From positions 43,886 through 107,885 of the forward strand of contig JAULBX010010103.1 of NCBI GenBank assembly GCA_032358255.1: 64,000 bases of DNA, given 5' to 3'. The notes beneath the pieces are model-generated. The model saw nothing but the letters and a program-made list of their open reading frames with translations. It was not told the DNA's origin and searched no databases. This document shows, in pieces, positions 1-64,000 of the stretch. Position 1 is the stretch's first letter. Each line of letters begins with the position of its first letter. The position numbers and the translations under genes are program-made. The stretch is from Heterotrichella gracilis. Taxonomy: Eukaryota > Sar > Xanthophyceae > Tribonematales > Xanthonemataceae.

Positions 1-426
1 TGGGCAACGAGTGGACACCCCCACCACTGGATACTGCCAACTCAGTCTGTGCTGCAACCCTAAACCCTACACCCTAGTAACACCAGTGACCTGCCTTCCT
101 CCCGCGCACTCGCACAGCCTCCCACCCGCACCACTGGACACTGCCAGCTCAGGCCGTGTTGAAACCCTAAACCCTAAACCCTAAACCTTAAACCTAATCG
201 ATTAGTATGCCTGCCATGCCTCCACAGGTCCTGACCACAAGACCCTCCACCACTGTGCCACCACCCTCAAGCTGCTCAAAGTTGAACCCTAAACCCTAAT
301 TACCCTCCTGCTATTTCTCCCACAGGCCGCCAGGCAACCCTCCACCACTGCGCCACCATTTTCAAGCTGCTCTCTACGACATGGGTATGCCTAATGGTCT
401 TGTCCTCCCCTTGCGCGCTTGCACAG
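1..426. other. Telomere-like motifs and decayed exon-like repeats upstream of the SGNH gene
   Basis: This stretch holds two pairs of degenerate direct repeats. One pair centres on 'ccaccactgga' (about 25-70 and 127-176). The other centres on 'accctccaccactg' (about 242-296 and 338-385). Three of these copies run into CCCTAAA-type motifs. Several AG acceptors follow pyrimidine tracts (after 117, 226 and 324), so parts may be 5' exons of the downstream gene. A candidate exon at about 325-382 would encode a short Ser/Pro/Thr-rich segment. No start codon or signal peptide could be fixed. The gene may begin outside the window. Confidence 0.4.
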
Positions 427-475
427 TCTTCCAGCGGTCCCACTGCAGGTCCCTCGCCCGGCAGTGCACCCCCAT

Positions 476-1003
476 ATTTTGGTCAAGCGCAGCCTGAGTG
501 CCCCTCTTGGGCTGCCCCCAGCTCCACCCAAGCAGCATATGATGCGCTGCACCCAGGTAGGAATAGCATAAATCTTACTTGCCCATTTAAGTGACATTGC
601 CTATTTAAATATGCCATTTGAACATTTTGGCACGGCACAACCCCAATGCCCCTCTTGGGCTGCCCCCAGCTCCACCCAAGCAGCATATGATGCGCTGCAC
701 CCAGGTAGGAATAGCATAAATCTTACTTGCCCATTTAAGTGACATTGCCTATTTAAATATGCCATTTGAACATTTTGGCACGGCACAACCCCAATGCCCC
801 TCCTGGGCTGCCCCCAGCTCCACCCAAGCAGCATATGATGCGCTGCACCCAGGTAGGAATATCATTAATCTTACTTGCCCATTTAAGTGACATTGCCTAA
901 TTAAATATGCCATTTGAACATTTTGGCACGGCACAGCCCCAATGCCCCTCCTGGGCTGCCCCCAGCTCCACCCAAGCAGCGTATGATGCGCTGCACCCAG
1001 GTA
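476..1003 (+). repeat. 148-bp tandem repeat carrying a duplicated exon (four copies, last partial)
   Basis: The unit starts at 'attttgg' at 476, 624, 772 and 920, an exact 148-bp spacing. Each unit ends its coding part at 'ctgcacccag|gtagg', a good donor. The exon-like part reads as a short segment rich in Ala, Pro and Ser and ending ALHP. Copy 1 (cgcag) and copy 4 (cacag) keep an AG before the coding part. Copies 2 and 3 have cacaa at the same place. Copy 1 may instead be the 3' part of a longer exon, 427-556, preceded by a pyrimidine-rich acceptor. Which copies are spliced into the mRNA cannot be settled from DNA. Confidence 0.75.
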
Positions 1004-1112
1004 GGTAGGGAGCTATGTGCCGTGTTGGTTTTATTGGAGACTCCTTTCTTTTGCACCACGTGCTGCGCAACGTATTTGCTCGGGTTATGTTAACAATTGC
1101 ATGCATTCACAG

Positions 1113-1220
1113 GCTGCTGGATTTGCTGTCAGTCCTGTTTGGCATGCGCATCCAGCCCTCTCAGCATTGGCTCTACCAAGTGACCAGCAACGTTAGCGTT
1201 GACGTTAGTAATGCTGTCAG
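1113..1220 (+). CDS. Candidate 5' exon of the proline-rich/SGNH gene
   Basis: A pyrimidine-poor but usable acceptor (cacag, ending 1112) opens a reading frame that continues to a donor (cag|gtgaca, 1221). The segment encodes LLDLLSVLFGMRI followed by QPSQHWLYQV. An alternative acceptor at 1131 (tgtcag) joins better in phase to the 148-bp-repeat exon. The phase to the next exon at 1313 does not close cleanly. This is therefore only a candidate exon, or one with an unrecognised boundary. The protein domain was not recognised. Confidence 0.35.
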
Positions 1221-1312
1221 GTGACACAAAGCATTATATAAAAATAAATGCTGTCAGGATTTGTTTTTCACTTATCATAATGCACTTATTTCTATGAGTG
1301 CTTTTTGCGCAG

Positions 1313-4300
1313 GCTATGTATCCACTGTCCAATCATGGGTGGGCAGGACGGTAGTCAACCAGCCAGCATCATCAGATAACGGCACTACCCCAGAGGTCGA
1401 GGCACAATCAGGCATCCGAGGAGGGCAGCAATCCGATCCAAATGTGAATTCCAGCGGCAGGCGGTTGAGGCAGCACAATTTGGACCCCATCATTGCAGGG
1501 AGGGGGCTGGATCCGAATGTGGATGTCAGCGGCAGGCAGTTGCGGCAGGATGATTTGGACCTAATGGCAGTGGGGGTGGATTCAAATGTGCATTCAAGCG
1601 GGGATTCAGCTGGGAGCTCAAATGCCAATTCAATGGGGACCTCAAATGGCAGGCGGCTGAGTCAGTACACCTCAGTCCCCATCACAGGGAATTCTGGCAC
1701 GCAATCTCATGGTAATGGTTACAACCAGCCGCCACTGCCCCCGCTCTCCTATAACCTCACAGCGGTGCTCCTTGCGTTGGCGCCCTACTACCCCAGCCCC
1801 CCCCTACAGCTCCCCCCACCACCCACCACACCCGCGGTGCCCCCACCGGTGCAGCTCCCAGTGTCCCCGCCGCCACCCCCTCCCCCCTTCTACCCCCCAC
1901 CGGTGGCGGTCCAGCCCCCACCAACCTCACCAGCAGCATCCCCACCGGTATCCCCACCCCCCTTCCCCCCACCACTGGCATTGCAGCCCCCACCAGCCAC
2001 ACCACCAGCCTCACCACCACCCCTCCCACCACCACCCCTCCCAGAATTGCAGCCCCTTGTGGAGTTGCAGCCACCACCAGTCACACCAGCACCCCCCCCA
2101 CCAGCCACCCCACCAGCCACACCACCAGTGTCACCTCCAACATCCCTCCCCCCACAAGCCACCCCCATCGCCCCCCCCACCCTTCAACAATCCACCCCCG
2201 CACCAGCACCAGCACCGGCACCAGCCAGTACCCCCACCTCCACCACAGCCCCCCCATCCTACTCGCTACAGCCCACTCCCTCACTGGCTACTGGCCCGAC
2301 AGGCAGTGGAGTGGTTCCTGCAGGTATGGGGAACACGCCAGCAATGCATTGGTTGGGGATTGAATGAGGGAATCCTCCCGGCTATCCTGCTCTAACCCTT
2401 AACCCTTCACCTTAAACCCTAATCTAGCCTATCATGCTGACCTCTCTTCTGCTCTGTGCCCCCCCTCACCTACGCACTCATCACTCACTTAAACCCTAAA
2501 CCCTAAATCCTTATCCCTGAATTGGGCTGACTCAACCACGTCGGACAAGGCGTCATGATTGCATATACGTGCTCACTTTATTGTTTTTCCAGCAGGCAGT
2601 GGAGTGGGTGCCGCAGCCCCTGGGCAGGGTCCACACGACAAAGGGGGCGCAGATAACTCAAATGTGCAGGTGAGAGAGAAATGCTACCCAGGGCCCCATA
2701 TTCCCTAGACCCTGGGATTGGATCTGTCTATGCTTGTGGAATTGGGATGCTGGGGTACACACGAAATAATGACAAACTTGCATGCACTCTGATCCATCTG
2801 GGATAAATGCGCGCACATGTGAACCTGCAAATTTGTTTATGCTCTTATTATGCTCCGGAAAATGCTCCATCATTTTGAAATTCTTCTGAACCGTGGTGCA
2901 CTTGTTCCAGGGATTGGATGTGGTGTTCCTCGGGGATTCCATATTCGAGGCCTACCGATCCACTTTCTTTGGCAAGCCTGTGGACAACTACTACGGCTCG
3001 TGGATCATTGGTGCTGACAAGGTGTTCCAGGCATGCTTTGGGTCCCAAGTGGGGGTAAACGCGGAGGCGTTTGGGATTGCAGGTGCGCAAAAACCCTGAG
3101 AAAATGCTGTCTTTGCACAGGGATATTGCACGGGGCTTCAGAGTTACAGCCAGATTAGCATGCTGTAGGTTGTTGTGCTAGCCTTGCGATTTTTTTCTTT
3201 AGATGATTGTTGCCGACAAGGTGTTCCAGGCATGCTGTGGGTCCCAAGTGGGGGTAAATGGAGAGGCCTTTGGGATTGCAGGTGCGCAAAACCCTACACA
3301 CAAGTCTGCGCACTGAGCAGTATATAGTAGTAGAATGCGCGTACAGTGACAACCTTGGCCCAGTGCATGGATTGCCCTGCATGTGGGCTGCAGTGTGATA
3401 AAGCGGGGGGCATTGCAAGCATGCCTGTCATATGTGCTCCTATAGGTCGTTTCTGCCTGAACCCAAACCCTAAAACCTAGGTCAATTCTGCCTAATTGCT
3501 GACCCCTAAGGCCGTTGGCTACCTCCCCCACTCAATAAAGTAATGGAACCCGCCCTCCTTGCCCCATGTACATATGCACAAGACATGATGGTAATAAAGT
3601 CATGTGGCTCAATTGTTGCCCAATTGCTGCTGAATCGGTGCCCAACTGTTACTTAATCGCTGCTCAAATATTGCTCAGAGCAGTTGTTTGCTAATGCGTC
3701 ATCAACTCATCCATATTGATACGAAACACAGAAACATCATTCCTTGCACCCCGCACTGGACAAGACGTTTGGTCTAGAGTGACGCATGGTGCAACAGGAT
3801 GTACGTTCCATACTTCAATGAAAGGAAATAACACCTAAATAAACAGGTAAACTCACAATGATTCCTTGCACCCCGCAGCCGACAAGAGCTTTGGCGTGGA
3901 GTGGCGCATATGCTATGGCGAGCTTGACCCGCGGCTGCGCCTCAAGGCGGTGGTGCTGCTGGTTGGCACTAACGACCTGCTGGCACAGGACGAGGCGGTA
4001 AGTTTGAAACAAGACCAGGGCACAAAGTGGGAAAACGAAGTTCAATTTTCCAGGCTTTTCACTTTTTTTTGGCTCTGGAGTGGCACTTGTGCAATGGATA
4101 GTTGGATCCCTGCCTGCGCCTCAAGGCGGTGGTGCTGCTCATTGGCACAAACGACCTGCTGCCACAGGATGAGGCGGTAAGCGCGTGTACAAACCCTATA
4201 CAATATGGAATAAATCGACAAAGTATGTACACAAACCCCCATTTTTAAGGTTGCACACTGCCCAATACCCATGGCCAACGGGTATGAACGCATGCCATGC

Positions 4301-7300
4301 ATGTATGAAAGGATGTCACGTGCATGGTGCGTTGCGGCAACGCTGGACTGCATGTACTTACATAATGTACACTTACTTATTGGCAATAAGTAAGGTGGTT
4401 TTGTGAGTACATGCACGTTCAGTTCAGCTTTGCCGCAAGGCAACATGCACATGGCGATACATGAAACCGTTTCGTACATACCCGCAATGCATGTCATGCG
4501 CATGCTGCCTCGCCGACAGCAGGGTCACTCATTGGGGTTTAGGGTTTAGGGCACTCATGCCCCACCACTTAGAATGCCCAAAAATCTAAAGCCTAAGCAG
4601 GCTCACTCCCAGGCTCTAGACCGGCTGAGGTATCCCAACATCTACAGCCCATCCCACCCCCTGGGTTCCATCAATCTGACCATATCCTGTCCATTCCATC
4701 CCCTGAGACACATCCTCTCCCCTTTTTCCCGCAGCTTGAGCCCACCCCTGGCTACTTCCCCCAGAACATCTCCAGCCGCATAGCCACCATGGCAGCAGAC
4801 GCACAGGTGCTCAGTGGAGGCGCGCAGGTAGGGTTTTTAGGATTTAGGGTCTAGGGTTTGGGAGTCTGACCTATAATGAGGGAGGTTAACCTTAAGTTGA
4901 AGATGCCCAGGTGCTCAGCAGAGGCGCTCAGGTAGGGTTGAGGGCTTCTTATTTCTGTATTTGGGAATTTGGTTTAGGTTTGGGTTGTTGTTTGTTAATT
5001 TTGGGATTTAGGGGAGATTAGAGCTTGGAGACGCCCAGGTGCTCCCCGGAGGCGTGCAGGTAGGGATTGAGACTGAGGGTGTAGGGTTTTTGGCATGCCG
5101 TATTAGGTGAGCGGGCGGCGGGCACCGGCGGTGGTTGCCTAAAGAGACCCCGTACGGCACGCCCCCCCTCTCTCCCCGCGGAGCAGGTTTTGTATTTTGG
5201 GGTGTAGGGGAGGCGAGAAGTTGAAGGTGACCAGGTATTTGGGGGAGGCGCGCAGGTAGGGGTTTATTGTTCAGGGTTTAGGGCTTTGGTTGTTTGTGCG
5301 AGGTTGGATATGAAGTTGAATCGCCAGGCGATGCACGCACCCCAGGGCTACCTATAGCTTTTGAGATACAGGGGTCAGGGCTTATGGTGTTTGTCATTAA
5401 ATCACGATTGTGGGAGGTTGGAAATGGATATGATGTGTGGTTCTCAGGGCTGCTGGTAGGTTTTTTGCCATCTGTTGCTTTTAGTGCTGGCTGCTTGCCA
5501 TAGATATGCCAAGCAGGCAGCGTTTGAGCAATAGGTAGCCAATATGAGAAACAATACAAAACAGGTGGCCAAAACATTAGGTAACTAAAACCAATACGCA
5601 AATGACATTGCGCCCACCTTGCTCAACCCTTGCACAGAGGCCCAAAAATAAAGCCAGTGCATCTCAGGGCTACCTGTCGTTTTGCCGCTGGCTGGCTGCT
5701 TGCTGTGGATGACTTAGTGCCTCTCCGTTCCCACTTCCAATATATGCCTCATTGGTGTTGCTGCAACTGGTGGCTGTGATGCCCAACCACCCACGTGGCT
5801 GCACCAATGAAGCAGACTGCAAGGCGGGTGTGGAGGAGCAGTCGGCCATGTGCGGCAAGCCACCAGCCAGCGCCAAAACAGCAGGTAGCCAGGAGTTGGG
5901 TAGCCAAATGGGTTGCCAAAGAGTGAGGTAGTCAGAAGCTGGAGATGCGTAGGTGCTCAAGGGAGGCGTGCAGGCAGGGTGAAGTGTGCAGGACTGAGGG
6001 GTTTTGTACTCTATGTGATGTCAGAGGGGCTACCTGTTGTTTTGGCGTTGCCTGCCTGCCATGGATGTCCCATTGTACCTCGCCATAATTGCTTTGAACG
6101 TCATTGGTGTTGCGTCGTTGGTGGCTTGGATGCCCAGCGCTGTGCACCTATGATGCCACCTGCAAGGCAATTTTGACGAGGTATACCTTGGGACATCCAT
6201 GGCGAGGAGGCCGCGGCAAAGCAATAGCTTTGACCTAGGTAGCAAAACCCATTAGGTAGCCAAAAGAATGGTCAGCAAAGTCAAAGAGTCACTACCTAAT
6301 GGGTTTGGCTTTAGGTCACAGGTCCTAGGTCAAAGTCCTAGATCAAAGTGTTGCTACCTAGGTCAACCCTCAACACAGATGACCACAGGTATAGCAAGCA
6401 TAATTTACTTACAGAATTGTTGAAGGGGCATGCATTCACCAACGTGAGCTTTCCCTGGGCTTGGTTGCCATGGCATTTATTTCCCCAGACAAGTTGACAT
6501 AAAAATGAAATGTTGATAACTTTTTGCACAGAGTGAGTTGGTACGCGTTGTTGCATTCAACTAGTTACTTTTGCCTCTCTCAATGTGCTTGCAAAACCTT
6601 AGTTGCTATAACGCATGTCTTGGGCACATATTGGTCCAAAAGTGCCACGTCACAGCTGACGTGGCACCCAGTTACCGGGCCTCAGGGGGGTGGGGAAATG
6701 AAATGCCATGTGGGGTGACCCCACTCGGTCACGGAAGGCCCTACATGGATCACCCATCACCCACCACTTACCATCCAATCACCACAACCCACCCAGGTGT
6801 TTGTGGTGGGGTTGCTGCCACGTGGCGACCCTGGAGGTCAATGCGTATTTTTGCCCAATTATGTATTATTATGCGTAACATTATCACCTGTCGACGTAAT
6901 GACTATTGCAACCGCCACTAGGTGTTTGTGGTGGGGCTGCTGCCTCTTGGGGACCCTTCCACATCCAGCAACAACCTGGAGAAATCACCGTACATGGGGC
7001 GCCTGAGCAATGGCAATACACCTGTCAAGAAATTTTATGCCATTCAACAATCTGGGCACAACCATCTGCCTAGTTCTTCTCGTTGATATGTACCAGCCAA
7101 TTTCATGCAACCACTTACCACTTATTATCCATCCCCAGGTGTTTGTTGTGGGGCTGCTGCCACGCGGAGATCCTGCAACCTCCGGCAACAACCTAGAAAA
7201 ATCACCCTACATGGGGCGCCTGAGCGACGTGAATGCCAACCTCCAAGCCAATGCCACCCAAGGGGGGTACACATACATCGACTGCGGGGAGCGGTTTGTG

Positions 7301-7837
7301 ACCCAGCAGGTGCGTGACTGTAGTGATTGTGGATTCCAGAAGGATTTGAGGTACCCTTTTAGGGTTTCTGCATGTTGCTGAACCCTATCTTGTGTGTGCT
7401 GTAGAGCTCTGCTGCGGTGCTTAACCCCAACCTCTGTGTGCTGTAGGGTTATGATGTGATGCTAAACCCTAATGTGTGTGCGCTGTAGGGTTTTAGTGCG
7501 GCGCTGAACCTCAACCTGGTGAACAACGACGACTGGCTGCACCCTTTTAGGGACTATGCACATCGTTGAACCCTATTTTGTGTGCGCTGTAGGGTTCTGG
7601 TGCGGTGCTGAACCCTGACCTGGCGAACAACTGCGAGTGGCTGCACCCTTCTAGGATTTCTGCTCGTTGCTAAACTCTACCTTGTGTGCGCTGCAGGGCT
7701 CTGGTGCAGTGCTGAACCCCAACCTGGTGAACAACGACGACTGGCTGCACCCCAATACCCTAGGGATGCGCGTGCTGTCCAACTGCTTGTACCCCTACCT
7801 CAAGCAAGCACTCCCTCAGCTGCCTGCGGGGTGCTGA
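1313..7837 (+). CDS. Proline-rich protein fused to an SGNH/GDSL hydrolase (PAF-acetylhydrolase-like)
   Basis: Probable secreted or wall-associated esterase. Exons: 1313-2323, 2595-2669, 2911-3082, 3879-3997, 4735-4827, 7139-7309, 7697-7837; all join in frame. The first exon encodes about 150 residues rich in Ser, Gly and Asn, including repeats of the type NVxSSGRRLRQ. It is followed by a long Pro-rich block (PPPP, PPVSPP), typical of hydroxyproline-rich algal matrix proteins. The catalytic domain shows the SGNH blocks in order: DVVFLGDSIFE (nucleophile Ser), VLLVGTNDLL (Asn of GxND), VFVVGLLPRGDP, and DDWLHPNTLG with the Asp and His of the triad. GLLPRG and the spacing resemble PAF-acetylhydrolase 1B catalytic subunits. 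It ends in PYLKQALPQLPAGC. The start and any signal peptide lie further 5' and are unresolved. The substrate cannot be inferred. Confidence 0.87.
1799..2275 (+). repeat. C-rich low-complexity tract encoding the poly-proline region
   Basis: This is a CCx-rich stretch inside the first large exon of the SGNH gene. It is made of imperfect CCACCA and CCCCCA units and contains almost no G on the coding strand. The frame used gives PPPP, PPVSPP and TPPAT motifs separated by Val, Ser, Ala and Thr. The two other forward frames and the minus strand are also open here only because of the base composition. Those long shadow frames are not considered genes. Confidence 0.85.
3203..3292 (+). pseudogene. Tandem copy of the 3' half of the SGNH block-I exon
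   Basis: This matches 3003-3092 at an offset of about 200 bp, including the donor 'gcaggtgcgcaaa'. The frame remains open (ADKVFQAC, then GSQVGVN). A T-rich acceptor (tctttag) precedes it. It lacks the GDS nucleophile block. It starts in phase 0, whereas the genuine exon ends in phase 1, so inclusion together with the original would break the frame. Confidence 0.75.
3738..3790 (+). pseudogene. Decayed copy of the acceptor and start of the GTND exon
   Basis: The stretch resembles 3860-3910 (the 'cattccttgcaccccgca' acceptor and following bases). The acceptor AG has been lost (cag to cac), and an in-frame stop appears where the exon encodes EW. It is one of two copies flanking the genuine exon. 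Confidence 0.65.
4076..4178 (+). pseudogene. Decayed copy of the GTND exon with donor retained
   Basis: This corresponds to 3898-4000 of the genuine exon and retains the segment encoding KAVVLL and GTNDLL, and a good donor (gcg|gtaagc). In the exon's frame it carries a TAG stop where the original encodes YGEL. It also has no clear AG acceptor at the expected place. It is most likely a pseudo-exon inside the intron. Confidence 0.7.
4893..5985 (+). repeat. Four serial copies of an exon end plus donor site in one intron
   Basis: The genuine exon ends at 4827 in 'acgcacaggtgctcagtgga' followed by 'ggcgcgcag|gtaggg'. Shortened versions recur at about 4897-4937, 5020-5067, 5215-5264 and 5935-5979. 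Each has a 'gctggaga/gttgaag' lead, a 'cccaggtgctc'-like core, 'ggaggcg' and a gcag|gtaggg-like donor. None has an acceptor close by. Telomere-like TTAGGG bases follow several of them. They look like successive tandem duplications of an exon edge with the start of the intron. Confidence 0.65.
5660..6245. repeat. Two related long inverted-repeat hairpins in the SGNH intron
   Basis: Hairpin 1 (about 5666-5890) pairs 'ggctacctgtcgttttgccg' with a minus-strand match ending at 5890. Hairpin 2 (about 6028-6240) starts with a related 'ggctacctgttgttttgg' and pairs 'ccatggatgtccc' with 'gggacatccatgg'. A third, partial relative lies at about 5449-5530. No coding potential was seen. Arms of roughly 50-100 bp could fold in the pre-mRNA. 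Confidence 0.6.
6796..7010 (+). pseudogene. Two partial copies of the VFVVGLLPRGDP exon
   Basis: Copy 1 (6797-6836) follows an acceptor-like cccag and encodes VFVVGLLPRGDP, then diverges. Copy 2 (6920-7010) follows ccactag and encodes VFVVGLLPLGDP, then NNLEKSPYMGRLS, before losing similarity. The third and genuine copy (7139-7309) continues to a proper donor. All three acceptors remain plausible, so alternative acceptor use is conceivable. Only the third carries the complete exon. Confidence 0.75.
7388..7680 (+). pseudogene. Array of decayed copies of the SGNH catalytic Asp/His exon
   Basis: Copies start near 7398, 7437, 7479 and 7578, each led by 'gtgtgcgctgtag'-like bases. The 7479 copy still encodes LNLVNNDDWLHP but diverges into FRDYAHR and a stop. 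The 7578 copy has NNDD altered to NNCE. The fifth, genuine copy (7697-7837) has a ctgcag acceptor and runs to the stop. The intact copy is the 3'-most of the set. Confidence 0.75.
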
Positions 7838-10160
7838 TCCATAGTATACCATCTATGCGCCAATGGCCTGGCTTGTATCGGTAGGAGGTAGAATCAGATG
7901 TGCTTATGTTCCTCCAAAGCACCCCCATGGGGCGATTACACAGACGCCTCTACAAGGAAGGTTTGGGGTTTAGGGTCTAGTGTTAGGGTGTAGGGTTTGA
8001 GGTTTAGGCTTTAGGCTTCCTTCAGACAGCGCTTGACCTCAGCTGCCCCAGGCAAGCTGACCAGTGCTTGACCCATGTACATCTAAGTACATCCCGTGGC
8101 CGCCGCCGCTATCCCATTGAGTGCGCCAAGGCGTGAAGGCCGCACAAGATAGTATGTGTGCGTGAATATCAGCTGGCGGTGTCTTTTACTAAGACACTAC
8201 CCCTTTTCAGTGTGAAGTACTTGTAGAATACTGGCTGTTGCAGACATTGAAGCTCGCATGGTACCGCCATGGTGTACCCTGCATGCCGACATCTTCCACG
8301 TTGTGGCATACCACTGTCTTTTTTGTTGCATCTCTGGCAGTACAGTACCTGTATTTAGTTTCCAGGAAACATTGCGCTGCTTTGCTAATTTGGCTCAGGA
8401 CTATATTTGGTGCAAGGTATCATCTTTAGGGTATAGGGTATCATTGTGTGTACCCAGGGTGAGCCGTGGCACTGCTCTTTCCCCATATCTGTACTGGATC
8501 ACTGCTGTTGATATGCAGACGGACCATTGCAGGAAAAAGGCACATGGTGATTGAAGTACCCCTATGGTGTCTTTCAAGCAGGCGGGGGGGTTGACAGGGT
8601 TTAGGGTGTGTCAAGAATTTGCTCACCGCAACAAAGGTAACGCGTTTGCACTTTTGTTGATCCTACGTATTAGCTCAATGTAAACGTCATCAAACAACGG
8701 TGGCTGTTGGCACGCATTATGACGCCAACATGGCTAGGTGGACAGTGGGGTGCCAGCATCGTTGGGGCATCCAATCTCGCTTTCCCCTCGTGTGCATGGG
8801 CGCACACACGCCACATCACAACTGTTGTTGACAAGTCTCCAGAAGGCTTCTAAGCCGGGTAGTCTGCTGGTGTTGCACCATGCCGCTGTATTATCGAAAA
8901 ACGCCATGTCCCCTGTACAATATATGGAGATGGCCTGAAATGGCACCCACATTTTCGGTTCCCGCCAAGAATGCAGAAGCCCAAGAAATTAATTACATAA
9001 TCTTTTTAGGGTTGGAACGACTTGGTGGCTTTTGAGGGGAACACGCCCAAAACCCACCTAAAAGGGTTGCTCCAGTACGTATACGTGTACAAGAAACTAT
9101 TGTGTCAGCTCGCTATCAAACAGCAGTTTGTTGCATGCCTGCGCTACGGACTGTTAAACTCCACACCACATCGCGAGAAGTAGTGCTGCTTTACACTCCT
9201 GCTGATTGACCACAGCTGTCTGGGGCACAAATTTTGGACCGTGGCACGTACTTCTGCTGTGGTGTCGGTCAACAACTGGCAACTGCGGCTACCAAAGCCG
9301 GCAGTCAGGCCCAGGATAACGCAAACGATGCCCGCCTGCTGTTACAAACGACGAGTCTGGTCTGCCTAACGTGGGACAGGGCTGCAGCAGTACCAACAAA
9401 ACAGCAGTTAGATATTCACAGGCCTTGTATTGCTGGAGTGGCTGCTGAGCCAGGCTTTGTGGTACTACTTTCAAGTCCTGGAAGATGTATCTGGTGAACA
9501 AGCTGAAGAGGAGCTTAAAGGGTTCCAAGTCTGACAGGTATTGTGTTTGTGACCTGGAGTAGATGCGACTACAGAATAGCACGACTGGGTGGGGTTGTTT
9601 TACCATGTTCCTCGTTTATCTCAGCAAACCATCGTGCCATCAAAGGCAATCGAGGGTTAGGTAGTGTTGTCATTGGCAGGGACAGTGGCTTTACCGTCTG
9701 TTTTGCTTTGGTGTCGTTTGACCCTAGTTTCGATGCATATGAGTCTCGGTCCAGGTTTAAACCCACTGCCACGCCGTTTCACCTGCACGAGCTTTGCACC
9801 AACTTCCAGAAGTTATTGGCTGGCTGGTGAACGAGCCTGGGCCATGGTTGTTTCCACTAGCCCCCCAAGCATCCACCCGTGCCCTAGACAGCCAACAAAA
9901 GGCTTGTGCTTAACCCACCTTGGGGACACCAACACCCACAACGGTGGCCCCTGAGCCTCTGCGCCGTGTAGTCTCTTTGTTTCCTCACATCAGCCGCACC
10001 AGAAGTAGCAACCCTTTGGAACCTCTCTCGCCTGTCTGCCTTGGTTCACAAACAACCCTGCTGACTGTACCCATGGGACCCCTCCTCTACCTTGGGTGAT
10101 AAACAACCTCTACCTTGGGTGACAAACAACCTTGCCAAGTGCACCCCAATGCTGCCGCAG
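7838..10160. other. Intergenic region between the SGNH and kinase genes
   Basis: No gene could be supported here. The SGNH 3' UTR presumably lies at its start, and undetected 5' exons of the kinase may lie near its end. A cluster of TTAGGG-like motifs sits at about 7965-8015. A small perfect stem (GTGTCTT, loop, AAGACAC) lies at 8179-8197. Short open frames here have no recognisable domains and no supporting splice phase. Confidence 0.5.
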
Positions 10161-10573
10161 TGCCAGTGCCAGTGATAGCACCACAAGCAGCGTGGGAGAG
10201 TCCTATTCCTTTGCAAATGGCAGCGTGGTGGAGGCTGGGCGCACGCTGCGTGCCCAGGAGCAGCCAGCCTACAAGGCTGGCTGGAACCCTATCGACGACG
10301 ATGTCACAGACTCAGTCGCGCCCAGTGGAACAGGTAGCAACTGCTCTCATACCCAGGGTGCTCAAAACCCTCATACCCTGGGTGCATAAACCCTCACAGT
10401 CCTGGGTGCAAAACCCTCATAGCCCTGGGTTCAAAATCCTTACAGCACTGGGTGCTCGCAACCCGCACAGCCCAGCTTGCATATCCTCATACTCTGGGCG
10501 CAAACCCTCTGTCTCCGAGTCTCAACACCTCCAGCAGCTGCACATGCCACACTACTCTTGCGCACACATACAC

Positions 10574-10616
<43 letters not shown>

Positions 10617-13600
10617 ACACACATGCGCGTTCATAGGAACGGCTCGATACATACCAACCAAGGCGAGGCTGGGCGCTGCCACCCACACCACATGCCCACC
10701 CTCCACCCACACCCACACCCTCCACCCACACCACTACCCACACAGCACTTCACAACACACACCCATTTTAAATCCCCCTCTGCTGGGTCGCAGGTTACCC
10801 GGACCTGCCACAGGACCAGCCCGATGCAGCCCCCACAGAATCCCCAGGCGCAGCCATCGCCCGACACATGCAGGGGCTGGGCGTGCAGGGGGGCATGGGC
10901 GCAACGGTGGCGCACAATGGCAGCAACCCGGGCGGTGATTTGCAGCTGCCAGACCAAAACCCGGGCGCAACGGTGGCCTTGCATGGCAAGGAGGACGGGG
11001 CTGAAGCGCATGCGCACGCGCAACAACCGCACCTTGTGAGTTTCTCGGGGTCTTTCAGCTGGCCCTGCAGCAGCGGGGAGCGGATGATGTCGGTGGAGTG
11101 GCCCGCACAGCAAGGTACACAGCAGGGTACCTGGGCGGCAAGAACCCCACGTGGTTGCCCAAAATGCTGGGAATCAAGACTCTGACCAAAAAGCCTAATG
11201 GAAACTTAAGTGCCAAATAATAAACCTGCTCTGGAAACTTAAAGAATAACCGCACCTCATGAGCGCCGCAGGGTCTTTCAGCAGCGGGGAGAGGATGGCG
11301 TCTGAAAACACGAAACAAACAAAACTTAAACCAAGCTTGTGAGCTTCTCAGGATCCTTCAGCTGGCGCCTTGCGAGGGGTGGCGACGGATGGCGCGGTGG
11401 CAAACCCCACCACCGCTTCATGGGGAACCTGCCTGCCTCACCTTCAACCCCTCTGCCCCCCCGCAGGCGAGCCCACCGCCGCCGCCGCCCCCGCACCTCC
11501 CTCGCAGCCGCCCACCCCCGCGCTCGCCACCCCTGCTGTGGCCAGCAGCAGCCCTGGCAGCAGTCCCGATGGCAGCTTTGAGGCGAGTAGGGAGATGATG
11601 GAGCGGGTAGCCACGGCTGCCATGGATGCTCAGGACCGGTACAAGGTGCTGCGCCAGATTGACAAGGGGACCTTTGGGCGGGTGTGCCTGGCGGTGAAGA
11701 AGTCGACTGGCGAGCAGGTGGGTGGGGTGGTGGTGGTGGTATTGGCTGGAATGGTGGTGTGCATGGCGGTTGGGGTGGGTGTGGTGGGCAGCACCGGCAC
11801 AAGGTGCTGCGCCAGATCGAAAAGGGGACCTTTGGGCGGGTGTGCCTGGCAGTGAAGAAGTCAACCGGGGAGCAGGTGGGTGGTGATGGTGGCGGTGGTG
11901 GTGGTGGTGGGTGGGGATTAATGGGGACACCGGGTTTTGAGCAGCGGGCTGCGGAACGGGCCTGGCATGGGTGGGAGGTGGTGGGTGTAGGATGGGGGAG
12001 CGGGCTCAGTGCGTGCAGAGACTCTCACTCATCCTCGTGGCTGGGTGCTGCTGCGACGTTAGTGATGCTGGCTGACGGGTGTCATATGCCGGTGCAACAT
12101 GCAGTCACGTCACATTAAATCACCACACTTGTCCACTCGCACACAATGCAATGTTGCCCTTCATGTTCCCGCCATGCATCCCACATCCTCCTCGCCCTCA
12201 CCTCCCGCCCTCCTCCCAGGTTGCCATCAAGTATGTTGCCAAGGCTCGCAAGGTGACCACTTACATGAAGAGGGAGGTGTTCAACCTACGGCTGTGCACG
12301 GGGCACCCAAACATCATAGGTAGGGTTTTTTCGCCTATTTGAACCCCAACCTCGGGTTGGACAAATGCCCACATGAACCCTAAAGTCATAGGGTTAAGTC
12401 AAAGTATGGGTTTAGGGTATGTTGCCAAGGCTCGCAAGGTAACCGCTAACATGAAGCGGGAGGTGTTCAACCTGCGGCTGTGCACGGGGCACCCAAACAT
12501 CATAGGTAGGGTTACCAATGCCTATATGAACCCTAGCATTGTGATCAAGCTCGGACAAATGCCCGCATGAACCCTACATAAGTAGGGGTCTCCAACGTAC
12601 CTTATAGCCCAATGGAACCCTAGCTTTGTGGCCAGATTTGGGGTAATGGGCATGTGGGCCACCAAGTTGACATCATACACACGCCTTGCCGCCACACACC
12701 CTAACCCAAACCCTGAACCCTGCGCTGAAGTTCCACCAGCTGTTCCTCACAAACCGAGAGCTTGCTTGCCACACACCCTAATTTCAAACCCAAACCCTGC
12801 CCTAGGGTTCCACGAGCTGTTCCTCACCGACAAGGAGCTGGCCATGGTGATGGATTATGCGGGGGGCGGGAATTTGGCGGATTTTGTGCGCAATAATGGG
12901 CCCCTCACGGAGCACAGCGCCAAGTTTGTTTTCCAGCAGCTGGTTGCGGCTGTGGACTTTTGGAGCAGCAAGGGAGTGGCCAACAGGTGTGGCAGGGGTG
13001 GAATGGGTGGGGTGCTGTACATAGAAGTGGGACATGGGGGTTTGCTATATAGCAGTTTTTGTGCTCAAATATAGGCGCCTCTGCAGAGCGCCAACTTGTT
13101 GTTCCAACACGGCCCACAAGCACAGCATCGTTTTTTGTCATTTTGTTTTATTTTCGTGTTCTGCTCCCTCACGGGCCCACCATCGCTAAGCAAACAGGGG
13201 ATTTGGGGTTTTGGGCTGGTTTCAAAGTGGGCAATGGCGTCAGAGTTGCCTGTGGTTCCAAGAAAACGCGGCGGGCAAGGCAAGGAAAAGCCTTCAAACA
13301 CCCTAAAGCAAACCCAGAACCCTAAACCCTGTCCTCTGCAGGGACATCAAGCTTGAGAACCTGCTCCTGGACCTCACCTCAGCCGACTACCCAGTGCTCA
13401 AAGTGTGCGATTTTGGCATGGCCAAGAACCAAATGGTGGACAGCGCACCCGATAGTGTGGTTGGCACCCCCATCTACCTGGCTCCCGAGGTGCTTTCGGG
13501 TCTGAAATATGATGGGCTCAAGGCGGATGTGTGGTCCTGCGGGGTGGCGCTCTACTCCATGCTGCACGGGAAGTGAGTGGCATTAAAGACCCTTTGGCAA

Positions 13601-14434
13601 ACCCTAGTCAGGCGGCGGCCATTCAATGCGGCACGGCATGTGGCATCAACCACCCTATGCTACCTCCCCCTTGTGCACTGCGCTCCACCTTCCTCACCCT
13701 CCACCCACGTGCACTTGGCTGAACCCTAAAGCCCTGACCCTATGTGTTTACCCCCTCCTCCCCTCCCCTTCCCCAGGTACCCCTTTGACAGTTTCACCGC
13801 TGGCAAGGACAAGAAGCACCTGCCCACAATGTACAAGGCGGTCAAAGATGGGAACTTCACCACAGCGGATGACCTGTCCGAGGAGTGTGTGTGAGTAGAT
13901 GGTGGATGGCGGGTGTGTGCATGCGAATTGTGGCACATGGGGATTGTAGTACTGAACAATGAGATTTAATAGAAAAAGGTCTTTACCCTTCATTCGCCTT
14001 CCCTTTCCCCTTGCAGCGCTGATCCAAGTGGACCCCGCCAAACACCCATCCATACTAGACATCATGCAGCACGACTGGTTCAAAGACACCTCCGTCCCCA
14101 CCTCCTCCCACAGTCCCTTTCCTAGGGTCCTGTAATGCAGGGCAGAGACCTAGACAGCAGTAATCATACAGGCGCTGAACCCTCCCCCCTCCTCCCCTTC
14201 CCTTGCAGCGCCATGCTCCACCTGCTAATCCAAGTGGACCCTGCCAAGCGGCCATCCATACGCGACATCATGCAGCACGACTGGTTCAAAAGCAACTCAG
14301 CAATCCCCAACGCAGCCGAGGCGGCACAGCAGCTTAATCTGTGGTTGCTGGACCGCACCCCCGCACCGGGGGTCCAAGGGGAGAATGAGATCCTGGAGGT
14401 GATGCAGGTGGCGGAGCTCATCTGGAGCGTGTAA
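10161..14434 (+). CDS. SnRK2/SNF1-like serine/threonine protein kinase
   Basis: Exons with closing phase: 11467-11717, 12220-12319, 12806-12986, 13342-13572, 13777-13890, 14209-14434 (TAA). Two upstream exons, 10161-10333 and 10794-11035, join each other in phase and encode an acidic, Gly/Ala-rich leader. Their link to 11467 misses by one base, so an exon or boundary is unrecognised and the start is unknown. Kinase motifs in order: IDKGTFGRV loop, VAIK lysine, KREVF (alpha-C Glu), [74 protein letters not shown]-like spacing, GTPxYLAPEV and the Asp-Pro-Ala-Lys-Arg block resemble plant SnRK2. The first loop glycine is Asp and the HRD histidine is Asn. The C-terminal tail ([15 protein letters not shown]) is not the acidic SnRK2 tail. 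The substrate is unknown. Confidence 0.88.
10571..10623. repeat. (CA)n microsatellite
   Basis: An almost pure AC dinucleotide run with one or two interruptions (atac), inside the candidate intron 10334-10793 of the kinase gene. Long open frames across it arise from the repeat itself and are not genes. Confidence 0.95.
11030..11400 (+). repeat. Three degenerate copies of an exon-end/intron segment in the kinase gene
   Basis: Copies begin near 11030, 11249 and 11332. They share 'gcacctt/cctcat/aagctt', then 'gtgag', then 'ctcggggtctttcagc' or a similar string, then a gggga(g)cggatg-like run. Each therefore holds a donor-like GTGAG and, about 20 bases later, an acceptor-like TTTCAG. A candidate short exon after the first (11059-11114) is open in frame. 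It ends in phase 2, which does not fit the next exon. Confidence 0.6.
11792..11875 (+). pseudogene. Copy of the kinase glycine-loop exon end
   Basis: This duplicates 11635-11717 of the genuine exon about 158 bp downstream, including the donor (gcag|gtgggt). It still encodes [20 protein letters not shown]. There is no acceptor close upstream. The region between is GGT/GTG-rich. If it were spliced in, the protein would have two glycine loops, so I treat it as an intronic relic. Confidence 0.8.
12418..12505 (+). pseudogene. Copy of the kinase VAIK-exon lacking the catalytic lysine codon
   Basis: This is nearly identical to 12233-12319 and encodes [17 protein letters not shown], then [11 protein letters not shown], with the same donor 'catag|gtaggg'. 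The first bases of the exon, which encode VAIK, are replaced by 'gggtttagggta'. No acceptor AG is present at the junction. The telomere-like sequence therefore sits exactly at the duplication breakpoint. Confidence 0.8.
12715..12766 (+). pseudogene. Short copy of the start of the HELF kinase exon
   Basis: This matches 12798-12848 and encodes a FHQLFLT-like string with 'aaccgagag' in place of 'gacaaggag'. The acceptor (cctag in the genuine copy) is changed to ctgaag. Both copies are preceded by CCCTAACCCAAACCCTG-like bases, so the duplication included the 3' end of the intron. Confidence 0.7.
14009..14090 (+). pseudogene. Decayed copy of the start of the last kinase exon
   Basis: The copy follows a good acceptor (ccccttgcag) and matches 14207-14290, but lacks about 14 bases that encode AMLHL. 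The deletion shifts the frame. Downstream, [20 protein letters not shown] can still be read in another frame. The genuine exon is the 3' copy. Confidence 0.8.
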
Positions 14435-16443
14435 GGAGTTGTTCGGGGTTTAAGATGTGAAGTGAAGGGTTTAAGGTATCATCCCTCAGTGGAGGGATGC
14501 AAAGGGAGGGGGGGGTGGGAGCGTTCCGAGGGGAGGGGAGGGAGGAGGGGAGGGAATGGGATGCGACTGTGTTTAAGTGAAGCGCCGATATAAGGGCAGG
14601 TGAGAAATGCCCGAGCAGATAATGAATAGATGGTCGGTTGCGCTTTTCACGACGCTTCGCGGCGCCTGCAACTCGGCTGCATGACGTCATCACATCCTAG
14701 TTGTTTGAGTGACCTATGCGCTCCGAGCACATGATTTCAGGTGGTTCACGGGGTGGGATTGAGATAGGGAGCGCTTTGTTTGGGATTAGAGGGGCTTGTG
14801 TGTCGAATGTTGAAATCAGTTTGAAGCCCATTTGGGGTAGTGAAGCACAGTGGGAGATAGAGTTTCTTGCGGTTTCCTCAGGGGTTTGCTCGGCTTTCTG
14901 TCCACGTGGGGGTGTGTCAAGAACAAGTTGAGGTGTAGGGTTTTCCTTAGGGTTTTGCTATGCCCTGGGGTTCTATTCATAAGGTCAAGCGTGTGTTTTC
15001 CTGTTGATGGGCATACGATATGTGTTCCTGAGTCAGGGACCGCTTGGCCCCTTTATTTCTGCCTACATTTCTGCCTACAAGAGGCGCTATTCGCTTCCTC
15101 TCACACCGTATGTGTGTGGTTGGACGCCAACAAGTGCGGTGGATATGCTGCATAATGCATGCGCCTATGTGCCATTGCCCCATTGCTCCCACGCTTGCAT
15201 AATATGCAGCAGCAGCGTGGTTTAGGGTTTAGGGATTTTGCCATGCAACCACTCCTCCCGTATGTGGTGCAGAGCGGGCCCTTTAGGCGTTTAGGGTTTA
15301 GGGTAGACATATGGACATGCAGCATGGTCTGTGGCCGAGATAACCAACCATTTTGAGCTGCTTTTTGCAGCACCGTAACTGTTGACATTCCTTTGAAGCA
15401 AGCAGGCTTATTTTATATCCCCTTGGAAAAAGATTGATCAAGGCATGTGTGATAGCTTGCCGCATATTTTTGGCCGCATTGCAGTGCGGCCTTTGTATTG
15501 TTTTCTCGTCAGATTGTCCCCTGGGACTGTGCGGTGTAAATCCAGTGCCCCTAGATACTGTCTTATCAGGCGCTCAATGTTTGCTGTCCTATTTAGGATG
15601 GAGACTGCCAGTGTCAGGCACATAAATGTTGATTGTTAGACTTTTCTTGCTGCAACCACACCCACAGAACAATGGGCTTCATTAATGTTTTGAGAGCACA
15701 TCTCTTCAACCACAAGCCAACTATGTTGTACATTTGAAGTTCCAATCTTGGTCTGGACGTATAGTGAATGTAAGTGATCATCTGGGATCCCCATTCTTAG
15801 TCCATAACATTGTTCTGCAAAAGCTCCTTGCGATGTTTTGTTGCTAATGGCTCAGATGGCTTGGTGCTCTTGAAACGTTCCCTGTTGCTCTCAAGCCAGG
15901 CGAGCTATGGTGGTGGTGGTGGTGGTGGTGGAGGTGTCTGCCAAGTGCAATTGTGTATGAGTTCAGACGTTCATACTTAGTAAGGAATTTCACGTCGAGA
16001 CCTTAGGCAAGCCAACGGAGGCTTCAAACTCCAAGCTGGTTTGACCAGCCTCCAGCGCACACTAGCACACCCGTCCTGTACTTACAACATGTACACTGCA
16101 GATCTCCACAATATCAGTACAGCACCTGTAACCGTTTACCGTTTTAGTATCAGGAAAGCAACGGCTTGGTTCCAAACCAGCCTCATGTGCGCCTCAGAAA
16201 TGTGGCCTGGATAGGGCATTTGACAAAACGGTTACCCTTGACAAGGGCTTTTGTGGCAGGGGCTTTCCTTCCACAGCGTACCGTATGGTGCACTTGAACT
16301 TGAGTAGTGCAAGACACACGCCCACCACAGCGCCACCTACTGTTTTTCGCGATGTGGTAGTACCCTTTGCGATAGTTGTAACCCCACACCAGCATGGCAT
16401 GTCTACCCACAGTCGAGGGCCACTGACGCCCCCTACACAATCT
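14435..16443. other. Intergenic region between kinase and rsmH
   Basis: No gene is supported. It should contain the kinase 3' UTR and the rsmH promoter, but no element could be recognised with confidence. It holds TTTAGGG-like clusters at about 15220-15232 and 15290-15303 and a (GGT)n run at about 15909-15932. Open frames here are short, start at non-ATG codons or show no domain. Confidence 0.5.
15909..15935. repeat. (GGT)n trinucleotide microsatellite
   Basis: About eight tandem GGT units, non-coding, about 0.5 kb upstream of the rsmH start codon. Confidence 0.9.
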
Positions 16444-20546
<4,103 letters not shown>

Positions 20547-21773
20547 GATAGTACATACAGTGCAGCACACAGTGCCAGACTGGATTGAGTGAACGGAGTG
20601 GGTCAGTGTACAGTACCAGAGGAGCGGATGTAGCCCTGCAGTGTAGGAGTGCCCTGGGTGAGGATAGCAAGGAGGAGGCGCAGGCCAACCCCCGCAGTCG
20701 GAGCGCCAAACGCTGTAGCAGGCGATTGCAGCGATGCCCACTGGTGCGCAGTGGTGCTGCTGGAGAGTTACAGCTACGCCGCGCAAAGCTCCGGGGAGCG
20801 GAGAAGACGTAGCAGCGGCCCCCACAGGCGATGCCAACCGCTGCGCAGTGCTGTCAAGGGTTGTGGAGGAAGGAGGGGGGCGCGGGTGACAGGCACGCAT
20901 GCATCAAGGGGGGCGTTAAGGGCAAGGGAGGGGATCCTTACTTTTGACGTGCAGTGGAGTGGGACGGCAGGGCCTGGGCAGCAGCTTGTCGGTTGACAGC
21001 GTGCCAAAACCCTAAAATTCTACACCAAGGGTATAGGGTTCAGGGCAGCAGCATGACAATTGTGAAGGACCGCTGTGGTTGGTGCACACCACAACTGCTG
21101 AGCGAATTACACCTGGGGAGACCTACTCTTGCATGTGGTTAAAGAAATATTTTCCTCAATTTGCTTTTTTTGCAACCAAGGTTAGGTCTGAGCGATGCCG
21201 CCCAGCATTTGCCGCGTGGCCACCATTTGTGGGTTTAGGGTTTAGGGTTTTGGGTCCCTGGTGGGTGGCGGGGACTCGCGAGGGACATGGGGCGGTACGC
21301 TGTGTAAGAACCGCTGATCAAGGTGTGCCATGAAAGTATGGAAGGGAAATCAAAGGCACATGGCAAGCTGCAATCTGGTCTGCGGATAGAAACCTATGTT
21401 TAGGGTTTTGACTTGTTCCTTGTAACCCTTACTCAGGGTCTCAGCGATGCTGCCTTGCCCATGTGCCGCAGCTGGTGTCGTGTTCACCTCTTTCGTGCCC
21501 AGTATACAGGCGCTTATCGTGCAGTTAGGTAACCCTGCTGGTATTTTGACACGTAATCTCTCCCAGGGGTTCATCCAAGAAGGAGGCTGTTGAGCTGGCG
21601 GTCCAAAAGGCCCCCTAGCTTATCTGAGAGATATACCTGAGGTATCCGACAAGGTATATCCAATACAGCCCTCCGACACTCTGTTTTAAGCACCTCTCCA
21701 TCTGTAGCAACCGCTCTGGTGCTTACACCTGTTGGGTCTGAGGATTCGTGCAGTTTGGTGACACTTGGGCGCC
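20547..21773. other. Intergenic region between rsmH and aldehyde oxidase, with rsmH exon-8 copies
   Basis: Two decayed copies of the last rsmH exon lie downstream of the stop, at 20655-20718 and about 20745-20812. The first still encodes EEAQANPRSRSAK and ends at a TAG. The second keeps only the KLRG..EK end. A TTTAGGG-like pair lies at about 21234-21250. The aldehyde oxidase promoter should be within the last few hundred bases; no motif was recognised. Confidence 0.65.
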
Positions 21774-24700
21774 ATGGCGATTGTGGTGAACGGCAAAGCC
21801 GTGGAGATCGGCTCGTCTGCCGATATCTCCCTGGCAGACTTCATTCGCAACAAGGCTCGGTGTAAGGTAACGTAAATAGTTCATGGATAGCAGCCTTTTG
21901 GGGCTTTCGGAACCAATGTGCACTTTTTTTTGCCGATCTGGGCATGCCATGACACATATCTCATTGAGACACTCAGTACCACCCACATGGCTTTAACGGG
22001 CGTTAACGCTCCCGCGCTATCACAGCTTGTGCTGCATCGCTATTCCAAAACAAGGGCTCCAGGCCGTATCGGTTTGGGGGCGAGCGAGGCGTGATAGGCT
22101 GCTTAGTCAAGCGCTGCATGCACCTCAATGCCACCACGTTCCACCCACCACCCGTCTGGCCCCGTCTGGCGACAAGCCCTCATATCTTGTCTCCATTCCA
22201 CCCCGCCTGCAGAGCGTCAAGATGGGATGCAATGAGGGGGGCTGCGGCGCGTGCGCCGTGGAGGTGTGGAGGCAAGACCCTGTCACAGGTACGACATGGC
22301 ATGGTGTTGGTGAGAGTACACATGGTGGGGAGGGTTCACCTCACCTCAGCCGCGCTGAGCCCAATGCTTTTGCAAGGGTCTTGTTAAGGCGATTGCCCAC
22401 TCTGGGCCCTTGTGTAAGAGGCATTCACTTTGGAGGTGTGGAGGCAAGACCCCGTCACAGGTACACATGGCGGAGGGGTAAGGCATGGTGTGGTATGGGG
22501 CATTCCTAAGGGTATGGGGAAGTTACCACAATAGCCTTTGAGCGGAATGAGGCGAATACTCCCCACAATGTCTTACTCCCACTGATGCCTCACTGGGATG
22601 CCCAATGCCATTGGGAATGCCCCATTGGGGCATCGGTGGGAGTACGACATGGTGGGGAGTATTCACCTCACTCCGGCAAGCGCTATTGTTTGCACTAAAG
22701 AGAAATACTATTCGGGTCACATAGTAAGAGGCGTTTAGGCAGGAAGCAGGGCGATGATAGACAACTGCCTGGTTTGCTTGCTATTGGCACGTCATGTGAT
22801 GTCTTGCCATGGTGCACGGTTTTTGTGCGGAGGCTTTGTCCGCTAAAAAGCAGCATGTTCAAGCATACTGTGTTAATTTGTTAGCAAGTAATCACTGCAC
22901 GCATGCACCCAACCCTTCTTGGCCCTCTGCCCCTCCCTCCTCCCCTGCTCCCTCTCATCCTCCCCTGGACATTTCAGGTCTGGCAACTTCTTATCCCACA
23001 TACACCCACTTTCCTGCAAATGTTGAACCTTGACCCCTAAACCAATAAAAAAGGCCACATCACACACTGCCAGCTCTGCCCAGGTTTCAAACCTAACCCT
23101 AACCCAACCCTGAACCCTACCCCTTTACCCTAGGCAGTTCAATTTCATAGAGCAGCGGACGCCGCCGGCGTTTGCTTCTGTAGAATCGATAGAAGAGATG
23201 GCCGCAGCAGAGGTTGAGGATTCAGGAATGGGGTTCAGGGTTTACTTGTCACCCATAGGGTTTACTTACACCCACCCTTCGGACCACTGCGGGGTAGGGT
23301 GGGCTTCAATAGCTGGATTATTTTATGCAGTATTGTTTCGTCAATGCGCCAAAGTCATCTGCAAGCACATCGCCATTTGCACCTTCATCAGACATGATTG
23401 GTCTGCCTGCAACAGTGATTCGGGCTGTTGTGATCCGGTTAGCATTGTTACAGGCAGGAAGTAAGGTCTGATGAGGAACGTCGTCTACTATGCGCTCCTT
23501 GACGGAGTTTGAAGTGGGTAAACCTGAAAGGGTAAAGCAGCGCTTCAACTCCTGACAGAGGTAGCAGTTTGTGCACCAGTTTGCTTCCGGTTCTTTTGTC
23601 ACGAGTTCAAGCGTTCCTTACCCTTTCGGTCCTGCCAACGTGAAACTCTGGCAAGGAGCGCATTGGCGAGGGAGCACCTGGCGGTATGCCCTGCAGTTGA
23701 CTCTGCCACAGTTGAGGGTTAGGGTTTAGGGTTTAGGGTTTGTATAGTATTGTTGTTAACAATGCTCATACCAGTGCGCCAAATCAACAACATGCGCATC
23801 GCCAGGTGCACCTTCATTACGCCTTTGGTTCTTGCCTGCAAGAGTGGTTCAGGCCGCAGTGATCCGGTCAGCGTTGTTACAGGCGGGAACCCAGGTGTGT
23901 TGAGGAGCTTCCTCCTGAATGCGCTCCTTGAATGCGCTCCTTGACAGAGTTTGAAACGAGGAGGACCGCAAGGGTGACAAAGCACTTGAAGTTGTGACAG
24001 AGGGCGCAGTGTATGCACCAGGTTGCTTCTGGTTCGTTGTCACAAGTTCAATGCTTTATCACCCTTTGTAAGCCTCCCCACGTCAAAACCCTGGCAAGGG
24101 GCGCATTGACGAGGGAGCACCTGGCGGTGTGCCTGTTGTTGACTCTAGCGCAGTGTGTGCACAAGTCTGATACAATGCTGTATATCGGCTGGCACTGCCT
24201 AGTAGCATGACTGCTTTGGAAGCAATGTCATGTCCTGCAACCTTGTCTGCTCTGACCTAGCAAGGTACAGATTGTTATTAGGCCGCTGTAGGTTGTTAGC
24301 CAGTCTCTTGTAGATTGTTACACAGTCTGTTTGATCGGCAGGCCTGTGTGGTAACACCCTAGTAGTCACACGTTCCCCCCCCCTGGCATGTACCGTACTG
24401 TCAGATGTTTTAATCGTCCCTTGTTCCCACCCACTAGGGCATTTGCATGTGCGCTCATCCCACTGCCACCCTTGCCTCACAGGCCCAGCCCAGTAGATCC
24501 AGCCTCAATCTTGTGTGCACCAGCTGGCAGCCTGTCAGGGTGCCACGTGTACACCCTGGTATATCCTACACATTCCCCCCCGTGTACCCAATTTCCCCCC
24601 TTGTACCCACCCATTTGAAATGAATTTCCCCCATTCGTTTACATCCATCTCCCGCCTTGTCCCCGCGCATGCCAGCCCAGTGTGTCCAGCCTCAACTCCT

Positions 24701-27700
24701 GCCTTGCGCCAGCTGGCAGCATGACAAGCTGCCACATTTACACCCCGGTATACCCCACGGAGTTCATATTTCTCCAATTCCCCTCCCTTGTACCCACCCG
24801 TTCCCGTTTGAAATCAAAATTTCCCATGTGTACTCATCATTTCTCCCCCTTCTCGCAGGCCAGCCCAGTGTGTCCAGCCTCAACTCCTGCCTTGCGCCAG
24901 CTGGCAGCATGACAGGCTGCCACGTGTACACTGCGGAGGGGCTGGGCAGTTCCGGCACAGCGTTCAACACAGTGCAAGGTAAGCATTAGGCGTTTTGTTA
25001 CATACATGCATTCCAGCGATGCAGCTAGGATTAGCAGTCAGTCACGGTAAGTAGGCTGGGGGCAATTTGTGCTGCATTCCGGTGTTCTATGTATGTAAAA
25101 TTGGCATGCCGCATTGCAGAAACACACCGTACATTGCATCGTATGTGTAAGTGTTTATGGAAAGGGCTATCTGTTTCTGCATTGCGGCATAGTAACATGT
25201 ATACACATTGGAAACATGAAAAAAATATGACAATTTAAATGATTCATTGCATCACAGTGAGGTGGACAAGCTCGAATGCCCCTTCCACACACCCTCACCT
25301 CCCTTCCCCCCCTTTCTATCAGAGCGCATCGCTGGCTTCCACGCATCCCAGTGTGCATCTGCATCCCTGGGGTGGCGGGGGGCCTGTCATGCCGCCATGC
25401 AGAAAGCGCATTACAATGCATCCGATCACATCAAATTGCATCGCATTGCATCGTAGCAATCTTCACATATCTGCATTTGCCCTTGTCCTCCCCTCCCCTC
25501 ACTCCCACCCACCTTGTTTCCAGAGCGCATCGCCGGCTTCCACGCATCCCAGTGCGGCTTCTGCACCCCCGGGGTGGTGGTGGCCTGCCACGCCGCAATG
25601 CAGAAAGCGCACGTGGAGGGAAAACCCTCATTAGGGTGTGAGGACATGCAGGCGGCCCTGTCAGGGAACCTGTGCCGCTGCACAGGGTACAGACCCATCG
25701 TGGACGCATGCAAGGTGGGGTGCCTGGAGAAAGGGAGGAAGAAAAGCAGGATTAATTAAAGTGTTTTGCACCTGTGTGAATGTTTGGGATTGAAGTTGAC
25801 GAGAGCGGGCAATGGCGGTCCATCTAGGATGTGCATGGGGTTCTGGCCGATTGCACATGGTGGAGCCTGGACTTGTAAGTAAAGTTTTTTCACGGTTATT
25901 TTATAGGGTTTTGGCATAGGGTTTTAGGGGTAGAAGTTTGGGGGAGTCTGCTTGTAGGCTGTGCTAAAGAGGCAGACAGATGGGGGAGGAATGCATGGTT
26001 TGGCCTAGCATTGACCCAGAGTGTCAGAAGGTTAGGGTTTGTGAAGACAAGCAGCTTATTCCCTAAAGAGGGTAAAGAGTGGGCGGCCCTATTTACCAAC
26101 TTGCAATCCCTGGGAACTCTTTGCCAGATTGGAATCCCAGGGGATTCTATGCCGCTGCACCTTGTACGCAATGTAAGATGGGCCATGGCTTGAAACATGG
26201 AATCCCGGTAGTGTCTGAGGCCGTCCATCCTCTGAAAAGGAACTCTACTTCCCCATGTCAACATTTTGCAAAATGCCCCTGCGAGGCTGACTGGGGGAAG
26301 CGCAGAGGTTCTTCCGAGGATGCATGCCCTCACACACTGCCTGGAAATTTGGCAAGGGTTGAGCTTGCATGCATTAATCACAATTGTTTGAGCTCTGGCG
26401 AGTAGGGTTAGCAGAAGGGTTTTGGGGTCCATCAAGCGTTTGAATGAGATTAGAAGTGGAGAGGGTTCAATGTGCAAGGACATGCAGGCGACATGCTCTG
26501 CCAGTAATCGATGCGGTTGCAATCGGATGCCAACCGATCGTGGACGCATGCAAGGTGGGCTTGGAAAAACCAGGGTCACCGAAGGGTTTTGCCCTTGTGC
26601 AAGGGTTTGGGGCTTTGATTGTCCATCTAGGTTGTGCATGGGGTATAAGCAACTGTGGACGTATGCCAGGTTGGCCAATGGTTTAAACATGCAAAAAAGT
26701 ATATGAATTAATTAATTAGTCTCGCGAGCCCGGGTGGCTCCCTGAATGTGACTGTCAAATAAGATCTTGTAATCTTGTAATAAATTTATTTTGAATACTA
26801 ATAAATATGATATTATGTACATAGTACTTCCAAACACCACCAGAGTCAAGGATGGGCTGCGCGGTCTCCAGGAAGTGGACACATTTCTTTTTGCGGAAAC
26901 CCTGTCACTTTGTTGTTCTCTTGCAGTGAATGCACAGTCCAAATTGAAGGCATTTGGTCTTGTGTACCCTCTGCAAGGGGATGGTGAAGAAACATGGCTT
27001 GCGCACAAAAATCAGCGTCATTTTGGAGGCAGCCCGGCCTATTCTTGATGATGGTGATGTCATTGGAAGGAGGGGGTGATTGTAAACCACATACGTGGGT
27101 GTTCGAAACTTTTGTCTGGTAGGTTTTCCCCTTCTATCCCTGAGACCATCCCTCACGTTTTCTGGAAGTCCTTTTGTACCGTTCGTGGTGCACAAGTAGC
27201 CCCCAGCCACCTTCAGGGCCACGGCATGTCCATCGGTTCTGGCTTGGCTGTGGCCATGTGGTGCATCGCCAACGGTACAAAAAGAGGCTTTCAAGAATGT
27301 GAGGGGTGGTTCGAGGGACAGTAGAATTTGGGGATATATTTACAACGTACGGTTTTATAAGGGTTTTTTAGTAGGGCTTTCCCCTGATAGTAGGGTTTGG
27401 GGGACCCTTATTTGTGTGCAAAGCCCGGCGAGGGGGGGGACATGCAAGGTCTGGTGATGCCTATGGCTAGGGTTGCATGCAGAGGGTTTGGGGTCCATTT
27501 AAGGTTTGGCTTGGCTTGATGCCAGGTCATAGTCTGCGGTCGACAGGCAAAATAAACCGAAGTTGAATGCAATGAAGTAATAAAATTATAACACATAAAA
27601 TGAAATCACATACCCCCCCTCTGCCACCTGGCTAAAGGTTGCTTGTAAGCAACGCTTTGGGGGTTGGAATGTAGGGTTTCGAGCTCTGGGGTGTGGGGGT

Positions 27701-30700
27701 TAGGGTTTTGAGCCACTCAGGGATGCCACCCCAAGGGTTGACTACAATGTCGGTGCGCATATGTACATATCGATGTTGTACTGAAATACAAATTGCAAAA
27801 GTGCAAAGGAATTCGGTAGATTCTGGGGGTGAAGAACTGGCCAAACCATGCATATATACGCTCAATACCCGCCTCGTTTCCTGGTAGTGTGTGAGGCCTT
27901 CCATCTTTTGATGATGTTTTGCACGTCCCCTTGTCAAAACTTTGCAAATTGCCCCTGCAAGGCTTTCTAGGGGGAGTGCAGGGGTTCTTCAGAGGATGCG
28001 CGCCCTGACGCACTACCTGGAAATGAGGCAAAGGGTGGAGCGTAAGTGCAAGGTTTGGCATGTGGGTCCCTCATAGGGGGTCTGAGGGGGGTCTGTCTGG
28101 GGTTTTTGATATGGGGTTGATCTTGCAAGGAGGCAGAGCACGCCTCTGAGGGGGGTCTTAGAGGGGTCTGAGGGGCCTCTAATAGGCGTGATCTGCATAC
28201 ATGCAAGGTCCACCCCTTATCATCCACCCTAGGCAGCTCAAGGAGAAACATGAGGTGTTTTTTTATCCGCTGGTTTCAGGTTCCTGGGTATTGTTGGACC
28301 AGCCCAAGGTTTTGCATGGCTTGCGGTAGGGTCGCAGAGGACTTTGGGCCCTATGCAAGGTTTGGCCTGGCTTTGGGGCCACAGGCCAAACCTTTTATGC
28401 GTGCTCAACCCTTGTCTCATCTTTGGTTAAACGGTGTGCCAGGCGTTGCATGTTCTTACCCTGTTTCGCACATTGCCCCTGTCACACTTCGCAAAAATGG
28501 CCCTGCGAGGCTGACTGGGGCAAGGGCAAACAGATTTAGACAATGCAACGCCCGGCACACTCCTTATACAATGATGAGGTGAGGGTGGAGCGACAGTGCA
28601 AGGTTTGGCCTGTGGTCTCAAACCAGGCCAAATGAGGTGGCATTCAGTAGTGTGTTCTTAGAATGCTTTGCCCTTGCCCCTACCACAACTTTGCGAAATG
28701 CCCCTGCGAGGCTGGCTAGGGCAAGTGCTAATTTTCTCCTTCCCAGGCCAAAACATCCCCACCTGCCTATTTAATATGGCATCAAGCCAGACCATATCTC
28801 CCATGCACGTTTTAACCCTCGCCTCATCTTTGGTTGGAGGGTGTGCCAGGCGTTACATATTCTGAGGTGGCCTCTCCTGACCCCTGTCACACTTAGCAAA
28901 AGGCCGCTGCGAGGCTGACTGGGGCAAGGGCAAGCAACCTCAGAGAATGCAACACCTGGCATGCGGTACCCTTCACCCCAAGATAAGACGAGGGTGGAGG
29001 GTGCATGCAGGGTTTGGCCTGTGGCCTCACGCCAGGCCAAATGAGGTGACTTCGAATGGTGCGCCTCTGTTGCTTGCCTTACTTTTATCAGATTTTGTGA
29101 GCTGCCTGTGGCTGGGGAAATGGTAATCTTCTCCGTCCCACCAATAGCATATCCACCTGCCAATCCCAACCTGGCATCAAGCCAGGCCAAACCTCGCATG
29201 CACGCTCAAGCTTTGCCTCATTGTTGGCAAGTGAACCAAGTCATGTGACCTATGGACCATCGTCCCTGGTCCCTGTCAGATTTTGCAAAATGTCCCTGCA
29301 AGGCTGATTGGGACAGGTGGTGAGCATCCATAGGTGGCATAACCTGATCCACTTGTTGACAATGACGTGAGGCTTGAGCGTGCATGCAAGGTTTGGCCTG
29401 TGGCATCAAGCCAGGCCAAAACACAGGGGGTGTCATGTGGTGCCGTTGCCCCTGTCGCACGTTTAAGTCGTCCCGGGGACTCTGACTGGGGAGAGTGGTC
29501 ATTCACTTCTTCCCAGCAAAACCATATCCCCCTGCCAACGCCATCATGGCATCAAGCTAGGCCAAACCTTGCATGCATGTTCAACTTTTGCATCATCTTT
29601 AAAGTCCATCAAGTATTGCGACCTCTGATGGGTCCCTGGTCTCTCTGTTTACCTTTGGGAAATGGCCGTTTTTGAACGCTGACTGGGGGACTGGGGGAGC
29701 ACTCAGAGGACGCATTGCATGATATGTATTTGCTGATGATGAGGCGAGGATTGAGCTTGCTTGCTAGGTTTGACCTGGCTTGGGACCGAGGGCATAGAGT
29801 GTTTAGGGTTCAGGCCTAAGGCAGAGGCATGTGCCGGACGGCAGATGCACGTGACGGGGTGTAGGGGTGCGGATTATGACAAGCTCATATTGTGACAAGC
29901 TTAATCAGGATTCAGGGCAAAAATGAACCCCACACATGTATGGACAACTCAGCTTGTGGGAGGGTTATCTACACCTGGATGGTATGTTGGGTTTTGCATT
30001 ACATAGTGACCCCGTCAGCAAAGCAGGTGCCTAGCGTTTCATTTTTGTACAAACAGCAGGGAGGGGTGTTGAAGCTGAACTTTAGTTATTCAGCTAATTA
30101 CATGCATTCCAGCAATACAGCCAGATTAGCAATCGGTCTTGCACATGCGACAAAACTGACCTTTGGCAAAGTTAAATATGATTTCTCCAACCTAGACGTG
30201 CCGACTAGGACAGTGGGGCTCACCAGAACCAGTTGCAGGGCAAGGTGTAGGCTATTGCCCACTCGGCCAGCAGTACGTGGTGCTGCGGGCGCAACGCTCC
30301 ACTTTGCAGTCCACTTGATGTTGTTGCGATAAAGCTACATGATGTGATGTAATCACCCAGCGTGTTGTTGTTTGGTTCAACGGCATCAGGTGGAGTGCAA
30401 CGTGGAGCTGTTGGCCCTCGGGGCCACATACTCCTGGCCACGGTGGCGCAAAGCTACATCTTGTAATCCAACTCAGGTCGTTGCTGTGCAGAAACAGCGG
30501 CAGAAGAACATGTAGCTTTGGGCCCACAGGTCCACTTATTGCTGGCAAAGTGGGTGCTAGCCTACACGTTGCCCTGCAAACCAGGTCGTTGCTACGCAGA
30601 AACAATGGTTGTTGGTGGGCCCCGCTGCGCATTAGCAAGTCGATGTCGGGGAAATATTAGCACCGATTTAAAATTTTACTATAAAAACTTGCGGGCGTCG

Positions 30701-33700
30701 CCAGTCGCCCTATTAAAGGTTTGATATTTGCCTTGCAAACAATCCATTTTGGGGTCCAACAAGGATTGAGCCGCAGTGGGAGCATTACTAAATTACACTA
30801 GTTGCTTTCTCACGCATTGAAGTCTTGCCGACCTTGAAAGGGAAATCCTCCACTCTCCTGTGTTATTGTTCTTCTCAGGTATTTGTGAGAGCATGTACCA
30901 ATGGGGATGGTCAACAGTTTCCAGCAGGCCTGGAGTTTAGTAAAATAAAAAAAACTTATTTTCAGGCCTCCCAGGAAGTGAAACCTCCCCCATCAGTACC
31001 TGCTCCCACTTGCACCTGGCAAGGGCAAGGACAACATGACAGTGCAGGGTTTCCTTCCATCCTACGCCTGTCAAAGTAGTGGTTTTTTATTTCAAGCTAG
31101 GTGTTTCTAGCTTTTTACCTGCACTGCAGCTTCAAACTGTTTTTGCCATTGGGCTGATTCAATCCCTCGGGACAGTGTGGTACCTGCCAAGCAATGGCAC
31201 CTGGGTAAACGTGTACCTTCTGTTACAGCAGCAACAATATTGTGCACCATTCTTTGGGCATCGATGGATGAGCATGATGCATGCCATGGCAGTGTAATAT
31301 CATGATCTTCCATGCGTGCTCAAAAATGGTGCACAGTATGGTTGCTGTTGTAGCACAAGGTATGGCGTTAGCCAGGCGCCATTACTTGGCAGGCACCAAA
31401 AGTGTTGGTACCTCAAAATCGGGGGGAGGGTACAAATTGCTGCTTAGGGTCTAGGGTTTCTGGGTGCATTTGGTCACCAACATGAGGGCCTGGCCCAGCG
31501 GACTGTGTTTTACAAATCGTCGAGGCAAATACAACGGCCTTACATCTGCTATAACATTTAACAATCACAATGATAATTATAATGATGTACCCGACGCTGT
31601 TTTAGTCCCAAAACTCCTGTAAAACTGGAGAATAACCTTAACCCCTAAAGCCTAATCATAAACCCTAAACAGGCCCTGCCCTGCCCATCCTTGCCTCGGA
31701 CTAGCACAACCCCTCCCTGCGATTTTGGACCCCTTATCCCTCCCTCCCCCCTGGCCCCTGCAGAGCCTGGCTGGAATGGACATTGAGGACCTGGGGCTTA
31801 ATTGCGTGGACACCCTGGCGGCAGGCAGTGGAGACAACCTGTATTTGAATGCGCCTGCACTGGAGGGGGAGGGGGCAAAGGTGGGTAAAGTGTGGGGGTG
31901 GGGGTTAAAGGGGAGTGCGCAGGCCGGTATGTACATGCATGCCCATCTCACATGCATATGAGTACCCTGATATCAAAATGGGAGGGGTGGGGTGGGGTGC
32001 AAGGGGGGCATGGCGTGTGGGCGGGCCTCCACTCTAATGAATCGTCGTCCTCTGTACAGACCACAGGTACTGTAGGTCCCGGGCTGAGTACGCCGTCGCC
32101 GTCCAGGCTCAATACCCCAAACCCTAAAACCCTAAACATAGATGACAGATACTGTAGGTCCCGGCCTGGGTGCGCCTGCGTCGTCCAGCCCTAAAATCCT
32201 AAAACCCTAAACCCTAAACATAAACTACAAATACTGTAGTTCTCGAGCTGGGTGCGTCAGCGTCATCTATCCCTGTGCATACTCAAACAAGGGCTGACTG
32301 GCCATCCTTTGGATGGATTCTGTCGTGGCTGGGCGTGTCGACCTTATGACAGAAGCCATCTTGAAGGATGATCAGAGCGCCCTTGTCTACGTATATACAG
32401 CCCAGGTGCGTTGCCGCCCATTTCTGTATATGCTTGGACAATGGCATTTGGTCATTTTCTCTGGGGGTTTGTGGTATGGCTGGTTGTGTCCATAACAGAA
32501 ACTCTCTAGAAGGGTGGTCCTGTATGTCCTTGTCCAAGTACATACAGGACTGGACGACAAACGACTCTTCGGCCCGGGGCACTACCTGAAGTCTGTGCAG
32601 AGGACAACAATTCAAGACGTAAGGTTTAGGGTTGAGGGTTGAGGGTTTAGGACAAACGGAGTCCTCGGCCAGGGGCACTCCCTGTAGCTCGTGCACAGGA
32701 CGACAATCCATTGTTTAGGGTTTTGGGTTTAAAACAAATCGTGTCCTAGGCTCGGGGCACTACCTGTAGTGTGTGCCCAGGGCACCACTTGTAGGTCCTG
32801 GGCTGAGTGCGTCTGGCTCGTCCACACCTATGCATACTTGCACAAGGACCTTTTGATCGTCCTCTTGAACGGTTTGTGTCGAGGCTGGGAATGTTCAGGC
32901 ATGACAGAAACCATTCAGAAGGATGGCCAAAAGGGCATTGTCCAAGTGCGTACAGGGGCGGATGGCAAACGACGGCCTCGGCCCGGGGCACTACCTGTAG
33001 TCTGTGCACAGGACGACAATTCGTTTGTTAGGGTTTAGGGTTTAGGTTTCAGGATAAACGGCGTCCTCGACCCGGGGCACTACATGTAATCTGTCCTCGG
33101 CCTTTTCAACTAACTACCTGTAGTCTGTGCCAGAGGCACCACCTGTACGTCCCGAGCTGGGTGCGTCTGCATCGCCCAGCCCTATGCACACTTGGACAAG
33201 GGCTTTTAGGTCACCCTTGTTGATGGTTTCTGTCGTGGCTGGGTATGTTCATCCATGACAGAAACCTTGGACGAGGCTGACCCTAAAGGCCATTGTTCAA
33301 GTGTATACAGAACTGGACGGCAAACAGCGTCAAACTATCGCAAAAATATTTAGACATGACCCTATAAAAATATCTTTTTCAATAGTTTTTAACTGTTCAA
33401 AAGCCGATCAGACGTTCGTAACGGTTGCCTGTGCCTGATCCGAGTTCGTCAAACGTCGTCAAAGTTTGGTTTAAAGTCGTTACAAGTCGTTCGACCGTTA
33501 CGAATTTGAGGTTGATCAGTCCGGAAAATATCCATTTTTTTGTGGGCGAGGGTCATGTCTAAACATTTTTTCAAAAACCCTTAATCCTGGACAGGGGACA
33601 CCAGCACGAGCACGCCCTCGGCATAAATCTCCAGCACTGGGCCAGCACTGGGACTGCAGGACAAACACACATTCTAGAGTCAAGCACTTCCAGGAGTCTA

Positions 33701-36700
33701 CCGAGTGACCAGGGCCCTGTACCTCATGCGTCTGTGGTTTAGGGTTTAGGGTTGAGAGCGCGCCCTCGCGGCATGTTGGGAGTGGCTCAATCGGGGTTGC
33801 GTGGCAAGTGTTGCATAACAAGCCACCAACTGCACATGAATGTGCACAATGGAGAGGGTCCAGGTGACGTGCGCGTGGGGAGTGGCGCAATCAGGGTATC
33901 CAATGCATTTTACGCGCAATCAGGATATTTAACCATATTAATATCCAATAATGCATACTTCAGGCGCAATCATGGTATCCATCGCAAGCGGTGCCCATAA
34001 ATTCTCCAGCTGCGGATAAATGACAATGGCAGCTGGAGAATTGTTGTATTATTTTAAGATAAATGAAAACAAAAATTAAGTATGTATGCAGCCTGCCCTT
34101 GAACATTGGTTTTTGATGATTGCTAGCATGACTGGTCATTTTGTTATCTCCTCTGTTGTGGCCATATTGATCACTCATGGTGTGACGGCGCCAAATTGGG
34201 GGAACAAGTTCATCCAATTTGGGCCAATTGAGCGTCCTTGGCACGCTGAGTCATCAGTGTGGCAACAACAGCATAGATAACGAACAAAGCGAGTCACAAT
34301 AGCACTCATCAAGAATGTCAAAGACCAACCCAAGACCATTGTTCAAGTATACATAGAGCTCTATGCCTACTTGGACAATGGCCTTGGGGTGACCCTTCTT
34401 GGTGAGCTCTACCTTGCTGGTACTGTCCTTTGCACCTACGTTGTCGTTGCCATTGGATTGGATTGGATTGTCCCAGGTGCTCGATATGTGTTTCCAATAA
34501 TCACATACTAGCATCTGGGGCACTCCAATGACCCCGATGGCAACGACAACATAGATGCAAGAGACAGGACCAGAATGCATGCTAGAATAAATAATAAGGA
34601 TCACCCCAAAGCGGTGTCAAAATACAACCAAAACTAATCAGCACCAGCAATATAAAGTCTGAAAACCTACACCGTAAAAAGACAGCTCCAGCACGCGCAT
34701 CCCTTATTAAACTTGGGAACCCTAAACCCTAAACGGAGAGCATCAGCACCCTAGCGTCTCCACTGGGTACTTCGTGCTTCTCTTTAGGGTTTAGGGTTAA
34801 GAGCGCGCCCTCAGGCCATGTGGGGAGGGCGCATATCTAGGCCCATTCATTTTGCTGGGAAGAATGAATGGACATTGGAACCAACACCTACAGCCGCGTT
34901 TGTGCCCCCTGCTAGTAAAGTACCACTTGAAAACCTCACACCATGGAAATGATGGTGCCATACCACTTCTTATGTGAGTTTGGGGGGCAGAGTGCGCCCT
35001 CAAAACACGTGACGAGTGGCGCAATCAGGATATCTAGGCGAGCGGTGCCCATAAATCCTCCAGCTGTGGATGATTTTCAATGACAATGGCCTTGAGGTGA
35101 ACCCTCTTGGTAATTGCCAGTATGGCTGGTCATGTTCGTTATCTATGCTGTTGTTGCCATATGCTCACCCAAGGTTTCCAGGGTGCCAAATTGGAAGCAC
35201 AAATTAATCCAATTTGGGCCAATTCAGCATCCTTGGCACCCTGGGTGATCATTCTGGCAACAACAACTTAGGTCGCGAACATGGCCAGTTACGACAGCAA
35301 CCATCAAGTAAATACAACGACCACCCCAAGACCATTTTCCAAGTGTGTGTAGAACTCTATGCCTGAATTGACAGTTCTCTTGGGGAGATACTTCGTGATG
35401 ATCTCTGTTCTGGCGGGTACTGTCCCTTGCAGCTAGGTTATCCTCGCCATCTAATTTGTCCACTGTGTTCCAGAGGCTACTATATGACATTGGAACCACA
35501 CGTTCAATGCTAGTAGCATCTGGGACACACTGGACGATCTTGATGGCATCGACAACCTAGCTGTGAGGGACAGGATCAGCCATGGCAAAAAATCATTAGG
35601 AAGGGCACCCCAGGGCATGTTTTAAGTAAAACCCTAAACCCTAGAGGAGAAACCCTAGCAGGCAGCTCCAGCACGTGCACACCATAATAAAACTTTGAAA
35701 ATTTAAACCCTAAACAGGCAGCTCCTGCATGCGCACACCATTGTCAACTTTGAAATCCTACACCCTAAACAGGGAGCATCAGCTCGAGCACACCACTGTT
35801 GAACATAACTCCCCAGCACCGTGAATGTCAAATGGTAACCCTAAACCAAAAACCAGAAACCCTAAACAGCCAGCATCAGCACGCGCACACCACCAATCTA
35901 AAATCTCCAGCACCGAGATGGCACCATATATTATAAAGGATAGGTTTCGGTGTACAGAAATCCCCTTTATCCAGAAAAAAACAAATTCCCAGCCCCGAGG
36001 GAGTGCTGTACTTGCTTTACTTACTAGGACTTCAGGAAAATTGCATATTCGAAGCTGGGTCAGCAATGCCAGGAGAGCACTGAATTGCGCAGGTTTTGCA
36101 AAGGCTGACTGCCAATCTGGTTGTACTGCTGGAACACTTGCTTACATGCGTTCCAGCAATATTTAGCCACATTAGCATCCTGTCCTACATGCCTTGCGCC
36201 AAGGGAGAGGGAATTTCGAGTGACCAGGGCCCTCTCCTTTGTGCGTCTGGGATGCAGAATGCATCCTCTAGGCGCGTGGGGTGCGTGGGTGCAATTAGTA
36301 CCATTAAACCAGTAGTGTGCAGAAAGTCATGGGCTGGGGATCAGGGCAAGGGAGAGGGTCCTGGTCATTCAAGTTGCCTGGGTTTATGTGGCAACATTGA
36401 CCTCTGCATCGTGCTCCTCATTGCAATCCACATTGGGCTTCCTTGTTGAGCAAGCTTGGCGTGTGTCGCTACTGGGATGGCGACGCAGAGGAACATGATG
36501 GCTTGATTTACCCAGGCAATATGGAATGACCAGGGCCGTCTCCATCGCGCGTCTAGGGATAGAATGCTCCCTCCAGGTGTGAGGGGAGTGGAGCAATCAG
36601 GGTTGCATAGCAAGCAGTGTCGTAACAGAAAATGCGACTAGTATTAAAAGCTACCTACTTTGTGAGACCCTGAAGCTAGGGTTATACCTGAACCCTTGAC

Positions 36701-39700
36701 AGCAATACCCTACAGTGGGGTGATGATAGATGATCTAGTGACCTTGGCCACACTTGCTGCACAGCTCATTAGAAGGCTATTAGCAGTGTCAGTGTCATTG
36801 CTGTTGTAGAACAGCACGTGCACCCACACAGCTAGTAGCCTATCAACCAGCTGTGCGCAAGTGTCACACGATGACGAGATCAGGTTGTCGTCACCCTAGT
36901 GTAGGGTATTGCTGTCTAAGGTTCAGGTGTATTGTAACAGTGGCATTTCTCATACAAGTACGTAAAATGTAAGGGCAGCGGGTGGACGAGTGCAAGGGAG
37001 AGGGTCCCGGTCACGCAAATAACCTAGGGTACCCACGCCTCCAACCTCCCCTGCATCAGTTGCCTCGTCACAATGGGGAGTGTGGTGCCGAGGATGGTGG
37101 TGGCATGGTCACCCAGGGCATTCGAGTGAACCAGGAACCCCTCCCTTGTGCTTTTGGGGATAGAGTGCCTCTGTTGAGTGTGGGGGGAGTGGTGCAATCA
37201 GGGTTGCAAGGCCATTGGTGTGCAGAAAGTCATGAGCTGCGGGTGAATGTGCACATGGGAGAGGGCCCCGGTATCACTCAAATGACCTAGAGTGAGCACT
37301 CCTCCCACTTCCTCTGCATAACTCGCCTCGTTGCAATGGGGAGTGTGGTGCTGAGGATGGTGGTGGCAGTGTCACCCGGGGCATTCAAGTGAAGCAGGAC
37401 CCTCTCCCTTGTTCTCCCAAGGGATGGAGTCTGCCCTCAAGGCGTGGAACGAGTGGGCGCAACCAGAGTTGCATGGCAAGCAGTGTGCAGAAAGGCAAGG
37501 GCTGCGGGTGAATGAGTACAAGGAAGAGGGTCCCAGTCACTCAAACGCCCTAGGGTTACCAATTCCACCAACAAGCCTCTGCATCTGCTTCCTCAGTACA
37601 ATGGGAGTGTGGTGCTGAGGATGGTGGTGGCATGGTCACCCAGGGCATTCAAGTAAACCAATACCCTCTCCCTTGTGCTCATTCACTGTCGCAGCTGGTA
37701 GTCTTATGCACAGCTTACCATGCAATCCTGATCGTGCCACTCTCCCCCCACGCCTTGCTGGGATCAATGGCATGCCGCCTTGCTGCCTGTTTAGGGGTCC
37801 AGGGTCTAGGTTTTAGGGGTTTGGATATTTTTGCCGCCTCGCCGTGGCCAGTGCATGCCAGATGGGTTCTGGGCAGCATCTCTCTCTGCCTTCACCAATC
37901 GCGCCTGTTTTGGGACACTTGTTTTTGTCGTTGATATACTTTACAGATTCTTGATCCCTTTCCCCCTCCACGGTTTTAGCTGCACCAGCTGGCACCTCCC
38001 CACCACCCTCCTCAACTTCATCATTGCACTGGCTGCCAAACCAATGGCACATCTGCATTTTGTACCCATACACATATCAACTAAAATCATCAACCGCGGT
38101 GTGATTGCACCTTTTGCAAATCCAAAATCCAAAATCCAAAAATTGTAATTGCCCCCCTTTGTTTCCAGGTGCACCAGTCTGGCGGCGCCACCTGGCAACA
38201 CCCCATCACCCTCCGCGACCTCATCGCCACACTGGCGGATGGAACCCATGGCAGCGCCCCACTTGTGCATAATCCTATATCTAATTGTAACTCGTACATG
38301 ATAGTACCCCTGACTATACACAATAGTCACTCACCTTCCCTTCCCGTGCCAGGTGCACCAGTCTGACGGCGCCACCTGGCACCACCCCACCACCCTCCGA
38401 GACCTCATCGCCACCCTGGCGGCGGAAACCGACGGCACCACCCCACGACTGGTTGCTGGTAACACAGGCAGTGGAGTGTACAAGGACATGTGGCCCGGGG
38501 GCAGGGTGGTGGTGGACCTGGGGAGGGTGGCTGACTTGAAGAAAATTGAAAACAAGGAGGTGAGGGGTGGGGCTCAGAAGCTGCTTTGTGAGTGAAGCGT
38601 GGTCCTTGTAGTTTGGTGTGTTGAGGGTGCAATTTGGGGGTTAGGCTAACACAGGCAGTGGAGTGTACAAGGACATGTGGCCCAGGGGACGGGTGGTGGT
38701 AGACCTGGGGAGGGTGGCTGACTTGAAGAAGATTGAAAACAAGGAGGTGAGGGGGATAAAAATGGTGAGGAGGGGGTTTTTGGGGGAGGTGCATGCGATG
38801 GGTGCTGCGTTTTGATGGGTGGTCGAAAATGATGGGGCTCAGGCCCTAAGCTGAAAAGTCTGCTATCTCTCCAACCCCGTCATCTGAGGAAGGCTCCTGA
38901 TTGGCGTATCACTGACCTTCATAAGGCTTATTGACCACCAAAACCCTACGCCCTGTGGGTCGCAACTGTAGTCTATCGACGCCTGTAAGGGTGGAAAACC
39001 CTAAACCCTGATAACATACCCTAAACCATTTATTTTGCATTCCCTACACTCTAAATACAGACCCTAAACCATCAGAACTCCATTCCCATCATCCCAGGGG
39101 GGCCACATCATCGGAGCAGGGGTGACCTTCACGCAGCTCATAGACCACCTTATCACCTACCACATCCCATTACCCCAGAAGGGTCTCATCATTGGAGCAA
39201 AATGACCTTCATGCAGCTTATCGACCACCTCAAAACCCTAACGGTTGCCAAGCAGTACTCTAACGTGTGGGCACCGCTCGCGGGCATGCCAGGCCACATG
39301 CAGTATGTTCAAACACAAAAATCCTATCCAAAACCTTAATATTTCCCCCATTGCACCCCAGGGAGGTCTCATCATCGGAGCAGGGGTGACCTTCACGCAG
39401 CTCATCGACCACCTCAAAACCCTAACTGAGGCCAAGCAGTACCCTAACGTGTGGGCGCCGCTGGCGGGCATGCTGGTGCGCATCGCGGGGCGCCACGTGC
39501 AGTCCGCCGCAACCCTTGGGGGGAATTTGGTGCTGGCGCGTGAGAGGGGGCTTGAGTCGGATGCTGCCACCCCACTGGTGGCGCTGGGGGCGAGGGTGAC
39601 GGTGGCTGTGGGGGCGTGGAATGAGGGGTAAGGGGTGGGGGGGGAGGGTAGGGTGGGATGGGCGCCCGAGAGAGGGTTTTAGGTGGGGTGGTACGGGTGG

Positions 39701-42700
39701 CCTTCCACCGAATTTTGGGGGGTATTGGTGCTGGCTGGTCTGTTGAGATGGTCCTGTGATTGGATGTGGCAACACTAATGATGGTGGCGCCGGGGAATAT
39801 TATGATGCTTGCTGTGGGGGTGTGGAATGAGGGTAAGGGAGGGTTGGGGTGGGTTGTGGACGGGGAGGAGAGGTGAGGGGGAAAGGAGGGAACGGGGTCC
39901 CCTGATGTGGCCACACATTTGTGTTGCTCCTGTGGTTGCCAGCTGGCTGGAAGGCTGGGCAAATGAGCGGCGCTGATGAGGTTGGCCTGCGCAGTCCATG
40001 TGGATCATCTTGATACAGCATACCTCTTTGAAGGGTAAGGTGTATCAAGAGGTCCAAGCGGGCCATGCAGGCAGAATCTTGTCAGGCCAGCTCAATTGTC
40101 GAGCCTCCCAGCCAGCTGGCAATGACAGGCAATGCCACTTTCGGCATCCCTGAAATGATATCGGTGGTCAGTTTACTTTTGACTGACATCCCCTTTCTGT
40201 TTCGGCAGGACGTTCCTCCTGGAGGACTTTCTGAACAAGGCAAGGGTGGCCCCCGAGCTGGCCCTGGGGTCCACAGATGTGGTCACATTTGTGCACATTC
40301 CGCCACCCCCGCTCACTGCCAGGCTGGCGGTGCACAAGGTGGCGGAGAGGTACCTCAACGCGGTGTCCATCGCCAACGCCGCGGTTTTCGTGGAGAACGG
40401 GACCAGCGGCGCGTCCCTGGGGTCCGTCAGGATCGCCCTGGGATTCCACGTGCAGGAAGATAAGGGTAAGGATTTCGTGGAATATTCTTGAGCGAATCCT
40501 TAGCGATGCCCTGATTCACATGTGCTGCTTGCGAGCTGAAAGCTGGGCGCACAGCGATGGTTGTATTGCTAGGTTGTAATGCTAGGCTGTAGCAAGTGAG
40601 GACTTGCGTGGCATCTCTGGGGCCTGTCGCAGTCGTCCTGGGATTTGGGTAATTGTCATTGCCACTCAAGGTGATACCCATTCCTGTCTCCCTGTGCGTC
40701 AATGCATTAACCATAGCCCACGAGAACCCCCATATATTGCATTTATCCTAATAATAGGTGTGACAGAAGCCCATAGCTGACACGATTACCCGATCCCGCA
40801 GGGGGTGAAGCATGGAGGTGCATCAGTGCCAAGGGGGTGGAATCCGCCCTCTCTGGGGAAACCCCAAGCATCAGTGCATTGGCGGCAGCCCTCAAGGCCA
40901 TCCCCGGGGATTTGGCAAACGCTGGGGATGTGCTGGCGGCATCCCAGGGGCTTGTGGAGGGCATGGTGTTTGAGTGCCTGGGACCGCTGTTCAAGCATGT
41001 GCGTGGCTCAAGTGGCCCCCAGTTAGGGGATTCCGCCCCCCTCATTAGTGTCTCTGGTGTCTACATGTGGTATTGCTTTCACTGCATGCCTGTGCCTTAC
41101 TGGGGGAGTGCATCTGCCACTTGTAATCCGATCCCAGCCATCACTTGCACTCCTCGGGACAGCGTTCCTCTTTGTAAACTTGCTACCTTGCATTGCTTTT
41201 ATTGATCTTTTTCAATCTTTACTGAAAACCATACTACCCACATCTTTATGTTCATCATATGATTGTAAAACATCTTTACTGGTTCCACACGTGGCCCAGG
41301 GTGACCCCACACTCCTGCGCCTGCTGGCTATTTTGGAAATTCAGTGTTGAACAATCTTATATTTATTAGTTTTCATTGACTCCGCAGGCTGCCCAGGGCA
41401 ACCCCGCACTCCTGCGCCTGCTGGACGTGGCACCCTCCCAGACCCCCGCGGTCCCCAAGGGGGCGCAGAAATTGGGCGATTTGGTGGAATCCCATGCCCC
41501 CGTGGGTGCGCCCCTGGTCAAGGAAAGGGCCCTGCTTCAGGCCTCAGGCGAGGCATTATACACTGGGGATGTGGCGGTGCAGGAGGGGGCGCTGTATGGG
41601 GCCCTGGTGCTGTCTACAGGTGGGAACAAGGGGTATGGGGTGAGGGGGGGTGTATAGGGTGCCGCTGCTGTCCACACGTGGGTGTGGTGGTGGTGGTTGG
41701 GGGGGTTGGGGGGGGATGTGAGGGGGCGCTGTACGGGGCTCTGGTGTTGTCTACAGGTGGATAAGGGAGTGGTGGCGATGAGGTGGTAGGGTGGGATGTG
41801 GCTGTGCACAGCGGGAAGGGGGTGGGGAGGTGGGCAGTGAGATTGGGGGAGGGGATGTAAAAATATACGCATGCATCCCTGCTCCTGAAGTGCGCGACGT
41901 TGGATGTGGGTGCCAGGCATTTCCCCCTTTGCACCCCCAGCCCATTGATACCCCTTTACAATTGCGACTGACTCCTGTGCCACCATCTATACACGTGCAC
42001 GCCCCTGAATCCCCAAAAATAGATTAACCATGTCTGAACCCCCCCTACTCCCCCCTTGATTGATTCCCGCCCCTGATTGCTGCAGTCCCCCTCGGCACCA
42101 TCGCCCACGTGGACGCCGCCCCTGCGCTCGCCATGCCAGGAGTGGTGCGATACATCGATGCAAAAGACCTCCCCAGCAAGGGGAGCAACATGATCATGCA
42201 ACCCGTGCTAGGGTTTCCCACGGAGCCGGTGTTTGTGGAGGGCCAGGTGTCCTTCTGTGGCCAGCCCATTGGGATGGTTCTGGCAGAATCTGAGGTGAGT
42301 GGATATTGTTAGGCACACGCATTCCAGGGTTGAGTTTCCAGCCAGCTAGGTATTGAGACTAGTCTGAGGTGAGTGGTGGGTGAGGAAGAAAGGTGTCTGG
42401 TGAGGCGTGGTTGGTGGTATAAATGGAGGTTGGCTGGTGGTTGGTGAAGGGGATAATAGTGCAGTTCCTGAGGTGGGTGGCGGGCGCGATGATCCGTGAG
42501 ACCCTAAACCCTGATATGAGCCCAATATGCAAGGCAATGGCTGTTGGGAGGTGCAGGCTAGAAAGGGTGTGCCCTTTTGCCAATGCTTTGCTGGCTGTCT
42601 TCGCTATCAATCTTCTGTCCTGAGCTGTCGAGTCCATATGTCCACAACGACAACCGTTGTAGACACGTGGACTCGACGTTAAAAAGAGGAGAGTGACATC

Positions 42701-45700
42701 GGAGTGGCCAGTGAAGCATTGGCCGGAATGGCACTCCCTGACCTGGACCTCCCAGCAGCCATTTCTTACAGTTTGAACAATAGAACCTCGCACATCCAAG
42801 CTTTATCAAGAGCGAGTACAGCAATATAGGGACCCTAAGAAGTCCAAGGTGAAAGGGTTGATCAGCTCCCCAGGTTTTAGGGTGTAGGGTTGTGGCTAAG
42901 TCCAAAATGAGAGTGGTTGATGAGGTCACATTGGCTTGGGATTCAGATTTGAACATCTTTACACACACAGGCTGTGTTTGCTCCGGGGTCAAGGTCACAA
43001 AATGACTGCTCAGGTGAATGATGATGCTCGGGTCCATGCTTTAAAAGTTTGACTACCAGTCACTCGCTCTTGAGTTGAGGTGGAGGTCGTCTTCCACGCA
43101 TCAAATGGGAGAGGCCCTGCGTACCTCACCTCCAGGGCGAGTTTCTGGACGTCAAAGGTTGGAAGCATTGGCAGGAGCAGCATCTTCCACCTGGAGTTGT
43201 CGCCCTTGTGACCTGGACCTCCCAAACAGCCATTGCTTTTGTGTTTTAAAGAGTTCAGACTTGTGTCCCGAACCAGGGTGACCCCATCAGATTCATAAGG
43301 ACATGTCTTATGGTGTATGGTGCAAAGCTATTCTGTTGGGATGTCCGGGTCAGGAAGGGTCTGCGTATCCAATGATATGTAATATTATATATCTTAAAAA
43401 TGATCTATACAGTATACAAAGCAATGGGTGTTGGGAGGTCCAGGTCAGAAAGGGTCTGCTTAGAATGGCTGTGCCATCCCTGCCAATGCTTTTGGTGTCC
43501 AGCTTGTATGTCACTCGCTGGCTGTAGAAGCTGAGTGCATATGGCCACATCGACAAACGTTGAGGACACGTGGACTTGACTTCTAAAAGTAGTGAGTGAC
43601 ATCCAAGACGGCAGGGCAGCGTTTGGCGGGACGAGCGCTACCCGTCTAGACAGACCCTTTGTGAGCTGGACCTGCTAGCAGCCATTGGTAACAGTTTTTG
43701 GATGTGAATATAGTTAAAGAAAATAAGAGTTAAAATGGAAGAAAATATGTGGTAAAAGAACAAATAAGAGTTGAAAATCACCTGGTTTGTGTGGGCAGTA
43801 CTTTGCAACCTAGGCCTTCCAACAGCCATTGCTACCAGTCAAGTACCTGATCAAAGCGCCTACAGGCATGCTTCTTTCATGCCGAGTGCCGGGGTTCTCG
43901 TCAAAACCTCATGGCAAGCTTTGATCTACAGCTGACGTTGCACATGGGATGGGGGGTACTGGCGCAAACGGGGGTTGTCTTTGCTGTAGATTAATGACTA
44001 AAACCTTAGAAAGAAAGGGAGAAAAAGGAATGCCCCCCGTTGGTGCTGATTCAGTGGCATTGGCTGCTAGGAGGTCCAAGTGACTGGGTGCCTCCCCAGG
44101 TGGGCAGTGTTGCCCCTCCCTTGATCCTGGAACGGATGTTACCTTTGCACACTGACTGAAATTGCAGTGCGTTTGTTGTTGTGCGATATCATCATCTGTG
44201 TACTTCCTCATGTATCAGGTATGGCCTCTGTGTGTAAAAACCAACAGTTAGACCTTTCTTATAGATCAGGGGGTGCACAGAACTCGAAATGCTGGTGAGA
44301 ATGACTGCGCAGACTACCCCCCACCCACGCAAAAACCAGCTTTTTTGCATTGCACGGCCTTCCTTGCCATGACAACAAGCAATAGCCTGAATGTGTATTC
44401 TGGAAAGTCTGGATGCGGCTTTCTTGGGTGGTCCCGCTTTCCTGGTCTGGGTGGTCTGTACACCCCAGCCTGGAAGTTGGTGTACAACCGACTGCCTGGA
44501 TGTACTGGCAGTGACTGACGAGGGAAGGGGGATCCCCCAGGCAAGCCGCCTCCAGATTGCAAATCTCATTGGGTGGTTCAACCTTCCAGGCAACTTAATG
44601 TGTGTAATTTGGGTGGTTCATACCGCCTTCAGACAACACAATTTGATTTATTTTGGGTGGTTTAAACCGGTTCCAGTCTGCAAATTTGTTTGGGTGGTTC
44701 AATCTCCCAGGCGACACTACGAGGGGTTGTCAGGGTGGCGCCTTCATCATGTCTGTCTCGCAATATATGTCATTAAATTGATGAGCTGTAAGCTGCTCAA
44801 TATTATCTTTTAGTTGGGTATAAAAAGGAAAAATGGTTGTTACCAAACGGCATTGAGGAGTGCCAGGTGGCGCAATACTCAACTGGCATTGGTGTAGGGT
44901 ATAGGGGGATGAAGTTAGGGTTTTGAGGAGCGCGAGGTGGCACAATGCTCGAAGCCGCCCCATCCCGTGCATACATTGGTGCTGCCAAATACTGTGTTTC
45001 CCCAGCACGTTTCGTCAACGCAACTTGAAATACCTGCAAACCCTGGCGTCGCAGGCAACCTCGCTTGCCTGCATATTTTCCCGCCAGCAGCCAACATGAG
45101 GGGCGTACCAGGCAGGTGGTCTGACAAATTGGTTGAACAAGATGCCTGCCGGGTATGGTCTTCAGTTAGGCTGCTCTGGTGGTAAGAACTGCAAGCCAGC
45201 GAGGTTGCCTGTGATGTCAGGGACATGCCTATTTTTCTTTTCCCACTTCAGGTCGACTTTAAAGCTTGGTTCTGTTAAACAGATTCCCCGTTTTGGGTCA
45301 TACTCCTGTTAGCCATGTCATATGTATTGGCGGTTAACAAGGTGGCACAATACTCAAAAGCCAGGTGGCACAATACTCAAAAGCTGCCATCCCATGCATC
45401 CGTTCACGCTGCTTGCACAGCCTTTTAGTAGGACATCTCATTGGCACAACCATGCAACCTGCGCAAGGGTTGACCCTGCAGGTAACCTCACTGGCCTTTG
45501 GTTCTAAAGCGCCTGCTTTCCTCATCGGGAGCGTGCCAAACCTAGCCTTGAGCAGACTGTCCACTTCACGGAGGCAACAACCATGGTGTGATTGGTTGAG
45601 GCTGCGTGGTGTAGATCGTTATTCCCGGGATTTGTCTTGCATGCTTTTATGATGGAAGTGGGGGGGAAGAGTATCGGAGTCCAGTGAGGTCGTCTGCAAC

Positions 45701-48700
45701 TTCAAGGACAGGCCTTGCCGCTATTTCCTGGTTAGGGGCGCTTAGGGTTTAGAGTCTAGGGGTTAGGGTTACCGGGAGCGGTGACCCGGGGACCATCATC
45801 CACACCACGCAGGCAACCTTAAACCATGAACTCTAAACCCAATCCAGCCATCCCACACCAATCCCCACATCCATGGCTTGCCTCCCTTTCTGGCTGCAGC
45901 TCTTCTTGGGGTTTCTGACTTGTGTGTATTTTGTGAACCTACTGCGCAGCTGTCACCTACCCTCCCCCGGGGCAGACACCAGTGCGCTGTAGACCGCACT
46001 GATATATACAAGTTCAGTGTCCAAAAACAATTGTAGCCAGTAGTGCAGCCAAGCCATGATACTGGAATCGGTGCGGGGATGGCAGGGCCAGGTGTCGCCT
46101 GCGTGGTGTGGTTGATGATTCCACGCCGATCCCCATTTCCTTAAAATATTTAGCCTGGTGCCTGCGCCTTTTTTGGGTTCCAACTTATGGTTCCTTGGAC
46201 GCCTACTGCACAGCTGTCGCCTACCTGCCCACGAAACCATGCGCAGGGCGCTGCAGGTTGCCAAGATATCCATAAGTCAGAACGCATGAACAGTGTAGCC
46301 GCCAGGCAAACCAAGCCTAGGAGATGGGGATTGGTGCCGGGGGGGGGGGGGGGGGGGGGGGGCTCTGGGGTGGGGATGGGCGGGCCAGGTATCGCCTGCG
46401 TGGTGTGGATAGTGATCTCACACAATCCCCATTTCCTTGGAGACGGCTTTCTTTGTGGCTAGATGTTTTTTGGGTTTTGACTTCAGGATCTCTTTGTCAG
46501 CCTTCTGCGCAGCTGTGGGCCAACCTACCCACGAGGCCAGGCGCAGGGCGCTGTAGGTGGCCAAGATATCCATAAGTCAGAACGCATGAACAGTGTAGCC
46601 GCCAGGCAAACCAAGCCTAGGAGATGGGGATCGGTGCCGGGGGGGGGGGAGGGATGGGCGGACAAGGTGTCGCCTCCGTTGTGTGGATGGTGATCTCACA
46701 CAATTCCCATTTCCTTGCAGATGGTTTCTTAGTGGCTAGATCTTTTTTGGGTTTTTACTTTCAAACATCTTTGTCTGCCTTCTGCGCAGCTGTCGCCTAC
46801 CTACCCACCGGCCACGCTCAGGGCGCTGCAGGTTGGCAAGATGTGCATAAGTCAAAACCCTAAAAGGGTGTGGCCACCAGGCAAACCAAGCCTAGGAAAT
46901 GGGGATGGGTGTGGGGATGGCTGGGCTATTCATGTTATTACACGAATGTAGGACCCCAGGCGTTGCACTGCCTTTCTGTCGCTTCTGGTGAACCCCAATT
47001 GGGTGGTTGGTCTCAATTGGGGGATAGGGGAAGGTATCAAGGTTGCTTTGTCGGGATGAGCTGGCGCAAATTGGCAGCGATTGCCACTGAAGGATTGCAG
47101 GGTTGCATGAGACATTGCTTGGAACACTGCCCACATTCAGTGACCCTGGTGATGAGCATCACAGGAAGCACTGATTGACAGCAGGCGCACCATGCAATTT
47201 CTCATGCAACCCTGCAGGTCCAGAATAGTTTCCGTCAGCAGTTCCCTGCAAAGCATCAGTGTGTCTTGTCAATGTTAAATACAAAAGGTGGCTGGTACAG
47301 TGCAGCCCCCTAGACCCTAAACCCTGAATCATAAACCCTGAGCCACCCCCTCCCCCCCTTGTGCAGTCCCTGGCGCGCATTGCCGCTCAGGCGGTGGAGG
47401 TGCAGTATGGCCCACCCGCCGATGGCGCCAAGCCTGTTCTGTCTGTGGAGGATGCGCGTGCTGCAGGCTCCTACTACGACATGTCAGGTAAAACAGCGTC
47501 TACAACAAACGCACACATCCTACACTCAAAGAATAAAAACCTGAATTGGAATTTGAAACCCAGGCGGTCAAGCTAACTTGTGGCTACAATATTGGTACCG
47601 TTAACCCTGGACCGCCCGCCTTGTCAGGTAATCACAGCTAAAATTCCATGCAATACCTCATTAAACCCATATGGCGAAGTCCTCCTGCCGATAATACCTC
47701 GCCAGGCCGCAACGTTTTTGTAATATGTAATAAAAATACAGAATTTCTTGGACTTCGACACTTCTGTAACTCATTCTATCCACCTGCAGGCCTCGGCCCC
47801 ATGGGGACCACCAGGTACACCAGCGGGGATGCAGACGCTGCCCTGGTGGCCTCGGAATTCGTCATCCGGGATGCGGAATACGAGTTCCCATCCCAGTACC
47901 ATTTCTACATGGAGACCCAGGTCGCTGTGGCGCACGTGGGGGAGGGCGGCCATGTGGTGGTCCACTGCGCCAACCAGGGCAACGACCTGGTGCACCAGGC
48001 GGTGGCAAACGCGCTGGGCATGCAGCACAACGAGGTCACGATCAGTAAGTACCCTGGATTTTTGGTAATGTGTGTGCTTTGCTATGTGCAATTTGTAAAG
48101 ATTTATGTATAAAAGAACGAGTTTCTGTGGGTAAAGTCACAAGAAGAACAGTCAGTGAGTACCCTGATTCCTTTCTATCATGTGAAATGTGTGTCTTGCT
48201 ATGTGTGTTTTGAAACAAATGGTACCACCGGTTTGTTAAATAGAAAACCGGGTTTCTGTCGGGCATGCGGGTGAGGGGCCCATGAGGTGCACCAGGCGGA
48301 CGCAAATGCGCGAGGCATGCAACGTTGTACAAAACAATGTTGACAATGCGACGTTTTGGTCAGCAAGTATCCCATCTGCTAGTAGTAGTTGTCTTCTTCT
48401 TATTGTATCCCATCTGCTAGTGTAGGCGTTGAGTGTACCCTAAACCGTAACCCTATCAGATAACCCCCATCCCTCAAAACCCTAACCGTTGGGCCTTGGC
48501 TCTCACGATGCCATCGTTTTGAAAAACGATCTTCAATGGCACTGGTACGCTCTGCATCCAACAACTTGTCCGGTGTCACCAGGGGTGCACTGTACTGTTT
48601 GTCCAGATTCTTAGGCATGCCCTTCAAGAGCTCCCTGTTGTATTGGCCAAATGTTTTGTCCCACATGACAATGAGCACGTGGACAGCCTGCCATTTTGGT

Positions 48701-51700
48701 TGAACAGTTCTGTGCATTTCATTGGAGGTACCGGATGAGTTGCCGGATGCAGAGTGTACCCTGTCATTCAGTTCAGGTTGGTGTAACAAGGGGTGCGCTT
48801 CTGCTCTAAAGTCCTTATCCTATATACCCTACACATTATATTCAACCCTGTGTTCAGCCCAATCAAGCGATTGCAGATATATTGGCACGCCACGCAACGA
48901 GGTGATGCGCTACACCATATGTACTGGCCGGTGTATATAGCCCACCTCCGCGTCACGTAATGTACGCGATATATAAAATTGTTATATACTTTAATGATTT
49001 GAATACACGAATGGCATTATCTGTGCGGCCCAAGGTTTTACGGGCAGCATCCTCAAACGGATGCATGGCTAGTAGCGGATGGACTAGACGTTAAATCTTG
49101 AATCCGTGCGCTGGTTTTGTGCTACACGGGTCATTAATGTCGTAAATTTACGACTGTAATTCAAACAGACACATCCATCCTTGAGGTATGAGCTACATTT
49201 TTTTCCAGTGCAAAGAGCCAGAATTGATCGTAGCGGCTTCCCATTGAAGCTGGGTCACTACAAGGCAGCTTCACAATCGGTCTTTGCTGCAGGACTCGCA
49301 TCAGTCAATAAACTAGGTTCCTTGCAAATGGTGGCAGGACCGTGAACGTACATTTGCCTGCACGATGTTGACCATGGGGTCATATATGTATTGCACAGCA
49401 TGGTACTTCGAAAGTCTTGCCTGGGTGTCTGAAACATGTTTAAGCACCAGGCATGGCTTGTTGATGCAGTGTGCTATGCGGTACAGTAACGACGCCATGG
49501 TCGATATGGTGCAAGATAATGTACATCGATGGCCATGCTACTGTTTCAGGACCGGGTTTGTTGGTCGATGGAAGTTGTACCGTGCGTTTCAGAGTGCTGT
49601 ACCAATATTACAGTCACTTGAGTAGTCTTGTCACAGCAAACAACAGAAACCGCCTCCCAACAACCCGCCCCTGCCCAGCTCAGCACTCAATTGGACTCAC
49701 CTTGGCCAGTGAGGTCCAACACCTCAGTGGGAACCCTCTGCCACGGTTAGGGTTTAGGGTTTAGGCCAGGGTTGAACACTTGAGTGGGAACTCTCTGGTA
49801 GGGTTTAAGGTTTAGGGTTTATGCTAGGTTGGAAACCTCATTGGAAACCCTGGCAAAGTGCTGTAACATGTGGGGGAAAGGGGAGGGCAAACCTCGCCTT
49901 AATTGTGCTAGGCTAACCGGGGCTCCCACCCTGGCATAAACCCTAAGCCTAAACCCTGAATAGCAGGAAAAAGGGCGAGGGTTACCCTCCGCCTTGCTCC
50001 ACAGGCCATAGCACTCTGCCAGGATTTCCACCGAGGTGCACAACCGCAGTGGAACCCTGGTGGAGTGCTATGCCATGCCATGCTATGCCATGCTATGCCA
50101 TGCTATGCCATGCCATGCCATGGCGACATATGGAGGGTGGCCCTCGCCCTCTTCCTGCTTGTCTTACCCCCGGGGGCTTTACTGAACAGCAGGAAAAGGG
50201 TGAAGGGTTGCCCTCCACCTCGCTCCAGGGGTTAAAGCACTCTGCCGGGGTTCCCACTGAGGTGCTATCCTGGCAGAGCGCTTGGACATGGGGAGCAAGG
50301 TCGAGGGCGACCCTCGCCCTAGTCGTGCAGGTCGGTGGAAACCCCCAGTCAAGATTTAGGGTTGAGGGTTTAGCCCAGGGCCGGAACCCAAGTGAGATAA
50401 GCAGGAAGAGAGCGAAAGCCGCCCTCCATCACGCACCACATGTCGTAGCATTCCGCCAGGGTTCCCACGGAGCTATATGACAGTGAAACTGGCGGAGTGC
50501 TATGCCGTGTGGCGCGATTGCAGGGGGATCCATGCCCTTTTCCTGCTGAGCTCACCAGGGTTCCCACCCTGACATGAACCCTAAATCCTAAGCCTAAACC
50601 CTTAACAGCAGGGAAAAGGGCGAGGGTCACCCTCCGCCTCACTCCAGAGGCGGTAGGACTCTGACGGGGTTCCAACTGAGGTGCACAACCGCGGTGGAAC
50701 CCATGCAGAGTGCTATGCCATGTGGCGCCAGGTGGAGGGGGACCCTCGCTCTCTTCCCGCTTGTCTTTACCCCGGGGGTTTTATTGAACAGCAGGAGAAA
50801 GGCAAGGGTTGCCCTCCGCCTCCCTCAGCATGGTGAAGCACCCCGCCAGGGTTCCCACCTAGTTACACGACAGTGGAATTGTGGTGAAGTGCTATGTCAT
50901 GTGGCGGGCGGCGGAGGGGGGCCCTCGCCTGGCTCAGTGGACATCACATTGAACAGCATGGGAAGGGCAAGGGTTGCCCTCCGCCTCCCTCGATCCTAAC
51001 GCCCCGCCAGGGTCCCACTGAGGTGCACAACTGCAGTGGAGCCCTAGTGGGGTGCTATGACTTGTGGCGGAATGTGGAGGGCGACCTCGCCCTCTTCCTG
51101 CTGGGCTTCCTGGGGTCCTCGTCCAACCCTTTAACTTTAAACCCTAAACCCTGGCAGAGGGTTCTTACTGGTACCATTGCTGTTTACAAGCATTTGTGCC
51201 ATGTTGAACATGATGTCATGCACCCGTACTGCTGCACACAGCATCGACAAGTGATACGTTTGGTTGCAAGTAATGTTCCAGAGTGCTCTGCCCAACAAGG
51301 CTGAAATTAGAGAGTCGTGACATTTCGCACACGGAATAGAAACCGTCACCCCATAGCCATCCCTGCCAAACTCATCCTCACTCAGGGTTGCTCCACCAGT
51401 GAGATCACACACCCAGTCGGAACCCTGAAGAGGGCAGTCGAGGAGGGCCAGGGTTACCCTCGGTCAAAGGGTGACCCTCGCCTTCTTCTGGCGGACCCTA
51501 AAGGTTTCCCACTGAGGTGTGCGACCTCACTGGCAAGGGTGGGCCTGATTGAGGGGTGAGTGGGGCAGGGACGGGTTGCAAGGACACGGTTTCTATTGCC
51601 TGTTTGCTGCGTCAATACTCTCCACTTCTGAGCTTAATGGGTACAGCAGTCTGGATCCCACAAGCTTCCTTGCGCATGACCCTACTTTGGACAACCTCAA

Positions 51701-54700
51701 CCCTAAACCCTACACAGTCGGTGGCCCTGCGACGCAGTCTACCCTGAACCCTAATGTGTAGGGTAGTCGGTTCGATGTAGTGTTTTGCCATTTAGGCTGT
51801 AGGGTCCAGGAACCTTAAACTCTAAACCCAAAACGGCAATGGAACTCATCGCACCAACTACCTACACATTAGGGTTTAGGTAGACTCCGTCGCAGGTGGT
51901 AGCGCAGTGCGCAGACAAAAGCAAGGATTGTCGTAATAAATATTTTAATTGAATTTTACGGATCGACCTCATTACACCACCGCACGCTGAAGCCCCCATA
52001 TCGGGACTGTGTACCAAACACCCCACTACATAGGTCAGCCAATAAGTCAAGATGGTCTTGGATGGCCAAATTGCAAGGGGATGGTTCATTCCTCACTTGG
52101 CGCCCACCGCTTTCCATGTGGGAGGTTTCATGGGCCCTTAGTGGATGTGGACTCCCCCTTGCAATTTGCTCATCCAAATTCATCCTGACTTGCACTAGCT
52201 CTGCTGATCCACACCCGCCACCGCCACGCGTATAATCCCTACACTTACAAACCAAAACCCTACATCCACCCTGGCACCACCATGCTTATAAACCCTAAAC
52301 CTTGTACCCTAAACGCTAAAAAACCACCACCATCCCTCCCTGACAACCCCCTCCTGTGCCGCGCAGAGTGCCGTCGCCTGGGTGGTGGTTTTGGCGGGAA
52401 GGCCACACGCGGGCTTCCAGTGGCGGTGGGGGCAGCGGTGGCAGCTGCAGCAACTGGGGAGCAGGTGGGGGCAATTTACAGACCCTAAATCCCACACTTG
52501 ACCCTCATGCATGTGGTGTTGGGTGTGGGGAGAAAATGTAGCGTAAATCTTGTGTACCCTAAACCCTAGAGTGTGGTTTTGGCGGGAAGGCCACCCACGG
52601 CCTTGCAGTGGCGGTGGGGGCAGCGGTGGCGGCTGCAGCAACAGGGGAGCAGGTGGGGGGGAACCACAAATCCTCCAACACTCAACTTACCCTTACCATG
52701 TTGGGAGGCCAATGCTAGGTGGATAAAGTGAGTGCAAACCACTTTTGTAATGTAAATAGAGTTTTGGTGGGAAAGGTACCCGCGGGCTGCTAATAGCGGT
52801 GGGGGCAGCTGTGGCGGCGGCAGCAACAAAGGGAGCAGATAGGGGGCAAACCACAAACCCTCCAACCCTTTTTTGTGAAGCTTTAGGGTTTAGGGTACAT
52901 GTGATTTGCGGTGCACCTTCTGCTGATGCGTAATATACCCTGCTTAGGGGTGAGTCACCCTAGAGCATGGTGTATTGAGGATTGGGAGTAGATGTACTGC
53001 AAACCACATCTACCCTAAACCCTAAAGCGTGGTTTTGGCAGCTCGCCGGTGGCGGTGGGGGCAGCGGTGGCTGTGGTAGCAACAGGGGAGCAGGTGGGGG
53101 GGAAACCACACACCCTACAATACCCTTGATCTATAGCATGGGGTGTTGGGTATGGAGAACAGGTGTAGCTCATACCACGTATACCCAAAACCCTAAAGTG
53201 TGGTTTTAGCGGGAAAGCCACCCGTGGATTGCCGGTGGCTGTGGGGGCAGCAGTGGCGGCTGCAGCAATTGGGGAGCAGGTAAGGGGCAAACCACACACA
53301 CTCCAACCCTTCGTGTTCCCTGAAGGATAATGTATTGGGCATGGGGAGGAAATGTAGTGCAAATCATGTATACACAAGATCCTAGAGCGTGGTTTTAGCG
53401 GGAAAGCCATCTTGAGGCTGCCGGTGGCGGCAGCAGCAACGAGAGAGCAGGTGCGGGCAAACCACAAACCCTGGAACCCTTATTTATGAAGCTTTAGGGT
53501 TTAGAGTACATGTGATTGACGCTTCATCTTCTGCCGATGCTTAATACACCATGCTTAAGGGTGAATTACCCTGGAGCCTAGGGTATTGAGGATCGGGAGT
53601 AGGTGTACCGCAAACCACATCTATCCTAAACCCTAAAGCGTGGTTTTTACAGCCCACCGGTGGCGGATGGGGGCAGCTGTGGCTGCGGTAGCAACATGGG
53701 AGCAGGTGGGGCAGATGTTTCAAACCTTACAACCCTCACCTTAACCTAGAACATTGGTTTGGGGGTATAAGGATTGCAGCCGTGGCGGTTGGGGAGATGG
53801 AGTGTCAGGAACCTTACCCTAGACCCTAAACCCTTCAGCAGGGTGTTGGTGGGGGAGTGCCGCTGCATTTCCATCCAAGGGAGATTAGGACCCACTCGTC
53901 AAGGTACTCGAACAGTGTCTGGTTCATCGTAGCTTTAAAGTGGAAAGAGCGTTGTGAGGTCCGAAGAGGACGACTGTGACCTAATCCTGGTCGTATCAGA
54001 TGAGTGGGTGCACAGTCGCGCCTCTTGGGCTTAGCAGCGCGCCTCCCACAATTGAAGGGGTGATGACCAAATTCTGTTAAGAGTCCATCGATGAGCGTGT
54101 CCTAGTCTACCCTGACAAACAATTAAGTAAATATATAAATAAATGAAAAGAAGTAAATAAATAACTACATCTACCCCAACAAACCATCCCTTAACCAGAA
54201 TGGTAGTACACGACTAGGCATACACTCGAAACAGTGCTCAATTCAACATGTGAAGCCTGCAAGGAGGAAAGCGGACCATGCCCGCTGGGTTTTGAAGTCC
54301 GCCCGGAAAACAGTGAACTTTAAGATTTGGTTGGGAAATGTCGGCAACCAATTTTTAATGTTTTCTCTGTTCTGACTAGACTTCGAGCCTAGCGAGCAGG
54401 GTCTGCTTTCCCCTTGCAGGCTTTGCATGGCTTGGGAAGCTGTGCTCAAGTCTTCTAGTTCATCATGCAAAGGCTGCACGGTTGTTTAAGGAAACCCTGC
54501 TCGCTAAGATTTGAAGTCAGTCCGGAAACCAGTGAACTTCGGGGTGTAGTTGGCAAATGTCTGCCACCACTTTTCAAAGTTTACTTGTTTCCTGGGCTGT
54601 CCTCAAAAATGGTAGGCAGAGTCTGCCTTCCCCCTTGCAGGCTTTGCATGGCTTAGAAAGGTATAAACAGTGCTCGGTTTTATCATGCAAAGGCGGCAAG

Positions 54701-57700
54701 GTGGTTTGAGGAAACCCTGGTTGCTGGGTTTGGAAGTTATTCCGGAAAACAGTGAACTTTGGGGTGTGGTTGGCAAAAGTCTGCCACCACTTCTCCTGGT
54801 TACTGGTTTTCCAGGGCTGTCCTCAAAAATGGCGAGCAGGGTCTGCCTTCCCCTTGCAGGCTTTGCATGGCTTGGGAGGGAGAAAGAGCATTGCGTAGTA
54901 CTAAACGCTGGGCGGCCACCTCAATACTGGCCTCAGCGGGTTTGCCTGCGGGTGGGGGGTGAGGTGGCCGGCATGAATATGTTCTCTGCAATGCCCTTTC
55001 AGCATTCCAAGCTGGATGAACCGAGGTCGTGTTTTAGTCCCTGGATGGCTTTCTACTTTGTCCTAGTCCACATGTTGAGAAGCCTGCAATGTCAAACCCT
55101 AGGTTCACACCCCAAAACCCTACATTGTAAATGCGCCACCGGCCACCGTTGCCCCCGCTGTGCAGGGGTTTAGCAACCTCGGTGGCGCCTAGAACCCTAC
55201 ACCCCACAACCCCGAACCACTAAAACCCTAAATGCCCTATGTGTCCACCCATCCAGTTGTACCAGCGCAGCCGATGGCATGCATATGAGGATGGTTGCTG
55301 GCAGGTGCAGCGCCAAGGTGGTGTATGACGTGGGCTGAAACCCTAAACCCTTAACCGTTAACCCTAAACCCTAAACGTGCTTCTATTGCATATCGTATTT
55401 ATAACCCATTCCCCCGTTCTCCAGGTGTTCTGCCAGCTGAGCCGCGCGGATGACATGAAGATGGTGGCTGGCAGGTGCAGCGCCAAGGTGGTGTATGATG
55501 TGGGGTTCACTAGGGAGGGAAAGGTGACGGCGCTCAAAGTCAGGGCTTGGCTCCTGGGGGGTGCTTTCATGGACATCAACATGTTTGAGGCCTCCGAGAC
55601 CGCTTCCTTCATTGAATCGGTGCGTGGTTCTCCCGGTTTTAATAACAGTGTATCTTCACAATCTAAAACTGTGAAGTACCATGGCAAATGCAATGAACGA
55701 TGTAAAGGAGAGGGGGGTTAATAGTCCTCAAAGTCAGGGCCTGGCTCCTGAGGTTAGGGTTCACGAAGGAGGGTTAGGGTGGTGGCGCTCAAAGTCGGGG
55801 CCTGGGTGCTTGGGGGGGGCATACATGGGCATCATCATGTTCGAGGCCTCCGAGACTGCTTCCATCATTGAATCGGTGCGTGGCTCTCCCGATCATAATC
55901 ACAGTTTATCGTCACAATAAAAAAGTATGACCTATTATGGCGATTGCATTTAAAAATGTGAAGGAGAGGGGGCAACTGTTCGCAAGGCTGCTGGGGGGGT
56001 TAAGAGGGGGGGGGGGGGCTTTCAGGGACATCGATTGAAGCCTCAAAGGCTGCTTCCTTCATTGATTCGGTGCATGCCACTTATGCCCCTTGCAATTGGG
56101 ATCACGGCGCATTCTGTAATGCATGGCCATGTGACTTCGTTGGAGAGTACAATGGAGCTTGCGAGGCTACTCAGCACAAAGCACCAGGCTGATTGAGGGA
56201 AGAGGAGCTCCGGCCAGGACCCTGGCGCGCCATCGGCCACGGCCGGTTGCTCTTTCCTCTCAGCAGCCTTGTGCTTGGTGTTGGGTATCTTCACAAGCTC
56301 CACAGTACTCCTCATCAAAGCTACATGGCCACGTGACTGTGCCACCCATGCCCGATTTGCACCAGCCGCCCAGCAACACAGCGGTCTCCATGTATGTTTA
56401 TTTTAAAATATAAAAAATATTGCCAAGAAGACAGGTCTGCCACAGGGCGAATTTACAAATTTATAATATTAAAATATATTATATTTTTTATATTTTCAAA
56501 TTCGCCCTGTGGCAGAGCTGTCTTCCTGGCTCCTGGGGGGTTACAATACTCACAGCCTGGGAAGTTCCTAGATTGTATAATCACAAACGTTTCCAGCTGG
56601 TGTTGGCGGCAGGCACCGCTGTCTTCATTGGTGTGGTGGGCACATCTTGGAAGTCCAGTGCCAAGTGGGGTCCATTTGCACCCCGTCCCACTCCATGTGC
56701 ACACTTCCCCCTGTGTATCTACCCACTCACCCGCCCCCAACCTCTGGTCTCCTGTCAATATACTGAGCATGTATGTCCCCACTTCTACTCCACCCACACA
56801 ATGTATGCCCCCTGCTTAACCAATCCCTCCCCTTTCCTTTAGGTGCGTTGTATCCCCGATGAGAATCTGTTAAATTTAGGGGTTTAGGGGTTACTTCAAA
56901 CCCCTTTACAGCAAGGAGTGCAAAGGCCAACATCTCCCTCCCCACACCACCACGAGGGCCCGGGGCCAATTCGCAATTGTGGCAATAAATAGTTACATTC
57001 TGGCCACCCTCCTGTTCCACGGGACTTCCGCCCATGCATTTTACCTCCCCAATTAATTGCCTTTTGTCCAGTGTCCATCTTTTCTTCAGGGATACTGCTC
57101 CCCCAATGCTTCAGTGGATGTCAAGCTGTGCAAAGCCAACATCCCCCCCCACACCACCATGAGGGCCCCGGGCCAATTTACGGGGGGCGACAGACATTTT
57201 GCACATTTTGGCCCTCTTTGGTTTCACTCCAACCCTACAATTTTTAAATGCTCGTACTAATCTGTTTTTCTGCCCCTTCCTTGTTTAGGGATACTGCTTC
57301 ACAGATGCATCTGTGGATGTCAAGCTGTGCAAGGCCAATATCCCCCCCCATACCACCATGAGGGCCCCGGGCCAATTCACGGGGGCGGCAATAATTGAGC
57401 ACATTTTGGAGCACGTGGCCTCGTATTTGGGCACCGATGGCGCCTCGGTGCGCGAGCAAAACTGGATGCGCAAGGTCACCGGTAAGGTTTTTAGGGTTTC
57501 CGGGTAGGGTAGTTTGACAGGGTGGGATTTTGTAGAAAAGGGTGTCATGTGGGGTGTCGTGTGTGGTATGTGCTTCATGTGTTCATGGGGGTTTTAATTC
57601 TCGGGGGTGGCAATAATTGAGCCATTTTGAAGCATGTGGCGTGGTATTTGGGCAACGACGGGGCGTTGGTGCCCGAGCAAAGCTAGATGTGCAAGGTCAC

Positions 57701-60700
57701 CGGTAAGGGTATTAGGGCTTTGGGTACGGTTCATTGGTTGGTTTGTAGGGATGGGAAAGGGTGTCTTGTCGGGTGTGTGCTTCCATTTGGGCTAATAAGG
57801 GCACTAATCTACGGGGGTTGCAATATTTGAGCACATCTTGGAGAACGTGGCGTCGCATTTGTGTGCCGCCGCAACTGGATACGCAAGGTCACCTGTGAGG
57901 GTTGAGGGTTTTCTGGTACAGGGTTTAGGGTACGGCTGGGTGCATAAGGGGATTTTAGGGACTGGAAGATGGTGCCGGCATGGGTGGGTGGGTTAAATGG
58001 GACTTCTTCATGCCATTGGGGGTGCAACAGTGGGACACATTTTGCGGCAGATTGCATCATTTCTGCGCACAGATGGCGGGAGGCCATCGGTGTGCAGATG
58101 TGAAGCAACTTGCTCCAAAATGTGCCCCAATGTTGCCACCCCCAATGGCGTGGATTAAGCCCCATTTATGGCAAGGGTGTAGGGTTTCTTTCGCATCTCC
58201 CAGGACTGTGTACAAGGGGGTTGTGCTATCACGCATGTGAGGGAGAGGAGAACACACCTGCTAGTCCTATCTCACAATTACCATATCAACTATGCACACA
58301 TCAACCATGCACACTTGAGCCAGGCCGTGCCTCTGTGTAAATGGCACTCAAATCACAAGTGCAGTGCATTGTTGCCGTACACAAAGAGCCAGCCGTGGCA
58401 TGGTTTTGAACAGCCTACGCGCCCGCCCTTGGACTGCTTGCGCATCTGGTAAATTATAAACCCTAAATCCTAAACCCTGAACGCTATGCATGGGTGCGTA
58501 CCACCGCTGTGCTAAACCCTAAATCCTATGTGCATGTACAAAACCCTATGCATGCCCTTGGACTGCTTGCACGTGTGGTAAACCCTACATCCTAAACTGT
58601 CCATGGACCACTTGCGCATTTGGTCAAGGCCACCATGGGTTGCCTGAAGAGTGGGGTGTTGTGTGCGTGCGCACTGATACACCTTGCACCTCCAGAATGG
58701 CTTTATCCCTGCTAGCACACAATGTCCTCTTGAGGATGGCGCGCGGTGTGTGCAGGCGGGGTGCACCCATACTTGAGGTACAAGCAGTGTCAGTGCGCCC
58801 GCACTCAATGCCCCTTTCCAGGTGACCATGGTGGCCTTGGTCACATGCCCAAGGAGTGCATGGATGTAGCCATTGGACCATGGGCCCTGGCTTTGGCTGC
58901 CACGTGTCACTGGATGGTGTGATACCACGCAGGTGATGCAGGGGAGGTCACCTTCGAGGGGCCCTTGACCACAACCCCTCACGATGAGTACCGTAGATGT
59001 GGACCATTTTGGGCCAATATGAAAACATATTATGCCTCCCTCCTGGCCAGATGATCGATGCCTGAGGGACTCCATTGCCACCTCTCACAAGGGGTTTGTG
59101 ATATATTATGCAGGTGACGGAGGGAAGGTCAGCTTCGAGGCACCATTGACCAAGTCCTCTTGCAGTGAGGAGATGTGGACCATGCAGCGCATCTGGGACC
59201 AAATCAAGGTGGGCTTAAGGTTTAGAATTTAGGGCTGTTTAGGGTGATAAATACATATACGATAAAAGGCATAACTGGCAATAGATATCCTTTAGACTCA
59301 CCGTGGGAAGGCTGTATTGGGGTGAGATTTCAACAATTAACCTCGGCCCTTTAAACCCCCCCCATGCAGGAGGATTCCCAGTACGAGCAGCGCCTGCGCA
59401 AGGTGCACCAGTTCAACGCCAGCAACGCCTGGGTCAAGCGGGGCCTGGCGATGTGCCCCTCCCGCTACCGGTGCATGGTGTGGGCCAAGCCGGGCATGGT
59501 GTCCATCTACGCGGATGGGTCGGTGCTGCTGGTGGCCTCGGGGACTGAGATGGGGCAGGGCCTGCACACCAAGGTCATACAGGTGCGGGGTGGCCGTTTG
59601 TAAGACCTAGACCCTGTTATGCAATGTAGATTCATCAACCAGGTGTGGCATGAATGAATCGGTGGTTCACCTCAATCAGAGCAATTCACACCCCACACCC
59701 TGATGCTGCAGTTAAAAACCCGAAACCCCACCACAACCGTTCACAACCCCAAACCCTAATGCCACTGCCCACCCCCCTCTGCCAGGTGGCAGCGCTGGAG
59801 CTGTCCAAGGTGCTGCCAGCTGGCGCACCACCCATACCCCTGGGATTGCTGCGCATTGCTGAGGGATCCACGGAGCTGCTGCCACATGGCGGGATCACTG
59901 GGGGGAGCACAACCACCGAGGCGTGCTGCCAGGTGAGTTGGTGGTGGGTGTGGGTGTGGGTGTGGGGCAATGGTGGGGTAGAATTATTTGAAGAAGGGGG
60001 GAGGGAGGCAACTGATCGAAACCTATTACATCCCTGATTTTCACTTCTGTTCGGGTCAATGACCCCTGAACACCCCCTGCGCTTAACTGTTTCCGCCCCT
60101 TCCTTTCCCAGGCCATCAAGCAGGCGTGCCAGGAGCTGGTTGGGAAGCTGCAGCCAGGTGCCGAGGAGCTGGGAGAGGGCGCCACCTGGCAGGGGGTGGT
60201 GGGCAAGATGTTCAGGATGAGGGGGGGACTGGGGGCTGCAAAGGTGAGGGTGGTGGGGCAATGAGGTGGTGGGGTTGCATCTTGACAGGAATGGTGCCGT
60301 GCGTACCCCACCCTGCACTGCTTGGCCATGTTTCTCCTTTTTATATTTTGCCCCTTTGGCCCAGAGACCCTCTCTAGAGTATCAAATGTCTGACGTTTGC
60401 CTGTGTTGCTGCAGTCCCACCTGACTGCTGTGGCCAGCTATGGGGGCACAGAGATAGGCCCTTGATACCGGGGCCCTTTAATGGGCTGTAAATGTCTGAC
60501 ATCTCCCCATTACTGCAGTCCCACCTGACTGCTGTGGCTAGCTATGGGGGCACAGAGATAGGCCCCAATGATGCCCCCCTGCCCACCCCCCTGCGCTACA
60601 ACCTCTTTGGCGCGGCCTGCACAGAGGTTGAAATCAGTGTGCTCACAGGTGCGCGTGCGCCATTGCATACTTGCATGTATATCAGCAGTACATAAAGGCC

Positions 60701-63700
60701 TGCAATCAGTCCTGCCAATTGCGGTGGTACTGTTTAGGGTTTAGGGTTTAGGGTTTAGGGTTTACTGCTACTTTCTCAGAGTAGCGGTCAGCGTGTACAG
60801 GGGTCTAATGTTGCCCTCGTGCCACCCCCCTGTTGAAGAATTATGGTGCCGCATGCACAGAGGCTGAGATCGTTTTTTCTCACAGGTGCAGTTCTGGCTC
60901 CCGTTGGTAGCCCTTTGCCAATCCCAACTTCCAACACGTGGGTCGCAAAGTAGGGGTTGTGATTGATTCCGAGTGCTTGTGTGCAGGCGAGCGCCGCGTG
61001 CTGCGCACTGACATCCTGTTTGACTGCGGCATCAGCATGAACCCCGCGGTGGACATTGGCCAGGTGCGTGCCTGTGGCTATTAGATGTTTAGGGTTTAGT
61101 GTGGTTAGGGTTTGACTGCGGCATCAGCATGAACCCCGCTTGGACATAGACCAGATGCGTGCACTGGTGAGTACATCTGTAAGGCTCAGGGTTCAGGGTT
61201 TAGAATGGTTAGGGTTGTGAATGCAGCAGCTTGAATCATGCCGTGGACATAGGCGAGGTGGACGGTATGGCCATGATGTGAATACTCAGGGTGGAAGGTG
61301 GAGAGGGTGGAGGGTGGGACTAGATTGTATCATGGGTAAGGGTTTTTGCATTTGACTGCGACAGCAGCATGAACCCCGCAGTGGACCGAAGGCCAGGTGG
61401 GTGCCATGGTCATGAGATGACTCCCTAGGGTTTATGTTGGTGGTCGAGGGTGAGTGTTGGCTGCTACCACGGCACAGAGCTTGTGGCCACCTGGTCTGCT
61501 TTTTGCCGTGGTAGCATTCATCCCTCTCACTCCACCATCAACCGTCAACCCTGGGTGGTCATCTCAAGACCATACCACCTACCCGGTGGTATGCCAGCCA
61601 GGAGGGTTGCAGTTGACGGTACAGGAGTGATGCTGAGGGCTTAGAGTTTAGGGTTTAGGGTTTAGGGTTTAGGGTTCCTGTCGAAGCATACAAGAGCACA
61701 GCTTCACATAGCTGTTCAGCAAAGCTATTGCCCATGGTCAATTGGTTGATCGAGTGATACGAGGTGCAATGCATTCGAGGGGGAGCAAGTGGGGATTATA
61801 TCAGAGATGATATTAATGAGGTTACAGTAGATTCCAGTGGGTTACAGTGGGGGTGAAGGCTGTACTTTGAGTGGGCAACTCGCCTTCATTATTTCACTGC
61901 TATTTCTTCATATTTCTTCTACCATACATACATATTTCTTCTATTGGAGTTGAAAGAGACCCGGTGAAATTGTGCCCCCGCAGATTGAGGGCGCATTTGT
62001 GATGGGCATGGGGGCCATGCTGAGCGAGCAGGCCACTTTTGACCCTCAATCAGATTTGAGGGACAGCATCGGCACGTGGACCTACAAAATCCCGGGGGTG
62101 ATGTGTATCCCCAGGGAGATGAACATCAGCATGATCATGCTCCTCAAGGGGTGTGTGGAGATGGTGGTGGTGCGGGGAGGTGGGGTTTGTTTCAGGGTTT
62201 AGAGAGCAAAGTTGTAGGCCACATTTGACCCCTCCACCGGTCTGAGGGACAACATCGGCATATGGATCTACAACATCGAAAGGTGAGCAGCCGCGCATCT
62301 CAACGTGAGGGTCGCCATACATGCAAATGGGGGTAATGCACCCTTACCTAGGATATTGGCCTCTGGCGAGTACCAAATCAGCCAGCAAGTCGGCTGACAC
62401 TGCCTTCCTGAGGATGTTGATGTCGACCCCTGCCAACAGACAAGAATGGCTTCGTTCTTGCCCTGGATTAGGGTTTAGGGTTGGCAAGGTGTCGATGTCA
62501 CAGTCTTCAGGAGGAGCAGTGTCAGCTGATTGTTGGGTGATGAGGTATGTGGTTGGGGCGGTACGGGGGGTGTGAATGGGCATTGTTTGGAGGGGGAGAT
62601 GCGGGTGGTGGTGGTTTGTGTTAGGGTTCAGAGAGCAAAGTTGTTCAAAGGAAGGCCACGTTTGACCCTCGGTCAGACTGGACAGACAGCATCGGCATGT
62701 GGATGTACAACATCCCCTGGGAGGTGAACGCCGCGCTGTTCAAGGTGAGGGTTGCCATAAATGCGGGGAGAAGTATGTACCCTTGCCTAGGGTATTGGCC
62801 TCTGGCTCTCTCAAGCGGGCACCGAATCACCCAACTGGTCGGCTGACACTACCTTCCGGAGGATGTCGATGTCGACACCTGCCAACCTGAGCATGTCTTT
62901 CTTGCTTGTTGGCAAGGTGTCGATGTTGAAGTCCTCGGGAAGGCACTATCAGTTGACCTGTTGGGTAATTTGGTATGTGGTTGGGAACAATTGGTGGCAC
63001 CCAGTGCACTTGATAGGCACAGAGGGAAGCCCCAGAGTCTCCATGCCAGTAGCAATAGGAGGGGACACATTGCGTGGGAAGGAGCCTTCAACCGACAGGG
63101 CTGGCAAACATTAAGTCATTCGGTTTAGAAAGCTATAAAATTCTAAATTTATTTTTTAATTTTAATTTTATTCTTGATAATTAACAATTTTGGCATCATA
63201 GACAGCAGCGAGCACCGGCTCACCCACTTCAACAAGGCCATATCCCGCCCACCCCCTGAAAATGCATCTCTACACGAATTTGCAAGCAGGCTTACATATC
63301 CTTTTTGTCGTGTCTGCTTACCTAATTTCCCACCCGCAGGACTCCCCAAACCGCGCTGGCATCATGAGCAGCAAGGCAGGGGGCGAGCCCCCACTGCTGC
63401 TATCCAAGTGTGCCCATGCTCCCTGCAACAGGCCATCAAAAGATCCCAAATATAGAAAAACTGTGCACGCCACTGGATGCACAATCCCCGCCCTGTTTGT
63501 ACTGTTTACTTGCCTTCCTTGCCACCCGCAGGACTCCCCCAACAGGGCTGGCATTACGGGGTAGTAAGGCAGTGGGCGAGCCCCCACTGCTCCTCTCCAC
63601 ATCAGTCGCATGCGCCCTGCAGCAGGCCATAAATCCGGGGTCCCCCCCTTGTAAAAACGCATCTCTACACAAAATCCATGCAGTATTAATAACCCTTTGT

Positions 63701-64000
63701 CATTTATGCCCACCTCTTTCGCCACCCGCAGGACTCCCCCAACAGGGCTGGCATCATGGGTAGCAAGGCAGTGGGTGAACCCCCGCTGCTCCTCTCCACA
63801 TCGGTCGCTTGCGCCCTGCAGCAGGCCATCAACTCCGCCCGAGCAGCCGCACCCCTCACTGTCGCCTCAGCCAATGGTGCCATGGCCAATGGCAAGGCGG
63901 GGGCCAAGGGTGGGGTGGTGGGTGGGGGGGTGTATGCGCCCCTCTTCCCCCCTGCCAAGGTGGGGAAGGTCAGGCAGCTGTGTGGGGCGGGGAGTGTGGC
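21774..64000 (+). CDS. AO: Plant-type molybdenum aldehyde oxidase (3' end beyond window)
   Basis: Oxidises aldehydes to acids with O2; uses two 2Fe-2S centres, FAD and molybdopterin. Exons: 21774-21866, 22213-22288, 24859-24978, 25524-25714, 31764-31880, 38353-38559, 39362-39627, 40209-40465, 40802-40998, 41388-41619, 42086-42294, 47367-47487, 47790-48044, 52366-52463, 55425-55619, 57289-57481, 59114-59208, 59370-59582, 59786-59932, 60112-60243, 60519-60648, 60987-61063, 61984-62148, 63732-64000. All phases close. Motifs: CNEGGCGAC; AGFHASQCGFCTPG; LCRCTGYRPIVDACK; DIEDLGLN; FAD site LVAGNTGSGVYK; AATLGGNLVLA; LLQASGEALY; GGGFGGKATR; MRAPGQ; EMGQGLHTK; FDCGISMNPAVDIGQIEGAF; TWTYKIPG; VGEPPLLL with the likely catalytic Glu. 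GNTGxG and MRAPG are oxidase-type, not xanthine-dehydrogenase-type (GNTE, RGFGG). Exon 23 has no canonical donor. About 1351 residues are seen, near full length. Substrate unknown. Confidence 0.94.
22430..22470 (+). pseudogene. Copy of the end of aldehyde oxidase exon 2
   Basis: 'ggaggtgtggaggcaagacc' followed by 'ccgtcacag|gtacacatgg' repeats the 3' end of exon 2 and its donor, about 172 bp downstream of the original. It lacks the Fe-S cysteine codons. Confidence 0.75.
22530..22690. repeat. Inverted-repeat hairpin, about 60-bp arms
   Basis: The left arm contains 'gcgaatactccccacaatgt' and the right arm contains 'acatggtggggagtattcac'. The centre holds 'gggatgcccaatgccattgg'. The right arm resembles the start of the same intron (gtacgacatgg ... 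ggtggggagg), so the hairpin probably arose from local inverted duplication of exon-2/intron-2 sequence. Confidence 0.75.
23341..24155. repeat. Tandem pair of ~380-bp foldback elements
   Basis: Element 1 is about 23341-23711 and element 2 about 23774-24155; they are diverged direct repeats of each other. Within each, the ends pair: 'gcgccaaatcaacaacatgc' at the left of element 2 with 'gcctgttgttgactctagcg' at its right. Inner parts pair too (gggtgacaaagcacttgaag with ttcaatgctttatcaccc). TTTAGGG repeats (23714-23740) separate the two. No coding capacity was seen. Confidence 0.75.
24483..24756 (+). pseudogene. Two decayed copies of aldehyde oxidase exon 3
   Basis: Copies at 24483-24560 and 24672-24755 precede the genuine exon (24859). 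They encode the CLAPAGS and GCHVYT parts with substitutions (LNSCLAPAGSMTSCHIYTP in the second). Both break off before the EGLGSSGTAF codons. The first is preceded by cctcacag. The copies are spaced about 188 bp apart, and the intact one is last. Confidence 0.8.
25088..25215. repeat. Small inverted-repeat hairpin in aldehyde oxidase intron 3
   Basis: 'atgccgcattgcagaaacac' pairs with 'tgtttctgcattgcggcata', with looser pairing outward to 'ctatgtatgt' and 'acatgtatac'. Arm length is about 40 bp, with a loop of about 40 bases. Confidence 0.7.
25323..25413 (+). pseudogene. Copy of the start of aldehyde oxidase exon 4 lacking the CGFC cluster
   Basis: This follows an acceptor-like tatcag and encodes RIAGFHASQCA, then, after a frameshifting deletion, material equivalent to ACHAAMQKAH. 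The codons of the second Fe-S motif (CGFC) are damaged, so use of this copy would inactivate the enzyme. Confidence 0.8.
26473..26560 (+). pseudogene. Copy of the end of aldehyde oxidase exon 4
   Basis: The segment from 'aaggacatgcaggcg' to 'gtggacgcatgcaag|gtggg' matches 25639-25720. The LCRCTG codons have changed to a form in which only one Cys can be read. The donor is intact. The same 'gcatgcaagg' end recurs at the edge of the hairpins further downstream. Confidence 0.7.
26700..27340 (-). other. Possible remnant of a transposon-derived coding region, minus strand
   Basis: The minus-strand frame from about 27294 to 26905 contains a Cys/His-containing string (KTKCLQFGLCIHCKRTTK) preceded by IFVRKPCFFTIPL. 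This loosely recalls the Cys-rich C-terminal tails of some transposases. The frame is short and interrupted, with no DDE residues identified. I list it as a hint only; it may be chance. Confidence 0.15.
27838..29790. repeat. Array of five related ~225-bp foldback hairpins in aldehyde oxidase intron 4
   Basis: Units at about 27838-28061, 28382-28613, 28784-29022, 29180-29402 and 29553-29782, with a weaker relative near 26150-26380. Each begins with CCAAACC plus 'gcatgc'-like bases and ends with the complement (gcaaggtttggcc). The middle holds 'tgcgaggctgactggggcaa' and an opposite strand 'cattgcccctgtcacac'. Arms are about 100-115 bp. Between units a second small palindrome recurs (gtttggcctg ... 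caggccaaac). The units are diverged, so the array is not recent. Confidence 0.75.
30223..30586. repeat. Foldback hairpin with ~100-bp arms
   Basis: 'ccagttgcagggcaaggtgt' with the following 'aggctattgcccactcggcc' pairs with 'gggtgctagcctacacgttg' and 'ccctgcaaacc' at the right end. The interior contains additional copies of a 'caaagctacat' motif in both orientations. A 146-codon forward open frame overlaps it but shows no domain. Confidence 0.7.
31179..31401. repeat. Foldback hairpin with ~85-bp arms
   Basis: 'ggtacctgccaagcaatggc' pairs with 'gccattacttggcaggcacc'. Internally, 'gcagcaacaatattgtgcac' pairs with 'gtgcacagtatggttgctgt'. The terminal loop is about 45 bases, around 'gatgcatgccatggc'. 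It lies about 360 bp before aldehyde oxidase exon 5. Confidence 0.75.
32275..33310. repeat. Four related ~125-bp foldback hairpins
   Basis: Units at 32275-32400, 32426-32548, 32827-32956 and 33180-33310. The arms start with 'atgcacacttggacaaggg'-like bases and end with the complement 'cattgttcaagtgtatacag'. The loop is 'gtcgtggctgggtatgttca'-like, flanked by gtttctgtc and gacagaaac. Spacer repeats of the type 'cggcccggggcactacctgt' alternate with the hairpins. Single stems of ~55 bp with a short loop resemble small-RNA precursors in shape. Expression is unknown. Confidence 0.8.
34130..35580. repeat. Duplicated composite block of three hairpins
   Basis: Block 1 holds hairpins at about 34140-34284, 34330-34390 and 34419-34572. 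Block 2 repeats the order at about 35125-35293, 35325-35385 and 35416-35578, offset about 990 bp. The middle hairpin of block 1 is almost loop-free: 'ccattgttcaagtatacata' is answered by 'tatgcctacttggacaatgg'. Its arm sequence is related to the arms of the 32-33 kb family. The outer stems include gttgttgcca and tggcaacaac pairs. Confidence 0.7.
36980..37690. repeat. ~264-bp tandem repeat, each unit itself partly self-complementary
   Basis: Units begin near 36995, 37258 and 37523 at 'gagagggtccc'-like bases. They share 'atggggagtgtggtgctgag' and 'atggtggtggca', then 'cacccagggcattcaagtga'. Within a unit, 'cactcaaacgccctagggtt' pairs loosely with the 'cccagggcattcaagt' part. Diverged relatives occur at about 36200-36610, 33700-33880 and 34780-35040. 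No coding signal was seen. Confidence 0.7.
38169..38240 (+). pseudogene. Copy of the start of aldehyde oxidase exon 6
   Basis: This follows a good acceptor (gtttccag) and encodes VHQSGGATWQHPITLRDLIA, in frame with the gene. It ends before the FAD-site codons and has no donor. The genuine copy begins at 38353. Confidence 0.8.
38648..38755 (+). pseudogene. Copy of the end of aldehyde oxidase exon 6 with donor
   Basis: This repeats 38460-38565 with few changes: NTGSGVYKDMWP, then VVVDLGRVADLKKIENKE, then gag|gtgagg. Its start is 'ggctaacacaggc', with no acceptor. The exon's 5' part is therefore copied upstream and its 3' part downstream of the intact exon. Confidence 0.8.
39098..39300 (+). pseudogene. 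Two copies of the start of aldehyde oxidase exon 7
   Basis: Copy 1 (39098-39155) follows an intact catcccag acceptor and encodes GGHIIGAGVTFTQLIDHL. Copy 2 (about 39178-39297) lacks the acceptor, has IIGAK followed by a TGA-containing frame, and extends to the PLAGMP codons. The genuine exon, at 39362, is the 3'-most. Confidence 0.8.
41298..41342 (+). pseudogene. Short copy of the start of aldehyde oxidase exon 10
   Basis: 'gcccagggtgaccccacact' followed by 'cctgcgcctgctgg' matches 41392-41425. It lies about 94 bp upstream, without a good acceptor. Confidence 0.65.
41700..41770 (+). pseudogene. Copy of the end of aldehyde oxidase exon 10 with donor
   Basis: 'gagggggcgctgtacggggc' followed by 'tctggtgttgtctacag|gtgg' matches 41583-41624 and keeps the donor. 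The intervening G/T-rich stretch also contains a shorter echo (cgctgctgtccacacgtggg). Confidence 0.75.
42533..43694. repeat. Two or three related ~240-280-bp foldback hairpins
   Basis: Clear units are 42533-42771 and 43418-43694; a looser relative is 42969-43233. Left arms carry 'caatgggtgttgggaggtcc' and right arms end in 'gacctggacctcccagcagc'-like bases followed by cattg. An inner pair is formed by 'gagtccatatgtccacaacg' and the following 'cgttgtagacacgtggactc'. Arms are over 100 bp. They lie in aldehyde oxidase intron 11. Confidence 0.75.
44570..44715. repeat. Short ~40-bp tandem repeat (gggtggttca)
   Basis: Four units start with 'ttgggtggttca' or a close variant (about 44569, 44609, 44654 and 44690). 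Each is followed by a pyrimidine-rich 'ccttccagg/cgccttcag'-like string. No coding meaning was seen. Confidence 0.65.
45840..46925. repeat. Three to four ~300-bp repeats with self-complementary ends
   Basis: The clear units are about 46125-46340, 46425-46640 and 46695-46925, with a more diverged one at 45840-46090. The left edge has 'aatccccatttccttggaga' and the right edge the complement 'aagcctaggagatggggatt'. The middle carries 'cttctgcgcagctgtcgcct'. The interval 46561-46630 is almost identical to 46261-46340. Confidence 0.75.
46339..46362. repeat. Homopolymer (G)24
   Basis: An uninterrupted run of 24 G at a unit edge of the 46-kb repeats. A second run of about 10 G is at 46639-46648, at the equivalent place of the next unit. 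The exact length may be uncertain because homopolymers are hard to sequence. Confidence 0.85.
49330..49552. repeat. Foldback hairpin with ~95-bp arms
   Basis: 'cacgatgttgaccatggggt' at the left pairs with 'acgccatggtcgatatggtg' at the right. Further in, 'tattgcacagcatggtactt' faces 'gtgctatgcggtacagtaac'. The loop is around the 'gtgtctgaaacatg' region. It lies in aldehyde oxidase intron 13. Confidence 0.7.
49960..51110. repeat. Array of about five foldback hairpins, ~200 bp each
   Basis: Units lie at about 49965-50165, 50195-50320, 50400-50560, 50605-50765 and 50790-50935, with a further one to about 51100. Left arms read 'agggcgagggttaccctccg', then gccatagcactctgccagg. The centre is 'gaggtgcacaaccgcagtgg'. 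Right arms give the complement (gagtgctatgcc ... accctcgccctcttcctgct). The first unit carries an expanded (TGCTATGCCA/TGCCATGCCA)n run at 50066-50122 in its right arm. Confidence 0.75.
51738..51890. repeat. Foldback hairpin built on telomere-like sequence
   Basis: 'ctaccctgaaccctaatgtg' with 'tagggtagtcggttcgatg' pairs with 'catcgcaccaactacctaca' and 'cattagggtttagg'. The arms are ~70 bp and the loop is only a few bases. Both edges consist of CCCTAA/TTAGGG bases. Confidence 0.75.
52560..53715 (+). repeat. Six decayed tandem copies of the GGFGGK (molybdopterin-loop) exon
   Basis: After the genuine exon 14 (52366-52463), copies start near 52571, 52755, 53030, 53201, 53390 and 53637. Each has a 'gtggttttggcgggaaggcc' core or a shortened form, then 'ggtggcggtgggggcagc', gcagcaac and a gagcag|gtggg-like donor. 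None begins with an acceptor. Each is preceded by 'ccctaaa(g/a)cg/gtgtgg'. In several copies the GGK codons are deleted. The spacing is 170-275 bp. Confidence 0.85.
54250..54880. repeat. Three tandem ~200-bp foldback hairpins
   Basis: Units at about 54250-54435, 54466-54660 and 54685-54880. The left arm has 'aaggaaaccctgctcgctaa'-like bases and 'gaagtcagtccggaaaccag'. The right arm has 'gagcagggtctgctttcccc', then ttgcaggctttgcatgg. The interior has 'gttggcaaatgtctgccacc'. The three copies are diverged but collinear. Confidence 0.75.
55255..55345 (+). pseudogene. Copy of the start of aldehyde oxidase exon 15
   Basis: 'gttgtaccagcgcagccgat' and then 'atgaggatggttgctggcag' matches 55428-55510, encoding a damaged FCQLSRADDMKMVAG. 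It ends at 'gtgggctgaaaccctaaacc', with telomere-like bases at the break. Confidence 0.75.
55720..56075 (+). pseudogene. Two decayed copies of the end of aldehyde oxidase exon 15
   Basis: The first (about 55723-55895) contains 'gtggcgctcaaagtcggggc' and the codons for MFEASETAS.IIES, with the donor tcg|gtgcgtgg. It even repeats the start of the intron. The second (about 55980-56075) is shorter and carries a poly-G run. The frames are broken in both. Confidence 0.8.
56119..56350. repeat. Foldback hairpin with ~100-bp arms
   Basis: 'gcatggccatgtgacttcgt' pairs with 'ctacatggccacgtgactgt'. 'acaatggagcttgcgaggct' pairs with 'gtatcttcacaagctccaca', and 'aagcaccaggctgattgagg' with 'ctcagcagccttgtgcttgg'. 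The central loop is near 'gccaggaccctggc'. It lies in aldehyde oxidase intron 15. Confidence 0.8.
56423..56529. repeat. High-identity inverted repeat with AT-rich loop
   Basis: 'gacaggtctgccacagggcg' followed by aattt pairs with aaatt and 'cgccctgtggcagagctgtc'. The ~35-bp arms are nearly perfect. The ~40-base interior is almost only A and T. The sequence composition differs from the surroundings, and it could be a small MITE-like insertion. No target-site duplication could be assigned. Confidence 0.75.
56915..57195 (+). pseudogene. Two copies of the MRAPG exon (exon 16) upstream of the genuine one
   Basis: Copy 1 (about 56915-56985) encodes KANISLPTPP..RARG-like residues with frame changes. 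Copy 2 (57090-57192) follows an intact cttcag acceptor and encodes GYCSPNASVDVKLCKANIPP, then MRAPGQFTGG. It loses similarity before the AIIEHIL codons and has no donor. The genuine exon is 57289-57481. Confidence 0.8.
57595..57900 (+). pseudogene. Two copies of the end of exon 16 with donor
   Basis: The first (57597-57706) resembles GGAIIE.ILKHVAWYLGNDGALV, then caccg|gtaagg, with a stop at the equivalent of NWM. The second (57812-57895) is more diverged and ends in cacct|gtgagg. Both keep donor-like ends and lack acceptors. Confidence 0.75.
57990..58165. repeat. Hairpin whose arms are a sense and an antisense copy of exon 16
   Basis: Left arm (about 58014-58080) and right arm (about 58087-58155) pair over ~65 bp, e.g. 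'gccattgggggtgcaacagt' with its opposite 'cattgttgccacccccaatg'-like bases. Read on the minus strand, the right arm aligns without gaps to 54 bases of exon 16 (the AIIEHILEHVASYLGTDG codons). Both share GCACATTTTGGAGCA and CACCGATGG; about 42 of 54 positions match by hand count. The left arm is a sense relative of the same segment. The hairpin thus arose by inverted duplication of coding sequence from this gene. Confidence 0.75.
58646..58822. repeat. Foldback hairpin with ~55-bp arms
   Basis: 'ggtgttgtgtgcgtgcgcac' at the left faces 'gtgcgcccgcactcaatgcc' at the right. 'accttgcacctccagaatgg' faces 'acttgaggtacaagcagtgt'. The interior contains 'ctagcacacaatgtcctctt'. It lies in aldehyde oxidase intron 16. 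Confidence 0.65.
58920..58990 (+). pseudogene. Copy of the start of aldehyde oxidase exon 17
   Basis: It follows an acceptor-like ccacgcag and reads 'gtgatgcaggggaggtcacc' then ttcgag, equivalent to GDAGEVTFEGPLT. It then diverges where the genuine exon (59114) has SCSEEMW. It lies about 180 bp upstream of the exon. Confidence 0.75.
60407..60470 (+). pseudogene. Copy of the start of aldehyde oxidase exon 21
   Basis: This follows gctgcag and encodes SHLTAVASYGGTEIGP before a TGA. It is 98% like 60519-60566 by eye. The genuine exon is the downstream copy. Confidence 0.85.
60720..60765. repeat. TTTAGGG telomere-type array
   Basis: Four perfect TTTAGGG units plus partial ones, in the 5' part of aldehyde oxidase intron 21. 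Similar perfect arrays occur at 23714-23740 and 61647-61675. They are interstitial, with coding exons on both sides, so this is not a chromosome end. Confidence 0.9.
60800..60900 (+). pseudogene. Copy of the end of aldehyde oxidase exon 21
   Basis: 'gccacccccctgttgaagaa' and then 'ttatggtgccgcatgcacag' through ctcacag|gtgc resembles 60580-60655. The LRYNLFGAACTEVEI codons are damaged, and the donor is kept. Confidence 0.7.
61105..61405 (+). pseudogene. Three decayed copies of the end of exon 22
   Basis: Copies lie at 61108-61158 (FDCGISMNPAWT, donor agatg), about 61215-61262 and 61352-61402 (FDCDSSMNPAVD.RP). Each is followed by sequence that also echoes the start of intron 22. Donor GT is retained only in part. 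Confidence 0.75.
61455..61640. repeat. Two adjacent short inverted repeats
   Basis: A perfect 13-bp stem (tgctaccacggca / tgccgtggtagca) spans about 61469-61516. A second stem spans 61527-61630: 'cactccaccatcaaccgtca' with 'tgacggtacaggagtg'. Confidence 0.7.
62180..62750 (+). pseudogene. Two decayed copies of aldehyde oxidase exon 23
   Basis: Copy 1 (about 62215-62290) reads ATFDPSTGLRDNIGIWIYNIE, then gtgagc. Copy 2 (about 62650-62742) reads ATFDPRSDWTDSIGMWMYNI, then PWEVNAALFK and a canonical donor aag|gtgagg. Both lack the IEGAFVMGMG codons and an acceptor. The genuine exon 23 has lost a normal donor, while copy 2 has one. Confidence 0.75.
62375..62972. repeat. Pair of related ~160-bp hairpins
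   Basis: Hairpin 1 pairs 62375-62437 with 62480-62543: 'gctgacactgccttcctgag' against 'ggaggagcagtgtcagctga'. Hairpin 2 pairs 62825-62886 with 62908-62970: 'gctgacactaccttccggag' against 'tcgggaaggcactatcagtt'. Loops are ~42 and ~21 bases. Exon-23 copies alternate with them, so exon copy and hairpin were duplicated together. Confidence 0.8.
63335..63640 (+). pseudogene. Two decayed copies of the catalytic-Glu exon (exon 24)
   Basis: Copy 1 (63340-63440) and copy 2 (63532-63640) both follow cacccgcag acceptors. Copy 1 encodes DSPNRAGIMSSKAGGEPP and then shifts frame after LLLSK. Copy 2 shifts frame or stops at GIT/GV... The intact exon begins at 63732. The spacing is about 195 bp, and the intact copy is the 3'-most. 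Confidence 0.85.

Follow-up and report, generated by a model that had tools for sequence, protein, structure and literature searches.

Partial copies of exons lie beside most of the exons that we mapped in a 64-kb stretch of genomic DNA (referred to here as the window), and they often sit at a step of about 188 bp. Same-strand copies within 1.5 kb, scoring above 20 random placements and above reverse-complement flanks, were detected for 30 of the 37 mapped exons, as an earlier note on this DNA had claimed for most exons of its four genes. Rank alone would give about two such exons (37/21), and reverse-complemented flanks scored above the best random placement in two of 37. This pattern is best read as the trace of a recurrent mutational process and not as a gene system.

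Genes of the window and copies of their exons

The window carries four genes, all on the + strand, in which we mapped 37 exons by hand using homology and splice consensus; further exons exist in the window. Gene identities come from tblastn with bacterial XdhA, XdhB and RsmH, from the Protein Data Bank and from Pfam, all three contributing to the xanthine dehydrogenase/aldehyde oxidase (XDH) gene. The RsmH gene was identified with E. coli RsmH in tblastn and by a Methyltransf_5 match on R_5, and the kinase by a Pkinase match on K_4 (E 2e-21). The putative GDSL-like hydrolase is the weakest identification of the four: Lipase_GDSL_2 matched the four joined S exons (E 5e-8), and S_a by itself had no Pfam match. 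At least one edge is approximate, arbitrary or non-canonical in K_1, K_3, K_5, R_2, S_z, X_1, X_8, X_9, X_10, X_13, X_19 and X_20. Since exon edges were set by hand, a few of the edge labels in Table 1, those of X_8, X_13 and X_20 foremost, rest on the mapping. A search of the window with Rfam gave nothing at gathering thresholds. Upstream of the GDSL-like exons, positions 1800-2300 hold a proline-rich, low-complexity and putatively coding open reading frame. A stretch of 12.6 kb within the XDH-like gene (25715-38352) has no recognised exon and contains nested larger tandem repeats (28407-29777, 32063-33325, 34113-35783 and 36958-37680).

Table 1. Genes, mapped exons and exon copies in the window, all on the + strand. 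Exon part is given in exon bases or as the edge copied.
Feature	Coordinates	Exon part	Lag (bp)	Identity (%)	Remarks
Putative SGNH/GDSL-hydrolase-like gene	2911..7819				4 mapped exons, others unmapped
S_a, S_b, S_c, S_z	2911-3082, 3879-3997, 4735-4827, 7697-7819				S_z end approximate
Ser/Thr protein kinase gene	11594..14434				6 mapped exons
K_1 to K_3	11594-11717, 12220-12319, 12806-12959				K_1 start, K_3 end approximate
K_4 to K_6	13342-13572, 13777-13892, 14209-14434
RsmH (MraW) rRNA methyltransferase gene	16830..20546				7 mapped exons
R_2 to R_5	16830-16892, 17347-17465, 17704-17791, 18207-18382
R_6 to R_8	18736-18883, 19489-19744, 20479-20546
Xanthine dehydrogenase/aldehyde oxidase gene	21774..63836				20 mapped exons; may continue further
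X_1 (first) and X_20 (last)	21774-21866, 63732-63836
S_a downstream	3120..3281	10-172 (3' edge)	200	70	strong part from base 93
S_b downstream	4068..4176	12-119 (3' edge)	178	83
S_c downstream	4899..4931	3' edge	104	82
S_c downstream	5027..5059	3' edge	232	82
S_c downstream	5929..5973	3' edge	1148	72
S_z upstream (three, in 7406..7648)	7406-7486, 7489-7544, 7593-7648	5' edge	292, 208, 104		also found by TRF
K_1 downstream	11782..11875	30-124	159	88
K_2 downstream	12417..12505	12-100	186	94	pre-junction sequence ends GGGTTTAGG
K_3 upstream	12730..12765	5' edge	77	81
K_3 downstream	13011..13109	29-133	177	65
K_6 upstream	14018..14139	16-149	206	72
R_4 upstream	17585..17626	1-42	119	90	similarity stops at exon edge
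R_5 upstream	18022..18080	5' edge	186	82	post-junction sequence begins AAACCCTA
R_5 downstream	18455..18601	40-175	209	69
R_6 downstream	19007..19106	47-148	225	75
R_7 upstream	19296..19425	2-131	194	95	post-junction sequence CCCTAAACCCC
R_7 downstream	19842..19928	163-256	191	76
R_7 downstream	19979..20102	122-246	369	64
R_8, past stop codon	20670..20715	4-49	188	80
R_8, past stop codon	20777..20812	33-68	266	78
X_2 downstream	22421..22460	3' edge	172	85
X_3 upstream (two)	24485-24554, 24671-24748	5' edge	375, 188
X_4 upstream	25323..25410	1-88	201	87
X_4 downstream	26417..26554	49-191	845	64
X_5 upstream (two)	37967-38050, 38169-38262	5' edge	387, 184
X_5 downstream	38645..38746	106-207	187	94
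X_6 upstream (two)	39098-39169, 39182-39299	5' edge	264, 183
X_6 downstream	39683..39833	124-266	198	68
X_7 upstream	39894..39999	58-162 (internal)	372	63	weak
X_7	40600-40645	192-237	200		overlaps X_8 copy
X_8 upstream	40585-40670		323		weak
X_9 downstream	41652..41756	74-171	130	67
X_11 downstream	48222..48350	internal	326	62
X_12 downstream (six, in 52565..53705)	52565-52652, 52761-52838, 53046-53093, 53200-53279, 53381-53460, 53657-53705
X_13 upstream	55256..55336	3-82	171	83
X_13 downstream (two)	55699-55870, 56011-56064	3' part	250, 455		exon end set arbitrarily
X_14 upstream (two)	56912-57016, 57090-57211		409, 199
X_14 downstream (four)	57596-57702, 57722-57893, 58014-58127, 58806-58952				last two weak
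X_15 upstream	58740..58941		644	59	weak; overlaps weakest X_14 copy
X_17 upstream	60415..60469	1-57	104	91
X_17 downstream	60762..60885	8-130	236	66	(GTTTAGG)n just before
X_18 downstream (two)	61110-61154, 61351-61396	3' edge	92, 332
X_19 downstream (two)	62214-62277, 62615-62726	internal	186, 619
X_20 upstream (two)	63340-63439, 63532-63636		392, 200

We list 62 copies at the 30 exons, 24 upstream and 38 downstream, with identities from 58 to 95%. The earlier note had counted about 40; the near-identical case it had placed at 19280-19421 is confirmed as 19296-19425 against 19490-19619, 95% identical. X_12 (52367-53705, six downstream copies) and X_14 (two upstream, four downstream) are the most copied mapped exons. 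The self-comparison that the note had proposed gave 152 direct BLAST matches, against none in a Markov-shuffled window. Inverted matches numbered 92, and among those of at least 40 bp, 43 were near-palindromic, within 50 bp. Under other scoring and with overlapping palindromes removed, there were 102 direct and 15 inverted matches within 1 kb.

Local same-strand copies were also detected in 49 of 111 non-exon segments, which, like the non-exon pairs considered below, may contain unmapped exons or copies of copies. The exon specificity implied by the earlier note is not upheld by this result; exons partly stand out because selection keeps one copy. A young tandem array at 476-1005 has 3.4 copies of a 148-bp unit with 98% matches, and by eye an exon-like edge with a donor closes each unit.

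A scan of a genome-contig collection with one kinase exon gave seven loci. One of these (L007), with a kinase match 69% identical over 32 residues, looks by eye like DNA of a small, intron-poor green alga contaminating a bacterial bin. This match and the dense plant-type telomere words of the window make a green-lineage origin probable. L007 has 0.74 local exact runs per kb, compared with 4.39 in the window. The raw run rate by itself does not discriminate, because the rate in two other bacterial loci is 3.27 and 3.63 per kb. Unlike the raw rate, the concentration of runs at 165-214 bp does set the window apart: 78 of 281 runs, as opposed to 10 of 158 across ten fetched loci. Using one RsmH and one XDH exon as queries against viral contigs, we obtained 26 and 17 pattern matches, none of which was confirmed.

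Edge geometry and the 188-bp step

Copies usually take one edge of the exon, as the earlier note had noticed, and the edge depends on the side. Upstream copies carry the 5' edge in 17 of 24 cases (two span the mapped exon, two carry the 3' edge and three are internal) and downstream copies the 3' edge in 28 of 38 (two spanning, one 5' edge, seven internal), some exon ends being arbitrary in these counts. Only four of the 62 copies span the whole mapped exon. This is the geometry expected if duplication is head to tail, with a breakpoint inside an exon that has to remain complete. The intact exon lies upstream of all its copies in 13 of 30 cases, downstream in seven and between copies in ten; therefore the rule that the complete copy is often the 3'-most fails.

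No copy among the 62 abuts a neighbouring mapped exon (within 10 bp), the minimum distance being 101 bp. Abutment is the signature of Rogers/AGGT intron gain, in which a duplicated exon donates AG and GT. The suggestion that the process builds introns is therefore retained for lengthening and not for the creation of new introns.

Breakpoints within exons are nearer the exon centre than uniform placement would give (mean offset 21.5 vs 35.7 bp, P 0.0003, for 27 of 29 breakpoints with lags of 150-240); put another way, roughly half a unit separates them from the splice site. Centring of the units on splice sites, examined post hoc on 32 of 40 exon sides, gave P between 0.0001 and 0.09 depending on the null, and up to 0.66 for spread alone; it is weaker with stricter detection and viability limits. 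In eight exons copied on both sides (K_3, R_5, R_7, X_5, X_6, X_13, X_14 and X_17), the upstream copy ends about where the downstream copy starts in exon coordinates (rms 32.5 bp, P 0.007, post hoc), as if one breakpoint had served both events. Neither splice-site centring nor breakpoint sharing carries weight in our reading, as both were noticed after the fact and the former loses strength when the null is tightened.

The distance between exon and copy is peaked. Among the 35 nearest copies per exon side that lie within 300 bp, 23 have lags of 165-214 bp, with a median of 188 and a standard deviation of 10 within that range. Exact runs of at least 11 bases number 78 at these lags and 15 and 19 in the 25-bp bins on either side, with less than one per bin in shuffles. 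A single 40-bp window (171-209) holds 24 of the 40 lags not exceeding 300 bp, a concentration with P 0.001 under fitted gamma and lognormal distributions (P 0.001-0.002 against smooth fits overall), and only eight of these 40 exceed 210 bp. Seven more copies lie at 369-409 bp, about twice the step. The earlier note had estimated units of 100-250 bp, in line with the 40 of 62 lags at 77-300 bp, and did not include the step or the telomere-like words described below.

Away from mapped exons and copies the 165-214 peak is absent from the exact runs (12 runs there, 66 around exons and copies), which speaks against a chromatin-wide step, since such a step would not predict the loss of the peak. Counted by event, 8 of 16 non-exon pairs with lags up to 330 bp, some of them possibly unmapped exons or copies of copies, are found at 178-231. 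Selection may eliminate short units but, by argument, explains no upper edge near 210 bp, so the length appears to be set by mechanism, at least near exons. Plant nucleosome repeats are near 185 bp, and the unit length may correspond to one nucleosome repeat.

Decay of the copies and telomere-like words

Younger copies, at least 75% identical, decay near-neutrally. In copies of at least 85% identity (n=21), 63 of 317 4-fold sites (20%) and 81 of 1086 codon positions 1 and 2 (7.5%) differ from the exon; in those of 75-85% (n=17) the counts are 67 of 205 (33%) and 95 of 704 (13.5%). The resulting ratios of 2.65:1 and 2.4:1 exceed the approximately 2:1 predicted for one neutral copy compared with one constrained exon, so that slight constraint or conversion may have acted on young copies. 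At identities under 75% the ratio is 1.25 (166/485 and 468/1714) and synonymous changes show no excess (220, with 215.7 expected at random), which this simple model would predict only with saturation or with chance or partial misalignment of the pairs. Young copies do have a synonymous excess (89 of 172 changes vs 50.6 at random), partly because the constrained exon gives some. Stop-creating changes number 22 over all 62 copies. Edge copies of at least 80% identity have GT at 13 of 15 donor and AG at 10 of 15 acceptor positions; below 80%, GT is kept at 7 of 15 and AG at one of two.

Intron parts of the younger units are 68% identical (background 57%), about twofold more diverged than the exon clock predicts. 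They exceed the 95% background level in 14 of 20 young, 9 of 14 middle and 5 of 12 old units, and six of the 20 young ones are indistinguishable from unrelated introns. Because intron parts are overly diverged, insertion of an exon edge, in place of duplication of a complete tandem unit, may have produced some of the units. Strong intron divergence was also considered as a disproof of neutral decay and rejected, the codon-position test and a simulation leaving a mismatch of about twofold only.

Telomere-like 6-mers (AAACCCT/AGGGTTT) are dense throughout the introns at about four to six times the shuffle frequency, with 702 C-rich and 637 G-rich words compared with 113 and 145 in shuffles. They follow a strand order: 115 G-rich and 41 C-rich within 150 bp after donors, and 115 C-rich and 3 G-rich within 100 bp before acceptors. 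These words may double as splicing signals. They are also enriched at duplication junctions. Among the 38 of 62 copies with a lag of at most 300 bp and a breakpoint inside the exon, 17 have such a word within 20 bp on the spacer side, while 5.7 are expected from distance-matched places beside other exons. Over the 20 bp of spacer next to the junction their density reaches 113 per kb, vs 23 in non-exon DNA. With 8 bp tolerance, 19 of 38 junctions and 16 of 38 outer unit boundaries carry a word (about 8 of 38 expected at random non-exon places); 11 units have words at both ends, eight at the junction only and five at the outer boundary only. Most tracts at junctions consist of one or two units.

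Telomere-like words mark the duplicated units, either as scars or as break sites. They could be scars of end repair, left where a few bases were added to a broken end, as opposed to fragile sites that were there before. For part of the words pre-existing break sites are favoured, because outer boundaries carry them too.

Possible origins and related systems

The explanation we prefer, to which we give an even chance, is recurrent duplication during break repair or replication, about one nucleosome repeat long and filtered by selection for one intact exon. A stretch, often of about 188 bp, would be duplicated head to tail, often with one breakpoint within the exon and the other in the adjoining intron, and only duplications that leave one complete exon would survive. 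For this reason an upstream unit would leave an acceptor-plus-exon-start fragment ahead of the intact exon and a downstream unit an exon-end-plus-donor fragment behind it. The extra fragment would be intronic and decay, and the intron would gain about 190 bp per event. Staggered nicks that are filled in ahead of joining could set the step, as could back-jumping or synthesis of Okazaki-fragment size during replication or repair. The continuing short tandem duplication and decay proposed in the earlier note is supported by the range of identities, the predicted edge geometry and the near-neutral younger copies. Our support for these ideas comes from the sequence of one 64-kb window and may be specific to it.

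A possible though less probable origin is break repair by local capture, in which a double-strand break in an intron is repaired with a copy of neighbouring sequence through synthesis-dependent strand annealing, so that an exon edge is inserted with filler and no strict head-to-tail tandem event occurs. Vertebrate repair-mediated duplications are described as short (up to 619 bp) and closely linked; they copy exons with splice sites, and their breakpoints show filler, deletion or microhomology (PMC2671141). Some young copies here (X_5, S_b and R_4) likewise have no detectable homology in their intron parts. However, free capture should yield both orientations and either edge, whereas direct matches predominate within 1 kb and upstream and downstream copies carry opposite edges; it also leaves the 188-bp step unpredicted. 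We consider it unlikely that ordinary broad-spectrum tandem duplication acts on all DNA, with exons special through selection only and the peak a small-sample accident. The copies in non-exon segments fit such a process, as does the slowing of divergence in exon pairs by selection, but the peak holds against smooth fits and in exact-run counts. By argument, viability should be about flat above approximately 200 bp, yet eight lags exceed 210 bp and 24 fall at 171-209.

Retention of the copies as alternative or decoy exons for splicing regulation is improbable. Young edge copies do keep GT and AG, and their synonymous excess, partly expected from the constrained exon, would fit a function; 58 of 62 copies do not span the mapped exon, however, splice dinucleotides fade below 80% identity, coding constraint is gone below 75% and stop-creating changes occur. 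Collapsed or misjoined haplotypes seem hardly credible as the source, since misassembly would yield near-identical copies and these are 5 to 42% diverged, contain indels and take an edge that depends on their side.

Our preferred duplication process could be extended to a standing mutational engine, a rather doubtful proposal, in which exon nucleosomes would set the breakpoints of 188-bp nucleosome-repeat duplications, telomeric words would be placed at the joint, and introns would grow stepwise from decayed splice-site neighbourhoods, the words then acting in splicing, as G-rich signals behind donors and C-rich signals ahead of acceptors.

The statement in the earlier note that no such pattern had been described is too strong. 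Short local duplications copying exons, splice sites and UTRs were reported in vertebrates by Pace et al. 2009 at lower density (PMC2671141), including 824 closely linked cases in the human genome, a count that leaves out pairs within 50 bp so as not to include tandem duplications; neither of two duplicated exons tested in that study had coding constraint. Our copies resemble these in being short and local and in including exons and splice sites, and differ in their number (62 at 37 exons), shared orientation, peaked step and telomere-like junction words. A potato case likewise has tandem duplication of exon/intron segments altering gene structure; its model is a new intron made from the duplicated segment (PMC4974935), whereas in our window the process lengthens introns already present. 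Yeast rad27/FEN1 mutants are described as making nucleosome-sized duplicated blocks (median 148 bp) whose breakpoints fall at nucleosome midpoints and at Okazaki termini, and simple tandem duplications are also said to increase in them (PMC13334657). The main product given in that account is an inverted triplication, unlike the direct copies that dominate here.

Telomeric tracts inserted at double-strand breaks in mammals have at least four units (PMC2246262). The tracts in our window are similarly at presumed repair sites, but are mostly of one or two units, occur at duplication junctions and throughout introns, and have a strand bias by intron end. Introners also add intronic sequence, in aquatic lineages and with a nucleosome-linker bias, as families dispersed over many genes (PMC9860276). 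The copies here are local and form no dispersed families within the window, where self-BLAST gave no direct match of at least 40 bp separated by more than 10 kb. We found no account of the combined pattern in the largely open-access literature searched. We find new the combination, the density and the peaked step, the nearest known parts being those described in PMC2671141, PMC13334657 and PMC2246262.

Because introns decay fast, the origin of their sequence is mostly invisible. Exons serve here as anchors that preserve the record of duplication events, and the sequence by itself then reveals their length, breakpoints and relative age. Should the 188-bp step prove genome-wide and equal the nucleosome repeat, intron growth would be tied to chromatin-guided DNA repair or lagging-strand synthesis, and new intron DNA and decoy splice sites would have a source open to test.

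Inverted local copies are rare compared with direct ones; examples are 57381-57469 with 58054-58143 and 34113-34342 with 35083-35307. One inverted copy repeats part of X_14; such copies recall the small inverted triplications described in PMC13334657.
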